From assembly GCF_000980835.1 (NCBI RefSeq), contig NZ_CP011312.1, positions 434,001 through 498,000 of the forward strand: a stretch of DNA of 64,000 nucleotides. The letters run 5' to 3'. This DNA is from Corynebacterium kutscheri (GTDB lineage Bacteria > Actinomycetota > Actinomycetes > Mycobacteriales > Mycobacteriaceae). The notes beneath the pieces were generated by a model. It worked only from the letters and a program-made list of their open reading frames with translations. It did not search any database and was not told the origin of the DNA. The translations under genes were made by a program, and so were the position numbers. This document shows, piece by piece, positions 1-64,000 of this stretch. Each line of letters opens with the position of its first letter. Position 1 is the stretch's first letter.

Positions 1-172
1 CAGACGAGGCTGCTGTTGCGGTAGTAGAAATAGTAGTAGCTGGTGTGCTCAATGAGGCCATATTGGGCTGATTGCTATGGGTGCCGCATGCGGTGAGGAG
101 CAAAGTAGGAATACCGATGAGACCGGTAAGACGCCAAACAAGGCGGCGAGAAGGGTTACTCAAAGTATTCAT
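1..172 (-). CDS. Secreted lipoprotein, N-terminal part only
   Basis: This is the start of a minus-strand gene that runs off the left edge of the window, so only about 57 residues are visible. The start is the ATG at 170-172. The product begins MNTLSNPSRRLVWRLTGLIG and then has a hydrophobic stretch ending in a lipobox LLTAC, followed by a Ser/Thr/Ala-rich linker. This is the pattern of an exported lipoprotein that is acylated on the Cys at about residue 28 and anchored on the outer face of the membrane. The functional domain lies outside the window, so no role can be given. Confidence 0.75.
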   Translation of the reverse strand, partial: MNTLSNPSRRLVWRLTGLIGIPTLLLTACGTHSNQPNMASLSTPATTISTTATAASS

Positions 173-426
173 AAGAACAACCGTAACTTTGTTGGAGCAG
201 ATAACAAAGCTGGCAGTGAAATTGTTGTTAAATCGCAATAAGCTGGTAGCTTCTAGTAGCCTCTAGTGGTTAATGCGTGCACAAGCGTCGTTAGCATTTT
301 TGAGCTAGCAGATCCAGCAGAAAACGATTGTTTTTCTTTTAAACACGGAATTGTTTTCATGGAGTTGGCCGGACAGGGTGAGCTTGGTGCTGTATGAAGG
401 ATTAGTAGCGGTTAGCATAAAAACGT

Positions 427-1281
427 ATGACCACCTTTTGTTCTGATTCCAGCATAGAACCGCTTGTCGGTACTGCAAAAACCGGCACCACCTATGTGCT
501 TGTTGAACATCCCGGGCCATGGAGTAAGGACATCTTAGACGGTGGAACTTTTAGTCCAGAGTTGACTGCGGAATTGAAAAAATTACCGGGGCTGTATCTG
601 ATCCGCAAACCTGGGCGTATAGGACGCATGCGGCGTGAACTCAAACGCGCATATCTTATTTTTAGTGAACTTGGCATCGCAGAAACACTATCGGTGCGCA
701 GCTACGAAGACCTGCTCACCCTAGATCTTACCGGTCCAGGTCGAAATAATATGCGCGGTGCTACGAAGCTTGACGAGCCCATCTTATTGGTGTGTACTCA
801 CTCTAAACGCGATATATGCTGTGCAGTTAAAGGAATTCCCATAGCAAAATCGCTTGTCGACGAGTTCCCTCATGCCCACATTTGGGAATGCTCACATGCT
901 AAAGGGCATCGCTTTGCTCCTGCGCTAGTACAGATGCCGCATAATTATGCTTTTGGTCGGCTTAATGAGCACGCAGCGAAGCAACTTTATCGCACTGTCT
1001 ACCTAGGGCAGTTTTATGTTCCTGGTGCGCGTGGTCGTGGTATCTATTCTCCAGCTGATCAAGTAGCAGAAGTTGCGGTCGCACAGCAATTAATTGAGCG
1101 CGGTGAGGCGCTGAGCTTAGGGCAATTGTCGGTTGCAGACAGCGTCGTGACGCATACTGATGGTCGGCAGTGGAAAGTTTTGGTTGAGCGTATCGCGGTA
1201 GATAATGTGCTGGCATCCTGTGGCACAGCGCCGAAGCCTGGTAAGGCATGGGTGGCGCGCTCGATTACAGGGTTGGGGTAA
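427..1281 (+). CDS. Sucrase/ferredoxin-like family protein
   Basis: A 284-residue cytosolic protein with the signature of the sucrase/ferredoxin-like (thioredoxin-fold, Apd1-like) family. It has a cysteine-rich segment CTHSKRDICC near residue 120 and a WECSHAKGHRFA motif near residue 156. In the family these Cys and His residues are thought to hold a 2Fe-2S cluster. The substrate or redox partner is unknown. The gene stands alone between a divergent lipoprotein gene and the convergent metI. A long inverted repeat follows the stop codon. Two copies or near-copies of the iterated CTAGGGCA element lie inside the gene near 1004 and 1117, coding for LGQF and LGQL. Family assignment is from motifs recognised by eye. 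Confidence 0.75.
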   Translation: MTTFCSDSSIEPLVGTAKTGTTYVLVEHPGPWSKDILDGGTFSPELTAELKKLPGLYLIRKPGRIGRMRRELKRAYLIFSELGIAETLSVRSYEDLLTLDLTGPGRNNMRGATKLDEPILLVCTHSKRDICCAVKGIPIAKSLVDEFPHAHIWECSHAKGHRFAPALVQMPHNYAFGRLNEHAAKQLYRTVYLGQFYVPGARGRGIYSPADQVAEVAVAQQLIERGEALSLGQLSVADSVVTHTDGRQWKVLVERIAVDNVLASCGTAPKPGKAWVARSITGLG

Positions 1282-1302
1282 TAATCTGTGTTGAGATAGA
1301 AG

Positions 1303-1366
1303 AAAACCCCTAAAATAGCATTTTCGGTCTTCTCGATTGACCTGAAAATACTATTTTTGGGGTTTT
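1303..1366. terminator. Bidirectional hairpin between the ferredoxin-like gene and metI
   Basis: Arms of about 25 bases, AAAACCCCTAAAATAGCATT on the left (1303-1322) and its imperfect complement ending in GGGGTTTT on the right (1341-1366), form a long hairpin bounded by A and T runs. It sits between convergent genes and can serve both. The inner part of each arm belongs to the AAAATAGNATTTT family of small inverted repeats seen elsewhere in this window. Confidence 0.7.
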
Positions 1367-1434
1367 GGGGGCTGTTTTAGCACATACCTGCTAACAAATG
1401 TGAACAGCAGCACAAGAAAAAGCCTGAAATTGCC

Positions 1435-2112
1435 CTAGCGGCGCATGATCTTTTTCGATGCCCAGTTGCCAAACAGCTGTGCACACTGCACGATCAAAAT
1501 GATCACTGCGGTAGCAACCCAGGTGACTTGCGGATCATAGGCGCGGTATCCGTAGACGATGGCGAAGTCGCCAAGACCGCCGCCACCGATATAGCCGGCC
1601 ATTGCAGACATATCGACAATCGCAATGAAAATGAAGGTGAACCCGAGAATCAGTGGGCCAAGCGATTCTGGAATGATAACGGAGGTAATAATCTTCCATG
1701 GGCTTGCTCCCATAGAGCGTGCGGCTTCGATAATCCCGGGATCGATAGTAACCAGGTTTTGTTCTACGATGCGGGCAACACCGAAAGTTGCGGCCACGCT
1801 CATGCCGAAAATGGCAGCATTACGTCCGATTTGAGTGCCTACCACAGCTGTTGTGAGCGGGCCAATAGCCGCGAGCAGAATAATAAAAGGAATCGGACGT
1901 ACCAGATTCACAATGAAGTTAAGTAGGGTATAGACAAAGCGGTTATGTAAAATATTTCCTGGTCGGGTGGTATAAAGCAGCATGCCGACGATAAGACCAC
2001 AAAAACCGCCAATGATCAGTGTCGAACTGACCATGATAAGGGTATCGCCGATGGCTTTGGTGAAGGTATCTTGAAGCCGATTCCAGTCCGCTGCGAGATA
2101 AGTAGTATTCAT
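1435..2112 (-). CDS. metI: Methionine ABC transporter permease MetI
   Basis: A 225-residue inner-membrane permease, close to the usual MetI length of about 217. It has several hydrophobic segments and the ABC permease EAA-type loop, seen as EAARSMGASPWKIITSVIIP near residue 140. It forms the channel of the MetNIQ importer for methionine. The start is the ATG at 2110-2112, which overlaps the metN stop as ATGA; the longer reading upstream is unnecessary. The gene ends at a TAG that lies inside a copy of the iterated element (CTAGGGCAATTT on this strand), so the last codons are set by the repeat. It is the third gene of metQ-metN-metI. Confidence 0.93.
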   Translation of the reverse strand: MNTTYLAADWNRLQDTFTKAIGDTLIMVSSTLIIGGFCGLIVGMLLYTTRPGNILHNRFVYTLLNFIVNLVRPIPFIILLAAIGPLTTAVVGTQIGRNAAIFGMSVAATFGVARIVEQNLVTIDPGIIEAARSMGASPWKIITSVIIPESLGPLILGFTFIFIAIVDMSAMAGYIGGGGLGDFAIVYGYRAYDPQVTWVATAVIILIVQCAQLFGNWASKKIMRR

Positions 2113-3131
2113 CGGGCGATCTCCTGAATCCACGTCGTGGTGTTTAGATGAGCATAGAAATTATTAATGGCTTCTTCTGATCCGGTCAGGCGCACAGTAA
2201 CTTTGCCAAAGCTGTGTCTTTGTAAAGTAGTTACTCCGCCATGAACGATGCTTATCGACGCACCTTGCTCGCGCGCTCTAGCGGATGCCGCGAAGAATCC
2301 AGAGTTCTCGGCGAGATCAATGGTAAATAGGCGTCCTTCATGGGCTAGGAGGTCTTCACTTTCGATTGCGTCGGGGGTATTACGTAGGGCAGTAGCAACA
2401 AAGCGTTTTGCGACCCGAGTCTGCGGGTTGGAAAAAACCTCGTATGTGGAACCATATTCAACTACCTGGCCGTTTTCCATGACGGCTACCTTATCGGCGA
2501 TGGCACGCACTACTTCCATTTCATGAGTAATGACGACGATGGTAATGCCAAATTCTTTATTTACCTTGCGTAGTAGGTTAAGCACTTCATGGGTGGTCTC
2601 TGGGTCAAGAGCTGAGGTGGCTTCGTCGGCAAGCAAAAGAGCCGGATTGGTGGCCAACGCGCGGGCAATACCTACTCGCTGTTTCTGACCACCAGAAAGC
2701 TGTTCTGGATAGTTATGTCCCCGATCGGCTAAGCCGACGAATTCTAAAAGCTCAGCGACTCGCTCAGTGCGCTCTTTTTTGGCCATCCCAGCAAGCTGGA
2801 GCGGATACTCGATATTGCCGGCGGCGGTGCGCGAGGCAAAAAGATTAAATTGCTGGAAAATCATGCCAATATTGCGGCGAATGGTGCGCAATTTAGCTTC
2901 ACTCATGCCAACAATATCAGTGCCGTCGAGACGCAGATGGCCACTGGTTGGGGTGTCTAGACCGTTAATCATGCGCACAAGTGTGGATTTTCCAGCACCG
3001 GAATAGCCGATGACACCCAGGATCTCGCCGGGTTGAACTTCAAGTGTGACGCTGTCTAGAGCTGTGACTTTTTTCTTATTAGAGTCGAAAACTTTAGTGA
3101 GGTTTTCGAACTCAATTCGGGTTCCGATCAC
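2109..3131 (-). CDS. metN: Methionine ABC transporter ATP-binding protein MetN
   Basis: A 340-residue ATPase that powers methionine uptake. The nucleotide-binding domain fills residues 1 to about 245, with Walker A GYSGAGKST, signature LSGGQKQRVGIARA, Walker B LLADEATSALD and the switch histidine in VITHEM. The C-terminal 75 residues match the NIL domain of MetN proteins, which binds methionine and inhibits transport when the cell is replete. The start is a GTG at 3129-3131. The stop overlaps the metI start by 4 bases, which suggests translational coupling. Confidence 0.94.
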   Translation of the reverse strand: MIGTRIEFENLTKVFDSNKKKVTALDSVTLEVQPGEILGVIGYSGAGKSTLVRMINGLDTPTSGHLRLDGTDIVGMSEAKLRTIRRNIGMIFQQFNLFASRTAAGNIEYPLQLAGMAKKERTERVAELLEFVGLADRGHNYPEQLSGGQKQRVGIARALATNPALLLADEATSALDPETTHEVLNLLRKVNKEFGITIVVITHEMEVVRAIADKVAVMENGQVVEYGSTYEVFSNPQTRVAKRFVATALRNTPDAIESEDLLAHEGRLFTIDLAENSGFFAASARAREQGASISIVHGGVTTLQRHSFGKVTVRLTGSEEAINNFYAHLNTTTWIQEIAR

Positions 3132-3627
3132 GGGGATATCTTTTCTATCTATGCCCTAGGGCAGTTTGAACAATTACTGTCTGTCGCATTTTTAGCTGAC
3201 TATGGGGATAAGCCCTGTTAGAAAGCACTTGATGTAGAAATTAGGCGGTAAGCCAGTGAAGGATTTCGATAGTGAATAATTTCAAATTATGGGAATCTTA
3301 TGTGTTGGTTACTGGACGTATTTATCGCAGGATGCATATGACGCGGTAGCTGGCGAATACAATGAAAATTGTGTTTTCGAGACATTCGCGATGACCCACA
3401 ACAGTCTTTAAAAACCTCAAAATAGTATTTTGAGTGTTTTAGTTTTCGTGAGTGTTTAGGGCAAATAGTTGCGAAGAATGGCGATAAAGGCCAGTTCTAA
3501 GCTGTTATGCGCTATTACGATGTGCCAGTAATAGACCCTAGGGCAAGTTTTATGTATTGCTTATGTCTAGTCCTGGTAGCGACTAGACAAGAAGCTTAGA
3601 TAAAAGACATGAAATTGCCCTAGGGGG
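3132..3627. other. Long metQ-metN spacer with iterated elements
   Basis: About 496 bases without a credible gene separate metQ from metN, although the two normally sit close together in one operon. The spacer holds three GCCCTAG elements (near 3157, 3539 and 3621) and a hairpin CTCAAAATAGTATTTTGAG at 3416-3434. The element near 3157 lies just upstream of the metN start. The hairpin could lower read-through from metQ into metN, but it lacks a clear T run. No protein-coding pattern was seen. Confidence 0.6.
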
Positions 3628-4506
3628 TTAGTTGACGGCTGCCTCAAGCTGATCAAGAATCTTCTTGAGATCAGATGCTGGGCGGACTACCTCGACGGAG
3701 GTTCCACCAGAGTCCTCTGAATCGGCGGCAACCACACTAGGATCGTGCCAGAGTTTAGCAAGTTTGAGGATATTTTCATCTGTGGCATTGTCGGCACGGG
3801 TGACAAAGACGTTGATATATGGTTGAGCTAGCTCGGAGTCTGGGTTGTCCTTGTATACGGCTAGGGTAGGGTCGATGCCGGCACGGCTAAGGAAAGAGTT
3901 GTTAATGATAGCTGGCTTGCCTTCGCCATATGAGGCGGTGGTTTGCTCGGCAGTTACTGGGACAACCTTCACTTTGGAAGCGTCTTGGTCGATATCGGCA
4001 GGAGTGGGGTCGGTGCCTAGGTCACCTTCTTTGAGTGTAATTAGGCCGGCTTGAACAAGCACATTAATGGCGCGGCCTTGGTTGGTGGTGTCGTTGGGGA
4101 TCACAACTTCTTCGCCTTCGATGCCATCGAGTGAGTTGTGGTCTTTCCAATACAGTCCTAGGGGGTAGATAGCGGTAGAGCTAACAGGGGTAAGCGTGCC
4201 ATTATTTTTGGCGTTGTATTCGGATAGGAATTTCAGGTGTTGGAAAAGGTTAACATCAATTTCGCCCTGTGCAAGTGCCACATTGGGGGTTGAGTAGTCA
4301 GAGAAATTGACCAGGTCGAGGTTAAGTCCGTTGTTCTCGGCGACTTCTTCCAAGGCAGCCCAAACTTTTAGGGTGCTATCGGTGGTGCCAATGCGGATTG
4401 TGGTGGAATCATCATTACTACCAGAGGAGTCACTGGAACACGCTATGACAGAGGTGGCGGTGAGAATAGTTGCAGCACTTAATACTGCTAATCGACGTAA
4501 CTTCAT
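3628..4506 (-). CDS. metQ: Methionine-binding lipoprotein MetQ
   Basis: A 292-residue substrate-binding lipoprotein of the NlpA/MetQ family. The signal peptide ends in a lipobox SVIAC at about residue 25, followed by a Ser/Asp/Asn-rich linker. The mature part carries family landmarks such as ALAQGEIDVNLFQHLKFL and IPNDTTNQGRA. It captures methionine outside the membrane and hands it to MetNI. The start chosen is the ATG at 4504-4506, preceded by AAAGGA about 9 bases upstream. A copy of the iterated element AAATTGCCCTAGGG lies directly after the stop codon. Confidence 0.94.
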   Translation of the reverse strand: MKLRRLAVLSAATILTATSVIACSSDSSGSNDDSTTIRIGTTDSTLKVWAALEEVAENNGLNLDLVNFSDYSTPNVALAQGEIDVNLFQHLKFLSEYNAKNNGTLTPVSSTAIYPLGLYWKDHNSLDGIEGEEVVIPNDTTNQGRAINVLVQAGLITLKEGDLGTDPTPADIDQDASKVKVVPVTAEQTTASYGEGKPAIINNSFLSRAGIDPTLAVYKDNPDSELAQPYINVFVTRADNATDENILKLAKLWHDPSVVAADSEDSGGTSVEVVRPASDLKKILDQLEAAVN

Positions 4507-4601
4507 TGGGTGTGTTCCTTTCTGCATGCTCGCTTTCGTTAAGTAGAAAACAAGCTATGTGTCGTTGTTATGCAGGAAACAGTAGCTGAGTCGATTTATT
4601 A

Positions 4602-4617
4602 TGTACAGCTTGGTCTA
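4602..4617 (-). promoter_or_regulatory. Candidate McbR-type operator upstream of metQ
   Basis: The sequence TGTACAGCTTGGTCTA matches 8 of 10 defined positions of the C. glutamicum McbR operator (TAGAC, six bases, GTCTA). It lies about 100 bases upstream of the metQ start. McbR represses sulfur and methionine genes, including metQNI, in C. glutamicum. That a McbR homologue exists here is assumed, so this is a motif-level suggestion. Confidence 0.35.
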
Positions 4618-4783
4618 TATTTTAAATAAAAAGAATTAGAATTTTCGTTTGAATAATTTTGCTTTTCGACGCACTCCATGCGGAACAAAACTGCCCTATA
4701 GGGAACAAAAAATCGAAAATATTCATTTCGGTTTAATTCTGTACTGCATGGTTCATAATGTGCGGTCGCAGGCGTCGAAAAGC

Positions 4784-5170
4784 TTAAAAAGCAACTCCGC
4801 TGTGCAAAATAACATTGGCATATGCGGTAGTTGAGCCGGTGCGAACAACAAACGCTGCCTGTGCTACCTGGTCTTTTAGTTTTTCGTGGCTAAGTTCAAT
4901 AGGAGTGATAGTAGGCAGTTGTTGAGTAAGTAGAGCGCGAATTTCTGGTGGGGTTTGCTTGGCGATGGTTGCGTTTCCGACAACGGTCTGAGCCATAATC
5001 GCAGTGAAAGTGTCCTCGAAACTAGGAATTCCAAACACTAGGGCAAGATCAATGACTTCGACAGTGCGGGGAATAGGCAGTCCGCAATCAGCGATGACGA
5101 ATGTGTCGGTGTGGCCAAGACGCGCCAGGGCGCGATTGAGCGCTGGGTTGAGTAAACCAGATTTTAACAT
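4784..5170 (-). CDS. rbsD: D-ribose pyranase RbsD
   Basis: A 128-residue protein of the RbsD/FucU mutarotase family. It speeds conversion of beta-ribopyranose to the furanose form so that ribokinase can use it. Family features are the N-terminal LNPALNRALARLGHTD segment with its catalytic-type His, the DCGLPIP motif, and a C-terminal segment VRTGSTTAYANVIL. It is the last gene of the rbsRACBD cluster on the minus strand. No ribokinase gene lies in the cluster, so the kinase must be elsewhere. An iterated GCTTTTCGACG copy abuts the 3' end (4773-4783). Confidence 0.93.
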   Translation of the reverse strand: MLKSGLLNPALNRALARLGHTDTFVIADCGLPIPRTVEVIDLALVFGIPSFEDTFTAIMAQTVVGNATIAKQTPPEIRALLTQQLPTITPIELSHEKLKDQVAQAAFVVRTGSTTAYANVILHSGVAF

Positions 5171-5255
5171 TGTGGAGTCCCTAGAAAAGCTGCCGCGATC
5201 AGGAACATTGTGTTGGGATAATGTCTTGATTGCGGCAGGAGAGTATCGGTAGCTG

Positions 5256-6179
5256 TTATTTATATTCGGCGAGATTGGTGGAGTCGATTGTCACCACGTC
5301 GACGGGGATTTCTTTGACTGCGGTTTCGCCCTTGAGAATTGTGGCGGCTTGTTCGACAGCCTGTGCCCCTAATTCTGCAGGCTGCTGCGCAATAGTGCCA
5401 GCTAGAGTGCCTTTTTCTATGGCTGCGAGACCATCAGTGGTGCCGTCGAAACCGAAGACTTTTACCTCTGTTCCTGCCCTAGAGCCGAGAGCTTCGATCG
5501 CACCAAGCGCCATTTCATCATTTTCGGCAAAAATTGCCTTGATATTAGGGTGTGCTTGCAGCAGATTGGTGGTGACATTGAGTCCTTCTGAACGGTCGAA
5601 TTTAGCGGTTTGTTCACCAACGATTGTGATACGAGGATAGGCTTTTAATCCTTCTTTGAATCCTCGGCCGCGATCGCGGGAGGCAGAGGAACCAACAATG
5701 CCTTGGAGAACGAGGATTTCACCTTCTTCGCCAATTGATTTGGCTAGTGCATCGGCGGCCTGTTTACCGCCGGCGACATTATCGGAAGCGATGAAAGAGG
5801 CAATCTCACCCTCATTGGCGGTACGGTCGACGGCAATAACCGGGATATGAGCTGCATTGAGGGATTTTACGGCAGCACCGATAGCATCGGAGTCGGTGGG
5901 GTTGACGATGACTACACCCGCGCCGGCGGTCTCAGCGTTTTTTAGTTGATTGGTTTGGGTGGCGGCATCGTCGGAGGCATCTTGAATGTCGAGTTTTAAC
6001 CCTAGTTCATCTGCTTTGGCCTGAGCACCGTTACGAAGCTCAACGAAAAATGGGTTGGTTTGTGTCGATAGGGCAAGAGTGACTGAATCGCTGCCGGCGG
6101 TATCGCGGTTACAAGCCCCTAAGCCCAGCGAGAGCGCGACCACAGAAACAAGTGCGATTGATTGACGAAGAGAAAACAT
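5256..6179 (-). CDS. rbsB: Ribose-binding lipoprotein RbsB
   Basis: A 307-residue periplasmic-binding-protein family member. The signal peptide ends in a lipobox LGLGAC near residue 23, as expected for a Gram-positive sugar-binding lipoprotein. The mature protein shows the ribose-binding family pattern, with TNPFFVELRNGAQAKADELG, VVIVNPTDSDAI, IPVIAVDRTAN and FAENDEMALGA. It delivers ribose to the RbsAC transporter. The start chosen is the ATG at 6177-6179, with GGAG 8 bases upstream; a TTG two codons earlier is possible but poorly placed. Confidence 0.94.
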   Translation of the reverse strand: MFSLRQSIALVSVVALSLGLGACNRDTAGSDSVTLALSTQTNPFFVELRNGAQAKADELGLKLDIQDASDDAATQTNQLKNAETAGAGVVIVNPTDSDAIGAAVKSLNAAHIPVIAVDRTANEGEIASFIASDNVAGGKQAADALAKSIGEEGEILVLQGIVGSSASRDRGRGFKEGLKAYPRITIVGEQTAKFDRSEGLNVTTNLLQAHPNIKAIFAENDEMALGAIEALGSRAGTEVKVFGFDGTTDGLAAIEKGTLAGTIAQQPAELGAQAVEQAATILKGETAVKEIPVDVVTIDSTNLAEYK

Positions 6180-6260
6180 TACCAATACTCCTTAACTAAG
6201 AGGTGAAAATTACTTTTCGACGACGCCTCTTTAAGGTTGACAGGGGCGTCGTAAAGCGAA

Positions 6261-7337
6261 TTAATGCGCAGTTTTATTGCGGATGACATCGAAGCCCACG
6301 GCAAGCGCAATGACCAAACCAATGACAATTTGTTGCCAAAATGACGACACATTCAGCAGATTTAAACCATTGCGAATTACAGCCAATAACAGGGCACCGA
6401 TTAATGTGCCAGTAGCTTTGCCCTGACCACCGGATAAAGAAGCCCCACCAATAACAACAGCCGCGATGGCATCAAGCTCGTAACCCACACCGGCTTGTGG
6501 TTGCGCAGAAGATAACCGCCCGGCCATAACTAATCCTGCTAGGGCAGAAAAGAGACCTGAAAGTGCGAAAACGGTGATTTGGATACGTTGAACCGGTAAC
6601 CCCGATAAGCGCGCAGCCTCTAAATTGCCGCCAATCGCATACATCGAGCGACCTAAAACAGTGCGCTCAAGGACAAACCAACACACCAGTCCCGCAATGA
6701 TCATCATGACAATCGGAATGGGTAAAGAACCGGTTGTCGAACCCATCCAATTTACTGCCGGTGCGGTGGGAATCGGTGAACCCTGCGAGATAACCAAGGT
6801 GGCACCGCGGGCAATAGACATCATGGCCAAGGTGGCGATAAATGAAGGGATCTTGCCATATGCGGTGGCAATTCCACAGATACAACCGGCTAATAACCCC
6901 GTTGCTAGGCCAATAATTAGTGTTACCCACCCTGGTAGACCAATAGTGGTATAAAAAGATGCTGCGACCATCGCACCAAGAGCAGCGACTGAACCGACCG
7001 AGAGGTCAATACCGGCGGTAATAATGACAAAGGTCATGCCGAATGCCAAAATGGCTACGGTCGCAGCCTGCACACCAATATTAAGTAGGTTATTGACGGT
7101 TAAAAAGTGTGGGGTAGCAATAAAAAGCGCAATACATAGGGCAAGAAGGCCAACGAGTGCGCCATTGTTCATTATCCAATTAGTAACTGTGCTGTGTTTA
7201 AAAGCATAAGGGTTTTTCCCACTGTGAGTACTGCTGCTGTTGGTAGTGCTGCGGGAAAAAGCGGATTTTGCGGAGTGCGCGTGAGATGTTTGATGAGACG
7301 ATTGTTCAGATGAGTGTTGTGGTGCGTGAGTATTCAT
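6261..7337 (-). CDS. rbsC: Ribose ABC transporter permease RbsC
   Basis: A 358-residue membrane permease of the ribose/xylose importer family. The core from about residue 53 has the usual hydrophobic segments and hallmarks such as GIDLSVGSVAALGAM and GGNLEAARLSG. It is longer than E. coli RbsC (321 residues) because of a roughly 50-residue hydrophilic N-terminus rich in Ser, His and Thr (for example HSSEQSSHQTSHAHS). Its start overlaps the rbsA stop as ATGA, so the N-terminal extension looks genuine and translationally coupled. The role of the extension is unknown. Confidence 0.93.
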   Translation of the reverse strand: MNTHAPQHSSEQSSHQTSHAHSAKSAFSRSTTNSSSTHSGKNPYAFKHSTVTNWIMNNGALVGLLALCIALFIATPHFLTVNNLLNIGVQAATVAILAFGMTFVIITAGIDLSVGSVAALGAMVAASFYTTIGLPGWVTLIIGLATGLLAGCICGIATAYGKIPSFIATLAMMSIARGATLVISQGSPIPTAPAVNWMGSTTGSLPIPIVMMIIAGLVCWFVLERTVLGRSMYAIGGNLEAARLSGLPVQRIQITVFALSGLFSALAGLVMAGRLSSAQPQAGVGYELDAIAAVVIGGASLSGGQGKATGTLIGALLLAVIRNGLNLLNVSSFWQQIVIGLVIALAVGFDVIRNKTAH

Positions 7338-9061
7338 GAGTACATCCCTTCTGCTGGGGAATCGGGGGTAGCTGCGTGCATAATGCGTGCGGTAGGCACA
7401 GATGAGGCGGTAGTGCCAAGGTTGAAACCGGTAGTCATGGTGGTGGCTTCGGTTAAATCATCGGGGGTAACTGAAGAGGAAACTTGGGAAACCGCTAATT
7501 TCATGACTTCATCTTGGCTAGCCCCTGCGGGAAGCTCACCAGCTAAGGTTCCACCAGAGAGAACAAGGATGCGATCGGACATTCCTAAAATTTCAGGGAG
7601 ATCAGAAGAGACCATAAGCACTGCGCCGCCGGCTGCTGTGACCTCATTAATAATGTTGTAGATTTCGACTTTGGCACCGACATCAACTCCGCGGGTTGGT
7701 TCGTCGAGAAGCAATACTGTGGAACCGGCTAGTACCCAGCGGCCAAAAATAACTTTTTGTTGATTGCCGCCAGAAAGACTGGAAATAGGTTGGTTGAGAT
7801 GAGCCATTCGGATACGCAGTTTTTCAGCAACAGCTCTGGCACGAGTGTTTTGTCCGCGCAAATCAGCTAAACCTGCGCGAGAGGTGGACATCAAAGTTGC
7901 GTAACCTAAATTTTCCCCCACCGATGAGCCTAATACCAGCGCCTGCGCTTTACGATCTTCTGGGATATGCCCAATACCTGCTTTAATCGCGGCTGCGATA
8001 TTGCCTGGCGCAAGCGGTATGCCATTAACCTGGATTGAACCGGTATCATATTTGTCGGCACCAGAAATTGCGCGTATTACTTCAGTGCGCCCAGCACCTA
8101 CTAGCCCAGCCATGCCAACTACTTCGCCAGCATGAAGTGTGAAATTAATATTTTTGAATTTTCCAGTGGCGGATAGATTTGTTACCTCTAACAAAACTGG
8201 GGCTGAATTTTGCTTATCGACGCTTGGGGCAGCGGAAGCACTAGTAGAAGCACTAGCGGAAGCAACGGTATCCGGATTCAATCCATGCTGATACTGTTGC
8301 CCTACTTGGCGCGGGTATTGATCATTAATATCGTGCCCAACCATCAGCCGTACTAGTTCAGGTTGAGGAGTATCTGCGGCAACTTCTGCGATAAGACTCC
8401 CATCGCGAAGCACTGCGATGGTATCGGCAATACGTGCTAGCTCTTCTAGATGATGGCTAATAAAGATCATGGCTACGCCTTTTTCTTTAAGTTGCCCTAG
8501 GAGGGTAAACAGTACTTCGATCTCGTTAGCAGTGAGTGCCGCAGTTGGCTCATCGAGGATAAGAATGCGCGCATTCATCGATAGCGCTTTAGCGATTTCG
8601 ATAAGCTGCTGTTTTGCTATGCCAAGCTCGCCGACCATTGTGTGCAGATCAATATCGAGGCCAATAAGTTTTAGCGCTGTCTGGGCTTGAGCAATAAGAT
8701 GCTTGCGATGAACAAGTCCCCATTTCTGTGGAATACGCCCGAGCATAATGTTCTCGGCAACAGACATAGTGGGAACCAAGTTAAGTTCTTGGTGAATTGT
8801 TGCTATCCCTAATGATTCCGAAGCTTTGGCAGTGGGGATAGTCACCGCGGCGCCATCAATAAAAATTTCTCCGCTATCAGGGGCGTAGATTCCCGCAATC
8901 ATTTTAATGAGAGTGGATTTTCCCGCCCCATTTTCTCCTAATAAGGCGAGGACTTTGCCTTTTCGCACCTGCAGTGTGACATTTTTAATCACTTCTACTG
9001 GGCCAAAAGATTTGGCTACCTTGCGTAACTCTAGGACAGTTTCAGCAGTAGGTGTGTTCAT
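7334..9061 (-). CDS. rbsA: Ribose ABC transporter ATP-binding protein RbsA
   Basis: A 575-residue double ATPase of the sugar importer RbsABC. The first nucleotide-binding domain has Walker A GENGAGKST and Walker B ILILDEPTAAL. The second is the usual degenerate partner, with GLVGAGRTE, LSGGNQQKV and VLLLDEPTRGVD. The protein is longer than the typical 500 residues for two reasons. One is a low-complexity linker between the domains containing ASASASTSASAAPS near residue 268. The other is a Thr/Ser-rich tail of about 40 residues. The gene overlaps rbsC by 4 bases. Confidence 0.94.
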   Translation of the reverse strand: MNTPTAETVLELRKVAKSFGPVEVIKNVTLQVRKGKVLALLGENGAGKSTLIKMIAGIYAPDSGEIFIDGAAVTIPTAKASESLGIATIHQELNLVPTMSVAENIMLGRIPQKWGLVHRKHLIAQAQTALKLIGLDIDLHTMVGELGIAKQQLIEIAKALSMNARILILDEPTAALTANEIEVLFTLLGQLKEKGVAMIFISHHLEELARIADTIAVLRDGSLIAEVAADTPQPELVRLMVGHDINDQYPRQVGQQYQHGLNPDTVASASASTSASAAPSVDKQNSAPVLLEVTNLSATGKFKNINFTLHAGEVVGMAGLVGAGRTEVIRAISGADKYDTGSIQVNGIPLAPGNIAAAIKAGIGHIPEDRKAQALVLGSSVGENLGYATLMSTSRAGLADLRGQNTRARAVAEKLRIRMAHLNQPISSLSGGNQQKVIFGRWVLAGSTVLLLDEPTRGVDVGAKVEIYNIINEVTAAGGAVLMVSSDLPEILGMSDRILVLSGGTLAGELPAGASQDEVMKLAVSQVSSSVTPDDLTEATTMTTGFNLGTTASSVPTARIMHAATPDSPAEGMYS

Positions 9062-9137
9062 AAGTACATCTCTTTTAAAGGCTTGAAAGGCTTATTTTTA
9101 ACGTGTAGTTAGTTCACCGTTGATAACAAGTGGTTAA

Positions 9138-10154
9138 TTAGTTGGCTTGCCCGGGTTGGGTTGCCTGGCTGGTTGGGGTTGTGGGCGGAAAATCGGTGGA
9201 TGATCGGGCAAGATAACGGGTGGGATGACGCAGGCCAATAGGGGTGGTTTTTGTGTTAATCGCCTTAATAAGTCGCAGTGCCGCTTGCGAGCCAAGTGTT
9301 TGTACATCTTGGTCAATGACAGAAACCGGGGTGGGCTGAATACGCAGAAATACATTGTCGTCAAAACCAACCAAAGCTAATTGCTCGCCGACTTTTACTC
9401 CTGCTTCATGACATGCCGCCAATGCTCCGGATGTCATCATGGAATCTCCGGCAATAATGGCAGTTACCCCTTTAGTCAATAGGTTGAGCATGCCTTCGTA
9501 GCCGTTTTGGTATTCAAATCCGCCTTGATAAACGCTTACCTTAAGGTTGCTAGTTTGTTGAATAAAAGCTTCTTGACGGGCACGTCCAGTGGAAGTTTCT
9601 TGTGGTCCAGAAAGGTACCCAATATGGCGATGGCCTTTTTCACGTAATTGGGCAACTGCCGCAGCAATTCCGGGAAGTGGATCGGAGACCACAGCGGGTA
9701 AATTATCTAGTTCGCGGTCGACCAAAATAAGCGGGCGCTCTTTAGCGATGCGATGAAGCGTCGTTTCGCAACCATGCAGCGGGACTGCGATAATTCCATC
9801 CATTTGTCTTTGCTCAAGTGTTTCCAAACTAGCGATTAACCGCTGTGGATCTTCGGCAGAGGAGCTAATAATAGTGGCTATCCCCTGTGCGTTTGCTGCT
9901 GTTTCAATGGCCGCAGCAATATGTGCGAAAAAAGGATTATCCAAACTAGGAACCACGAGTCCGATGGCATTGGATTTGGCGTTGCGTAATGCACGGGCTT
10001 GTACATTGGGGCGATAACCTAATTCCCGAGCTGCTTGAATGACCTTTTTGCTGGTCTCAGGGGTAATTAAAGAGCTTCCCGCCAATGCTCTAGAAGCGGT
10101 TGAAACCGATACTTCTGCGCGTGCCGCGACATCTTTTAAGGTGATACTAAACAT
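9138..10154 (-). CDS. rbsR: LacI-family transcriptional repressor RbsR
   Basis: A 338-residue regulator. The N-terminal LacI helix-turn-helix and hinge are clear (TLKDVAARAEVSVSTASRAL, residues 5-24, then PNVQARALRNAKSNAIGLVV). The rest is a sugar-binding PBP-like sensor domain with VPSLDNPFFAHI, IPVILVD-like and GFDDN motifs. As first gene of rbsRACBD it probably represses the operon until ribose or ribose phosphate is present. A GGAGAG sequence precedes the ATG by 3 bases. The last 15 residues are Pro/Thr/Gln-rich and look unstructured. Confidence 0.9.
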   Translation of the reverse strand: MFSITLKDVAARAEVSVSTASRALAGSSLITPETSKKVIQAARELGYRPNVQARALRNAKSNAIGLVVPSLDNPFFAHIAAAIETAANAQGIATIISSSAEDPQRLIASLETLEQRQMDGIIAVPLHGCETTLHRIAKERPLILVDRELDNLPAVVSDPLPGIAAAVAQLREKGHRHIGYLSGPQETSTGRARQEAFIQQTSNLKVSVYQGGFEYQNGYEGMLNLLTKGVTAIIAGDSMMTSGALAACHEAGVKVGEQLALVGFDDNVFLRIQPTPVSVIDQDVQTLGSQAALRLIKAINTKTTPIGLRHPTRYLARSSTDFPPTTPTSQATQPGQAN

Positions 10155-10603
10155 AGACTCTCCTTAGCTCGTCACGTTCATAAGGGGTGCAGAGGGGGGA
10201 TCGTGGCGATTCTATGGTTTAGGTTTCTTGCTTTGCGACGTGCGTGATATCGTTTGCACGCCCTATGGGAACAAATCTATGGTCATAGGGCAATTCTGTC
10301 AATAATTGTGAGGTAACTAATTTATTAAAACTGCAGCCAGAATAATTATGATGGCGGGGAATTTGTCCTGTACATATAAGAAAAGAATCTCACCCAACCC
10401 CCTAGGGCAATTTTGAGAATTATTAAAAATTTACCCCCAGATGGGAGTTGGTTAAAGAAGCACAGTGCTCTGATTTGTCGGCTACATAAACGACCATTCG
10501 ATTGCAAAAAAGATGCGAAAATACCATTTTGAAGGTTTAGGGCTTCTCTTTAGGGCAGTTTGTAAAGCTCCAAATTGCCCTAGGAGGAATACAGTGTATA
10601 ACT
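10155..10603. other. Intergenic region between rbsR and PH-domain genes
   Basis: About 450 bases between divergent transcription units. It should hold the rbs promoter and that of the PH-domain pair. Visible elements are an imperfect palindrome at 10239-10260, GCCCTAG elements near 10402 and 10580, weaker TAGGGC variants near 10284 and 10555, and an AAAATACCATTTTGAA half-hairpin near 10515. No gene was recognised. Confidence 0.6.
10239..10260. promoter_or_regulatory. Candidate operator for RbsR
   Basis: CGTGC and GCACG flank a central GATATC-containing core, giving an imperfect 22-base palindrome about 85 bases upstream of the rbsR start. LacI-family regulators usually bind such dyads near their own promoter. 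The match to any published RbsR site could not be checked, so this is weak. Confidence 0.25.
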
Positions 10604-12260
10604 GTGAACCCTGTTTCTGAGAACCTTATTCAGGTACGCTACTTTGCCACCTTGCCTTGGTTTGTTGTGCCCGCACTTGCTGGTGTCGTGTATGGCATCG
10701 TCGATAAGCAAACGTGGGGTTGGCTGTATATCGCTGTTATTGCCCTAGGCGGAATTGCGCTGTGGTTATTGTGGCTGATCCCGCGCCAAGTCCGCGCGAT
10801 TCGTTGGCAGGAAACCGAAGAGGAGCTGCTTATTAGCAAAGGCCGCTTGTGGAATACCTGTCTGGTCATTCCCTATGGGCGGATCCAACACGTTGGGATT
10901 AGCCACGGCCCACTACTGCGCCATGCTGGTTTAAAAACATTGACCGTAAGCACTGCTAGCTTGTCGACGAATGCAAGAATCCCCGGTTTACCTGCAGAAC
11001 TTGCCGATCAGCTACGCAAAAACATTACCGATAAAGCCGCTGAGAAAATGGTCGAACTGTGAGGGTACATCCATTATCGCCACTGCTGCGAGCTTGGAGC
11101 GCAATAGCCGCGGTGATCATTTTTGCGCTTACGGCTTTTTCTGAAAAAACTCTCACCCTCCTAGGGCAATTTGGGGATTTTGCTGCCGGAGCTTATCCAG
11201 AATCTACCTGGGCCACTGTGCGCATTATTGTTTTTGCCCTAGGGGTAAGTGTGGTTGCTGTAGCGCTGGTTTTCGCATTTTCACTAATTTGGTGGCGGGC
11301 GAATACTTTCGAAATTACCAATTTGAGTGTGACCAGTACCCGCGGCGTGTTGCACAAAACACAGCAGATTGCTCCGCGCGATAAAATCCAAGCGGTTAAT
11401 GTTGTTCAGCCTATTCATGCGCGTCTTTTTGGCCTAGCAGCTGTGCGTATTGAGATAGCCGGTGGCGGGCTCGGTTCTGCGGTGGCTATCGAATACGTTA
11501 CAACGGCACAAGCGCATGCTATTCGGCATCAGCTGCTTGGCGACGACGAAACAAGTGAAGAAATCATTGCTCCAATAAAAGTGTGGCGTTCTTTTCTTGC
11601 CACCTTGTTAAGCATTTCCGCGCTGTTTAGTATTGCCCTAGGCGTGACGACGTTATTTGTTGGCGTCACGGTCGCCACAGCGTCGCTTATTCCTACTGCG
11701 ATCAATATGTGGCGCATTTTGGATGGGTCGTATCGGTTTACTGCACGCAAAATTGCCGATCAGATTGTCGTTACCTACGGACTAGCTACCTTGCATCGCA
11801 ATAGCGTGACCATCGCCAAAGTACACGCCGTAGAGATGTCCCAACCTGCCCTATGGCGAATCCCCGGTTGGTGGAGCGTGCGCGTGACTGTGGTGGGCTA
11901 TGGACAGGGCGAAAAAGGCGTGACTTTACTGCCGGTGGGCTCGAAGGGGCAAGCACTGAAACTCGTACAACTTCTCCTAGGGCAATTTGAGCAATTGCAG
12001 GTGTATCGTACGCCACGAAAAGGCCGGTGGGTTTCGCCAATCGATGCCGATAAACAGTTTGCCGCCCTAGGGCAATTCCATATGGTGACGGCTAAAGGAA
12101 AAATCGGGCGCAAATATGCGATTGCTTTTCGACGTCACATTCAGCAATTATCAGTGACCACACCACCATTACATCGCATGATTGGTATGCAAAGTGTGCG
12201 TGTCGGGTTAGCAAGGGGACCAGTTACTATGACTGCACGCGATATTGCCCTAGGAGATGC
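10572..12260. repeat. Dense cluster of GCCCTAG iterated elements
   Basis: Eight exact GCCCTAG/CTAGGGC elements lie in under 1.7 kb, near 10580, 10747, 11160, 11239, 11639, 11977, 12066 and 12250, in both orientations. All but the first are inside the two PH-domain genes and keep the frame open. It is the densest run in the window. Confidence 0.85.
10604..11062 (+). CDS. PH-domain membrane protein (YdbS-like)
   Basis: A 152-residue protein with two membrane segments near residues 15-55, followed by a bacterial PH domain (bPH2, YdbS-like) containing LISKGRLWNTCLVIPYGRIQHV. Such proteins usually occur as a pair with a larger YdbT-like partner, as here, and their role in the envelope is not settled. 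The GTG start at 10604 is 16 bases past the nearest AGGAGG, which is part of an iterated element, so the start is uncertain. A 4-base GTGA overlap joins it to the next gene. One iterated element inside codes for IALG near 10747. Confidence 0.8.
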   Translation: MNPVSENLIQVRYFATLPWFVVPALAGVVYGIVDKQTWGWLYIAVIALGGIALWLLWLIPRQVRAIRWQETEEELLISKGRLWNTCLVIPYGRIQHVGISHGPLLRHAGLKTLTVSTASLSTNARIPGLPAELADQLRKNITDKAAEKMVEL

Positions 12261-12360
12261 GCAGGATTTGTTTATGCGCCTGCGTAGCCCAATTGACGCC
12301 ATGCCTCATAAGTTGCCACACTCGCGGCATTCGCCAAATTCATGGAGCGACGTCCTTTAA
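11059..12360 (+). CDS. PH-domain membrane protein (YdbT-like)
   Basis: A 433-residue membrane protein with hydrophobic hairpins near residues 10-75 and 175-215. These separate two or three bPH2 domains (for example TSTRGVLHKTQQIAPRDKIQ, and LATLHRNSVTIAKVHAVEMS). It is the larger partner of the preceding YdbS-like gene. Six copies of the iterated element lie in the coding sequence and produce LGQF three times, IALG twice and FALG once. The last 29 codons overlap the convergent trmL gene on the other strand, so the C-terminal tail is antisense to a conserved trmL segment and may be a read-through extension. Function is unknown. Confidence 0.8.
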   Translation: MRVHPLSPLLRAWSAIAAVIIFALTAFSEKTLTLLGQFGDFAAGAYPESTWATVRIIVFALGVSVVAVALVFAFSLIWWRANTFEITNLSVTSTRGVLHKTQQIAPRDKIQAVNVVQPIHARLFGLAAVRIEIAGGGLGSAVAIEYVTTAQAHAIRHQLLGDDETSEEIIAPIKVWRSFLATLLSISALFSIALGVTTLFVGVTVATASLIPTAINMWRILDGSYRFTARKIADQIVVTYGLATLHRNSVTIAKVHAVEMSQPALWRIPGWWSVRVTVVGYGQGEKGVTLLPVGSKGQALKLVQLLLGQFEQLQVYRTPRKGRWVSPIDADKQFAALGQFHMVTAKGKIGRKYAIAFRRHIQQLSVTTPPLHRMIGMQSVRVGLARGPVTMTARDIALGDAQDLFMRLRSPIDAMPHKLPHSRHSPNSWSDVL

Positions 12361-12727
12361 GCATCGGGATTCGTACCAGTTCGGTAATACGTGGATGCTT
12401 CAGTGTGTCCTCATCAAGACCAGTTGGTTCGGTGCCGAAAAGGAATGCGTCGCCAGGCTGATATTCGATATTGCTGTGGTAGGTAGTGGCTTTCGTCGTA
12501 AAGGCAAACAGGCGCCCAGGAATATCAGCTAAACATTGTGTTAAGTTCTCGTGCACACTGACCTTGGCTAATTCATGGTAGTCCAAACCAGCACGTTTAA
12601 CTTGTCTATCTTCGAAATTAAAGCCCAGCGGTCCAACTAAATGCAGGTGGGCCCCGGTGCCAGCACACAGGCGAATGGCAGATCCAGTGTTGCCGGGGAT
12701 AACTGGTTGATGAAAAATTACGTGCAT
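12272..12727 (-). CDS. trmL: tRNA (cytidine/uridine-34-2'-O)-methyltransferase TrmL
   Basis: A 151-residue SPOUT methyltransferase that methylates the ribose at the wobble base of certain leucine tRNAs. The family pattern is complete: HQPVIPGNTGSAIRLCAGTG near the N-terminus, LFGTEPTGL in the middle and the knot segment IPMLKGRRSMNLANAASVA near the end. The start is the ATG at 12725-12727, giving the usual length of about 150; longer readings upstream have no family match. The 3' end overlaps the convergent PH-domain gene by 89 bases. The gene is divergent from folD, with about 120 bases between starts. Confidence 0.9.
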   Translation of the reverse strand: MHVIFHQPVIPGNTGSAIRLCAGTGAHLHLVGPLGFNFEDRQVKRAGLDYHELAKVSVHENLTQCLADIPGRLFAFTTKATTYHSNIEYQPGDAFLFGTEPTGLDEDTLKHPRITELVRIPMLKGRRSMNLANAASVATYEAWRQLGYAGA

Positions 12728-12845
12728 AATCGCGTCCTGAGGAACCGTAGGAGAAAAAAGGGAACGCTGATCAGCGGGTAAAAAAGTCATGCTACGCATT
12801 GTAAGGGGATTCCAAGGAAAGAAAAACCATGGAATAATATGCGGA

Positions 12846-13703
12846 GTGACTGCTATTAAACTTGATGGAAACTTGTACCGTGATGAGATTTTTGAGGATT
12901 TAGCAAAGCGCGTCTCCTCCCTAGGGCAAAAAGGGATCGTTCCGGGGTTGGCAACTGTCCTAGTAGGGGATGATCCTGCTAGCCATTCATATGTGAAAAT
13001 GAAACATCGGGATTGTGAACAGATCGGTGTTCGTTCTATCCGCAAGGACTTGCCGGAGAATACTACTCAGGAAGAACTGAATGCGGTTATTGATGAGCTC
13101 AATGCTGATCCAGCATGCACCGGCTACATTGTGCAGTTACCACTGCCAAAGCATCTTGATGAAAATGCCATTTTGGAGCGAATCGATCCTGAAAAAGATG
13201 CTGACGGTTTACACCCAGTGAACTTGGGCAAACTTGTCCTAGGGGATGCGGCACCTTTACCGTGCACCCCGAATGGTGCGATCCATCTTCTACATCGATT
13301 TGGTATTGAAACAGCAGGTAAAAAAGTTGTTGTGATTGGTCGTGGCGTTACAGTTGGACGTCCTATTGGACTTATGTTGACTCGGCGTAGTGAAAACGCC
13401 ACCGTAACTTTGTGTCATACTGGTACGCAGGATCTTAAAGCTGAGACACTTGCGGCTGACATTATTGTTGCTGCTGCAGGCGTGCCGCATATGCTTACCA
13501 AAGAAATGGTTAAACCTGGTGCCGCAATTCTTGACGTTGGGGTTTCGCGTAAAGATGGAAAATTGCTTGGCGACGTTCATCCCGACGTGTGGGAAATCGC
13601 TGGTGCTGTTTCACCAAATCCTGGTGGAGTTGGGCCATTAACACGTGCATTTTTGGTTCGAAACGTTGTCGAACGAGCGGAACAACAGGCAGAACTAGCG
13701 TAA
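12846..13703 (+). CDS. folD: Bifunctional methylenetetrahydrofolate dehydrogenase/cyclohydrolase FolD
   Basis: A 285-residue cytosolic enzyme that interconverts 5,10-methylene-, methenyl- and 10-formyl-tetrahydrofolate for purine and methionine synthesis. Clear motifs are [20 protein letters not shown] with the catalytic Lys and Tyr, [29 protein letters not shown] and [13 protein letters not shown]. The GTG at 12846 is chosen because the family starts at TAIKLDGN; a longer open frame upstream has no family counterpart. Two iterated-type elements are embedded (SLGQKG near 12919, and a partial copy near 13239). A small membrane protein gene follows at once. Confidence 0.93.
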
Positions 13704-13705
13704 AA

Positions 13706-14029
13706 ATGCTTAGCTCGCCACTGGATAATCCACACGACAAGGATGAAAAGCTCTCCACCATCCCTAGGGCAATTCAGATCATTGGAATTGCCCTATTTGT
13801 GGTTGGGGTTGTTATTTCTGGACTTTTTGCTGTTACCGAACACTGGCGACGCGCTACTTTTGTCCTAGGGGTGGCGTTGTTATGGCTTTCTGCCCTAAGG
13901 GTAGGATGCGACTCGAAAGTTCTTGGTGTTCTAGCTGTGCGATCCCGCATTTTTGATGTTTGTTTTACTACTACCATCGGTGGTCTGATGGTGTTTTTAT
14001 CTGCATCTGTGGATTCGCTCGGCAGTTAG
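13706..14029 (+). CDS. Small membrane protein (DUF3017-like)
   Basis: A 107-residue protein with three or four hydrophobic segments and a charged N-terminus. Its ATG lies 2 bases after the folD stop. In corynebacteria and mycobacteria a DUF3017 membrane protein follows folD, so the position supports that family. Two motif copies sit close together (PRAIQIIGIAL region, 13762 and 13790), with further partial copies near 13866 and 13894, so much of the first membrane segment is encoded by the repeat. Function is unknown. Confidence 0.75.
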   Translation: MLSSPLDNPHDKDEKLSTIPRAIQIIGIALFVVGVVISGLFAVTEHWRRATFVLGVALLWLSALRVGCDSKVLGVLAVRSRIFDVCFTTTIGGLMVFLSASVDSLGS

Positions 14030-14092
14030 GCATGCCAAAATACTTGTTTGACATCCACTTATCGACGCCAGGCGAGACGCTTTAATAGCTTA

Positions 14093-14140
14093 AAAACAGC
14101 CTTATCTCAGTTATTCCCGCCAATTGAGTTAGGCTGTTTT
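14093..14140 (+). terminator. Terminator after the folD unit
   Basis: AAAACAGCC and GGCTGTTTT form the base of a hairpin followed by CTTATTTTTA. The hairpin overlaps the 3' end of the convergent HNH pseudogene. Confidence 0.65.
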
Positions 14141-15642
14141 CTTATTTTTAGGTAGCCGGAAATTTTGTATTTTGCTGTCATTGATGGCTTGTTGGTTGTT
14201 AATGAGCCGTTTTCGATGTTCGGCAATTTTTTGGTGCTTGAATTATCTTCAATGGCGTTAGCTGGGCTGGTTTCCTCGAAAAGCTTGGTAAAAACTTCTT
14301 GTACGCGGCCTATTTTTTGCTGTTTTGCATAAAATCCAGTGCGCCAATTTCTCCAGATAATGGTGCCGTCTGCTTCAAGGTGTACCTCGGCTTCGCCATT
14401 AGTGAGCTGGCGATGATGATGGGTACACACCATAACGATATTGTTTACCCCAGTTGGACCGCCCTCTATCCAAGGGCGAATATGGTTGGCTTCACAATAT
14501 TCGGCTGGGGTATCACAATCGGGGTGGGCGCATACTGATTGCTCCCGGGCTCGAATCATCCGGTGCAGGGTTGGTGAAAATCGAACCAGGCTACCGGCAT
14601 CGAGCGGTTGGCGGGTAAATTCGTCGTACACCACATATGCACCGACGTTGTTGCATACGTCGTCGACAAGCTCAGCGATACTACCAAATTGCCCTAGGGG
14701 AGTTGTGCTTGCTTTTAGCAGCTGTCCAAGCGTTACGACGAGGTAAGGGCTGCGCATTCGATTCCACATCCATTGTGGGTCTATACAGGTGCATGCTGTT
14801 TTGCAGGTGCATTCGTTACTGTCACGGTGAGCAAGTCCAAGGATGTGATTGGCAATTTCGTGGGCGGTTTGTGTGGTTTGCTGGACTGTCTTTTCGCTTG
14901 TGGCATCTATTTGGTTATTTGTGTTTGCTGCTGGTTTATAGATATGTGTTAATGCTTCCGTGACGCCGAGTTTGATAAGAGAATGCGCATTCATGCCTAG
15001 CCGTAGCGTTTGCTCAATGCCGCGGGCTAGGGCTTGGCTTGGTGTTTCATTTGGCAGTGTACGATTGCGCAGGTTGCTAAGGTGCTCGATAATGTCTTGA
15101 TTAGTTTCGGTGCGCATACGGTAATTGAGATATGTAATCCCCGTGCCATTGTCTGCAGAGAGATCAGCGCGCGAATGTGGCACATAATTTGATTCTTGAT
15201 TAATGCGCTTGACCTGTTCAATTGTTGCTGATTCGAGCTGTCTGAAGGTCATTGTTTTATCGAGTGCACACAGAATATGCAGCCAGGTTTGTTCCAGTGA
15301 TAATCCATTGTTGCGCGCGGCACTTTTTGCCTTGGCATAGATAATTGCATGGCTATCAATACTAAGCTGGAGCTCGCGAACCCGTTGCCGAATTTGTCTA
15401 ATTACCTCTGCTTTGTCCGAGCTTTTCGACGGTGGTGGTATAGCAAGTGCTCGTGCCGCGCGTGTCTAATCACCGCTAATATTGCGACGTAGTTGCAGGC
15501 CGGCACAGAGGTCATCGGCGCGCCATCGGTGAGCGATAACTTCGTCGCAAAATTTAACCGCATCGTAGAAAAGTCCAATAAGAGTCTGCTTCATGTCGAG
15601 GAAATCAACAAGACGATCAGTGCTGTGCTGGGTTTCTTTCAT
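14107..15642 (-). pseudogene. HNH endonuclease (DUF222/13E12-like) split by an in-frame amber codon
   Basis: Read from the ATG at 15640-15642, one frame covers 511 codons and is interrupted once, by TAG at 15466-15468 after 58 codons. Both sides look coding: ...GLQLRRNISGD before and TRAARALAIPPPSKSSDKAE after. Downstream is a typical DUF222 region and a C-terminal HNH domain with CAHPDCDTPAEYCEANHIRP and VCTHHHRQLTNGEAEVHL (zinc ligands and catalytic His). Internal re-initiation at the ATG 15252 would give a 381-residue product keeping the HNH domain. The gene therefore carries a nonsense change and may be inactive or yield only the short form. Such HNH/DUF222 genes are often multicopy in actinobacteria. 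Confidence 0.8.
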
Positions 15643-15995
15643 ATTTTCATCTTGGATACACCATCATGTTGTTGGCAATAGTGAGCAAGAAAATGCTGAA
15701 ATCTGTGGATAACTCCAATGACATCAGACATCAGACCCTGTGGAAAACTTATAAAACCCCAGTTCTAGGGCAATTTTACTAGGGTGTAGCAAAAGGGCTA
15801 GATAGGAGCTGTTTTTATTGGGGTAGCGGTTATTTTTCATTAATGCGGTTGAAAAAACATACAAAATTTGCCCTAATGCCACACCCTCATAAAAAGCACT
15901 TCATAGTCGGGTAGTAAAGAAACCTTGATGAGAGTATTGAAGATGCGTGGTAAGCTTTCGCGTTAGTTTAGATCCGTGTCGCTTCTTGTGTTTTG
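15643..15995. other. Intergenic region upstream of the HNH gene
   Basis: About 350 AT-rich bases. It holds an iterated element near 15764 (CTAGGGCAATTTTAC) and a variant near 15868 (AAATTTGCCCTAATG). No gene was recognised. Confidence 0.5.
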
Positions 15996-16637
15996 TTAGT
16001 GTAGCTGGATCTCAGTGGTGTCGTCATTGCTCTTAGGGCAATTTGAGGAAGCTGTAGAACCATGCGTGTAAGTTGTGCTTTGCTTAGCGATGGTTTGTTC
16101 GTCGGTAGTTGTCTGAGCTACAGATTTCATGTGCTGTGCACGCTTAATTTTTTTGATCGTGCGTTTGCTTCGTTTTGCCCTCGGGGAGGACCAGCGGGGA
16201 TTTAACCCTGGCATAAACCATACGATTATTGCTACTGCCAGGGCAGCTGCGATAGCAATATAAGTAGTTAATTCGGTGGGGCTAAACCAGAAGGCGGCGA
16301 AACAGATTGCAATAGCGGTTATCCAAAAGATCGGGAAAAAGATTCTCAAATTGGTATTTTGAGCGATGTCATTTTCTGCCCAGTCGTGGTTGGGGAAGCG
16401 GGTACGTGCTTCATAGCGGATGCGACGGGAGGTTTTTCGGCTAGGAGTGACCGTGGCAAAAACCAGTAGGACAATTCCAACGCCACCAATAATAAGGTCA
16501 GCAGTAATTGCTCCGAAAGCGAGTACTGCGCTAGCAAGGGCGATAGAAAATCGTTCGCTACGGGTTAATGGCTGGGGAGTGGCTGGATCAACGTCGGGAT
16601 AAAGATTATTAAGGGCGTACTGAATGGGGGTAGTCAT
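15996..16637 (-). CDS. Corynebacterial membrane protein of unknown function
   Basis: A 213-residue protein starting at the ATG 16635-16637 (MTTPIQYALNNLYPD). A longer start 13 codons upstream exists but adds a residue run without obvious role. It has two hydrophobic hairpins: one near residues 30-65 (SIALASAVLAFGAITADLII) and one near 95-140. A basic segment RAKRSKRTIKKIKRAQ follows, then a Thr/Ser-rich tail. It is divergent from htaA, and a candidate DtxR box lies between them, so iron control of both is possible. A CTTAGGGCAATTTGAGG variant of the iterated element encodes part of the C-terminus. Confidence 0.7.
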   Translation of the reverse strand: MTTPIQYALNNLYPDVDPATPQPLTRSERFSIALASAVLAFGAITADLIIGGVGIVLLVFATVTPSRKTSRRIRYEARTRFPNHDWAENDIAQNTNLRIFFPIFWITAIAICFAAFWFSPTELTTYIAIAAALAVAIIVWFMPGLNPRWSSPRAKRSKRTIKKIKRAQHMKSVAQTTTDEQTIAKQSTTYTHGSTASSNCPKSNDDTTEIQLH

Positions 16638-16681
16638 TTGGTTGTCTCCAAGCGCTAGAACAGGTGAATTAGGCAAATAAG

Positions 16682-16700
16682 TAAGTGTAGCCTATACATA
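16682..16700. promoter_or_regulatory. Candidate DtxR iron box upstream of htaA
   Basis: TAAGTGTAGCCTATACATA is an imperfect palindrome (7 of 9 paired positions) sharing about 12 of 19 positions with the DtxR consensus TTAGGTTAGCCTAACCTAA, including the TAGCCTA centre. It lies about 100 bases before the htaA start. DtxR represses hta/hmu genes in C. diphtheriae when iron is plentiful. Confidence 0.5.
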
Positions 16701-16796
16701 TCTGATGAAGTATGTGAAGCTTTACCTTGCTTGTTGCCGATTTTGGGGGCGTTGCTTCATTTAGCTCAAATTGCCCTAGGAGTTTGTGAGGAATTT

Positions 16797-18650
16797 ATGA
16801 GTCAGCTACGAAAAGTTATATCTACCTTTGCTACCGCCGCGCTCGTTAGTTTCCCTGCCGGTTTTGTCCTACAGGTTGCTGAGCCTGCGGTGGCTAGTGC
16901 AGCTACTTGCGGCAGTTTGAATTGGGGCGTGAAACAGTCATTTCGCGCGTACATCATGGGCAGAATTGCTCAAGGTGGCTGGGAGATGAGCGACGGAGCC
17001 GGTTTTACTGGTGACGCCACCGGACCTGATGGTGCTTTTACTTTTCCTCGCACAGAAAAAGCTATTATTGATAGCCCAACTAGTGGCACAATTCCTTTCG
17101 GTGGCAGAATCCGTTTTAGTGGCCACGCGCACTATGAAGGCCGAGGCCCATTGCTTGATATGAGTTTGTGGGATCTAAAAGTGCGTATTAACGGGCAATC
17201 TGCCCAGCTGCTTGCTGACTATGATGCCACTCAGTTGGACGGTATGCATGCGAATGCGAAGCAATTGCCTAATCTTGTCGGCGATGATGTCGCAATTGTT
17301 GAAATTGCCCTAGATAATGCACCAGACTTGGAGTCTGATTCGGTAGATCTATCTGGCACCACACGCTTAACTGCCGACGGCGACCGGCTTTTTATGAGCA
17401 ATTATGGTGTTGGCACCGAGATGGATCGCACGAGTGGCGTAGTAGGTACAAAGAGTAATTGCGGTTCCTCAAATGGCTCTTCTGGTTCTAATAGTGGTGG
17501 GGGAACAACTAAGCCGATTACTGGAAATTTCACCGGAACCAATAAAGAAGTTATTGGTTTGCTTTCCGAGACTAACGACACCATGAATGCCCTAACCACT
17601 TTTATGGGAAATTCGCAGATTTTCGTCAAGAAGATCGGTGAATTTACCGGTAATGGTGGTGCTAATACAGCTACGAATAATTCTACGAGAAGCGGTGCTA
17701 GCAACGGTAACACTACTGCTAAGTCGGCAGGTGCGAACCCACCGGCGCAAAATGGACCATCGGCTGCTCATGCTGCTGGCACGGCACCGTCGGTTCCGGC
17801 AGCTGTGGCGTCGGCAAGCGGAAATACGGCAGGGGCAGCTGCTCAAGCGGGACAATCGGGAGTATGCGCACAAGGGGATGCAAAAGGTGTAGAAAAGACT
17901 TCGATGTCCTGGGGGATTAAAAAGAGCTTCCAGTCTTATATCACCGGTTCGATTGCACAAGGCTCGTGGACGCTTAATGGCATTGAGCACTCAAACCAGC
18001 AGTTTCACTTCCCCGGGTCAAGTGGTGCGGTAACCGTAGGACAGAAATCGGGCACCCTTGTTCACAGCGGATCGGTGCATTTCACTGGGCACCATGGCGT
18101 GTTGGATTTAACAATCGCTGATCCTGAGGTGCAGTTTAATGGCAACCAGGGCGAGCTAATCGCTAATGTGAAGTCTTCGGATATTGAAGGCAACCGTACA
18201 GATTATGGTCGCGTAGCATTAGCCACAATTTCTTTTAATACTTTGGATGTCACTGATACTCAGGTCAGTGGGCAAGGCCAAGTGTTTTTAAGTGCAGTGG
18301 GAGCAAATGCGTTTGCTAATTTTTATGAACCTGGCCTAGAAATTGACCCAATTTCTTTCACCGCGACCCTAGGCGGACAGGCTAATTGCGCTACTGGTGC
18401 AGCAGGAGCAACAGCACCTACCTCGGGTTCATCTGCTGCCGGTGCTTCTGGAACTGCCCTAGGAAGTTCTGAGGCAGAAGGAACCACCACTGGTTATAAA
18501 AACGGTGCCGAAAACTTCAAGATCCGCACTGCTGCTGCAAACAGCAGCACTGGTGGTATGGAAACAAGCTCGTATTTGCTACTAGCACTGGTTGCTTTTG
18601 TCGTCGCCGGCGGTAGCATGGGTCGACTCGTTATGGTCAATCCAAGCTAA
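16797..18650 (+). CDS. htaA: Heme-binding surface protein HtaA
   Basis: A 617-residue exported protein that binds heme or hemoglobin at the cell surface and passes heme inward. An N-terminal signal peptide (residues 1 to about 38) precedes two HtaA (CR) domains. The first begins with LNWGVKQSFRAYIMGRIAQG near residue 42, the second with MSWGIKKSFQSYITGSIAQG near residue 365; each contains the Tyr and later His used for heme in the family. A Ser/Gly/Asn/Ala-rich linker separates them and a hydrophobic anchor sits near the C-terminus. The ATG at 16797 has GAGG 7 bases upstream. Iterated elements encode IALDN near 17310 and TALGSS near 18460. Confidence 0.93.
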   Translation: MSQLRKVISTFATAALVSFPAGFVLQVAEPAVASAATCGSLNWGVKQSFRAYIMGRIAQGGWEMSDGAGFTGDATGPDGAFTFPRTEKAIIDSPTSGTIPFGGRIRFSGHAHYEGRGPLLDMSLWDLKVRINGQSAQLLADYDATQLDGMHANAKQLPNLVGDDVAIVEIALDNAPDLESDSVDLSGTTRLTADGDRLFMSNYGVGTEMDRTSGVVGTKSNCGSSNGSSGSNSGGGTTKPITGNFTGTNKEVIGLLSETNDTMNALTTFMGNSQIFVKKIGEFTGNGGANTATNNSTRSGASNGNTTAKSAGANPPAQNGPSAAHAAGTAPSVPAAVASASGNTAGAAAQAGQSGVCAQGDAKGVEKTSMSWGIKKSFQSYITGSIAQGSWTLNGIEHSNQQFHFPGSSGAVTVGQKSGTLVHSGSVHFTGHHGVLDLTIADPEVQFNGNQGELIANVKSSDIEGNRTDYGRVALATISFNTLDVTDTQVSGQGQVFLSAVGANAFANFYEPGLEIDPISFTATLGGQANCATGAAGATAPTSGSSAAGASGTALGSSEAEGTTTGYKNGAENFKIRTAAANSSTGGMETSSYLLLALVAFVVAGGSMGRLVMVNPS

Positions 18651-18667
18651 GCAGGGATGAGGAAATA

Positions 18668-19738
18668 GTGAATAAGACCATGAAAAAACTGTCGCAACTA
18701 TGCGCCGGGGTATTGTGCACTGCGCTATTAAGCGCTTGTGGAGTACAGGGAAGCTATGATTCTACGGCGCAGTTGCGTGAGGAAATAGAGTCTGCAGACC
18801 TCTCCGACCCTAGGGCAATTTCAGGGGTGACCGATGTGGGTGCCTTTGATGATGTTCAGCCGGTGTCGTCGAAAGTTAATCCTGCCCTTCCGGTGGAGCT
18901 AACCGATGCCGACGGTTATGACGTCGTCGTTAATGATGTTTCGCGCATTCTTGCCCTAGATATTTATGGCACCTACAGTAAAACCTTGACCGGGTTGGGC
19001 TTAGCTGACAATATTGTTGGCCGCAGTGTGTCTTCGACCGAAAATATTCTTTCGGATCGTCCTGTGGTGACCGAGGGTGGGCACAATATCAATGTAGAAG
19101 CTGTGCTGAGCCTAGAACCGACGCTTTTTATCGTGGATCATTCCATTGGTCCGCGCGATGCTATTGATCAGATTCGTGCTGCTGGGGTAACAACTGTTGT
19201 TATGGAGCCCGAGCGCACAATTGATTCGGTAGCCAAAGACATCATTACCTTGTCCCAGGTTGTCGGGCTTGTCGACGAAGGTCAAAAACTCGCTGACCGT
19301 AGCGAAGAAGAAATTGCCCTAGCGCGAGAAACCATTAAAAACATTGTTCCCGACGACCCCATGCGTATGGCCTTCCTATATACACGTGGCACTGGTGGCA
19401 TTTTCTTTATTATGGGTGAGGGCACTGGTGCAAAAGATCTGATTGAAGGCGTTGGCGGTATTGATCTTGCTGCTGAAAATAACCTTGCTTACGCTGAACC
19501 AGCTAATGCCGAATCTTTGGCGCGGATTAATCCAGAAATCTTCATTATGATGACTGACGGATTGAAATCGACTGGTGGACTAGAAGGACTACTGGAACGC
19601 CCAGGCGTGGTTCAGACCACCGCTGGACAAAAACCACGTATTGTTACCATCCCCGACGGACAGTCACTAGCTTTTGGTCCGATGACTGGACAAACTTTGC
19701 TCCGACTAGCTCAAGCGATTTATGACCCACAGAGTTAA
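18668..19738 (+). CDS. hmuT: Heme-binding lipoprotein HmuT
   Basis: A 356-residue lipoprotein with a signal peptide ending in the lipobox LLSAC near residue 24. The rest is a heme-type periplasmic binding protein with motifs such as LALDIYGTYSKTLTGLGLAD, VTEGGHNINVEAVLSLEPTL and FLYTRGTGGIFFIMGEGTGA. HmuT receives heme from HtaA/HtaB and delivers it to HmuUV. It begins with GTG (GAGGAAATAGTG, good spacing), 15 bases after htaA. Exact iterated elements encode DPRAI near 18806, LALDI near 18957 and EIALARE near 19320. Confidence 0.93.
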   Translation: MNKTMKKLSQLCAGVLCTALLSACGVQGSYDSTAQLREEIESADLSDPRAISGVTDVGAFDDVQPVSSKVNPALPVELTDADGYDVVVNDVSRILALDIYGTYSKTLTGLGLADNIVGRSVSSTENILSDRPVVTEGGHNINVEAVLSLEPTLFIVDHSIGPRDAIDQIRAAGVTTVVMEPERTIDSVAKDIITLSQVVGLVDEGQKLADRSEEEIALARETIKNIVPDDPMRMAFLYTRGTGGIFFIMGEGTGAKDLIEGVGGIDLAAENNLAYAEPANAESLARINPEIFIMMTDGLKSTGGLEGLLERPGVVQTTAGQKPRIVTIPDGQSLAFGPMTGQTLLRLAQAIYDPQS

Positions 19739-20945
19739 TTCCCAAAAGAGCAACGCAGTTGACCATCAGCCGGATTTAGAAAATGATCAAAATGGCAATT
19801 TGGCCTCTCTTCCTAGGACAGTTTGGGATGATAGCGCGGTAGTTAGTTTGCAAGGTACAGGTGTTGTAATGAATAGCAGCCAGATGGACAACACTATAAG
19901 CAGCACAATTGATGCAAATAGCGTGGTATTTCAGCGTCGGAAACAGTGCCAAATTACGCTTTTTGTCTCTTTGTTTGCGCTGCTGCTCATTGTTGTGCTG
20001 CTCAGTATTGCCCTAGGGCAGTATTATGTGCCAGTGCAAGATATTTTGCCTATCTTGCTTGGTGGTAGTGATTCTGCGGGATTGGCCTCGTCGGTTGTAT
20101 GGGAGATTCGTTTACCGCGCATTATTCTTGGCCTATTAGTTGGTGCTGCGTTAGGGGTAGCAGGTACGTTGATGCAGGCGTTATTTGCTAATCCGCTGGC
20201 GGAGCCGTCGATAATTGGTGTGACCTCTGGTGCTGGTGTGGGTGCTGCGTTGGTGATTGTCTTTGAAATTGCCATTTTGGGTACTTTTACTGTGCCAGTG
20301 GCTGCGTTTATTACCGCACTTATGGTTACTGGGATTATTTATCAGTTGGCACGCCATAATGGTCGTGTTGCGGTTGTGAATCTAATTTTGACCGGTATTG
20401 CGATTAATGCTGTGTGCGGGGCGATCATTTCATTCATGCTTTACCTTGCTCCGACGTCGAACCGTGAGCAGATTATTTTTTGGCAGATGGGCTCGCTGAA
20501 TGGTTCGCAGTGGAAGCATGTGTGGGTAGTGCTGCCGGTCGTGGTGCTTGGTGTTGTTATAGCCTTGCGCCTGGGGCGAAAATTGGATGTTCTTGCCCTA
20601 GGGGAGAGGGCTGCTGGGCACACTGGTATTGATGTGGCAAAGCTACGCGTTGTTGCCATTGTTTCTTCGACGGTGTTAACCGCTGGTGCGGTGAGTTTTG
20701 CTGGTTTGATCGGTTTTGTTGGGTTGATTGTGCCGCATTTGTTGCGTCAGATTGTGGGACCTGAAAATAGGATTTTGATACCTGCTTCTGCCCTAGCGGG
20801 GGCGGTGTTGATCGGTTTTGCAGATATCGCAGCGCGCACCCTGATTCCTTTTGCAGATTTGCCGATTGGTATTTTTACTGCGTTGGTTGGTGGCCCGACA
20901 TTTTTCATCCTGCTTCGCCGAATGATGCGAAAGGGTTTGCATTGA
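19722..20945 (+). CDS. hmuU: Heme ABC transporter permease HmuU
   Basis: A FecCD-type permease with the usual ten hydrophobic segments (for example GLLVGAALGVAGTLMQALFA and SFAGLIGFVGLIVPHLLR, a coupling-loop signature). As drawn it has 407 residues and overlaps the end of hmuT by 17 bases. The first 70-80 residues are hydrophilic and absent from typical permeases of about 340 residues. A start at the ATG near 19869 would give a more normal length, so the N-terminus is unsure. An element variant (LPRTVW) lies in that doubtful stretch, and exact elements encode SIALGQYY, LALGER and SALAGA. Confidence 0.9.
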   Translation: MTHRVNSQKSNAVDHQPDLENDQNGNLASLPRTVWDDSAVVSLQGTGVVMNSSQMDNTISSTIDANSVVFQRRKQCQITLFVSLFALLLIVVLLSIALGQYYVPVQDILPILLGGSDSAGLASSVVWEIRLPRIILGLLVGAALGVAGTLMQALFANPLAEPSIIGVTSGAGVGAALVIVFEIAILGTFTVPVAAFITALMVTGIIYQLARHNGRVAVVNLILTGIAINAVCGAIISFMLYLAPTSNREQIIFWQMGSLNGSQWKHVWVVLPVVVLGVVIALRLGRKLDVLALGERAAGHTGIDVAKLRVVAIVSSTVLTAGAVSFAGLIGFVGLIVPHLLRQIVGPENRILIPASALAGAVLIGFADIAARTLIPFADLPIGIFTALVGGPTFFILLRRMMRKGLH

Positions 20946-21769
20946 TTACCGTCGAGAATGTTTCTGTTGAGATCGCCGGCAAGCAGTTGCTGCGTGAGGT
21001 GTCCTTTGTAGCTAAGCCTGGCGAGGTTACTGGTCTTATTGGGCCGAATGGTGCAGGTAAGTCGACGATGCTGGCGGTGTTATCGGGAGATTTGGATCGA
21101 ACTGATGGCGCGGTGCGCATTATGGATGCCGATCCTGCTACGACTTCTAATCGGGCAATGGCGCGGTTGCGGGCGGTCATGCTGCAAGATGTGAGCGTTT
21201 CTTTTGAATTTTTGGTGCGCGATGTTGTGGCAATGGGGCGCCGCCCGTGGGAGGGGACAGATTTAGCTCAATATGATGAAGAGCTTATCGACGCTGCCCT
21301 AGTAGCCACCGATACTGCGCACCTTGCCGGTCGTGATGTGGTCACCTTGTCTGGTGGCGAAAAAGCCAGAATTGCCCTAGCGAGAGTGTTGGCTCAGCAT
21401 ACCCCGGTGATATTTCTTGACGAGCCGACGGCAGCCTTGGACATTAAACACCAGGAGCAAGTGCTTGGGTTAGTGCGTCGAATAGCGAAAGAGACTAATG
21501 TGGCTGTGTTGGTGGTGTTGCATGACCTTAATGCGGCAGCCGCCTACTGTGATCATATTGTGTGTCTTGCTAATGGTACGGTAACCGCCCAGGGTCGTGT
21601 GGATGAGGTGTACACCCGAGAGACCTTGTCCCAGGTTTATGGTTGGCCAATTGATGTGCGTATCGACGCTGAAGGCAGGCGTTCAGTGCACCCAGCACGT
21701 CGGCAAGAAATTGATACAGCTACTGCCTTCCTTAGGGCAATTTCAGATGCTGGCAATCGTGGTAAGTAG
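20942..21769 (+). CDS. hmuV: Heme ABC transporter ATP-binding protein HmuV
   Basis: A 275-residue ATPase that drives heme import through HmuU. Walker A is GPNGAGKST, the signature LSGGEKARIALARVL, and Walker B VIFLDEPTAALD followed by the switch His in VLHDLNAAAAYCDH. It starts with TTG, overlapping the hmuU stop as TTGA, so translation is likely coupled. Three repeat-derived segments appear: AALVA near 21299, RIALAR near 21377, which forms part of the ABC signature helix, and FLRAISD near 21732. Confidence 0.95.
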   Translation: MITVENVSVEIAGKQLLREVSFVAKPGEVTGLIGPNGAGKSTMLAVLSGDLDRTDGAVRIMDADPATTSNRAMARLRAVMLQDVSVSFEFLVRDVVAMGRRPWEGTDLAQYDEELIDAALVATDTAHLAGRDVVTLSGGEKARIALARVLAQHTPVIFLDEPTAALDIKHQEQVLGLVRRIAKETNVAVLVVLHDLNAAAAYCDHIVCLANGTVTAQGRVDEVYTRETLSQVYGWPIDVRIDAEGRRSVHPARRQEIDTATAFLRAISDAGNRGK

Positions 21770-21804
21770 TAGCTGATATGTAGTGATGATTTGATACTTT
21801 TTGT

Positions 21805-21833
21805 AAGGACCTAGCTAATGAGCTGGGTCTTTT
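21805..21833 (+). terminator. Terminator between hmuV and htaB
   Basis: GACCTAGCT and AGCTGGGTC pair around a 4-base AATG loop and are followed by TTTT. This marks the end of the htaA-hmuTUV transcript and implies htaB has its own promoter. Confidence 0.75.
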
Positions 21834-21973
21834 CGTTGTTTTGGGGTAGTGGGGTGTGGTTTAAAAGGAAAAGATAAATTTCAATTTAGTTCCCTTATTG
21901 AAAATAAGGGGGAAATGGGGGCAGATATGCTCATATGTTTATCTAAATGATTGATAAGTCCACAACACGTTAT

Positions 21974-21992
21974 TAAGGTATGGCTTACCTTT
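21974..21992 (+). promoter_or_regulatory. Candidate DtxR iron box upstream of htaB
   Basis: TAAGGTATGGCTTACCTTT shares about 13 of 19 positions with the DtxR consensus and is a good dyad (AAGGTA...TACCTT). It lies about 45 bases before the htaB start, where a repressor would block transcription. Confidence 0.6.
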
Positions 21993-22035
21993 TATTTTGT
22001 CTGTCCTTTTTCGTTTAAAATTGGAGTTTGAGCAT

Positions 22036-23022
22036 ATGAAGAATCGGATCATTCCGAGTTTTGTTGTTGCACTATCAATGGTTGGCGCTACTTTCACTGT
22101 TCCGCAGCTTGCATCTGCCCAAGAAGTTGTTGCCGAAAGCGCAACTTGCCAACGTCCTGGTTTGGAAATTACTGGCGGTACCCTTAAGTGGGGCATTAAG
22201 CAATCATTCCGTCAATACATTAAAGGCTCGATTGCAAAAGGCGATTGGACTACCAGTGGCGATGTGAAAAACAACGGCAAGGATGCGACGGCACAAGATT
22301 TCCAATTCCAATTTACTGTTGATCCAGAAAAATCTTTTATCGAACTTGATAAAAACGGCAAGGTTATTAAGTCCGAAATTGCTACTAAGGATTCGACACT
22401 TGAGTTTAAGGGACATCATGGTTCCCTGTACACGAATATGTCGAGCCCCTATTTCACCACTCAGGACTCAGCAGTAAAAGCTGGTAGCAGCTACCTTGGC
22501 TATTATGTGCCGGGTAAAGCGATGACTGATTACACCAAAGATGATCAAATCGAAGCTAATAAGAAGACCGGACGAGATACTTTTGCTGAAGGCTCGGCTA
22601 AGTGGGATCTTGACAATGGCCACAAGTCTTTGAAGTTTACTGGCTCGCAAATGATGTATGTTCCTAAGCCAGGAACTCAGTATGACAGCACAACCAAGAA
22701 GCAGACGATCGAGGGTATCGATGTTATCTTCATGGGCATTTACAATAAAAACTATAAGCCAGAAATTGACGAAGTAAATGCAGAGTTTATGGTGAAGGAT
22801 ACTTGCCTTGATGGTAAGAAAGATCCAGATCACCGCGATCAAGATAGTTCTAAGGATGGCAATAGCTCTGCTAATCAAGGCAGCATTACTATGCCAAAGA
22901 TTGGTAGTTTTTGGAATATCGCCCTCGCGATTGTAAGTGCTATTGGTCTGGTTGCAATCCTTGGTAAGACAGTTATCGATGCGGCTGCTTCCATGGGGAT
23001 TAAACTGCCATTTAAGTTCTAA
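22036..23022 (+). CDS. htaB: Heme-binding membrane-anchored protein HtaB
   Basis: A 328-residue exported protein with a signal peptide (residues 1-30, ending near LASAQ) and one HtaA domain starting LKWGIKQSFRQYIKGSIAKG near residue 52. In C. diphtheriae HtaB binds heme and is thought to relay it between HtaA and HmuT. A Lys/Asp-rich stretch near residue 260 leads to a C-terminal hydrophobic segment (IALAIVSAIGLVAILGK) that would anchor it. The ATG at 22036 is preceded by GGAGTTTGAGCAT. An exact iterated element abuts the stop codon. The htaC gene that follows in C. diphtheriae was not seen. Confidence 0.92.
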   Translation: MKNRIIPSFVVALSMVGATFTVPQLASAQEVVAESATCQRPGLEITGGTLKWGIKQSFRQYIKGSIAKGDWTTSGDVKNNGKDATAQDFQFQFTVDPEKSFIELDKNGKVIKSEIATKDSTLEFKGHHGSLYTNMSSPYFTTQDSAVKAGSSYLGYYVPGKAMTDYTKDDQIEANKKTGRDTFAEGSAKWDLDNGHKSLKFTGSQMMYVPKPGTQYDSTTKKQTIEGIDVIFMGIYNKNYKPEIDEVNAEFMVKDTCLDGKKDPDHRDQDSSKDGNSSANQGSITMPKIGSFWNIALAIVSAIGLVAILGKTVIDAAASMGIKLPFKF

Positions 23023-23064
23023 ATTGCCCTAGGGGAAAACGTTTTTGTCTTGTTTTCCTTTTTT

Positions 23065-23104
23065 AAAGCTGCTGCTTCCTTTGGTTTAGGAAGCGGCAGC
23101 TTTT
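23065..23104 (+). terminator. Terminator of htaB
   Basis: AAAGCTGCTGCTTCC and GGAAGCGGCAGCTTT pair with one mismatch around a 9-base loop and are followed by TTAGTTT. A strong intrinsic terminator. Confidence 0.85.
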
Positions 23105-23169
23105 AGTTTCTAGCCCATGATGCCAGTGGTCGTTGCCAATATATTTTAGTTGCTGCCGGTTAGAATCAG

Positions 23170-23562
23170 TCAAGGTTTAGGGAAGCTAAAAAGAGACCCA
23201 GCTGAAGCTGCAGCAATAATTGGAATAGGCCCGCTAACTAGGAAAAACGCGGCACCAGCGTGTCCTTGTAAAAATTCACGAGGGATGCGATATCTGTCAG
23301 GTACCAAGCATGGAATTGCTGGTAATTACAGGCGATATACGTCGATAAGCATACCTATAATGACGGATGCATGCGCAACCTTGAAGAGAAAACCGCTACC
23401 GAGGTTTTCCAGAGATGAGAATATGTAGTTTAGGCGTTGCTAACCAGAAAAGAGCTGAGGGGAAACGCCGGCAGGGATGAGGCCAGTCTGGGCTACATCG
23501 TGGGTGATAGGAAAGTTAAGAACGAAAGCATTGGTATCGCTTGGTGGGTATAAGAGTTCATT
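23170..23562 (-). pseudogene. Decayed coding remnant, possibly of a transporter
   Basis: One minus-strand frame reads for 131 codons with stops only at two internal positions and at the end. The segments look like real protein, for example LNFPITHDVAQTGLIPAGVS, then VAHASVIIGMLIDVYRL, then LVPDRYRIPREFLQGHAGAA followed by a hydrophobic GPIPIIAAASAGSLF. The DRYR-type motif and hydrophobic stretches hint at an MFS-like permease, but this is only an impression. No start codon or RBS was found. It fills most of the space between htaB and icd, where C. diphtheriae has htaC. Confidence 0.4.
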
Positions 23563-23587
23563 AGAGCCAATATTTCTAGCAAAACCT

Positions 23588-26465
<2,878 letters not shown>

Positions 26466-27686
26466 ATGTTTTCCGGCATGCCTGCACTCAATCGTCGCCC
26501 GATTCCTCGTCAAACTGATATTTCTGATACTCGTCGTCTCTTAGTCATGATTGCGCTGGCTGCTGGCGGTTTTGGTATTGGAATTACTGAGTTTGTGTCG
26601 ATGGGATTACTCAATCTCATTGCTGCTGATTTTGGGGTGAGTGAGGATCAAGCCGGGCATATTATTACCGCCTATGCATTGGGTGTAGTCGTTGCTGCAC
26701 CATTGATCGCTGCGCTGACCGGACATATCCCGCGTCGTCGATTGCTGATTATTTTGATGCTTGCCTTCACGGTAGGCAATGCGATAGGTATTTTTGCAGA
26801 AAACTATGCTGTATTAATTGCCTCGCGCTTTATTGCTGGTGTTCCACATGGTGCGTTTTTCTCCGTGGCAAGCCTATCTACCGCCTCGATGGCGCCTCGT
26901 GGTCAACGTGGTCGCGCGTTAGCATTCGTTGGTATGGGCCTACCGATCGCTACCGTTGTTGGTGTGCCTATTGCTCAGCTGCTTGGTCAGGTATTTGGCT
27001 GGCAAGCCGCTTATGGGTTGGTCGCATGTATTGGACTTATTACTTTATTGGCGTTGTGGTTCCTTATGCCGCATATGTCTGAAATGGCACCAACTTCACC
27101 ACTGACCGAGCTAGGCGCGCTGCGTCGTAGCCAGGTGTGGCTCTCCTTGGCAATTGGTTCGGTCGGTTTTGGTGGCATGTTCGCGGTATATACCTACATC
27201 TCGTGGACGATGACCGAAAAAGCCGGTTTGAATGAAAACCTCATGTGGGTTGTGCTGATGGCCTATGGTTTGGGCATGGTGGCCGGCAATTACCTAGGTG
27301 GCCGGCTTGCCGATTGGAACCTGGAAAAAGGTATCGGCATTGCCATGGGCATGATTATTTTAAGCTTGATTGTGTTCTACTTTGCATCGTCACATCCGAT
27401 TACCGGCATCCTTAGCTTTGCGACGGTTGGTACCTCCGGTTCAGTACTGATTCCATCCTTACAAATTAGGCTCATGGATGTCGCAGGTAAAGCACAGACT
27501 CTTGCTGCCGCCTTGAACCACTCCGCGTTAAATATCGCTAATGCTTTGGGCGCTTCTTTAGGTGGTGCAGTAATTGCTGCCGGCTATGGATATTCCGCCC
27601 CAGCCCTTGCCGGTGCTGCGCTAGGACTATGTGCCTTAGGTATTTGGGCAGTGGCTGCACGTTTGCGCGCGAAGCAGCTAGTCTAG
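26466..27686 (+). CDS. MFS transporter, DHA1-type exporter
   Basis: A 406-residue major facilitator protein with about twelve hydrophobic segments. After an N-terminal cytoplasmic stretch come GGFGIGITEFVSMGLLNLIA, the motif-A-like loop LTGHIPRRRLLI, and SRFIAGVPHGAFFSVASLST. These match the AraJ/CmlR-like drug exporter branch, which includes corynebacterial chloramphenicol exporters, but the substrate cannot be told. The first ATG is used; a second, four codons on, is equally possible. The xth gene begins 5 bases after the stop, so the two are probably cotranscribed. Confidence 0.85.
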   Translation: MFSGMPALNRRPIPRQTDISDTRRLLVMIALAAGGFGIGITEFVSMGLLNLIAADFGVSEDQAGHIITAYALGVVVAAPLIAALTGHIPRRRLLIILMLAFTVGNAIGIFAENYAVLIASRFIAGVPHGAFFSVASLSTASMAPRGQRGRALAFVGMGLPIATVVGVPIAQLLGQVFGWQAAYGLVACIGLITLLALWFLMPHMSEMAPTSPLTELGALRRSQVWLSLAIGSVGFGGMFAVYTYISWTMTEKAGLNENLMWVVLMAYGLGMVAGNYLGGRLADWNLEKGIGIAMGMIILSLIVFYFASSHPITGILSFATVGTSGSVLIPSLQIRLMDVAGKAQTLAAALNHSALNIANALGASLGGAVIAAGYGYSAPALAGAALGLCALGIWAVAARLRAKQLV

Positions 27687-27691
27687 AGCAC

Positions 27692-28597
27692 ATGCAGATT
27701 ACCACCGTCAACGTCAATGGCATTCGCGCCGCAGTAAAACAACGCAGCGAGACTAACCTCGGTTTTATTCACTGGCTACGCCACAGCGACTCCGACATCG
27801 TCTTATTGCAGGAAGTACGTGCCAGCGAAAAAGATACCGAAATTGCCCTAGCGCCTGTGCTTGACGACGGTTGGTTTTACATTGGCGCCCCTGCAGCAGC
27901 AAAAGGCCGCGCCGGGGTGGGTATTCTAAGCCGCAGCCCACTATCTGATATCCGCATTGGTATTCCTGGTTTTGAAGATTCCGGACGATATATCCAGGGC
28001 AGTTTTGATGACAATGGCACCGAGGTTGTTGTCGCGAGCTTGTATCTTCCTTCCGGGTCAGCTAATACCGCGAAACAAGATGAGAAGTATTATTTCCTTG
28101 ACTCTTTTGAGCCTTTCTTAGCCCAGGCAGCTCAAGACAATGAGTATATGGTCGTTGGTGGAGATTGGAATATCTGTCACCGCGAACAAGACTTAAAAAA
28201 CTTTAAAACCAACCGCAAAAAGAGCGGTTTTCTACCCGATGAACGCGCCTTTATGGATGCACTATTTGGTACCTTCCCCGACGAACATAGCCAAATTGAT
28301 CAGCATGGACAGTGGGCTGGTACAGTGGAATACGTACCGGCGTTCGATCAACCACGACAAGCAACCCGCAATCCACACTGGTTCGATGTTGCCCGTAGGC
28401 TGCACCCACAGGATGCACCTTATACCTGGTGGACATATCGCGGACAGGCCTTTGATACGAACGCAGGCTGGCGCATCGACTACCAAGCTGCAACTGCCAA
28501 AATGCTGGCGCGCGCCGAGAAAACCTGGGTGGATAAAGCAAGTGCTTATGACTTACGCTGGTCTGATCATAGTCCGCTTAATGTAATGTATCGCTAA
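27692..28597 (+). CDS. xth: Exodeoxyribonuclease III family DNA-repair enzyme
   Basis: A 301-residue AP endonuclease/3'-exonuclease of the ExoIII class, acting in base-excision repair. Catalytic signatures are TVNVNGIRAA (metal-binding Asn), LLQEVRAS with the catalytic Glu, VVGGDWNICH near residue 155, RIDYQAATA and the final WSDHSPL with catalytic Asp and His. It is a little longer than the usual 265-280 residues. The start ATG lies 5 bases after the MFS stop. An iterated element encodes EIALAPV near 27849. Confidence 0.9.
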   Translation: MQITTVNVNGIRAAVKQRSETNLGFIHWLRHSDSDIVLLQEVRASEKDTEIALAPVLDDGWFYIGAPAAAKGRAGVGILSRSPLSDIRIGIPGFEDSGRYIQGSFDDNGTEVVVASLYLPSGSANTAKQDEKYYFLDSFEPFLAQAAQDNEYMVVGGDWNICHREQDLKNFKTNRKKSGFLPDERAFMDALFGTFPDEHSQIDQHGQWAGTVEYVPAFDQPRQATRNPHWFDVARRLHPQDAPYTWWTYRGQAFDTNAGWRIDYQAATAKMLARAEKTWVDKASAYDLRWSDHSPLNVMYR

Positions 28598-28650
28598 TCA
28601 GATGGTAGATTGGGTTCGCTAGGAAAATATATTGCACTAGAGGAGCATTC

Positions 28651-28812
28651 ATGCGCTTGACCGGCATTGTTTTATTAATTTTAGGTATCGTACTTGCTGG
28701 ACTTTCGACGCTTTTGCTCGGCAACAATGACATCAACGCAATTCTTGGTGCCTTGTTATTAGGTATGGGTGGAGCAAGCATTATTGCAAGTCTGACCTAT
28801 CTTTTTCGATAA
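28651..28812 (+). CDS. Small two-segment membrane protein (53 residues)
   Basis: A short gene with an excellent ribosome-binding site (AGAGGAG, 6 bases before the ATG). The product, 53 residues starting MRLTGIVLLILGIVLAGLST, has two hydrophobic segments joined by a polar loop LLGNNDINAIL, ending in TYLFR. It lies 53 bases after xth and before a strong terminator, so it is probably the last gene of the MFS-xth unit. Small Gly-rich two-helix proteins of this kind are common in corynebacteria; no function is known to me. Confidence 0.7.
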   Translation: MRLTGIVLLILGIVLAGLSTLLLGNNDINAILGALLLGMGGASIIASLTYLFR

Positions 28813-28902
28813 TTTTTTATAGAGCACAAAAGCACCGGTTCGGTGCCTACAACAACGGCAAAGATAGTGCCGCGGCTGCAATCGTCGATTGTTAGCTACC
28901 CT

Positions 28903-28938
28903 AAACGCTCATGTGGTTTATTAACCGCATGAGCGTTT
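28903..28938 (+). terminator. Terminator after the small membrane protein
   Basis: AAACGCTCATGTGGTT and AACCGCATGAGCGTTT pair with one mismatch around a 4-base loop. A GAGTTT run follows. Confidence 0.8.
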
Positions 28939-29037
28939 GAGTTTACTGCTATAGCAAAGTCATATGTGTGTGTATCCGTTACGCTTTAACCTGCGTAGGA
29001 GAAAATATATTAGGCTCGGGTGGGCGTTGCATATTAG

Positions 29038-30353
<1,316 letters not shown>

Positions 30354-30386
30354 GAAAAGGGTGACCTCTGCCCGCGAAAAGAATGG

Positions 30387-31445
30387 ATGATAACCGTGGT
30401 AACCCCATCGACACGCCCAGATTCTTCGAAAACTGATGAATACGGCATCGAAAGAGTTTATGCAGATGAACAGGGATTTATCGATAAGTATCGCGAAAGG
30501 TGGTCGGCTTTTGACCACGTGATGCGCATGAACGAACGCTATACCCAAGAAGGCGGCAATCAGTTTTCAGCAGGTATTACGTATTTCTCGGTGCTTTCGT
30601 TGTTTCCGCTTCTTATGTTGGGCTTTGCCGTGGTCGCTACTTTATTGGCATATCGACCCGATTTATTGGCGCAGATTCAAGAAGCTATTGTTACCTCTGT
30701 GGAGGAGTCACTTGCTGACACCTTGAACACGATTCTTGATACCGCGATCTCGCAGCGTAATTCGATGTATGGCATCGGTGGTATTACCGCGTTATGGTCT
30801 GGACTAAATTGGATGAATAATCTGCGGTTCGGAGTATCGAAAATGTGGCGTTACCCGATTGCTGCTGATAATTTCTTTGCGACGAAAATACGTGATCTCA
30901 TCGGACTCATCGGCATGCTACTCGCCTTTATCATTGCTTTTGGTGTGACCGCTATCGGCTCTTCCGGGTTAACACAGCGCATTCTAGAACTGCTGCATCT
31001 TGATGCCATACCGGGTATTTCGCTACTTACTTATGCAATTACTTTGGTGGTTGGTTTGATTGCCAACTTTGTATTTATGTTTTGGCTGATGAAATACCTA
31101 CCGCGTGGAAAAGTACCTATCAAGGCCGCAGCTAAGGCCGCAGTGATTGGTGCCGTTGCTTTTGAGTTTCTTAAACAAATTGGTGCGCTCTTTTTCACTA
31201 ATGCGCTCAGCAATCCTGCTGGTGCTACTTTTGGTCCGATCATCGGTATCATGGTTATTTTTTACTTTGTGTGGCGCATCGTTATGTATTGCGCTTCTTG
31301 GGCTGCGACCACAGAAGAAGCATTAGCGATTGCGACTCTTGAAGCACCAGGACCAGCAATTATTCGAGTACGTGAAGAAGTTAAAGTAAGTGCCAATCCA
31401 CTGACAACGGTGCGTGCTCTTATCGATAACTTGCGCACCCCCTAG
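30387..31445 (+). CDS. YihY/BrkB-family inner membrane protein
   Basis: A 352-residue membrane protein of the YihY (formerly RNase BN-like) family. It has about six hydrophobic segments and the family pattern QFSAGITYFSVLSLFPLLML near residue 55 and FGPIIGIMVIFYFVWRIVMY near residue 280. Its biochemical role is unknown; a transport or envelope role is often assumed. The position after trpS matches C. glutamicum. The stop codon TAG lies inside an exact iterated element (CCCCCTAGGGCAATTTTGG), so the C-terminal RTP is set by the repeat. Confidence 0.88.
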   Translation: MITVVTPSTRPDSSKTDEYGIERVYADEQGFIDKYRERWSAFDHVMRMNERYTQEGGNQFSAGITYFSVLSLFPLLMLGFAVVATLLAYRPDLLAQIQEAIVTSVEESLADTLNTILDTAISQRNSMYGIGGITALWSGLNWMNNLRFGVSKMWRYPIAADNFFATKIRDLIGLIGMLLAFIIAFGVTAIGSSGLTQRILELLHLDAIPGISLLTYAITLVVGLIANFVFMFWLMKYLPRGKVPIKAAAKAAVIGAVAFEFLKQIGALFFTNALSNPAGATFGPIIGIMVIFYFVWRIVMYCASWAATTEEALAIATLEAPGPAIIRVREEVKVSANPLTTVRALIDNLRTP

Positions 31446-31539
31446 GGCAATTTTGGGATATAGTTGATATAGCTGACGGGTAAAAAATAAGAGTCGCAGG
31501 GGATAGTCGTCGAAAAGCAAAGAAAAGAGCACACTGGTT

Positions 31540-32454
31540 ATGCTTGTTTCTATGAACGAAACCCCCGTTTTCAGCGCCGAGTATAAAAGACTTACCCCTG
31601 AACTGATGAGCAGCCTGCCTAAGGTTTATCTGCATTCTACCGGCTCGATTGCCGCTGCCATTGAGCGTTTGAGCACAGAAAATGTTGTTTACGCTGAGCA
31701 TAGTGTAACCATCGACGAGTTCGATCAGGCCATTCGCTTGGCGATCACATCTCCGTTTACTATCGGCGTGCTGGTGCAGTGCACAAGTGTGGATGATATT
31801 TATCGCGTGGCTGCCGATGAAACCGGTTTTGCCCTAGGGGTAGTGGTCGATACTCCAGAGCTAGCCGCCGCCGCACGCACCGCGTTAGTGCCCTATGAAT
31901 TTCGTGGTGCCTTGACTGAACAGGTAACTTATGCTGCTGCGCGCATCATCGGCGATAGTGAGCTTTTCGACGACTTCCACATCGACGAGGAAGGAACCAT
32001 TTTTGTCGGCGGTGCGGCTGGTTGGGTGCGCGATCGTGGTATTCCAGTGCTTACTAATCCGGTTACTGCGGTTGCAGAAGGTCGTATCGAATCACTGGCA
32101 GATCATCCACTGGCGCTACTTGCTGAGCTAGGATTCAAGGTCACGGCGCAGGAAATGGACGCCCACCTCCTAGGGCAATTTGAGCAGTTTCTCGAGTTTG
32201 ATCTTGGCCACATTTTTAGGCTGACAATGCAAGCGATGGACGCCGCGTTTTTGCCTCTGCCACTACGGGAAGAGATTATTGCCACACAGATTGTGCCGAT
32301 TTATCGTGAGTTCACAGACACTATGCCGGCTCCGGAGGAATCGTCGTCAGATAGTAATGCCGATAATGATTCTAGTGAGCCTCTCGATATTGGAGGCATT
32401 GATCCGGCCTTGTTAGCAGAAATGGGTATTGATCCGAAGGATCTCCAGTTATAA
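31540..32454 (+). CDS. Degenerate adenosine deaminase-like protein
   Basis: A 304-residue protein that looks like a distant adenosine deaminase family member. LPKVYLHSTGSIAAAIERLS near residue 23 resembles the deaminase N-terminus LPKVELHxHL, but the zinc-binding HxH pair is not present (LHST). A later VLTNPVTA-like stretch fits the barrel fold. Without the metal ligands it is probably not a deaminase. The C-terminal 40 residues are Asp/Ser-rich and end in GIDPALLAEMGIDPKDLQL. Iterated elements encode FALGVV near 31833 and LLGQFEQ near 32168. GCTTTTCGACG is also embedded, as LFDDF. Confidence 0.5.
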   Translation: MLVSMNETPVFSAEYKRLTPELMSSLPKVYLHSTGSIAAAIERLSTENVVYAEHSVTIDEFDQAIRLAITSPFTIGVLVQCTSVDDIYRVAADETGFALGVVVDTPELAAAARTALVPYEFRGALTEQVTYAAARIIGDSELFDDFHIDEEGTIFVGGAAGWVRDRGIPVLTNPVTAVAEGRIESLADHPLALLAELGFKVTAQEMDAHLLGQFEQFLEFDLGHIFRLTMQAMDAAFLPLPLREEIIATQIVPIYREFTDTMPAPEESSSDSNADNDSSEPLDIGGIDPALLAEMGIDPKDLQL

Positions 32455-32460
32455 AAGTAG

Positions 32461-32563
32461 CCAAATTACTAATTTGAGGCTTTTCGACGCTATCTTATAG
32501 CGATCAAACCATTGTTAATGAACACTGTATTTCTATTTAAAATGCTCAAATTAGTATTTTGAA
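32461..32563. repeat. Mosaic of small iterated elements
   Basis: CCAAATTACTAATTTGAGG (32461-32479) runs directly into GCTTTTCGACG (32479-32489), and CTCAAATTAGTATTTTGAA follows at 32545-32563. All lie between convergent genes, just before a strong hairpin. Confidence 0.75.
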
Positions 32564-32625
32564 TCGTTTTAATGATTTTAACCGAGCACGTTATGTGCTG
32601 TTTGGTGAGTAGTAATATAAAAAAT

Positions 32626-32674
32626 ACTCCCCAGTTGTTTGCGATAGAAAATAAGCGCAAACTAGCTGGGGAGT
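32626..32674. terminator. Bidirectional terminator between convergent genes
   Basis: ACTCCCCAG and CTGGGGAGT pair at the base, with an inner TTTGCG/CGCAAA stem, flanked by AAAAAT and TTTTATTTT. It can stop transcription from both sides. Confidence 0.8.
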
Positions 32675-32717
32675 TTTATTTTGCGATCCAGACCACAATA
32701 AAAGTATTCAAATTGCC

Positions 32718-33947
32718 CTAGAAGCGGGAGAAGCGCTTGATGAGCATTTCCTCTAGCTGCTTCCAACCTTCTGCGTGATCGCTAAAAGGCGGGGTAGGAG
32801 TATAACCAGCGGTCTCGGTGGAGCCGAGCATATAGGAGATGTAGTCTTGCATGCGCGGATTGGTGAGGAAGAACGAGTTGAGTGAGTCATCGGCTGCCCA
32901 GTCGGCGGCGTCGGCAAGCAGTTCGTAGGCGCGATTCATTTGCTCGGTGTCAACTGCTTCGATGCTCTTGGCGATATTACGAGAAATACCATTGAAGGAG
33001 TATTCGTTGTCTTTGTGTACCGCGATTTCGAGGGTGCCTGCATTGGCGTGTTGCATAACCTCTTCCCAGGTAGATACTGCGGCAAGGTCATGGTCGTCGT
33101 GTTCAACGAGCCAGCGGGTGAGTGCTTTGGAGGAAGAGAAAGTGAAGATTTCACCGTATTTGCCGAGGAATACTGGTTGTGCTTTGAGATAAGTGCGCAA
33201 GGTGTAAACGGTGCGGCCGTCGATATGGATTTTGATGGGGTCGATACCGGTTGCTGCCCAGACAGTGGTGTCATAAGGGTCAACTTGTTCGGCTTCTTCT
33301 TTTTTGCGGGCTTCCTCGGCTTCTTTAGCAGCAGTCGCAGTAGCGATAGCGGCGTCGATGCGGTTATTAGCTTCTTCGAGATCGCCATCAACCTCTTTGA
33401 TGGTTATGGCTTGGTCGATGGCATCGACAATCTTATCCCAATTGTTTAGGACAACGCGTCCGATAGCTGTCCAGTCGCCTAGGCCAGTATCGCCGTGGAA
33501 GTGTTCGACTCCACGTTCAACGTTACCGAGTAAAGAGTGTGAGGAGAAAAAGACGAGTACGTCGGTAAGGGTTAAGACGTCGCCAAGTGAGCGTGCCATT
33601 CGGAAAGCACGGGAGGTTCCAGAAACTGTCTCGTGGCTAGGTTTTTCGGCTAGTAGTGCCGGGGCACCGATAATGTCGTAGTGATCGCGTTCTTCGCGGG
33701 CAAGTACCCGGGTGTCATCTTTGCTGTTGAAGTTGCCCCATTTAGGGTGGCTGGTGAGATCATGTGGCTGGTTGGATTCAAGAAAAAGCAATAATTCCGC
33801 TTCGGAACGGAAAACATAGAGTTCTTCGTCTTTGCCGAGAAATGCTTGCCATTCGGCACCATGCTCGCGCCACTCGGGAGCCCACAGAGTGTAAAAATCA
33901 CCATCGGTGAGAGACAGTTTGACGGGGAGGATACCTTTATTAGCCAT
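32718..33947 (-). CDS. Unknown protein with an internal duplication
   Basis: A 409-residue soluble protein with no signal peptide or membrane segment. It consists of two related halves joined by an Ala/Glu/Lys-rich helix (residues about 190-230). The N-terminal half has FLGKDEELYVFRSEAELLLF followed by an NQPHDLTSHPKW segment. The C-terminal half has FLGKYGEIFTFSSSKALTRW followed by a HDDHDLAAVSTW segment. Both share the order FLGK, E-F, S-A, L and HDL. I recall similar proteins in other corynebacteria but know no function. The stop codon TAG is part of an iterated element. Confidence 0.7.
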   Translation of the reverse strand: MANKGILPVKLSLTDGDFYTLWAPEWREHGAEWQAFLGKDEELYVFRSEAELLLFLESNQPHDLTSHPKWGNFNSKDDTRVLAREERDHYDIIGAPALLAEKPSHETVSGTSRAFRMARSLGDVLTLTDVLVFFSSHSLLGNVERGVEHFHGDTGLGDWTAIGRVVLNNWDKIVDAIDQAITIKEVDGDLEEANNRIDAAIATATAAKEAEEARKKEEAEQVDPYDTTVWAATGIDPIKIHIDGRTVYTLRTYLKAQPVFLGKYGEIFTFSSSKALTRWLVEHDDHDLAAVSTWEEVMQHANAGTLEIAVHKDNEYSFNGISRNIAKSIEAVDTEQMNRAYELLADAADWAADDSLNSFFLTNPRMQDYISYMLGSTETAGYTPTPPFSDHAEGWKQLEEMLIKRFSRF

Positions 33948-33987
33948 AGGTGGTCATTTTAGCTTAAAGAGCATCCCCGCTAAACAT

Positions 33988-34881
33988 TTAGTGAGGGCGA
34001 TAGTAACCAAAAAAGTTCATTCCCAGATTACTTTCGCGCAAGGGGTTTAATGAGACCGGATTGCCGGCTTCAATAATTTGCCCGTTGCCGGCATACATAG
34101 CAACATGTCCATCCCAAACTAATAGATCTCCTTCAATTAATTGATCTCGACTAATTTGGGTACCAACATTTTGATGTTCTGCTAATCGTGGCAATTCCAC
34201 ACCGGCGTTTCGCCATGCCCACTGGGTGAAACCAGAACAATCGAAGCCATCTGGGGTGGTACCACCCCATTTATATGGAGCACCTAATTGTGATTTTGCC
34301 GCTGCCACAGCTGCTTTACCGCGCGCAATATCATCATGATCGACAGGTGCGGAAGTCGAGTTATCCGGGAGATAATCAGGTTGGGTGTTCCTAGTTGCAT
34401 GTATGGGCAGAAGTCGTTCTATGTGGGTTTCGATATCCGGATCTCGTGTGCTGGCAATTTCTTCTAAGCGGCTAATAGCCGGCATTAATCGTTGCTCAGC
34501 AACATCAATTCTAATAAGCGCTGTTTCAACGAAAGTCTGTGGGAGTGTGGCTAATTCCATCTGTGCGCGTGCTGAAATTGATGGATCGGGGTGCAAAATT
34601 GCTGGAGCAATTTTTATCGCGTGGGTGAGTAATTCGCTGCCCAATTGAACTAATTCTTCGCCGGCTAAGCGTAATTCGGAGATTGCTTCCGGTAGCAGCT
34701 TTTCGACGCTGTGAGCATCGGCAAGTAGGGCTTGGTTAACGTCGAAAAGCTGTGTTTCAACATTAAATTGAGCTGCTAGATCACGAATAAGGCTGATATC
34801 AGGATAATGTGGCAGCGCAGGAAAAGAGGTGCCAGGAACAAGCGATTGGATGGATTCAAGTCCGTGAAGTATATCGATCAT
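33988..34881 (-). CDS. NlpC/P60 peptidoglycan endopeptidase-like protein
   Basis: A 297-residue protein with a C-terminal NlpC/P60 domain from about residue 185. Catalytic Cys is in DGFDCSGFTQWAWRNAG, His in WDGHVAMYAGNG and the third polar residue is near IIEAGNPV. Such enzymes cut the peptidoglycan stem peptide. There is no N-terminal signal peptide; instead a long alpha-helical region (residues 1-160) precedes the enzyme domain. The start overlaps the stop of an 89-residue gene by 4 bases (ATGA). That arrangement, and the helical N-terminus, raise the possibility of type VII-like export together with the small partner. Confidence 0.85.
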   Translation of the reverse strand: MIDILHGLESIQSLVPGTSFPALPHYPDISLIRDLAAQFNVETQLFDVNQALLADAHSVEKLLPEAISELRLAGEELVQLGSELLTHAIKIAPAILHPDPSISARAQMELATLPQTFVETALIRIDVAEQRLMPAISRLEEIASTRDPDIETHIERLLPIHATRNTQPDYLPDNSTSAPVDHDDIARGKAAVAAAKSQLGAPYKWGGTTPDGFDCSGFTQWAWRNAGVELPRLAEHQNVGTQISRDQLIEGDLLVWDGHVAMYAGNGQIIEAGNPVSLNPLRESNLGMNFFGYYRPH

Positions 34882-35147
34882 TGCTTATCCAATCGTTGAG
34901 CAAGGTTTTCATCGGTGGCAACAATACGATTGGCAAAAATCTGGCTCGTATCTGCCAGAAGCAGTGCATAGGCGCTTTGATTACGCGCCCGCATATTCAT
35001 TGATTCGAGAGCACGGTATAAGGCAGTGTGGAAGCGAGTTGCCCCGCTACCGGTAAGCAAACTATCTGTGGGCGTAGTACTTGTGTAGCGGGCGGATTCA
35101 TGTAGCTGCATCACTAGGGTGCGGACTTTTTCTGGTTCAATGTTCAT
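34878..35147 (-). CDS. Small helical protein paired with the NlpC/P60 gene
   Basis: An 89-residue protein beginning MNIEPEKVRTLVMQLHESAR, predicted mostly helical, with no signal peptide. Its size, helical character and 4-base overlap with the NlpC/P60 gene resemble the small partner proteins found next to type VII (ESX-like) substrates, but it lacks a clear WxG motif; the turn region reads LLTGSGATRFHTAL. Function is unknown. Confidence 0.65.
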   Translation of the reverse strand: MNIEPEKVRTLVMQLHESARYTSTTPTDSLLTGSGATRFHTALYRALESMNMRARNQSAYALLLADTSQIFANRIVATDENLAQRLDKQ

Positions 35148-35227
35148 AATGATATAAGACGGATTTTTTAGCTAAATAGTGACATCATCTGTAAAAAAAT
35201 TTTTTTTGACCGCTACGATGGGACAAT

Positions 35228-35863
35228 ATGGACATCCGAATAGTTGATCACCCGCTAGCAGCTTCTCGACTAAGCATTATGCGCGATAAGCGAACTGATA
35301 ATTCTGGTTTCCGCGCCGCACTTGCTGATCTTGGAGCGATGTTAATTTATGAGGCATCGCGCGATCTTGCTACCGAGCATTTTGCTTTATCTACTCCGGT
35401 AGCAGACGCTCAAGGTACGAGGCTGCTGGATCCACCGATTATTGTGCCGGTTATTCGTGCTGGTTTAGGCATGATTGATCCAGCGTTATCAATGATTCCG
35501 GATGCTCAAGTTGGTTTTATTGGTCTTGCTCGGGATGAAGAAACCCGTGAGCCGGTTCCGTATTTGGAAGCCCTTCCTGACGATCTCACTGGACGTACCG
35601 TATTTGTAGTAGATCCTATGTTGGCTACTGGTGGTTCTTTGTTGCACGCAATTAGGTTGCTTGCAGATCGTGGTGCTACCGATATCACCGCTGTGTGTAT
35701 GGTGTCTGCTCAAGCTGGTGTGGATGCTTTGGCAACTTCGGGGTTGCCGGTCAAGCTACTTACTGCCACCATTGATCCAGAGTTGAACGAGGACGCCTAT
35801 ATTGTCCCTGGGCTTGGCGACGCTGGTGATCGGCTTTATGGGCCGCGCAATATTCAACTTTAA
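35228..35863 (+). CDS. upp: Uracil phosphoribosyltransferase
   Basis: A 211-residue salvage enzyme that makes UMP from uracil and PRPP. Landmarks are [20 protein letters not shown] near the start, VIRAGLGM, the PRPP-binding loop [13 protein letters not shown] near residue 128 and the C-terminal uracil-binding [11 protein letters not shown]. Length fits the family exactly. A perfect copy of the iterated palindrome follows the TAA stop within 3 bases and may act as a weak hairpin. Confidence 0.96.
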
Positions 35864-35865
35864 AA

Positions 35866-35879
35866 TTGCCCTAGGGCAA
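35866..35879. repeat. Perfect copy of the iterated palindrome
   Basis: TTGCCCTAGGGCAA is a complete 14-base palindrome, the clearest full form of element (1) in the window. It sits between the upp stop codon and a run of A residues. Confidence 0.9.
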
Positions 35880-35922
35880 AAAAGATCTGTGAGTAGCGTG
35901 TAACAAAAAACACAGCAGACAA

Positions 35923-35983
35923 ATGCATAATTATGCATGAGTGACTAATATAGTTGGCAGGATTTGTTAACTACATTAGTCAC
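35923..35983. promoter_or_regulatory. Two adjacent palindromes upstream of an XRE regulator
   Basis: ATGCATAATTATGCAT (35923-35938) is a perfect 16-base palindrome. Directly after it, GTGACTAATATAGTT (35941-35955) and AACTACATTAGTCAC (35969-35983) form a 15-base inverted repeat with one mismatch and a 13-base spacer. They end 9 bases before the regulator start. Position and symmetry suggest autoregulatory operators, and the larger repeat could also fold in the mRNA over the translation start. Confidence 0.6.
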
Positions 35984-35992
35984 TCTAAAATT

Positions 35993-36475
35993 ATGCCTGA
36001 GAATTGGACGCAGTGGATTAGTTATGGACACGCCTTTGCCGTGCGCTTGCGTGCAGTGCGTACTATGCGCGGACTCTCCCAGATTCGACTAGGCGAATTA
36101 AGCGGAGTGAGTAGAAACCAAATTTCTAATTTGGAGCGAAACACTAATAATGATAAAACCAGCGCGGATCCTACGATGTCCACCATCTACAAACTCGCCC
36201 GTGCCTTGCACGTTCCGCCGGTAGTACTATTGCCTGCCCCAGGAGAACTTGTGGTTGACCGTTTTCAAGGTGATGTGCATGCCGATATTGAAGTAGATAT
36301 TGTATGGCCACGGGAAGCTACTGATATTGCTAGTTTTGATCGTCGACATCTACTTGCTGGATATATTGATGACCTTCCGCGTTTCGACGCACGCGATCTA
36401 GCGCAAAAAGCACAGTTTATTAATCAACTGTGCCCACGCGAGCCTAATAATGCTCATAGTGATACTGATTTATAA
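35993..36475 (+). CDS. XRE-family helix-turn-helix regulator
   Basis: A 160-residue DNA-binding protein. The Cro/C1-type helix-turn-helix occupies roughly residues 16-75, with GLSQIRLGELSGVSRNQISN and the later TIYKLARALHVPPVVLLP. The C-terminal part is not recognised. The ATG at 35993 is chosen because the family-like sequence begins there and it clears the large inverted repeat; an earlier in-frame start would lie inside the repeat. The gene sits between upp and a phosphohexomutase gene, as an HTH gene does in C. glutamicum. A CCAAATTTCTAATTTGG inverted repeat lies inside the HTH-coding region. Confidence 0.8.
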   Translation: MPENWTQWISYGHAFAVRLRAVRTMRGLSQIRLGELSGVSRNQISNLERNTNNDKTSADPTMSTIYKLARALHVPPVVLLPAPGELVVDRFQGDVHADIEVDIVWPREATDIASFDRRHLLAGYIDDLPRFDARDLAQKAQFINQLCPREPNNAHSDTDL

Positions 36476-36531
36476 ATCTGTTGATGGTCATTTACTAATA
36501 AAACGTATTAAAACGTATTAGTTGGTACGAG

Positions 36532-38115
36532 CTATAGCTGCGCTAGATGTTTAGTCATTTCCTCAACAACAGTATGCAAAATTGCCCTAGCGGTGTCCAT
36601 AGTGTCAGTTTGAGAAACTTCTACATACACTTTTGCCTTGGATTCCGTACCAGAGGCGCGGGCAAGGATACGCAGTTGTGCTTGCTCATTAGTGCCCCTG
36701 AGATGAATAACCGCTAGCGGAGCATTAAAAGGACAGCGGGTAATAGTGATCCCGCCTAGGGTGTGGGGCATATTTTTCTCTAGGGCAGAAATGAGTTCTT
36801 CGGGATGTCCAGTTCGAAAAGCGATCTGTTTACCAGCAAAAATTCCATAGCGGCGGTACAACAAATCCATTTCATCACCCAAAGTTAAACCGCGTGCTTT
36901 AAGCTCGGCTGCCCAGGCACAGATATATAAAGCAGTGATAATGCCATCTTTATCATCGACGAGCTGCGGGGCAGGAGCAATGCCCACGGATTCTTCACAG
37001 GCATAGTCGACCTGGTCAGCGGCATTCATGAGGTTTTTAAAGCCGGTGAGTGTGGTACGAAAATCCCATCCTTTATCTAGTGCGATTGATTCAAGCAGTT
37101 GGGAAGAAACAAAGGTGGTAGAAACTACCGGACGTTTGCCTTGCCCGGTGTATTCCGGAACAAGATGCGTTGCTAATAACGGGCCGGTTTCATCACCGCG
37201 GAGCATAACGTAATCACCATTATGTTTGCGGATACCCACGGCACAGCGATCTGCATCGGGATCAAGAGCAATAAGAATATCGGCGCACACGTGTTGGCCG
37301 AATTCTAGTAAAGCACGCACAGCCTCAGGTTCTTCCGGATTGGGAAAGTTTACCGTCGGAAAGGACGGATCCGGGTGAAGTTGTTCTGCAAGTGGGAATA
37401 CCTGGGCGAAACCAGCTACTTGCAGAGAATGCTTAAGGGTGCGCCCGCCAACACCGTGCATAGCTGAAAATGCAATTTTGATTTGGGATCGTTCAGCATT
37501 AACTCGTAGCAAGTCGCTTTGTTCTGGAACAATAAGGTTGACGCAATCATCAATATAGCGACGCGACATATCTGGTGCTGGTCGAACAAAAACGCGCGGA
37601 ATATCGGTTGCAGCTGGTGTGGACTCTAATAGTTTTTCTATTTCATGTGCGCCTTCGCTGCATAATTGACGGCCATTAGCCATATACACCTTATAGCCAT
37701 TATCTGCCGCCGAGTTATGAGAAGCAGTAATTTGTATTCCGCCTGATAAATCCCATTGTTTAATAAGCCAGGGAACCATGGGAGTTGGGGTAGGGGTAGG
37801 CATAAGAAATACTTCAAAACCTGCTCCGGCAAAAACTTCAGCTGCAGCAGTAACAAAAGCATGTGAGCCATAACGAGCGTCGTAGCCAACGACAACTCGA
37901 GGTGCAGAGTCCTCATGCCGGAAACTAGAGTGAATACCCGATAATTCATTTTCGGGAAAAGCGGGATGCTCATGTGGATGCTGAGCGGCTTGTTTGGCAA
38001 GCCAAGTTGCCACGGCAGAAGAAATACGGCTGACTTGCTGAACATTCATTTGATGTTCAGCAGGGCCAATTGGTGCGCGCAATCCAGCAGTGCCGAATGT
38101 TAGTCGTGCAGTCAC
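36532..38115 (-). CDS. pmmB: Phosphomannomutase/phosphoglucomutase
   Basis: A 527-residue alpha-D-phosphohexomutase. The active-site serine loop is ITASHNSAADNGYKVYMANG near residue 130, the metal loop ALDPDADRCAV near residue 285, and the phosphate loop ARASGTESKAKVYVE near residue 495. It interconverts hexose 1- and 6-phosphates, likely mannose or glucose, feeding cell-wall and glycolipid synthesis. The start is a GTG with GAGGAAATAGATT upstream. An iterated element encodes TARAIL near 36587 and another encodes ALEK near 36780. Confidence 0.9.
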   Translation of the reverse strand: MTARLTFGTAGLRAPIGPAEHQMNVQQVSRISSAVATWLAKQAAQHPHEHPAFPENELSGIHSSFRHEDSAPRVVVGYDARYGSHAFVTAAAEVFAGAGFEVFLMPTPTPTPMVPWLIKQWDLSGGIQITASHNSAADNGYKVYMANGRQLCSEGAHEIEKLLESTPAATDIPRVFVRPAPDMSRRYIDDCVNLIVPEQSDLLRVNAERSQIKIAFSAMHGVGGRTLKHSLQVAGFAQVFPLAEQLHPDPSFPTVNFPNPEEPEAVRALLEFGQHVCADILIALDPDADRCAVGIRKHNGDYVMLRGDETGPLLATHLVPEYTGQGKRPVVSTTFVSSQLLESIALDKGWDFRTTLTGFKNLMNAADQVDYACEESVGIAPAPQLVDDKDGIITALYICAWAAELKARGLTLGDEMDLLYRRYGIFAGKQIAFRTGHPEELISALEKNMPHTLGGITITRCPFNAPLAVIHLRGTNEQAQLRILARASGTESKAKVYVEVSQTDTMDTARAILHTVVEEMTKHLAQL

Positions 38116-38273
38116 AATCTATTTCCTCTATTTTGTCGGTTATCGCACTAGACGTTGGGGGATACGACATAGCGATAGTGTGGAACTTTCATAATTGCCC
38201 TAACGGGTTAGGCTTGGTTCTCTAAAGTCTACGCCCGACAGATAGTATGAACCATGAGAAATAAGGAAAGGGG

Positions 38274-39485
38274 ATGGAACTTACGGTGGGGAACACAAAG
38301 CAGGTGAGGTCACACTTATCATTAATAACTGTTTATGTTGATCGGTGGATTAGCGAGCATAACGATGAGATTATTCAGTGGCGACGTCATCTTCACCAGC
38401 ACCCAGAACTATCGCATATGGAGTTTTCTACCACCGAGTTCATCGCTACCACCCTAGGGCAGTTTGGGTTGGAACCGGTTTTGTTTCCCACCACTGGTCT
38501 TATGGTTGATATTGGCCCGGATACGGAAGAAAAACTTGCTTTTCGTGCTGATATTGATGCTCTGCCTATCACTGAGCACTCGCAGGAGCCGTTTAGCAGT
38601 GTTAATACGGGAGTCATGCATGCGTGCGGACATGATATTCACACAACAATTGCTTTAGCTTTAGCCTGTGCACTAGCTAGTGCGCCACTAGAAATTGGGG
38701 TGCGGGTTATTTTCCAACCGGCAGAAGAAGTTATGGATGGCGGTGCATCTGAGGTAATTAGTTTTGGTGCCTTGCAGGGAGTTTTTACTATTTATGCGCT
38801 CCATGCCGAACCAAAGCTAAAAGTAGGAAAAATCGGGGTGCGCACAGGAGCAATTACTTCTGCTAGTGATGTTATTGACATCAAGGTATACGGTTCAGGC
38901 GGGCATAGTTCGCGTCCGCATTTAACTCAGGATGTTGTTTATGCACTGGCAAAAATTGTTACGGAACTACCAGGGTTATTATCGCGCCGGGTGAGTGCAC
39001 AAACCGCTACCGTTATGGTTTTTGGTTCGATTAATGCTGGTTATGCTGCCAATGCAATTCCAGAATATGGGCAGGTTTCGGGCACGATTCGTACTGGCGA
39101 CATTACTGTGTGGCGTACTATTCAGCCGCTTTTAGAGGAGCTTATTGCGCACATTATTGCTCCTACCGGTTGCCGACATGAGGTTATTTACACTAAAGGT
39201 GTGCCTCCAGTTATCAACGATGATGTGGCAACTGGGATTCTTGCTGAAGCAAGTGCCAGTATTGATCCGCATGCGGTAGTGCAGGCTCCGCAGTCTTCTG
39301 GGGGCGAGGATTTTTCCTGGTATTTAGAGCATGTTCCTGGTTCAATGGCCAGGCTTGGCTGTTGGGATGGATCTGGTGAACCTGGAGATCTTCATCAAGC
39401 TAATATGCGTGCCGACGAACGCAGCATTATGGTGGGTATGCGCCTATTTGCCGCTATTGTGGATAAGTTTCAGGGGGCTGGGTAG
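38274..39485 (+). CDS. M20-family amidohydrolase
   Basis: A 403-residue metal-dependent peptidase-like hydrolase of the M20D branch, which cleaves N-acyl amino acids or similar amides. Family features are RRHLHQHPELSHMEFSTTEF, MHACGHDIHTTIALALACAL with metal-binding Cys/His, FQPAEEVMDGG, and GGEDFSWYLEHVPG near the C-terminus. The first 24 residues are variable, and a start at the ATG 38274 follows GGAAAGGGG. It precedes lpdA, as in C. glutamicum. An element encodes TLGQFGLEP near 38455. The natural substrate is not known. Confidence 0.87.
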   Translation: MELTVGNTKQVRSHLSLITVYVDRWISEHNDEIIQWRRHLHQHPELSHMEFSTTEFIATTLGQFGLEPVLFPTTGLMVDIGPDTEEKLAFRADIDALPITEHSQEPFSSVNTGVMHACGHDIHTTIALALACALASAPLEIGVRVIFQPAEEVMDGGASEVISFGALQGVFTIYALHAEPKLKVGKIGVRTGAITSASDVIDIKVYGSGGHSSRPHLTQDVVYALAKIVTELPGLLSRRVSAQTATVMVFGSINAGYAANAIPEYGQVSGTIRTGDITVWRTIQPLLEELIAHIIAPTGCRHEVIYTKGVPPVINDDVATGILAEASASIDPHAVVQAPQSSGGEDFSWYLEHVPGSMARLGCWDGSGEPGDLHQANMRADERSIMVGMRLFAAIVDKFQGAG

Positions 39486-39638
39486 CACCGTTATGGGGTA
39501 AACAATTAGATTATGTGCGCTTAATATCACATTTTTTGTGACTACAATGGTTCCCGCTATGGGAGTTTGGCCTTGGGCTGAGTAAAGAAGAAAATAGCCT
39601 TGTCATTCACTTTTTCGACCACCTTATCGGGAGGATCA

Positions 39639-41051
39639 TTGTCCACGAATGTGAAGCGGATTGTTATCATCGGCGGTGGCCCAGCTGGCTATGAAGCAGC
39701 AATAGCTGGGGCAAAATACGGCGCCGAGATTACTGTGGTCGAAGACCACGGTTTAGGTGGTTCTGCGGTTATTGATGATTGTGTGCCGTCGAAAAGCTTT
39801 ATTGCCGGTGCGAATATTAAAACTGATTTACGTCGCGCCGATGCTATGGGGCTAGAAAAAGCCGGTGGAATTACGTTGATGATCGCCGCACTCAATGAGC
39901 GTGTGCAAGGACTTGCCCATGAACAGTCTGAAGATATCCGGGATTCAGTCGAGCGTGCTGGGGTGCGTATTATTGATGGTCGCGGATCTTTTGATGATTA
40001 TAACCCTAAGCAAACAGTGCACTATATCAAGGTTGAGCGTAACGACGGTGAGGTCGAAACCGTAGAGTGCGACCTGGTTTTGATAGCCACTGGCGCTAGC
40101 CCACGGATTCTGCCTCATGCGCGACCGGATGGGGAACGGATTTTAACCTGGCGGCAAATCTATAATATTGATGCTTTACCAGAGCATCTTATTGTGATTG
40201 GTTCTGGTGTTACTGGTGCAGAATTTGTGTCGGCTTTTGCTGAGTTAGGGGTAAAAGTCACCATGGTTGCTAGTCGGGATCGTATTTTGCCACATGATGA
40301 TGCTCATGCTGCCGATACTCTAGAAACGGTTCTTGCCGAACGAGGTGTGGTACTAGAAAAGCGTGCTCGTGTTGATGAGGTGCTGCGTACCGATACAGGC
40401 GTGGTGGTTCGAACTGCTGATGGACGAGAAATTTTTGGTTCACATGCCTTGATGACCGTGGGATCGATTCCTAATACTGCTGAGCTAGGGCTAGAAAAAG
40501 TGGGGGTAGAAATGACTGCTTCCGGACACATTAAAGTAGATCGGGTATCGCGAACTAATGTTTCCGGTATTTATGCTGCCGGAGATTGCTCAGATCTTTT
40601 CCCCTTGGCATCGGTGGCGGCCATGCAGGGACGTATTGCGATGTATCACGCTTTAGGTGAAGGAGTATCGCCATTACGGTTAAAAACAGTGGCAACGGCA
40701 GTATTTACTCGCCCAGAAATCGCGGCGGTAGGAGTAACCCAAGCGCAGGTGGAATCTGGCGAGGTACGAGCACGAACGGTCATGCTGCCACTAGATACCA
40801 ACCCTAGGGCAAAAATGCGTTCCTTGCACCACGGTTTTGTAAAACTTTTTTGCCGTATGAACTCTGGAATTATTATTGGTGGGGTAGTTGTCGCACCAAC
40901 CGCAAGCGAGTTGATTTTGCCTATTGCTGTGGCGGTAACCAACCGGTTAACAGTTGCGGATTTAGCACAGACCTTTGCGGTATATCCTTCGTTATCTGGT
41001 TTGATTACTGAGGCTGCGCGTCAGTTAGTGCAGCCTGATGATCTTAGCTAG
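39639..41051 (+). CDS. lpdA: Flavoprotein disulfide reductase LpdA-type
   Basis: About 470 residues forming a two-nucleotide-domain FAD protein: VKRIVIIGGGPAGYEAAIAG at the start, the second Rossmann motif IVIGSGVTGAEFVSAFAE near residue 185, and IYAAGDCSDLFPLASVAAM near residue 310. The redox motif reads GLGGSAVIDDCVPSKSF, so only one of the two active-site cysteines of lipoamide dehydrogenase is present. This is typical of actinobacterial LpdA proteins, which act as NAD(P)H-quinone reductases rather than E3 subunits. The start is uncertain: TTG at 39639, close to GGAGG, is taken, and GTG 39651 is an alternative. An element encodes NPRAKM near 40804. Confidence 0.87.
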   Translation: MSTNVKRIVIIGGGPAGYEAAIAGAKYGAEITVVEDHGLGGSAVIDDCVPSKSFIAGANIKTDLRRADAMGLEKAGGITLMIAALNERVQGLAHEQSEDIRDSVERAGVRIIDGRGSFDDYNPKQTVHYIKVERNDGEVETVECDLVLIATGASPRILPHARPDGERILTWRQIYNIDALPEHLIVIGSGVTGAEFVSAFAELGVKVTMVASRDRILPHDDAHAADTLETVLAERGVVLEKRARVDEVLRTDTGVVVRTADGREIFGSHALMTVGSIPNTAELGLEKVGVEMTASGHIKVDRVSRTNVSGIYAAGDCSDLFPLASVAAMQGRIAMYHALGEGVSPLRLKTVATAVFTRPEIAAVGVTQAQVESGEVRARTVMLPLDTNPRAKMRSLHHGFVKLFCRMNSGIIIGGVVVAPTASELILPIAVAVTNRLTVADLAQTFAVYPSLSGLITEAARQLVQPDDLS

Positions 41052-41076
41052 GCCGGGTTGACTCGCCTGGGAAAAG

Positions 41077-41119
41077 AAACGGTACGTTATAGCTTCACTA
41101 AGCGTATAACGTACCGTTT
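41077..41119. terminator. Bidirectional terminator between lpdA and the 30-residue gene
   Basis: AAACGGTACGTTATA and TATAACGTACCGTTT are perfect 15-base inverted arms around a 13-base loop, bounded by A and T-rich sequence. Confidence 0.85.
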
Positions 41120-41157
41120 AATTATTATCGCAGTAGCAGCGATTGATCATCCAGCTA

Positions 41158-41250
41158 CTAGGAAGACAAGAATACAGCGCTGAAGAGATCAACTATGCTG
41201 TCCTTGACGGTCAGAAGGATGTTATAGAAATAGCCAAATAAAGAACTCAT
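41158..41250 (-). CDS. 30-residue amphipathic peptide gene
   Basis: A tiny gene with a clear ribosome-binding site (AAGGAGAAT, then 4 bases, then ATG) and its own terminator. The 30-residue product starts MSSLFGYFYNILLTVKDSIV and ends in LFSAVFLSS. It has regularly spaced hydrophobic and polar residues, so it could form one amphipathic or membrane helix. Short secreted or cell-wall channel peptides (PorA/PorH type) are known in corynebacteria, but no sequence match is claimed. It could also be a small regulatory peptide. Confidence 0.55.
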   Translation of the reverse strand: MSSLFGYFYNILLTVKDSIVDLFSAVFLSS

Positions 41251-41492
41251 AATATTCTCCTTATATAGGTGGATAGGGGATAAGCACAGATGTGACTTAT
41301 TGAATGTATATGTCACTTCTGGGCTGGGCTCGATTGTAGGTAAGCGAAAGCTGATCTGCAAACGTTTTTGATATGAATTAAGGATATTCAGTTAGAAATT
41401 TATACTTTTCTACAGCTAGGAGGATTTTTAAGAATTTCATATGAACTATTAATACAAGTGATTTTCAGCTAATTCCCAGTTGTTTGTTAGTC

Positions 41493-41879
41493 TTATTTTA
41501 CTAGGGAAATGTTGTGGGCTGTCGCCCAGCGCGTGATTGGTTCGCGGATTTCTGTGATGGCATCCTGGACAGTTTTGCGCTCTAGGACGGGATCATTAGG
41601 CAGTAACCGGTAAGGATCGCCTACCGGGACAATATCGAGCACATGAGCACCATCGGTATTAAGGTGTAGTACGGCGAGTGCGATCATATCGATATTTGTT
41701 TGCTCACATACCGCCCAGGTGTACATAGTGTCATTGAGCCAGCTTTGACGTGTTTCGGCAACACTTAAAGGCGTGAAAGCTGAAGTGGCCATGGCTAGAG
41801 CCGGGGTATCGTCGATACGATCATCGTTATGTAGGGGACGTGCATAGAAACGGCCGCCATTAATATCTGTTGGTTCCAT
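41493..41879 (-). CDS. Conserved hypothetical protein upstream of accBC end
   Basis: A 128-residue soluble protein starting MEPTDINGGRFYARPLHNDD (ATG 41877-41879). It has no signal peptide or recognised motif. Conserved-looking features are SWLNDTMYTWAVCEQ and HVLDIVPVGDPYRLL. The open frame extends further upstream, but that part overlaps the accBC terminal region and has no coding character. It lies about 100 bases downstream of accBC on the same strand and may be in its transcript. Function is unknown. Confidence 0.6.
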   Translation of the reverse strand: MEPTDINGGRFYARPLHNDDRIDDTPALAMATSAFTPLSVAETRQSWLNDTMYTWAVCEQTNIDMIALAVLHLNTDGAHVLDIVPVGDPYRLLPNDPVLERKTVQDAITEIREPITRWATAHNISLVK

Positions 41880-41976
41880 AGTCTTCAATTTTAGGCTGCT
41901 ATCTCTAGTGATAGTGGCAAAATGAAAGCACCGGGTAAAATGTCTCACCCGGCGCTTGTTTTAGTGCGCTAAAGTT

Positions 41977-43758
41977 TTAGGCATCTTTGATTTCCAATAG
42001 GATCTGCCCTTTGGTAACTCCCTCGCCAGCGCTGATAGCTAGTCCGGTTACAATTCCGGCTTTATGGGCCTTGACGGGGTTTTCCATCTTCATAGCTTCA
42101 AGAACAACCACTACATCGCCTTCGGCAACTTCGGCAGCTTCTTCCACATTGACTTTGATAACGGTGCCTTGCATCGGTGCGGTTACCGCGTCGCCAGATA
42201 CTGCGGATTTAGTGCCACCTGACCGGCGCTTTTTGGTCTTCTTTTTGCTTACACCGGCTCCGCTGCCAAAGGAGAGGTCACCGGGTAGGGCAATTTCAAC
42301 ACGTCGTCCGTCGATTTCAACAACGACTTTTTGGGAAGGTGCAGTTTTTTCTGCGGTGTTGTCATGAGGATCAACATAGGCTGGGATCGGGTTATCCCAT
42401 TCTTCTTCGATCCATTTGGTATACACATCGAATGTTTCGCCGTTACCAACAAAAGCAGGGTGGGAGACAATATGCTCATGGAACGGTAATACAGTTGGCA
42501 TACCTTCGATGGTGTATTCCGATAGCGCGCGCCTAGCACGCTGCAAGGCCTCATCCCGGGTTTCGCCAAATACGATGAGTTTAGCCAGCATAGAGTCGAA
42601 TTGGCCGCCGATTACTGAACCTTCTACGATGCCTGCATCCATGCGGATACCAGGCCCGGACGGTTCGATATATTTGGTTACCGTGCCAGGTGCTGGCATG
42701 AAGTTCGAACCAGCGTCCTCGCCGTTGATTCGGAATTCAAATGCGTGACCATATGGGGTGGGATCTTCTTTAATGCGCAGCTGCTGTCCCTCAGCAATAC
42801 GGAACTGCTCACGAACCAAGTCTAGGCCGGTAGTAACTTCGGTTACTGGATGTTCCACTTGAAGACGGGTATTAACTTCCAAGAAGGAGATTAAGCCATC
42901 GGAGCCAACAAGATATTCAACAGTACCGGCGCCATAATAACCGGCCTCGCGGCAGATACGCTTTGCTGATTCATGCAAACTGGTGCGCTGTTCATCGCTA
43001 AGGAACGGCGCTGGAGCTTCTTCCACTAATTTTTGGAAGCGACGCTGCAAAGAACAATCACGGGTACCAGCTACCACTACATTGCCATGTTGATCGGCAA
43101 TAACCTGACACTCAACGTGGCGGGCTTTATCCAAGTAGCGCTCGACGAAACACTCACCACGACCAAAGGCGGCTACTGCTTCACGGGTAGCAGATTCATA
43201 AAGTTCTGCTACCTCATCCATGGTGTAGGCAACTTTCATGCCTCGGCCGCCGCCACCGAAAGCAGCTTTAATAGCAATAGGCAGGCCGTGCTCTTGGGCG
43301 AAAGCAATCACCTCATCGGCATTTTTGACTGGTTCTTTAGTGCCCGGCGCCATGGGCGCATCGGCACGTAGCGCAATATGGCGAGCAGTGACCTTATCGC
43401 CTAAGTCGCGAATAGACTGCGGCGAAGGGCCAATCCAGATTAATCCGGCGTCGATAACTGCTTGAGCAAAATCTGCATTCTCGGAGAGAAAACCATAGCC
43501 AGGGTGAATTGCATCTGCACCAGATTTAGCTGCGGCATTGAGGATTTTATCAATGACAAGGTAAGATCCGGCGGAGTTTTGTCCGCCAAGGGCGAACGCC
43601 TCATCGGCCATGGCAACGAAAGGTGCATCCGCATCTGGCTCGGCGTAAACGGCGACACTGGTAATGCCGGTGTCCCGGGCGGCACGAATCACACGAATGG
43701 CGATTTCGCCACGGTTAGCGATGAGGACCTTCGTAATCTTCCTGGTTTCCACAGTCAT
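41977..43758 (-). CDS. accBC: Biotin carboxylase/biotin carrier protein fusion (AccBC)
   Basis: A 593-residue alpha subunit of acyl-CoA carboxylases. The biotin carboxylase part fills residues 1 to about 455: [34 protein letters not shown], the ATP-grasp glycine loop [13 protein letters not shown] and [14 protein letters not shown]. After a Lys/Arg/Ser-rich linker the carrier domain ends with [13 protein letters not shown]; the biotinylated Lys is near residue 557. It carboxylates biotin for DtsR1, DtsR2 and related beta subunits, supplying malonyl-CoA and longer extender units for fatty and mycolic acids. Two palindromes lie upstream. A CGGGTAGGGCAATTTC element variant encodes EIALPG in the linker region. 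Confidence 0.96.
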
Positions 43759-43817
43759 TTGAAGCTCTCCTGGTTCTTGAATGTAGTAAAGCTACACACG
43801 AATAACTATCGTGCGTT

Positions 43818-43899
43818 TTGAGCATTGCTCAATAATGCGCCAAACATAAGCTAAACAACACGCTAGGCAAAATTGTGCGTCGTGTCATATACATGACAC
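43818..43899. promoter_or_regulatory. Palindromes upstream of accBC
   Basis: TTGAGCATTGCTCAA (43818-43832) is a perfect 7-1-7 palindrome. GTGTCATATACATGACAC (43882-43899) has perfect 7-base arms around ATAC. They lie 60-140 bases before the accBC start. In C. glutamicum accBC and dtsR1 are controlled by the TetR-type regulator FasR; one of these dyads could be its operator, but the published site was not compared. Confidence 0.45.
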
Positions 43900-43978
43900 A
43901 TTGTTGCATACTTTGATGGGCGCATAAGGCAAAAACTTCCCGTCTTTTTAGGTGAAGCACTTTGCATCTCAAAACAGT

Positions 43979-44863
43979 TTAAAGGGAGCCAGGCTCTTTG
44001 CCCAAAGCGATTGGCATGCGAACCATATTTCCCCACTCAGACCAAGAGCCATCATAGTTTCGTACTTTTTCATGGCCTAACAGGTACTTTAAGGTAAACC
44101 AAGTGTGCGCGGCGCGCTCACCAATTTGGCAATAAGTGATTAATTCTTCCTTGTCGAGTACCTCAGTGAAGGCCTGATCAAGCTCCGTGCGGGTGCGGAA
44201 AGTAGCATTTGCATGTACTGCTTTTTCCCATGGGATATTGACTGCTCCAGGAATATGTCCGCCGCGTATTACCCCAGAAAAGGGGAGCGTGGTGCTGTTT
44301 TCTACATTGCCTGTGTATTCAGCTTCGGTTCGAACGTCGATAAGTTGTGTGGTATTGGTGCTGTTGAGAATATCGCCGACAAAAGCACGCAGTTCGGTGT
44401 CATTGCGTTCAATAATGGGATAGTACGTGGTGGGATAGTCCAATACGTCAAAAGAGGTGTCGCGTTCTTCGGCTACCCAAGCATCGCGACCGCCATTAAG
44501 AATACGAACGTCTTTGTGGCCAAAAAGTTCGAAAACCCAGAAAGTAAAAGCTGCCCACCAATTTGATTTATCGCCGTAGATAACTACTGTGTCGTCACGG
44601 TTAATGCCTTTGGAACTCATAAGTGCAGCAAAGTCTTCACCAGTAATGTAATCGCGTATGGTGTGATTATTGAGATCTTTGCGCCAGTCAATACGAACAG
44701 CAGTGGGAATATGTCCAATGTCGTAGAGTAAGGAGTCTTCATCAGATTCAACAACGCGTAATCCAGGTGTGCCAAGGCGGGCACTGAGCCAATGTGCGGA
44801 AACTAACTTTTCCGGGTGGGCATAATCCTGAAATTGTGGATGCGGATCGTAGGGAATAGGCAC
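43979..44863 (-). CDS. sseA: Thiosulfate sulfurtransferase (rhodanese) SseA
   Basis: A 294-residue tandem rhodanese with two rhodanese domains. The N-terminal one (residues about 15-150) is inactive; the C-terminal one has the active-site loop YCQIGERAAHTW, whose Cys accepts the sulfane sulfur. GHIPTAVRIDWR and GHIPGAVNIPW are typical domain signatures. It transfers sulfur from thiosulfate or 3-mercaptopyruvate. A GTG start at 44861-44863 is chosen (AAAGGAAGC 3 bases upstream). In C. glutamicum a sulfurtransferase gene also adjoins accBC. Confidence 0.9.
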   Translation of the reverse strand: MPIPYDPHPQFQDYAHPEKLVSAHWLSARLGTPGLRVVESDEDSLLYDIGHIPTAVRIDWRKDLNNHTIRDYITGEDFAALMSSKGINRDDTVVIYGDKSNWWAAFTFWVFELFGHKDVRILNGGRDAWVAEERDTSFDVLDYPTTYYPIIERNDTELRAFVGDILNSTNTTQLIDVRTEAEYTGNVENSTTLPFSGVIRGGHIPGAVNIPWEKAVHANATFRTRTELDQAFTEVLDKEELITYCQIGERAAHTWFTLKYLLGHEKVRNYDGSWSEWGNMVRMPIALGKEPGSL

Positions 44864-45499
44864 GATGCTTCCTTTCTGTATGACATAGTGAGCGGCAGCT
44901 GTTTCTATGGTCATTATTAATGATCATGGAAACAATTAACGAAACGATTCTAGTAGTACGAATCACTATTGGTGGGAGCGAAGACTGTTTCTGGTAGTTC
45001 TTTTGCAATTATTTTTATAAATTGGTTGAGGGCGGTGGACGATGATGGGCGTGTGAAAATAATTCGGTGATTCAAAAAAATGAAAAACGAAGTTCAATTA
45101 TCGGAAATTTTCCATTTTCATGGTGAGTAAAGACTGAATTAATATCGACAATGCACTCATTTTCATCGTAAAGAACTTCAGCTCACCGCGTGGGTTTTTG
45201 ATAGATTTTTTCAAAAACTGATAAAAGCTCTACTGATGGAATATATCCTTTTCTTGTCGATAAGCAGGTAATATGCAAAGCTGCACAATGGATGTAAGTA
45301 GATATATTTAACAAAATGTGGCATTTATTACGTTGTCACTTGTGTAGCGCACATTACATTTCGTTCTGTCTTATTATGAAAAGTGGCATAGCTGCTGCAC
45401 TTTTTTACTCAGCGTTATCTGCACTGCGTATGACATGGAGCGCATGCGTTGCCTACTGGAAACCCACTAGTGTCCCTACAAGCGAAAGGTTTATTGCCT
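44864..45499. other. AT-rich intergenic region
   Basis: About 635 bases of noticeably AT-rich sequence between divergent genes. None of the iterated elements was seen here, unlike most other long spacers. Short open frames exist but lack ribosome-binding sites and coding character. It presumably holds the promoters of sseA and the ATP-grasp-like gene. Confidence 0.5.
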
Positions 45500-46558
45500 A
45501 TGCACAAGAGCATTGTTGTCTTCGAAGTTGAAGGTGGCTCCGACAAGTATTTTGACGGCCACCGTAAGGACACTATGCCTATAGTGAATGCCATCAAAGA
45601 CACCGGTTGGCATGCAGAAGTTGTGTACTATCGCCCAGAATGGTCGGATGCCCTATTCGATTATGTTTCTGCGCATTTCGACGCCTATATTTCACGTGTA
45701 AACCCAGGCAATATTCCAGGTGGCGAGCGAGGCTATTTTGAGCTGCTTACCAAGCTTTCCGAAGCTGGGCTAGTAGGTATGTCAACACCAGCTGAAATGA
45801 TGGCCTATGGTGCTAAAGATGCTCTCGTTAAACTTAATGATACGCAGCTAGTACCAGCAGATACTGCTGCCTACTACGATGTTGAGTTATTCCATAACAC
45901 TTTCCCTACCTCTTTGTCTTATGGCGAGCGCGTATTAAAGCAAAACCGTGGCTCTACCGGTGAGGGAATTTGGCGCGTGCAACTTGCTGACAAAGAATAT
46001 GCTGCCAGTATTATCCCTGGTACTGCTTTGCCGTTAGATACCAAGCTCAAGTGCACGGAAGCAGTGGACAATCACACCGAAATTCGCGAGTTGGGCGAGT
46101 TCATGGATTTCTGCGACCAGTACATTATCGGCGATAACGGCATGCTAGTAGATATGCGTTTTATGCCGCGTATTGTTGAGGGTGAAATTCGTATTTTGCT
46201 TGTTGGACCACACCCAGTGTTTGTGGTGCATAAAAAACCTGCCGCTGGTGGCGATAATTTCTCTGCCACTTTGTTCTCCGGTGCGCAGTACACCTATGAT
46301 CAGCCAGAAGCATGGTCAGAACTTGTAGATATGTTTGCTCATGCGCGCCCGGTTATTGCTGAAAAACTAGGCGGGGATAATATCCCACTGATTTGGACTG
46401 CTGATTTTATGCTTGCCGACGGTGAGAACGGCGAGGACACTTATGTTCTCGGGGAAATAAACTGTTCTTGCGTGGGCTTTACTTCTGAGCTAGATATGGG
46501 TATTCAAGAACTCGTGGCAAAAGAAGCCATTGAGCGAGTGGAAAAGAAATTCGTATAA
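45500..46558 (+). CDS. ATP-grasp-like protein of the Cj0069 family
   Basis: A 352-residue cytosolic protein. Features in order are FEVEGGSDKYFDGHRKDTMP near the start, SRVNPGNIPGG, VLKQNRGSTGEGIWRVQL near residue 170, VDMRFMPRIVEGEIRILLVG near residue 215 and YVLGEINCSCVGFTSELDMG near residue 318. The K-x-x-x-G-S-x-G-x-G loop and the E-I-N-C end resemble an ATP-grasp ligase active site, and I recall the Cj0069 family for this layout. The reaction is not known. The ATG at 45500 follows GAAAGG by about 9 bases. The upstream region is AT-rich, so acquisition by transfer is possible. Confidence 0.65.
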   Translation: MHKSIVVFEVEGGSDKYFDGHRKDTMPIVNAIKDTGWHAEVVYYRPEWSDALFDYVSAHFDAYISRVNPGNIPGGERGYFELLTKLSEAGLVGMSTPAEMMAYGAKDALVKLNDTQLVPADTAAYYDVELFHNTFPTSLSYGERVLKQNRGSTGEGIWRVQLADKEYAASIIPGTALPLDTKLKCTEAVDNHTEIRELGEFMDFCDQYIIGDNGMLVDMRFMPRIVEGEIRILLVGPHPVFVVHKKPAAGGDNFSATLFSGAQYTYDQPEAWSELVDMFAHARPVIAEKLGGDNIPLIWTADFMLADGENGEDTYVLGEINCSCVGFTSELDMGIQELVAKEAIERVEKKFV

Positions 46559-46572
46559 GTTGCTTACTACTT

Positions 46573-46603
46573 AAAAGGCGCCCGACCAGGCGCCTTTTTT
46601 TTT
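46573..46603 (+). terminator. Terminator of the ATP-grasp-like gene
   Basis: AAAAGGCGCC and GGCGCCTTTT pair perfectly around CGACCA and are followed by nine T residues. Confidence 0.92.
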
Positions 46604-46628
46604 AAAACCGTCGAAAAGCAAGCATGCG

Positions 46629-47036
46629 TTAATGAAGTAGTTTCTCTACACATGTTGGATCAGCATCAGAGAGCATCTGCCGGATTCGGTTATATTCCGG
46701 TTGGTCATTGATCATTAATGAGGCATTACCTAGAGCAGCGATTGCGCGTAGCACACCCTGGTTTGGGGTATGAGAAAACGGGACTGGCCCCCAGCCTTTC
46801 CAACCATGTGCCCGCAACCGATCTAAACTGCGATGATAACCTGTGCGGGCAAAGGCATATGCTTGTACTTTTTCACTATCACTGGTTGCTGCGGTGATAG
46901 CATCTTCAGCGATCGTTGCCCAAACTAATGGACTGGATGGATGTGTTAACGCAACGCTGAGGGTAATGGTTGGCGGCAATTCCTCAGCAGGTAGCTGAAT
47001 CGGATCTGGGGCAAGCATGTCCTTGAATTGTGTCAT
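46629..47036 (-). CDS. DUF3151-family protein
   Basis: A 135-residue soluble protein of the actinobacterial DUF3151 type. The characteristic segment is YAFARTGYHRSLDRLRAHGW followed by KGWGPVPFSHTPNQGVLRAI; both are well conserved in the family. Function is unknown. It lies 27 bases downstream of maf on the same strand, so it is probably in one transcript with maf. Confidence 0.8.
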   Translation of the reverse strand: MTQFKDMLAPDPIQLPAEELPPTITLSVALTHPSSPLVWATIAEDAITAATSDSEKVQAYAFARTGYHRSLDRLRAHGWKGWGPVPFSHTPNQGVLRAIAALGNASLMINDQPEYNRIRQMLSDADPTCVEKLLH

Positions 47037-47063
47037 AAGGCATATTCTACGCAGGATAGCTGT

Positions 47064-47675
47064 TTAGGAAATTGTTGTTTTTGCCCTAGGCCAGAAATCG
47101 CTGATCTGTAGTCCAAAAGAATAGAGCGCTTGGCGTACTACGGGTAAGGATAAACCGATCACGCTAGAAGGATCTCCCTCGATGCGGTCAATAAACCAAC
47201 CGCCGAGTGCTTCGAGGGTAAAAGCACCAGCACAACCCAGTGGTTCGCCGCTATGGGCATAGGCTTTGATGTCGTTATCACTAGCTAGGCCAAAGTGCAC
47301 CGCGGTAGCTGAGGTTTTGCTATAGCTGTGTGTGCCATAGCAAATATAGTGTCCGGTTAAAAGGTGCCCAGTTTTTCCACGTTGGTTATGCCACCGCGTG
47401 ATGGTTTCGGCCACGGTATGTGGTTTTCCTTGCAGGACACCATCAATTAATAGCATTGAATCACCACCGATAATGACGTCATTGGGGTAATCGTTAGCTA
47501 TTGCTTCGGCCTTGGCCTGCGCAAGTTTTTTAACTACTTTTTCTGGCGCGGTATCTGCTAACTCAGTGATAATGGCCGCCTCATCAATATCAGCGGGGGC
47601 AAGAATTGGTTGTATTCCGGCAGAAAGCAGAATCTGTTTTCGTGATGGGGAAGCAGAGGCAAGAACGATGCGCAT
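47064..47675 (-). CDS. maf: Maf-family nucleotide pyrophosphatase
   Basis: A 203-residue house-cleaning enzyme that hydrolyses non-canonical or modified nucleoside triphosphates. The N-terminal signature is VLASASPSRKQILLSAGI, followed by VIIGGDSMLLIDG near residue 68 and GAFTLEALGGWFIDRIEGDP near residue 145. Length fits the family. An iterated element near 47088 encodes WPRAK close to the C-terminus. A strong hairpin separates it from accE upstream. Confidence 0.9.
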   Translation of the reverse strand: MRIVLASASPSRKQILLSAGIQPILAPADIDEAAIITELADTAPEKVVKKLAQAKAEAIANDYPNDVIIGGDSMLLIDGVLQGKPHTVAETITRWHNQRGKTGHLLTGHYICYGTHSYSKTSATAVHFGLASDNDIKAYAHSGEPLGCAGAFTLEALGGWFIDRIEGDPSSVIGLSLPVVRQALYSFGLQISDFWPRAKTTIS

Positions 47676-47699
47676 AGCTGCTTAGTTTAGGACAAAAAC

Positions 47700-47740
47700 A
47701 ACTCCGACTAAATAAGCTGGTTTCTTATTCAGCCGGAGTT
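47700..47740 (-). terminator. Terminator between accE and maf
   Basis: AACTCCGACTAAATAAG and CTTATTCAGCCGGAGTT pair at 15 of 17 positions around a 7-base loop. On the minus strand the hairpin is followed by GTTTTTG, which fits termination after accE. Confidence 0.8.
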
Positions 47741-47766
47741 TTCCTGCTTTAACTAGGTAGTAAGTG

Positions 47767-48000
47767 TTAGAAGAAAGAAACGTTTTGGAATGCAGCTGGA
47801 TTGTAGGTGGTAGATCGTTGTAGTCGATCTTCTATATTGCCCCACAAATTGCGTTCACGGTGCGGATGAGCCGCTGACGTACCGTGGTGCGCCATAGAAG
47901 CAAACAACGCTGTAATAGCTGCTACCTGTGTACTATCGGGATTTCCTTTGAGTACACGGAGAAAAGGTTTCTTTTCCTCGGTGGTATTTTCGTCAGACAT
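47767..48000 (-). CDS. accE: Acyl-CoA carboxylase epsilon subunit AccE
   Basis: A 77-residue small subunit that joins AccBC and the DtsR beta subunits in the corynebacterial acyl-CoA carboxylase. The typical N-terminal part FLRVLKGNPDSTQVAAITAL and the C-terminal WGNIEDRLQRS are present. It begins 27 bases after dtsR1 on the same strand. Confidence 0.9.
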   Translation of the reverse strand: MSDENTTEEKKPFLRVLKGNPDSTQVAAITALFASMAHHGTSAAHPHRERNLWGNIEDRLQRSTTYNPAAFQNVSFF

Positions 48001-48027
48001 AGTTTTTTATTCTACCCCGGATTCGTT

Positions 48028-49659
48028 TTAGAGCGGAATATTGCCGTGTTTCTTTGCCGGTACATTAACTACCTTGCGGTCTAGCAGTCGCAGGCCTTCA
48101 ATAATTTGTCCGCGCGTTTCTGATGGCGGAATAACTGCATCAACAAAACCGCGTTCGGCAGCAATATACGGGTTAACCAAGGTTTCTTCGTATTCCTGTT
48201 CATATTGCTTTGCGATGGCAACAACATCTTTACCCTCTGCCATGGCAGCTTTGAGTTCTTTACGGTAGATAAACCCTACCGCGCCAGCAGCGCCCATGAC
48301 CGCAATTTGTGCGGTTGGCCAGGCAAAGACTAAGTCGGCACCCATGTCTTTAGAACCCATTACGCAATAAGCGCCACCATAGGACTTGCGGGTAATCACC
48401 GTAATTTTGCCAACAGTTGCTTCTGAGTAGGCATAGAGCAGTTTTGCACCACGACGAATAATGCCGTCGTATTCTTCGCTGGTACCTGGCAAGAATCCAG
48501 GGACATCGACAAATTCAATAATTGGAATATTGAAAGCATCGCAGGTGCGGATAAAACGAGCCGCTTTTTCTGATGCCTTAATATCCAAGCAACCAGCGAA
48601 CTCGGTGGGTTGGTTGGCTACGATGCCTACTGAGCGTCCCTCTATGCGGGCGAAGCCGGTGAGAATATTATCGGCGTAGCCTTCTTGGATCTCAAAGAAA
48701 TCGCCATCGTCGATAATGCGTGAGATGACTTCTTTCATATCGTACGGCTGGTTAGGAGAATCTGGGATAAGGCGGTCAAGTTCAAGATCGGTATCGGTGA
48801 TGTTCTCTTGGACAGAACCAACCATAATCTCGGCTATTTCGCGGGGAGCTTCTGCTCGGTTGTTGGAAGGCAAATAGCTGACTAGATCGCGAACCCAGTC
48901 CAGCGCATCGGCATCATCGCTAGCGGTGTAATGAGAGGTACCGGAGGTGGACATATGAGTATGTGCACCCCCAAGTTCTTCTTGGGTGACCTCTTCGCCA
49001 GTGACCGTTTTAATAACATCGGGGCCGGTAATAAACATCTTAGAGGTTTTATCCACCATGACGATAAAGTCGGTAAGTGCTGGCGAATATACATGGCCAC
49101 CAGCGCAAGCACCCATAATGAGTGAAATCTGTGGGATAACACCAGAAGCAAGAGTATTGCGGTAGAAGATCTGCGAGTATAAGCCAAGTGAGACAACGCC
49201 TTCTTGGATACGCGCACCGGCGCCTTCATTAATACCAATAAGCGGTACACCGGTTTTAATTGCTAAATCCATGATTTTAACGATTTTTTCGCCATAGACC
49301 TCGCCGAGAGCACCACCAAAAATTGCACCATCTTGCGAGAACACAGCAACCTTGCGGCCATCGATGGTGCCATAGCCGGTAACAACACCGTCGGTATAAG
49401 GGCGCTTAGCATCTAGGCCGAAGTTCTTGGAGCGGTGACGTGCTAGAGCATCTACCTCGACGAAAGAACCTTCGTCAAGGAGATATTCGATGCGTTCGCG
49501 GGCAGTTTTTTTGCCGGTTTCATGAACTCGATCAATGGAGGGCTGTCCCATTGGTGCCTGAGTTTCAGCAAGACGTGCGCGTAGGTCTGCGAGTTTGCCA
49601 GCGGTGGTTGTTAGGTCAGGTGCTTGCGCACCAGTATCAGAGATCATTGCGGCGGTCAT
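48028..49659 (-). CDS. dtsR1: Acyl-CoA carboxylase beta subunit DtsR1
   Basis: A 543-residue carboxyltransferase that moves CO2 from biotin to acetyl-CoA, making malonyl-CoA. Class features include [20 protein letters not shown], the N-terminal CoA-site glycines in [39 protein letters not shown], and the C-terminal [20 protein letters not shown] with [15 protein letters not shown]. Which of the two beta subunits is DtsR1 rests on gene order (next to accE, as in C. glutamicum). No iterated element lies in the gene. Confidence 0.93.
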
Positions 49660-49807
49660 GGGACATAAGTGTAAGGGGTATGCGGCAATTTTGGGAACTG
49701 TTTGTCCAGTAATTAGTGGTAGCAGAAAAAATATCTAGGTTTAGGGGTAGGAAAAAGGGGTAAAAAGGAACATTTTTATATGTGCAATTGTGTTTTTAAT
49801 AAAAATG

Positions 49808-49830
49808 CCCACCCCTTGCTCTGGGGTGGG
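49808..49830 (-). terminator. Terminator between dtsR2 and dtsR1
   Basis: CCCACCCC and GGGGTGGG pair perfectly around TTGCTCT. On the minus strand a GCATTTTTATT tract follows, so dtsR2 ends here and dtsR1 has its own promoter. Confidence 0.85.
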
Positions 49831-49858
49831 TAGCACGCTGTGCTAGCTAAAATAGGGC

Positions 49859-51499
49859 TTATAAGGGGATATTTCCGTGTTTGCGTGCTGGTCGATGGAC
49901 ATGCTTATTTGCTAGTAAGCGTAGGTTTCTAGCTAGAAAACCACGGGTTTCACTAGGTAGAATAACTGCATCGATAAGCCCGCGCTCGGCAGCGAGATAA
50001 GGGTTAAGCATATGATCCTCGTATTCGCGTTCAAAAGAAGCAACGAGTTCAGCGATATCCTGTGGGCTTAAGCCATTTTTTTGAGCAGACATGATTTCTT
50101 TGCGATAAAGAAAACCCACTGCACCCGCAGCACCCATGACGGCAATTTGGGCGGTTGGCCAGGCTAGGTTGAGATCGGCGCCCAACCCTTTAGAACCCAT
50201 TACGCAGTAGGCTCCGCCATAAGCCTTGCGCATGGTGACCGTAATTTTAGCAACAGTTGCCTCGCCATAGGCATAGAGCAATTTTGCTCCACGACGCAAG
50301 ATCCCGCCGTATTCTTGACCTGCTCCCGGTAGGAAACCAGGGACATCAACAAGCATGACAATAGGGATATTAAAAGCATCGCAGGTGCGAATAAACCGAG
50401 CGGCTTTTTCTGAGGCATCAATATCTAGGCAACCGGCAAATTGGGTGGGCTGGTTAGCTACGAAACCTACTGATTGCCCTTCGATACGCCCAAAAGCGAT
50501 AACGATATTTTCGCTGCGCTCTGCTTGGATTTCTAGGAATTCTCCATCGTCGGTAAGCGATTCAATCACTTCGCGTACATCATAGGGAACGGTAGGAGAG
50601 TCCGGAATAATAGAGTCGAGTTTAAGATCGTCGGCATTAAGATTGCTCTCGATGGAGCCTTCTTCGGGGTCGAATTCGCTAATGGGCGCACAAATGCGGT
50701 TATTGGAAGGTAAATAGCTGACCAAATCGGCAACGAAGTCAAGCGCATCCTCATCGCTAGCAGCGGTGTAATGGGTATTCCCGGCGGTAGACATATGCAT
50801 ATGTGCGCCACCGAGCTCTTCTTGGGAAATTTCCTCGCCAGTGACCGTCTTAATAACATCGGGGCCGGTGACAAACATTTTTGCTTTTTTATCTACCATC
50901 ACCACAAAATCGGTCAATGCGGGGGAGTAAGCATTGCCACCAGCGCAAGCGCCCATAATAACCGAAATCTGAGGAACTACCCCAGAGGCATTGATGTTGT
51001 GATAGAAGGTTTGTGCAATAAGATCTAGGGAAACAGCACCATCTTGGATACGTGCGCCTGCACCTTCATAAAGGCCGATAAGTGGGCGCCCAGTGGTGAC
51101 AGCTAGTTCCATAATTTTGCACATTTTTTCGCCATAGACTTCGCCTAAAGCTCCACCAAATACGGTGCCATCCTGGGAGAAAATGCAGACTTCGCGGCCG
51201 TCGATAGTGCCCCAGCCGGTGACAATTCCATCGGTTGCGGGACGTTTTCCATACATGCCAAAAGCATGGGTGCGGTGTCGGGCAAGCTGGTCGGTTTCAA
51301 TAAACGAACCTTCGTCGAGTAAATAATCTAGGCGTTCCCGGGCGGTGAGTCGGTTGGCATCATGAACTTTTTTGTATGCGTCCGGCCCTAGTGGGTAGGT
51401 AGCCTCCGCGCGCCTAGCCTTTAAGTCGGCGATTTTGCCGGCGGTGGTGTCAACGGCAGGCAGTGAAGCCACATCGATCAAAGGTGAGGAAATTGTCAT
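49859..51499 (-). CDS. dtsR2: Acyl-CoA carboxylase beta subunit DtsR2
   Basis: A 546-residue carboxyltransferase closely similar to the neighbouring DtsR1, pointing to an old tandem duplication. It carries [58 protein letters not shown], and [20 protein letters not shown]. In C. glutamicum this second beta subunit belongs to an acyl-CoA carboxylase needed for mycolic acid precursors. A terminator follows. The 230-base upstream gap to the divergent birA gene should hold both promoters and contains an exact iterated palindrome near 51659. Confidence 0.92.
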
Positions 51500-51726
51500 G
51501 TTTTGAAAGACTAGTCCTCTTTTATCACCTTTTCTAGTGGGAACATAAATAAATTACCTATCGGTAGGTGGAAAATGCCTGCTCACATAGTTTTTTTTAG
51601 GGTAAAAAATATTTTTGCATTTTCTTTCCGATGTGGAATTTCTAGCTCATTATTGCCCTAGGGCAGTTTCGGTGATTGCTAATCTGGCTTAGCCTTATTC
51701 TTTTTTAAAACTGTAGAATCAAGCAA

Positions 51727-52578
51727 ATGGATAACCGCCAACCTCTTGATGTTGCCCGTCTGCGTGCAGAACTTGTTGATAATGGACCATTTGCACGTTT
51801 AGAGCACAGTATGTCTACCGGATCAACGAATACCGATCTTGTTGCAGCCGCTCATGATGGCACACCTGCTTGGACTGTTTTTCTCACAGAAGAACAAGTA
51901 GCAGGACGAGGTCGTATGGGAAGACGGTTTGAAGCTCCCGCTGGATCACAGCTCACACTGAGCTTTTTGATTCGTCCACCAGCATCAGCGATAAGCCGGC
52001 TAGGAACTATGGCACTTATTACCGGGTTAGCACTTGTTGATGTTATTAACCAATTACCTAGACACGACGCAGATGCGGACACACGAGCTGGAAACGAAGA
52101 TAGCTCAGTGGGTCTAAAATGGCCTAATGATTTACTTGCCGACGGACGCGGAAAAAGCGGCGGCCGTAAATTATGTGGCATCCTTGCCGAAGCTGTTGAT
52201 TTAGGTAGCTCCCCGGCAGTTGTGATTGGTCTAGGTCTTAATACCAGTTTGCGTAGTGATGAACTTCCAGTAGCGCATGCTTCTTCTTTAGAGCTAGAAG
52301 GCATTGTTTATGAACGAACCGAATTAGCTATTAACGTGTTGCGTGCACTATATAAACGTATGACGCAGTGGGAATGCGGCGAGGCAACACTCATGGACGA
52401 ATACCGCGCCGCAAGTGTCACCATTGGCCAAAATGTGCGCGCTATTTTACCGGGTGATAAAGAATTACTTGGTAGAGCAGAAACCATTACTAATGATGGG
52501 CACTTGGTTGTTGTCGAAGAAGACGGTACTCGCCATGTGCTTACCGTGGGTGATATTACCCATTTGCGCTTGCAATAA
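51727..52578 (+). CDS. birA: Biotin-[acetyl-CoA-carboxylase] ligase BirA
   Basis: A 283-residue biotin protein ligase that would biotinylate the carrier domain of AccBC. The catalytic core shows MSTGSTNTDLVAAAHDG, EEQVAGRGRMGRRFEAPAGS (biotinoyl-AMP loop), GLKWPNDLLADGRGKSGG and VVIGLGLN. It lacks an N-terminal helix-turn-helix, so it is not a repressor. A C-terminal SH3-like domain follows. An exact TTGCCCTAGGGCAG element lies 60-75 bases before its start. Confidence 0.93.
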   Translation: MDNRQPLDVARLRAELVDNGPFARLEHSMSTGSTNTDLVAAAHDGTPAWTVFLTEEQVAGRGRMGRRFEAPAGSQLTLSFLIRPPASAISRLGTMALITGLALVDVINQLPRHDADADTRAGNEDSSVGLKWPNDLLADGRGKSGGRKLCGILAEAVDLGSSPAVVIGLGLNTSLRSDELPVAHASSLELEGIVYERTELAINVLRALYKRMTQWECGEATLMDEYRAASVTIGQNVRAILPGDKELLGRAETITNDGHLVVVEEDGTRHVLTVGDITHLRLQ

Positions 52579-52613
52579 TTATTGGGGCACAGCTAGGGGT
52601 AAAAGGAAAGAGT

Positions 52614-53078
52614 ATGGCTATTACTATTGCGCCCGACGAGCAGGTGCGTGTCGATGTCACCACCAGTTTAGCTGGGTTAAGCTACTCGGTTATTCAACTG
52701 ATTTTTTATACTGCAGTTTTTTGGATGGTCATTGGTTTCTTAGATCGAATGGGAACTGAAACCGTAAGCGTTGATGCGCGTAATGCAGTCGTTGCCTTAT
52801 GGTTAGCGGTAGTGATCTGGCGGTTTATTATTCCTATTGCTTCCTTGCGTCGTCGTCGGCTTATTCTTACCGATCGACGCTTGATCCTGCGCACTCCCGG
52901 AATGCGTGGTTATACCGAGGAGTTTTCGCTCCAAGCCATCCGCAAGGTACAGCGTAAAAGGCGAACCCTAGTACTAGGGGTAGCGGGTTATAACCAAACA
53001 ATTTCTATTACGGATATCCCTAGGGCAAAAAGGGTCGCCACCATGTTAGTGGAATCATTGCCAGTAGTTTCTTATTAG
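52614..53078 (+). CDS. PH-domain membrane protein
   Basis: A 154-residue protein with two hydrophobic segments (residues about 22-45 and 58-80) and a C-terminal bacterial PH-like domain LILTDRRLILRTPGMRGYTE. It lies between birA and purK, as a similar gene does in C. glutamicum. AAAGGAAAGAGT precedes the ATG. An iterated element encodes IPRAKRVA near 53020. Function is unknown. Confidence 0.75.
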   Translation: MAITIAPDEQVRVDVTTSLAGLSYSVIQLIFYTAVFWMVIGFLDRMGTETVSVDARNAVVALWLAVVIWRFIIPIASLRRRRLILTDRRLILRTPGMRGYTEEFSLQAIRKVQRKRRTLVLGVAGYNQTISITDIPRAKRVATMLVESLPVVSY

Positions 53079-53203
53079 CGGAAAATAGTATGAAGTTAAC
53101 GTTGCCAGCTATAACCAAAAGATAGTTTTTGCTTTCTGGCAGCGTTATTTCTTTTTCTTGTGTGCAATACCCGTTTTTTAGTACGCAAAGTATAGTGAGT
53201 TTC

Positions 53204-54436
53204 GTGACTTTAGCCACCGATACAGTTGCCCCTCTGTCCGCACATGCGCCAGGTATGCCCATCGTTACCGTCATCGGAGACGGTCAGCTTGCCCGGATGC
53301 TACATACTGAAGCTATTGAACTAGGATTATCGCTAAGAATTTTGGCTAGCTCGCCAGATTCGTCTGCCGCGCAGGTTACTCATGATGTTGTTATAGGTGA
53401 CTACCTTAATCTTGATGATCTACGTCGTGTCGCCGATAAAAGTTCAGTAATTACCTTTGACCACGAGCATGTTCCCAATGAGCATTTAGAACAACTTATT
53501 TCCGAAGGCTATAACGTTCAGCCAGCGCCGTCTTCATTAATATATGCCCAAGATAAACTAGTTATGCGCCAGCACCTGGCCGCATTAGGGGCGCCAGTTC
53601 CAGAATTTGCTGAGATCTCTAGTGTGTCCGAAGCCCGTAGCTTCTGGCATTCGGTGAATGCTGAAGTGTGCATTAAGGCACGCCGGGGCGGTTATGACGG
53701 ACATGGGGTGTGGTTTCCACGCAGTGAAACAGAATTAACAGAATTAGTGTCCAAACTGCTTGCTGCAGGTACTTTGGTAATGGCAGAAAAAAAGGTTCCT
53801 CTGGTTCGAGAACTATCGACGCTGGTTGCACGCACCCCTTCCGGGAAAGTGAAAAGCTGGCCAGTAGTTGAAAGTGTGCAAACCGGTGGCATTTGTACTG
53901 AGACTATTGCTCCTGCACCAGGGCTTGAACCACAGATAATGCAGCGTGCACAGGAGCTGGCAATAAAAATTGCTACTGAGCTTGGTGTTACTGGTGTTTT
54001 AGCAGTGGAACTGTTTGAAACAACCACTCATACCGGTGAAACAGAAATATATGTCAATGAGTTAGCAATGCGACCTCATAATACTGGGCATTGGACACAA
54101 GATGGCTGTGTAACTAGCCAATTCGAGCAGCATATCCGAGCAATATTGGATTATCCGCTAGGCGATACCTCCCCGGTAGCTCCAGTTACCGTGATGGTTA
54201 ATGTTTTAGGCGCGCAAGATGATCCGCAGCTACCAATGCAACAACGTATGCAAGAAGTATGGCAGCGTTTTCCAGAAGCAAAGATTCATCTTTACGGCAA
54301 GACTTATCGCGCTGGCCGCAAGCTTGGGCATGTGAACTTAAGCGGAACTGATCTCGTACAGGTGCGTCGAAACGCGCAGTTAGCCGCCGGCTTTTTAGCA
54401 CAGGGATGCTGGCTGGATTCGGCAAGGGAAAAATAA
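53204..54436 (+). CDS. purK: N5-carboxyaminoimidazole ribonucleotide synthetase PurK
   Basis: About 410 residues. An ATP-grasp enzyme that makes N5-CAIR from AIR, bicarbonate and ATP in purine synthesis. Family motifs are VIGDGQLARMLHTEAIELGL, FDHEHVPNEHLEQL, DKLVMRQHLAALGAPVPEFA, KARRGGYDGHGVW and VNELAMRPHNTGHWTQDGC. A GTG at 53204 is taken as start because upstream codons have no family similarity; the exact start is uncertain. It is followed by purE, the next enzyme. Confidence 0.93.
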   Translation: MTLATDTVAPLSAHAPGMPIVTVIGDGQLARMLHTEAIELGLSLRILASSPDSSAAQVTHDVVIGDYLNLDDLRRVADKSSVITFDHEHVPNEHLEQLISEGYNVQPAPSSLIYAQDKLVMRQHLAALGAPVPEFAEISSVSEARSFWHSVNAEVCIKARRGGYDGHGVWFPRSETELTELVSKLLAAGTLVMAEKKVPLVRELSTLVARTPSGKVKSWPVVESVQTGGICTETIAPAPGLEPQIMQRAQELAIKIATELGVTGVLAVELFETTTHTGETEIYVNELAMRPHNTGHWTQDGCVTSQFEQHIRAILDYPLGDTSPVAPVTVMVNVLGAQDDPQLPMQQRMQEVWQRFPEAKIHLYGKTYRAGRKLGHVNLSGTDLVQVRRNAQLAAGFLAQGCWLDSAREK

Positions 54437-54475
54437 AAGCTTCAGTACTGTGAATATTTAACAAAGGATGACACT

Positions 54476-54976
54476 ATGCAACCGCTTGTAGGAATTATTA
54501 TGGGTTCCGATTCTGACTGGCCAACAGTGCAACCAGCTGCAGAAATACTAGCTGAGTTCGGCATTCCCTTTGAGGTTGGGGTGGTCTCGGCACACCGTAC
54601 ACCAGAGAAAATGCTGCGTTATGCACAAGATGCCCACATTCGGGGTTTAAAAGCGATTATTGCTTGCGCAGGTGGCGCAGCTCATCTACCTGGTATGGTA
54701 GCTGCGGCAACGCCATTGCCAGTAATTGGTATTCCACGTGCGCTAAAAGAACTTGATGGTATGGATTCCTTGCTTTCTATTGTGCAAATGCCTGCTGGTG
54801 TGCCGGTGGCTACGGTATCAATTGGGGGCGCTAAAAATGCAGGTTTGTTAGCTGTGCGTATTCTTAGCACAGCAGATGAACAGCTTATGCAACGCAGCGT
54901 GGACTATCAGGAAAAAATGCGTCAAGAAGTTGAGGCGAAAGATGAAAAATTACGCCAAAGCTTATTAGGGGAATAA
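54476..54976 (+). CDS. purE: N5-CAIR mutase PurE
   Basis: A 166-residue enzyme that converts N5-CAIR to CAIR. The class I PurE signature is complete: [40 protein letters not shown] and [20 protein letters not shown]. It begins 39 bases after purK, with AAAGGATGACACT upstream of the ATG. Confidence 0.95.
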
Positions 54977-54982
54977 TAATTC

Positions 54983-55447
54983 GTGCATATTGTGGTTTTG
55001 GGTGCCAAGGTGCACGCCACGCGGCCGTCATCGTTATTAGCACAGCGGTTGGAGGTTGCCGCGCGCTTGGCTAGCCCAATGGATACCATTGTTGTTTCTG
55101 GCAAAGGTGAGGCAGAGATTATGCGCGCATTTTTGATTGATCTTGGCATTGATGCACAACAAATTATTATTGAAAATGCGGCAACAAGCACGAATGAAAA
55201 CCTAGAAAACACCGCTCAATTGGCTCCCCCGGGAACATATTGGTTAGTGGTAACCAATAGTTTTCATGTGTGGCGTACCCGGCTGTGGATATGGCATTTA
55301 GGATTTCCGGGAAAGGTTATTGGTTCGGGGTTGTTCCCACTGCGCAAAGCTGGCATCTATGGGCTAATAAGAGAATTTTTTGCGCTCCCACATTCAGCTG
55401 TGCGCATTGCTTTTCGACGTTTTCTACACTTGAACAAAATCCGTTAA
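54983..55447 (+). CDS. YdcF/SanA-like (DUF218) protein
   Basis: A 154-residue protein of the DUF218 family. It shows the Rossmann-like start HIVVLGAKVHAT, VVSGKGEAEIMRAFLIDLGI, ATSTNENLENTAQLAP and VVTNSFHVWRTRLWIWHLGF, matching the ENA-x-S-T-x-E-N and TSxFHxxRA motifs of the family. It has no signal peptide. Function is unclear; envelope-related roles are proposed for relatives. It starts with GTG 6 bases after purE. A GCTTTTCGACG copy encodes AFRRF near the end. Confidence 0.8.
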   Translation: MHIVVLGAKVHATRPSSLLAQRLEVAARLASPMDTIVVSGKGEAEIMRAFLIDLGIDAQQIIIENAATSTNENLENTAQLAPPGTYWLVVTNSFHVWRTRLWIWHLGFPGKVIGSGLFPLRKAGIYGLIREFFALPHSAVRIAFRRFLHLNKIR

Positions 55448-55491
55448 GCACTTTTGTACAGCTTAGACGGAGGAACAATGCTTACTGCATG

Positions 55492-55752
55492 CTAGGGCAA
55501 GAACCGACGCCAGAACATAACTGTGGCTACCACCATAACAAGGGCAAATAGTGCTGGCCACAGTGCTGGTTCGGGTTGAATAACATTAATTGCAGCCTGG
55601 ATCACCGCTAAAACAGTAAAGAAGACGAGAAAACCTAATACCGCTTGTTTGCGAGCACGTACCCAGGCAAAATCATGATTACTGGGGTTGAAATTGTTAT
55701 TTTCAGCGCCTTCTATCCGATCGTAGTGCGGGTTGTGGTTATCGGTATTCAT
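55492..55752 (-). CDS. Small membrane protein at the end of the trehalose importer cluster
   Basis: An 86-residue protein with a polar, Asn-rich N-terminus (NHNPHYDRIEGAENNNFNPS) and two hydrophobic segments near residues 38-60 and 65-82. It begins 11 bases after the second permease gene, so it is likely cotranscribed with it. In C. glutamicum the tus importer locus also includes a small membrane protein of unknown role. Its stop codon TAG lies inside a copy of the iterated element. Confidence 0.65.
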   Translation of the reverse strand: MNTDNHNPHYDRIEGAENNNFNPSNHDFAWVRARKQAVLGFLVFFTVLAVIQAAINVIQPEPALWPALFALVMVVATVMFWRRFLP

Positions 55753-55763
55753 TAACGCATATC

Positions 55764-56597
55764 TTACTTCACACCACCGGCAGTTAATCCGGAGACAATA
55801 CGACGCTGGAAAATTAACACCATAATAATTAGGGGCACAGTAACCAAGGTACCGGCAGCCATAATAGCGGTGTAAGGGTATTCGAAAGCACTGGGGCCGC
55901 TAAAACGGGCAATAGCGACCGTAACTGGTTCTGTAGCAGTAGTAGAAAGTTGGCGAGCCAACATAAATTCATTCCATGTGGTAATAAACGCCAAAATGGC
56001 GGTGGTAAATAACGCTGGTGCGGCAAGCGGTAGTAAGACAAGCCGGAAGGCTTGGCCGCTGGTGGCTCCGTCGACACGTGCTGCTTCCTCAAGCTCCCAA
56101 GGAAGTTGACGGAAAAATGAGGTCAAAGTGTAGATGGTGAGCGGCAAAGCAAAAGAAATATTGGGGATAATCAGTGCCCGGTAGGTACCAATCCATCCTA
56201 GATCGCCAAAGAGTTGAAATAGTGGTGTTACTAAAGCAATGCCGGGGAACATACTTGCGGCTAAAACAATGCCGGTAACAAAACCTTTGTAGCGGAAATC
56301 TAGGCGGGCAAGTGCATAGGCGGTCAGTACCCCAACGAGTACTGCAATTGCGGTGGTGGCAGCACCAATAATAAGCGAGTTGCCAATCGCGCCAAGGAAG
56401 TCATTGCCTTTATCCGTGCTGAGCGCATCCCGGAAATTATCTAAGGTGACATGTGTTGGCCAGGCGGTGGTATCAAAGGTGTAGGCGCGATCTCGCAATG
56501 CGGTAACTACCATCCAATAAAAAGGAGCTAACCCCCAGAATAAGATGACGATAATGCCAAGATAGTTTCCCAGGGTAGTAGAGATTTTTTTCTTCAT
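55764..56597 (-). CDS. Trehalose-type ABC importer permease (TusG/SugB-like)
   Basis: A 277-residue MalG-type permease with six hydrophobic segments and the EAA loop EEAARVDGATSGQAFRLVLL near residue 175. It pairs with the upstream MalF-type permease; the two genes are 2 bases apart. The arrangement lipoprotein-permease-permease matches the trehalose importer TusEFG of C. glutamicum and LpqY-SugAB of mycobacteria, which recycles trehalose from mycolate transfer. Substrate is inferred from gene context. Confidence 0.85.
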   Translation of the reverse strand: MKKKISTTLGNYLGIIVILFWGLAPFYWMVVTALRDRAYTFDTTAWPTHVTLDNFRDALSTDKGNDFLGAIGNSLIIGAATTAIAVLVGVLTAYALARLDFRYKGFVTGIVLAASMFPGIALVTPLFQLFGDLGWIGTYRALIIPNISFALPLTIYTLTSFFRQLPWELEEAARVDGATSGQAFRLVLLPLAAPALFTTAILAFITTWNEFMLARQLSTTATEPVTVAIARFSGPSAFEYPYTAIMAAGTLVTVPLIIMVLIFQRRIVSGLTAGGVK

Positions 56598-56599
56598 CG

Positions 56600-57676
56600 C
56601 TACAGCTCCTTGTGCGTATCGACGGTTGTTCCTACCGGACTAGCCATGTGTTGTTCTTTCTTGCGTTGTTTTTTCTTTTCTTTTTTTAGAGCACGTTTTT
56701 CTGCTTGTCCAGAAACATCTGCGCCAAGGAAACGGATCATAATAAATGCAACAGTAAAGATAAGCAGAAAAATAAGCGTTGATAATGCTGAGGCGGAATT
56801 GAAGTTATTTTGGCGGACATCTTCTACTACCAGCTGCGAAATTGTTGCCGTAGGGGAGTTTGCAGAAGAAGAAATCAAAATAACTGGTAGATCGTACATA
56901 CGTAGCGCATCTAGGGTGCGGAAAAGAATAGCTACCATAAGAGCTGGACGTACCAGGGGCAAAGTAATATGACGGAATTGTTGCCAGGTACTTGCGCCAT
57001 CGACTCGGGCTGCTTCATAGACATCTTTGGGGATCATTTGTAGACCAGCCAAGATAAGCAATGCCATAAAAGGTGTGGTTTTCCATACGTCGGCAATAAT
57101 AACGGCGGTGCGCGCTGCCCACGGATCGGTTGTCCAGTGGATGGGAGTACCCAATAAAGAGTTAATGATGCCGCGATCGGCAAAGATGAATTGCCATAGT
57201 TTTGCGGTTACTGCAGTAGGGATAGCCCAGGGGATAAGTACTGCAGCGCGTATGAGGGCGCGTCCGCGAAACTCGCGATTCATCACTAACGCCATGGATA
57301 GTCCGATAACGATCTCTAATGAGACGGTAACCAGGGTGAAAAACAGTGTATTGCCTACTGCGGGCCAAAAATCGGTGGCGATTACTCCATCAGGGCAGCT
57401 ACGAATTGTTCCGTCGGCAGACATGCAGCGCTGAGTAAGCCAATAAAAGTAGTGTGTTAACCCGGCGAAGCCGCCTTCGGTAAACAAACCAGTTGTGGGA
57501 TCCAGACTGCGATCAGATTGGAAGGAAAGATAAATTGCCCTCAGGATGGGATAACCAATAACAATGGCTAAAACTACTAGGGTGGGGGCGATTAATAAGG
57601 CGGCGTTACGGCTAGGTGCTTTCTTCTTTGAGGTTTGAGAGATAGGCGATGCGGAGCTAGCAGATGGTGCGCTCAC
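56600..57676 (-). CDS. Trehalose-type ABC importer permease (TusF/SugA-like)
   Basis: A 358-residue MalF-type permease. A Ser/Pro/Ala-rich cytoplasmic N-terminus precedes the membrane domain, which has the EAA loop YEAARVDGASTWQQFRHITL near residue 225. An extracytoplasmic loop FTEGGFAGLTHYFYWLTQRC with two Cys nearby is unusual. The C-terminal tail is very basic (EKRALKKEKKKQRKKEQ) and would lie in the cytoplasm. No ATP-binding subunit is encoded next to it. Confidence 0.85.
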   Translation of the reverse strand: MSAPSASSASPISQTSKKKAPSRNAALLIAPTLVVLAIVIGYPILRAIYLSFQSDRSLDPTTGLFTEGGFAGLTHYFYWLTQRCMSADGTIRSCPDGVIATDFWPAVGNTLFFTLVTVSLEIVIGLSMALVMNREFRGRALIRAAVLIPWAIPTAVTAKLWQFIFADRGIINSLLGTPIHWTTDPWAARTAVIIADVWKTTPFMALLILAGLQMIPKDVYEAARVDGASTWQQFRHITLPLVRPALMVAILFRTLDALRMYDLPVILISSSANSPTATISQLVVEDVRQNNFNSASALSTLIFLLIFTVAFIMIRFLGADVSGQAEKRALKKEKKKQRKKEQHMASPVGTTVDTHKEL

Positions 57677-57786
57677 AGGTTAAGGCTCCTTAGCATATGC
57701 GTGTGGTGAAAGTATGGGGTGGATTTTATATGACTAGAAAATAAAAGCTGGTGGGGCTTGATTGGTTGCTGGTTTTAATAATTTTT

Positions 57787-57828
57787 AAAGCTCACGTCCT
57801 GGCAAAAAATAGTAAGAACGTGAGCTTT
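57787..57828 (-). terminator. Hairpin between the binding protein and permease genes
   Basis: AAAGCTCACGT and ACGTGAGCTTT pair perfectly. On the minus strand the hairpin lies just after the lipoprotein gene and is followed by AAAAAT rather than a long T run, so it may be a partial terminator that keeps binding-protein levels above permease levels. Confidence 0.6.
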
Positions 57829-57848
57829 TAAGTTAAGAAAGCAAGTGG

Positions 57849-59117
57849 TTAATGTGACGCATTCTCAATAGCTGCCTTCATATCAGCGGAGGCAGTATTG
57901 ACATCCTTGGTTCCTTGCAATGCGGCATATGCATTGTCCTGGATAGCTTTAGAAATAGCTGGGTAGAACGGGCTTACCGGGCGAGGAGCAGCATTTTCCA
58001 AGGACTGCTTTAATGCAGGCAAATATGGGTATTTTTCAATGAGTTCGTTGTCATCGTAAATGGAGGCTAACACTGGTGGGAAGGAGTTATCCGCAAACCA
58101 GGTTTGGTTTTCTTCATTGATGATGAACTTCATAAAATCCAGTGCAGTGGCCTTATATGGTGAGTTGATATTAATGCCATTGTTGTAGCCACCGAGGGTT
58201 GAAACACCGACACCATCTTTGCCAACCAATGGGGCAACGGCAAACTTTCCAGCTACTGCAGAGGTTTCGGATTCTGCGTTGGTGTACATATATGGCCAGT
58301 TGATTGCATAAGCGGTCTCACCAGCAACAAATGCTAGATTGGTTTCTTCTTCGGTAGCGCTTAATGAACCAGAAGAAATAGTGCCATCGGAATAGCCGTC
58401 GACAAGTGCTTGGAGGCCTTCTTTGGCTTGATCACTATCGACGACTACCTTGCCATTATCGTCAAGAACATGTCCACCAAAACCTTCGATAAAGCCGGTG
58501 GTGTTTACCGTTAAACCTTCATACTGTTTGAGCTGGAGAGTCAGACAATCCACATTGGACGTCTTTGCGGCCTCACAGCTGGTAGCTAGTTCTGCCCAGT
58601 TTTGTGGTGCCTCCGGAATAATTTCCGTGTTCCGGAACAGTAACTGACCATTGGTGTTTTGCGGCAATGCATACAAGGTTCCGGCATAGGTGGCGGAATC
58701 AACAGTTGCTTGCAAGAGATTTGAGGTATCAACCGAAAGATCACCAGTTAATGGGGCAATCCATTGGTTTGCCGCAAAATCGGCTGTCCAGACCACATCG
58801 AGTGCCATAACATCGTAGTCGGCGTTGCCGGCTTGTAGAGACTGAACTAGGGTATCGCGTTGGTCATCAGCTTCACCGGCTAACTCTTTGAGTGTTACCT
58901 GTTCATCTGGGTGAAGCTCATTCCATTTTTCGATAATTGGAATGATTTTATCGGTATCGTTCTTACCCATTGCAAAGCTAATGGGGCCGCGGCCATCCGC
59001 TTGAGTTGTTGTTGAGGAAGAGCCGGAATCGGAGGAACAACCAGCAAGTGCAATAACACCGGTGAGTGCCGTAGCAGCAAGAATAATGCCGGTTTTCTTC
59101 GTAAAACGGGTAGCCAT
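57849..59117 (-). CDS. Trehalose-type ABC importer binding lipoprotein (TusE/LpqY-like)
   Basis: A 422-residue substrate-binding lipoprotein. The signal peptide ends in the lipobox VIALAGC near residue 22 and is followed by a Ser/Thr linker. The mature protein is a MalE/LpqY-type sugar-binding fold, with EKWNELHPDEQVTLKELAGE, YDVMALDVVWTADFAANQWI and ALPQNTNGQLLFRNTEIIP. The ATG at 59115-59117 has AAGGTG upstream; a longer reading adds a residue run before the signal peptide. Trehalose is the likely ligand from homology and locus order. Confidence 0.87.
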   Translation of the reverse strand: MATRFTKKTGIILAATALTGVIALAGCSSDSGSSSTTTQADGRGPISFAMGKNDTDKIIPIIEKWNELHPDEQVTLKELAGEADDQRDTLVQSLQAGNADYDVMALDVVWTADFAANQWIAPLTGDLSVDTSNLLQATVDSATYAGTLYALPQNTNGQLLFRNTEIIPEAPQNWAELATSCEAAKTSNVDCLTLQLKQYEGLTVNTTGFIEGFGGHVLDDNGKVVVDSDQAKEGLQALVDGYSDGTISSGSLSATEEETNLAFVAGETAYAINWPYMYTNAESETSAVAGKFAVAPLVGKDGVGVSTLGGYNNGININSPYKATALDFMKFIINEENQTWFADNSFPPVLASIYDDNELIEKYPYLPALKQSLENAAPRPVSPFYPAISKAIQDNAYAALQGTKDVNTASADMKAAIENASH

Positions 59118-59248
59118 AAGGGGAGCACCTTTCAGTAGGGTTCTTCCCATGAATTTAGTGAGCTTCTTCTGGCTTTAGGAAACTTGTGATACCCATTACC
59201 CCCAAAATAAGTTATTACTTGTGAGTAATATGGGTTATCGCATGATCG

Positions 59249-59926
59249 CTATGTTGGATTTTCGTCGATAAATGCGGTTACTTTTTCCATTTCAGCAATT
59301 GCTGTTAGGCGTTTATCGTCGATAAGCCCACGGACAATAACAGATGATCCTAATCCGGCAAGGGGGGCAAGTACCGCTTTTTCTAGTCCACGGTAATTGT
59401 GCCAGCCGGTGCACAGTACGCGATCTGGAGTACCAGCAGTAACTACTTTGGCTAATTCGGGAGTGGGATCGTAGTATTGGTCGCCATAAAAGCGCACGGT
59501 GGGGGCAAAATCGATCGCTGCAGGGGCTAATTGTTGACCGGTTTCTATTACTCCTCGCCCAAGTGGATCATCGGTTACAACAACAAGGTCACCATCAAAA
59601 GAGGTGTTAAGAGCACTGGTGGGCGTGCAGAATAATACGTCGCTTGGCTGTTGCACCGCATCAGGATTATTAGTGATGTTTACCTTAATATCGGTAGCTA
59701 ATGCACCAAGGACAATAACAATTGTTTGCCAACTAGGCGGTAGTGCAATGCTTATAGTCGATCCCTGGTCGAGGTCGAGTTCTTCACGTAAAAAATGAGC
59801 CACTTTGGCCGTCCAATTATCCAAAGTCTGGGCGGAAAAATCGACCCTGCTGCCCGTGCTTTCGTTATATACGGTAAGCCGGGGACGGGCAGGGTCATCA
59901 TGAAGCAGCGAACTCAATAGATTCAT
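59249..59926 (-). CDS. TIGR03089-family protein
   Basis: A 225-residue actinobacterial protein resembling the N-terminal portion of AMP-forming enzymes (LTVYNESTGSRVDFSAQTLD, then ELDLDQGSTISIALPPSWQT). It lacks the ATP-binding P-loop and the C-terminal domain, as is normal for this family, so an adenylation role is unlikely. In C. glutamicum the family member also adjoins the LCP gene. A GCTTATCGACG-type element copy encodes part of IDDKRL near 59317. Confidence 0.75.
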   Translation of the reverse strand: MNLLSSLLHDDPARPRLTVYNESTGSRVDFSAQTLDNWTAKVAHFLREELDLDQGSTISIALPPSWQTIVIVLGALATDIKVNITNNPDAVQQPSDVLFCTPTSALNTSFDGDLVVVTDDPLGRGVIETGQQLAPAAIDFAPTVRFYGDQYYDPTPELAKVVTAGTPDRVLCTGWHNYRGLEKAVLAPLAGLGSSVIVRGLIDDKRLTAIAEMEKVTAFIDENPT

Positions 59927-60004
59927 GATCGACCATCATAATGGTGACCACCTTAGTTATGCGAGGACAAGTTTTTTGCTTATCGACGATTAGCTAACTA
60001 TCCG

Positions 60005-61555
60005 CTAGTTAACACAGCGTGGGCTCGTGCCGCCAGCATTAATTTCTGGAGAAACAATGGCTTCGCCATTATCTGATCCAGGAGAGCCAACAACATTTGA
60101 TGTATCCGGTGCTGTTTCTTCGCTGCGTGGTCCGGTGTAATCACTGGCTGCCACCACAATGACGGTATTTGAATCAAGCGTGGAATTTTCCACAATAGGC
60201 AGTCCACCTAGTTCGGCGGCAATAGCAATGGCATCGGGATTACTTGCATCAGCAGCAAGAACTTGCGAGCTAGAATACACCCCTTCGGTGGCATTTGCTG
60301 TTTCTGTGATGGTATAGCCTTTTTCTATTAATGCGGCAGCTATCTGCGAAGCCAGGCCGCTACTGTAGGTGGCGTTAAGCACGTGAATCTCGGCAGAAGA
60401 TGAAACAGTGGTGGTCTCTGGTGCTGCTGACGTCGTGGTTTCCGGCTGGTTTTGATTCAACAACTGATCGAAGAAGTCATGTACTTGTTGCACATCGACG
60501 GTGACAATTGATTCACCGTAATCACCAACACCGTCAATTGAGGTTACCGGGATGGTATTAAAGGAAACCCTGCCCCCAGCAAGATTTTGTAACTGGGTAG
60601 CAAAGCTCATAATGTCCCATCCTTCGTCGATAACAACAGAGCGAGTTACCGCTTCGCCGAGTTGCGATAACGTAGCAGGATTGGTCAGGGTGCCAGAACT
60701 AAGCACTTTATTTACCAAGGAAGCCATATATGCTTGCTGACGTACAATACGATCCAAGTCGCCGCGGGGTAGTCCATGACGTTGGCGAACAAAAGCTAGT
60801 CCTTGTGCCCCATCTAGCGTTTGTGTTCCGGCTGGGAAGTCGGCACCAGAATATTCGTCATAGACGGTATCGTTGAGACAGACCTCAACACCATTAACTG
60901 CATTGGTTAATAACACAAAACCCAACAGGCCAACCTCAGCGTAATGATCTACCGTGACGCCGGTGAGATCACTAATAGCACGGATAAGTGCTTTGCGCCC
61001 GGCATCTTTTGAGCGCTCTTCTAGCGTTTGTTGGTTGCTTAAACCTTGTTCAACTAGTTCGGCACGTTCTTGATATTTGTATGCCGAATAGACACCATTG
61101 ATCTTTGTATTCCCGATCTCTGGATCATGGATATAAGTATCGCGCGGAATTGAAATAGCGGTGGCTGAGGAACCGTCGTTAGGAACGCGAATCACCATCA
61201 TAGTGTCGGTATTATCTGCTTCCTCATCACCGGCGTGCAGCATATCGGTTTCTTCTTGAGTGAGCGGATTTCCCTGGGCATCAGTACGTGAATCGGAGCC
61301 GACTAATAAAATATCGGTAGCACCATCAAGGGCGTTGTTTTTGACTCCGCCACCCCCACCGAGCTCTAGATTGCCGGAGGCAACAGTGTTTCCAATGCGT
61401 CCAACGGTGTAATAACCCATTCCAGAAACGACGAGAACTAGCGTGGAAAGAAAAGCTACCAGCACACGCAAGGTTTTTGGGGTGGCTTGAGCCGTATCCG
61501 GACCTGGTGGCGGAGGTGCTTGAATAGCACGGGTAGGGCGATACTTCTCAGTCAT
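60005..61555 (-). CDS. lcpA: LytR-CpsA-Psr family cell-wall ligase LcpA
   Basis: A 516-residue membrane-anchored protein. One membrane segment near residues 28-50 is followed by the LCP domain, with ILLVGSDSRTD, DTMMVIRVPNDGSSATAISI, PRDTYIHDPEIG, and RQRHGLPRGDLDRIVRQQAY. A Thr/Ser linker leads to a C-terminal LytR_C domain (EIHVLNATYSSGLASQIAAA). LcpA of C. glutamicum attaches arabinogalactan to peptidoglycan. The gene faces away from the wbbL-like gene, across a 396-base gap. Confidence 0.92.
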   Translation of the reverse strand: MTEKYRPTRAIQAPPPPGPDTAQATPKTLRVLVAFLSTLVLVVSGMGYYTVGRIGNTVASGNLELGGGGGVKNNALDGATDILLVGSDSRTDAQGNPLTQEETDMLHAGDEEADNTDTMMVIRVPNDGSSATAISIPRDTYIHDPEIGNTKINGVYSAYKYQERAELVEQGLSNQQTLEERSKDAGRKALIRAISDLTGVTVDHYAEVGLLGFVLLTNAVNGVEVCLNDTVYDEYSGADFPAGTQTLDGAQGLAFVRQRHGLPRGDLDRIVRQQAYMASLVNKVLSSGTLTNPATLSQLGEAVTRSVVIDEGWDIMSFATQLQNLAGGRVSFNTIPVTSIDGVGDYGESIVTVDVQQVHDFFDQLLNQNQPETTTSAAPETTTVSSSAEIHVLNATYSSGLASQIAAALIEKGYTITETANATEGVYSSSQVLAADASNPDAIAIAAELGGLPIVENSTLDSNTVIVVAASDYTGPRSEETAPDTSNVVGSPGSDNGEAIVSPEINAGGTSPRCVN

Positions 61556-61951
61556 AGATATAAGTTATGCTCCTGAATCGGGTACCTACGGATATGTGGA
61601 ATTAAAAGTCGACTGTAAAACCAAACATCCTCAGGCTGCTGGGTCTCTTACACATACCAGCAGATAAAACACTGGTTATATTGTCTGATCCAGCAATGAA
61701 AAATTCATAGCCACATATTTTGATGCCTAAACAATTGTCTAAAGCAAAAGGCGACTACCTAATTACAGAGGATTTTAGGCGAGAATCAGCTAAGTAGGAA
61801 AGGCGACAGGCATATTTTCCACCTAGGGCAATTTTGCATTTTTATTTGCGGGCAGCCAGAAACAGATAAGTGCACGGAAGAAAAGTATCTGAGATAACGC
61901 GCTACACACAGGCGTTGAGTAATCAGCTCAGTTAAAAGTACCAGTACACTT
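61556..61951. other. Intergenic region between lcpA and wbbL
   Basis: About 400 bases between divergent cell-wall genes, so both promoters should lie here. It contains one iterated element near 61824 (CACCTAGGGCAATTTTGC). TACACT about 2 bases before the wbbL GTG could be a -10 box for a leaderless transcript. No gene was recognised. Confidence 0.5.
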
Positions 61952-62857
61952 GTGCTCGTGAATAAGCCCATTGCAGTAATTACGGTGACCTACTCTCCTG
62001 GCGATCATTTGGCAGCTTTTATTTCATCGCTAGCTACGGCAACACAGCGTGGTGTAGAAATCTATCTAGCCGATAATGGTTCTACTGATGGTGTGCCGCA
62101 ACAGCATGCGCATAGCCAAGACAATGTGCATTTTTTGCCAACTGGCGGCAATATTGGTTACGGCAGCGCTATTAATTATGCAGTGGCTTCTTTAGCTCAG
62201 GCGCGTGAACAGGGGCGTATCGACGCTGATTTTTTTGTTCTTGCTAATCCTGATGTGACCTTTGAACCAGGTTCGATTGATGCCATGATTCAGTGCGCCA
62301 GGCGCTGGGAAGAAAAAGGGTATCGGGTTGGTGATGTCGGTCCTTATATCCGTCAAAGTGATGGTTCAGCTTATCCTTCTGCACGAGCAGTACCCACGGT
62401 GATCAATGGTATTGGGCATGCGTTATTTGGTGCGATATGGAAGAACAATCCATGGTCGAAGTCTTACCGTGATAATGCGGTTATGGATCAAGAACGCAGT
62501 GCCGGCTGGCTTTCTGGGTCATGCTTAGTGGTTAATTGGTCTGCTTTTGATGAAATTGGTGGTTTTGATCAGCGGTATTTCATGTATATGGAGGATGTGG
62601 ATTTAGGTGATCGTTTTGGTCGCGCTGGGATGGTTAATGTTTTTTGCCCTAGGGCGGTTATTACCCATGCGGTGGGACACGCTGCCGGAAAAAATCCAGA
62701 GAAAATGCTCCCGGCACATCATGATTCGGCCTATCGTTTTCAAGCTGATCGTCATCCATATTGGTGGCAGGCACCATTGCGGTGGGCATTGTGGTGTGGA
62801 TTAAAAGTGCGCGCCTATGTGGCAGTGGTAATTGCACAGAAACGCGGGAACCGCTAG
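61952..62857 (+). CDS. wbbL: Rhamnosyltransferase WbbL-like (GT2 family)
   Basis: A 301-residue glycosyltransferase of family GT2. Features are VITVTYSPGDHLAAFISSLA, the nucleotide-sugar site YLADNGSTDGVP, FVLANPDVTFEPGS (DxD-like metal site) and FMYMEDVDLGDRFGRAGMVN. WbbL adds rhamnose to decaprenyl-diphospho-GlcNAc, making the linker between peptidoglycan and arabinogalactan. GTG 61952 is used; GTG 61958 two codons later is an alternative. An exact element encodes CPRAVI near 62650. The next gene supplies nucleotide sugar. Confidence 0.9.
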   Translation: MLVNKPIAVITVTYSPGDHLAAFISSLATATQRGVEIYLADNGSTDGVPQQHAHSQDNVHFLPTGGNIGYGSAINYAVASLAQAREQGRIDADFFVLANPDVTFEPGSIDAMIQCARRWEEKGYRVGDVGPYIRQSDGSAYPSARAVPTVINGIGHALFGAIWKNNPWSKSYRDNAVMDQERSAGWLSGSCLVVNWSAFDEIGGFDQRYFMYMEDVDLGDRFGRAGMVNVFCPRAVITHAVGHAAGKNPEKMLPAHHDSAYRFQADRHPYWWQAPLRWALWCGLKVRAYVAVVIAQKRGNR

Positions 62858-63011
62858 AGCTGGTAAAAAGCGTCGAAAAGCAAGAAGAATGCGTTAAAAA
62901 AGCTGTGCCTATTGCTAGTGATCAGGCGTGGGCTGACTAGGCTTAGTGAGCAGTGTGACATAATTTCCGTGCTGAGCAACTGTGTTCAGCGAAAGAAAGG
63001 TTAGACCATAC

Positions 63012-64000
63012 ATGCTGGATGCATTTGCTGCTTTAGATGAGATCACCCCACGTGATGATGTTGATGCCGTTATTTTGGTTGGTGGAAAGGGAACTCGCCT
63101 GCGCCCGCTGACAGTATCAACTCCTAAGCCCATGCTACCTACGGCGGGCGTGCCTTTTTTGAGCCATTTGCTTGCCCGAATTAAAGCAGCCGGAATTACT
63201 CACGTGGTATTAGGTACCTCTTTTAAGGCTGAGGTATTTGAGAGCTACTTTGGTGATGGCAGTGATTTCGGTATGGAGATCGAGTACGTTGTAGAGACTG
63301 AGCCACTAGGTACCGGCGGCGGTATCCGTAATGTTTACGATAAACTGCGCGCAGAGACGGTCATGGTCTTTAACGGTGACGTTTTAGGTGGTACTGATCT
63401 ATCGGCAGTATTGGATTCGCATAAAGAAAAAGACGCCGATGTGACCTTGCATTTGGTGCGAGTACCTGATGCACGTGCCTTTGGTTGTGTGCCTACCGAT
63501 GAAAATGGTTGGGTTACAGCGTTTCTGGAGAAAACCGAAGATCCACCAACCGATCAAATCAATGCCGGTTGCTATGTGTTTCGTCGTCACTTGATTGGCG
63601 AAATTCCGGCCGGGCGTGTTGTTTCGGTAGAACGTGATACTTTCCCTCGTTTGCTAGAAGAAGACCGCAAGGTTTTCGGCTATGTAGATCAAAGCTATTG
63701 GCGTGATATGGGCACTCCAGCAGACTTTATTCGCGGTTCTTCGGATATGGTACGAGGCATTGCACCATCGCCCTTGTTGCGCGGCCGAACCGGAGAGTCA
63801 CTTGTTGATGATTCCGCCGGAGTGAAAGACGGTGTTTTGTTATTAGGCGGTACTGTTATTGGACGTGGCACCGAAGTTGGTGCTGGGTGTCGTTTGGATG
63901 ACACAGTGGTTTTTGATGGGGTCACCATTGAACCAGGTGCAGTGATCGAAGATTCGATTATTGCCTCTGGTGCTCAGATTGGAGCTAATGCGAGAATTCG
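63012..64000 (+). CDS. rmlA2: GDP-mannose/dTDP-glucose pyrophosphorylase-like enzyme, 3' end outside window
   Basis: At least 329 residues, truncated by the window end. The N-terminal nucleotidyltransferase domain has VILVGGKGTRLRPLTVSTPK near residue 20, VMVFNGDVLGG and WRDMGTPADFIRGS near residue 232. A left-handed beta-helix follows from about residue 275 (LLGGTVIGRGTEVGAGCRLD). This is the layout of mannose-1-phosphate guanylyltransferases, which in C. glutamicum lie next to wbbL and are labelled rmlA2 or manB. AAAGGTTAG lies upstream of the ATG. The exact sugar is not certain. Confidence 0.85.
   Translation, partial: MLDAFAALDEITPRDDVDAVILVGGKGTRLRPLTVSTPKPMLPTAGVPFLSHLLARIKAAGITHVVLGTSFKAEVFESYFGDGSDFGMEIEYVVETEPLGTGGGIRNVYDKLRAETVMVFNGDVLGGTDLSAVLDSHKEKDADVTLHLVRVPDARAFGCVPTDENGWVTAFLEKTEDPPTDQINAGCYVFRRHLIGEIPAGRVVSVERDTFPRLLEEDRKVFGYVDQSYWRDMGTPADFIRGSSDMVRGIAPSPLLRGRTGESLVDDSAGVKDGVLLLGGTVIGRGTEVGAGCRLDDTVVFDGVTIEPGAVIEDSIIASGAQIGANARI

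Follow-up and report, generated by a model that had tools for sequence, protein, structure and literature searches.

The GCCCTAG words scattered over the 64-kb stretch of the Corynebacterium kutscheri chromosome analyzed here (the window) form an array whose density is highest at a gene for a DUF222-like HNH nuclease. With a probability of about 0.5, the array exemplifies a class of word arrays centred on genes, each tied to one DUF222-like HNH nuclease of a corynebacterial subfamily; the word would most likely be the recognition sequence of the nuclease, and words would have accumulated by biased conversion. The association of word and gene is directly observed: words thin out away from the gene, different nucleases are accompanied by different words, and related nucleases by the same word. 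Recognition and mechanism are what we infer from it.

The window hosts 67 copies of GCCCTAG (38 on the plus strand, 29 on the minus strand) versus 5.2 expected under a second-order Markov model of both strands. The first-pass annotation of this DNA had counted by hand about 58 copies, where about 8 were expected; the excess is real, and all the 49 positions it listed fall within 5 bases of a genuine copy. Occurrence in genes and spacers and in both orientations, also reported there, is borne out; 38 of 107 word sites reside in spacers, which make up about 18% of the sequence and hold twice their share. The notion that the element occurs throughout the window is correct as to its extent (1003..62652), not as to its evenness, since 39 of the 47 TTGCCCTAG copies are found in the first 36 kb. 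The array runs on leftward past the window edge, reaching chromosome position 397-407 kb or thereabouts, and is densest at 444-448 kb, with 17 PWM hits per 4 kb. The densest stretch starts with three copies at 10402..10748 (a divergent spacer holds two of them, the next gene the other), and a bPH_2 gene (11113..12360, plus strand) contains six. The wider consensus reads YYS-AAA-TTGCCCTAG-GRRR. Over 77 sites the motif proves asymmetric, with a strong AAATTGCC half and another half that is merely purine-rich, and in a whole-genome scan for the full palindrome AATTGCCCTAGGGCAATT the best matches, 7 in number, have 2 mismatches. The palindrome-like consensus initially proposed has accordingly to be abandoned. 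Of the self-propagating mini-palindrome listed among its possible roles, the self-propagating word was rightly listed, the palindrome was not.

Over the whole chromosome (2,354,065 bases) GCCCTAG occurs 296 times, versus 212 for the reversed control, and the longer TGCCCTAGG 114 times, versus 0. Words of this type are concentrated in two regions: of the 114 TGCCCTAGG places, 100 were listed, and of these the stretch from 286 to 303 kb holds 11 and that from 407 to 497 kb holds 59. The second TTGCCCTAG cluster (284-303 kb) lies away from any HNH gene. The C. kutscheri genome carries 91 copies of TTGCCCTAGG, versus at most 6 in each of 150 related genomes, 90 of which are from Corynebacterium. 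Because the array is local, and related genomes carry so few copies, the earlier suggestions of a genome-wide word (HIP1-like, uptake or methylation-linked) are unsupported. A horizontally acquired island has been rejected, since five relatives share this core region in largely colinear form. The comparison of aligned orthologous loci, which had also been proposed, revealed 0-1 TTGCCCTAG in the 68-kb syntenic stretches of the five relatives, where members of the nuclease subfamily are missing.

The density maximum of the array is found 0.8 kb from the centre of the HNH gene (14107..15642, minus strand). This centre had escaped the first reading of the sequence, whose interpretation holds in part only. 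Starting from the ATG at 15642, the frame runs to 14107 with a single interruption, an in-frame TAG that follows codon 58, and the encoded nuclease is probably inactive. The driving gene looks broken, and the array would therefore be a relic that has outlasted it. Despite the stop, this gene is surrounded by the most copies of any array found. The HNH domain (PF01844; 14398..14532, minus strand) scores 28.9 bits against a cut-off of 21.4, and its Cys and His-Asn-His residues are in place; two of the seven subfamily members scanned score below this cut-off (19.6 and 16.7). The window protein matches the subfamily model in its C-terminal half only. No gene of the C. kutscheri genome scores above the cut-off of the DUF222 model PF02720; of the seven subfamily members, L210 reaches 18.6 bits versus a cut-off of 24.4, and the other six give no match. 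A PADLOC search with 5 proteins returned no significant anti-phage defence match, only stray ones (best E 6e-4 over 32 residues). The nuclease gene itself hosts a copy of the word (14691..14697, plus strand); a second GCCCTAG at 15027 lacks the wider word.

Five of the six HNH genes of this type in the C. kutscheri chromosome, the window copy included, have a word array, and the words differ. The smoothed densities of the five words peak 0.2-2.7 kb from an HNH gene, and a blind scan of 9-mers over 1.04 Mb made words emerge at h186, h448, h531, h1101 and h1158. At LLR >=14, 17 of 88 overlapping 20-kb scanning windows collapse into six clusters, every one at an HNH gene, in a sample which is denser around HNH genes than elsewhere; one cluster is off-centre, and its HNH gene is of a different type. 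No clear word showed up in the 20-kb scan for the gene at 1959 kb. The LLR scan required words to be spread over 3 kb, and tight runs of 9-mers were dropped. Some top-ranking 9-mers recur within 0.3-1.6 kb, away from HNH genes, for example at 28.7-29.1, 959.5-959.8 and 1602.6-1602.9 kb.

In ten other corynebacteria, arrays have been identified in 12 of 18 windows of 17-20 kb placed on full-length relatives of the nuclease versus 2 of 48 control windows, L192 and L201 (p = 2.8e-7), the score cut-off of 9 and the split between full-length and other HNH genes having both been set after a first round of window results was seen. The split is not sharp, as wider queries align some of the 14 other genes (L170, L171 and L197-L199) over most of their length; with no split, arrays are present in 14/32 HNH windows (p = 2e-5). 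In the held-out part the figures are 5/11 for full-length relatives and 0/17 for controls (p = 0.005), or 3/8 when ortholog pairs are counted once (p = 0.02). Among the other HNH windows of Corynebacterium 2/14 passed, and windows on other DUF222/HNH genes from four other genera, which served as one another's background without separate controls, gave 0/20; the idea that arrays accompany all DUF222/HNH genes has been discarded accordingly. No clear word emerged in 6 of the 18 full-length windows (G029, G286, three in G037 and a weak one in G220). The prediction of a word at every further full-length gene failed in 5 of 11 cases, one more being weak; for ortholog pairs a common word had been predicted, and it was seen in two pairs, 91% identical, the third (G029/G286) having no word. 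The same word, CCCGTGGGGA, is also found at a nuclease only 57% identical, in an unrelated neighbourhood: among the 42 ORFs of the pair of 20-kb windows compared, the nuclease alone is common to both. Genome-wide, CCCGTGGGGA numbers 39, 53 and 61 copies in the three genomes with the nuclease versus 4 and 3 in two other genomes. In 12 of 13 arrays at least one word lies within 500 bases upstream of the aligned nuclease start. Over 19 arrays 194 words lie on one strand and 177 on the other, so slight a bias that a polar replication or Chi-like signal has been rejected.

As judged from alignments with relatives, words form by substitution in place. Among 72 pairwise comparisons of genic word sites, 65 are free of gaps, and 6 of the 7 gapped ones stem, in our reading, from one gene of variable length; the insertion of a mini-element has been rejected for this reason. 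Words may alter proteins. The copy at 12919..12930 (minus strand) in folD encodes LGQKG, where 5/5 relatives carry LKEKG or LKERG, and that at 38452..38463 (minus strand) in the gene 38418-39485 encodes TTLGQFG, where 5/5 relatives carry other residues, with no indel in either case. A coding artefact has been rejected in view of these changes and of the surplus in spacers. Once formed, words are conserved: 29/33 are intact, versus about 30% of flanking k-mers, and 20/22, versus about 25%, in a second set. Conservation by itself is no guide to whether biased conversion or the ordinary selection of a useful site is at work.

In the model proposed, the nuclease would act where word and non-word are paired, be it in a heteroduplex, at a newly mutated site or between two copies undergoing recombination. 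The copy bearing the word would be favoured, for instance by nicking of the strand that lacks it. Near-words would become words, and mutated words would be restored. Locality may arise because the protein acts close to where it is synthesized, or because the words are linked to an accessory gene whose spread involves long recombination tracts. More tentatively, and at somewhat less than even odds, the HNH protein may be regarded as a word-writing nuclease, which by point changes and without insertion would drive the surrounding chromosome toward a private word of 8-10 bases, overriding conserved residues; the density profile would then reflect how far a site lies from the gene in the folded nucleoid, or else the length of recombination tracts. 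If true, it would be a bacterial drive element having a gradient of rewritten host sequence as its footprint.

Words could instead mark the DNA that carries the nuclease, if word-rich fragments were taken up, protected or recombined more often, much as uptake words do. Word use, in-place formation, the little strand bias and per-site conservation all recall uptake words, the nuclease gene is patchy among genomes and found at differing loci, and the array fades across tens of kb. Known uptake words are nevertheless genome-wide, while the GCCCTAG array is not, and we deem this scenario rather unlikely; in it, the array would be local since only DNA linked to the accessory gene gains consistently. 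It is distinctly unlikely, though compatible with the strong conservation of every site, that a protein binds the words to organize, silence or regulate the neighbourhood, as in a local parS, matS or Noc-site domain, and that ordinary selection keeps them. The words found upstream of the nuclease start could serve autoregulation. Yet neighbourhoods are wholly different between genomes sharing a word, the nuclease retains its HNH residues, some words alter conserved protein residues, and a need for each of dozens of redundant sites is hard to sustain. A sink of decoys, soaking up a dangerous nuclease near where it is made, would fit both the locality and the copies upstream of the gene; a single decoy among dozens would however gain little, whereas sites are individually conserved, and the array persists next to a gene with an in-frame stop, which makes this view very improbable. 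That the nuclease is associated with words by accident, the words stemming from codon use, from a word-rich donor by horizontal transfer, or from sampling that was uneven, is scarcely credible. Surroundings of HNH genes were indeed sampled more densely in C. kutscheri, and words also cluster where such a nuclease is missing (284-303 kb, L192, L201); against this stand the colinearity of the core region in five word-free relatives, the 12/18 versus 2/48 ratio, and the finding of different words at different nucleases and of the same word at related ones.

Arrays shaped by a nuclease through biased conversion would share traits with several known systems. The uptake words (DUS/USS) familiar from Neisseria and Pasteurellaceae are genome-wide, with one main word per species. 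Like the corynebacterial words, they spread in place in a drive-like manner, reside in genes and spacers and are conserved, but they are not known to show a gene-centred gradient or pairing with a nuclease, and their genome-wide excess is not found for GCCCTAG. A homing nuclease has a single target at its empty site, and is not known to leave dozens of sites arrayed over the core genes around it. HNH homing endonucleases are sequence-specific, as the Corynebacterium nuclease would be, patchy between species and able to gain by biased conversion, and the five relatives lacking the subfamily in the matching stretches supply the presence/absence pattern typical of them; the difference is between one target and the dozens of sites in core genes around the Corynebacterium nuclease. 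Clustered protein-binding words also define chromosome regions in parS, matS and Noc-site systems, but corynebacterial words vary between arrays and follow the nuclease gene, and they do not follow the parS or matS pattern of one word kept in many species at a constant place on the chromosome. A parS-like site has been rejected, since the two perfect canonical parS sites of C. kutscheri map elsewhere, at 2.33-2.35 Mb near the contig end, where the replication origin presumably resides. HIP1 and the alternate HIPs of cyanobacteria, according to PMC4390886, are each linked to a DNA methyltransferase, a repair process has been proposed to create and maintain them, and their one-base deviants are biased toward the word ends. 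The excess of one-base deviants of TTGCCCTAG is likewise largest at the two ends, inner positions being partly below and partly above expectation, and in both cases short iterated words are tied to a DNA enzyme. HIPs, however, are frequent across the genome, palindromic and methyltransferase-tied, whereas the Corynebacterium words stay local, lack symmetry, come in several kinds per genome and go with HNH nuclease genes. REP13E12 and other DUF222-HNH repeat proteins of actinobacteria (PMC13061034, PMC10589994) belong to the same broad class, DUF222-like plus HNH; frequent gene conversion and no defined biological function are ascribed to REP13E12 loci in the preprint PMC13061034. They differ in that PF02720 detects none of the C. 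kutscheri genes and scores L210 below the cut-off, and in the lack of arrays in the 20 windows from other genera.

A search of the literature, covering mainly open-access papers and, among preprints, those in PMC, found nothing similar to gene-centred arrays of private words. Such arrays supply computable candidate recognition sites for a class of nucleases whose better-known relatives (REP13E12) are said to be without a defined function, and represent a natural record of word drift alongside protein divergence. They make it possible to test directly whether a protein biases base sequence in the chromosome around it, and account for a striking sequence anomaly of a core region which is invisible to gene annotation alone. 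Words may even punctuate genes: the TAG stop codon of one gene is provided by a word at 1435..1438 (minus strand), and ten such sites occur, by our own gene calls, between 284 and 467 kb, those at 31442 and 32718 also being in the window.

GCCCTAG occurs 67 times in the window (38 copies on the plus and 29 on the minus strand) against 5.2 expected, and the excess is stronger still for CCCTAGGG, TGCCCTAG and TTGCCCTAG. The excess claimed in the first-pass annotation is thus real, and all 49 positions reported there lie at most 5 bases from a genuine copy. The window spans bases 434001-498000 of a single contig of 2,354,065 bases, in which GCCCTAG is found 296 times (212 for the reversed pattern) and TGCCCTAGG 114 times (0 for the reversed pattern). 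Of 100 such places listed out of the 114, the stretch from 407 to 497 kb holds 59 and that from 286 to 303 kb another 11. The GCCCTAG-type word is local in its own genome, and this concentration speaks against a genome-wide word of the HIP1 or uptake type. TTGCCCTAGG has 91 copies here, and no more than 6 in any of the 150 relatives compared, 90 of which belong to Corynebacterium (out of 241 others). Alignment of 77 sites gives YYS, then AAA or TTT, then TTGCCCTAG, G and purines; specificity is confined to one half, and the element, proposed to be palindrome-like, is not a true palindrome. In a matrix scan of 260-558 kb, matches peak at 17 in the 4 kb from 444 to 448 kb; on either side they drop, reaching about 1 per 4 kb around 412 kb and 476 kb, and weaker tails extend further out. 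The scan located a second TTGCCCTAG block at 284-303 kb (sequence windows L022 and L023), which ends abruptly on the right near 303.5 kb. It lacks a neighbouring HNH gene and is perhaps an older part of the window array, or one that was displaced.

The array peak contains an ORF with an HNH domain. This DUF222-like gene (window 14107-15642, minus strand), read from its ATG, is interrupted by a single in-frame TAG after 58 codons and open elsewhere; it fits the subfamily model in the C-terminal half only. Because of the TAG, the gene at the peak of the window array, which has the highest copy number of the arrays found here, looks inactive; the array seems to have outlasted the nuclease in its intact form. 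Related HNH genes reside at 186, 531, 1101, 1158 and 1959 kb, and a further, more distantly related gene is at 229 kb. In 498-558 kb, the stretch hosting the 531-kb gene, a k-mer check revealed TTTCGCTGTAG as a further local word; therefore the surroundings of all HNH genes and other regions of the chromosome were scanned for local clustering of all 9-mers, blind to gene positions. Five words emerged, each at one nuclease gene: CGCTTCCGG (61 copies, 136-213 kb), TTGCCCTAG (69 copies, 397-497 kb), TCGCTGTAG (12 copies, 530-543 kb), AACTCTATG (9 copies, 1095-1105 kb) and GTCTATGGG (5 copies, 1152-1160 kb), the smoothed density peak lying 0.2-2.7 kb from the centre of the gene. High ranks also went to some 9-mers that recur elsewhere over only 0.3-1.6 kb; such tight runs were excluded when 20-kb windows were scored, a spread over 3 kb being required. 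By this measure 17 of 88 overlapping windows reach an LLR of at least 14 and form six clusters, every one at an HNH gene; the next LLR is 13.3. One of the six clusters, TATGCGGTT at 231-248 kb, lies off-centre beside the 229-kb HNH gene, which is of another type. TGCGGTTAT, with 10 copies at 226.9-252.4 kb, is likewise off-centre beside this gene. The 1959-kb gene has a weak candidate word only. Arrays are found at five of the six nuclease genes, the broken window copy included.

Sampling of this genome was denser near HNH genes than in the rest, and similar windows of other species were therefore used as well. A search of 24 corynebacterial genomes, with alignment of seven HNH proteins, provided a first set of 21 HNH windows from four genomes. 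A local word is present in 7 of 7 windows whose protein aligns over most of its length (as CTAGGAGG, 44 copies, or AGTTAGGAG, 21 copies against 0.03 expected) and in 2 of the 14 others, with a cut-off (corrected score above 9) and a full-length split both chosen after the scores had been seen. The split is blurred: given wider queries, some of the 14 can likewise be aligned along the greater part of the protein. Unsplit, the HNH windows of the first set score above controls (21 vs 39, Mann-Whitney p = 0.0035). For 11 further full-length genes the prediction that each would carry a word was fixed beforehand: 5 windows passed (two each in the corynebacterial genomes G043 and G068, one in G220), another G220 window was weak, and 5 had no word (G029, G286 and three in G037), while none of 17 controls passed (p = 0.005; counting ortholog pairs once, 3 of 8, p = 0.02). 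Overall, the pass rate is 12 of 18 for full-length windows. Compared with this, it is 2 of 48 for controls (p = 2.8e-7; 3 of 48 when the cut-off is lowered to 5, the 12 being unchanged), 2 of 14 for the remaining HNH windows (p = 0.004) and 0 of 20 for windows placed on other DUF222/HNH genes in four further genera (p = 7e-6). Taken together, the HNH windows from Corynebacterium relatives (14 of 32) also exceed controls (p = 2e-5). Array and nuclease gene are associated. The controls L121 and L129 each include an HNH gene of a different type and show no word.

A few windows deserve separate mention. Local words occur in control L192 (GAATCGACGA, 8 copies; G180, 500-520 kb) and control L201 (AAAATGTCAT, 6 copies; G186, 1200-1220 kb), in which no HNH gene of this kind was detected, and in two windows on other HNH genes, L179 (GTGACCGTGG, 7 copies; G192, 899-919 kb) and L199 (CCCCCTGA, 12 copies; G186, 344-364 kb). 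GGAAAGAAT is iterated alongside TCGACGATTC-like words in L119-L122 of G043 (23 copies in 68 kb) and L127-L130 of G068 (30 copies).

Words follow proteins. Within two G043/G068 ortholog pairs (91% identity) words are identical, CTAGGAGA and CCGTGGGGA, respectively. The G180 nuclease at 788 kb shares 57% identity with nucleases associated with CCCGTGGGGA, and has the same word; it is the sole ORF of 42 in its 20 kb matching the other window, against 35 of 44 in a syntenic pair analyzed by the same method. Genome-wide, CCCGTGGGGA is found 39 times in G180 (reversed control 3), 53 times in G043 (reversed control 1) and 61 times in G068 (reversed control 2); the relatives G192 and G252 have 4 and 3 copies. 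Its density in G180 is 1.0 per kb up to 2 kb from the gene and declines to 0.003 per kb at distances above 320 kb; copies lie at a median of 0.6 kb from the gene centre in G180 and 4.8 kb in G043. At a syntenic locus common to G180, G043 and G068, where protein identity is 54-55%, words are close and unequal (CTAGGAGG, CTAGGAGA). Since word identity tracks protein identity across unrelated neighbourhoods, each protein plausibly recognises its word. By eye, many consensus strings are pyrimidine-rich on the left and purine-rich on the right.

Orthologous loci, a comparison advocated in the first-pass annotation, could be followed in five relatives. The region is core, with gene order mostly shared, and the matching 68-kb stretches carry 0-1 TTGCCCTAG. 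Protein alignments show in-place formation of words, being gap-free near the word in 65 of 72 pairwise comparisons. Some words have altered conserved residues, for instance in FolD (LGQKG, against LKEKG or LKERG in all five relatives). At 260-558 kb, 38 of 107 sites are intergenic, even though coding sequence makes up about 82% of the stretch (coding share and gene positions derive from a simple gene caller). Same-strand genic sites are read as GCC-CTA (Ala-Leu) in 31 of 32 cases, and 10 sites furnish a TAG stop codon, the specific half falling outside the gene. Words are also maintained. Windows of G043 and G068 share about 85-86% identity; in them CGTGGGGA is intact in 29 of 33 cases (flanking k-mers about 30%), CCGTGGGGA at 20 of 22 (about 25%) and CTAGGAGA at 14 of 15 and 14 of 20 (30% and 33%). 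One-mismatch neighbours, intact in 46-60% of cases, fall below words and above flanks.

Chromosomal cutting of words, followed by repair from word-less copies, would lose words, and a process protecting or copying the word is thus favoured. The favoured reading is biased conversion toward the word, in which the nuclease would target whichever strand or copy lacks the word. Such bias would account for in-place formation, for the conservation of dozens of redundant sites and for the disregard for protein sequence. An uptake-like drive is the nearest rival, and an array of binding sites useful to the host is possible. Under biased conversion, locality could arise if the nuclease acts close to where it is made, or if the words are linked to an accessory gene that spreads in long tracts; the density profile, roughly the inverse of distance, fits both. 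Nearest in look are HIP words, which differ in being, according to PMC4390886, genome-wide frequent, palindromic and linked to methyltransferases. REP13E12 proteins belong elsewhere within the broad DUF222/HNH class; a preprint (PMC13061034) describes REP13E12 regions as devoid of a defined biological function and frequently subject to gene conversion. Titles and abstract openings from literature searches on DUF222, HNH, 13E12 and words describe no gene-centred words.

Strand use is near even over 19 arrays (194 vs 177). The 500 bases upstream of the aligned nuclease start hold one copy or more in 12 of 13 arrays. A more widely spread word, CGTCGANAAG, occurs 33 times in the window and is present in 19 of 20 sampled 20-kb stretches of the chromosome; its counterparts CTTTTCGACG or CGTCGATAAG are enriched in several relatives.
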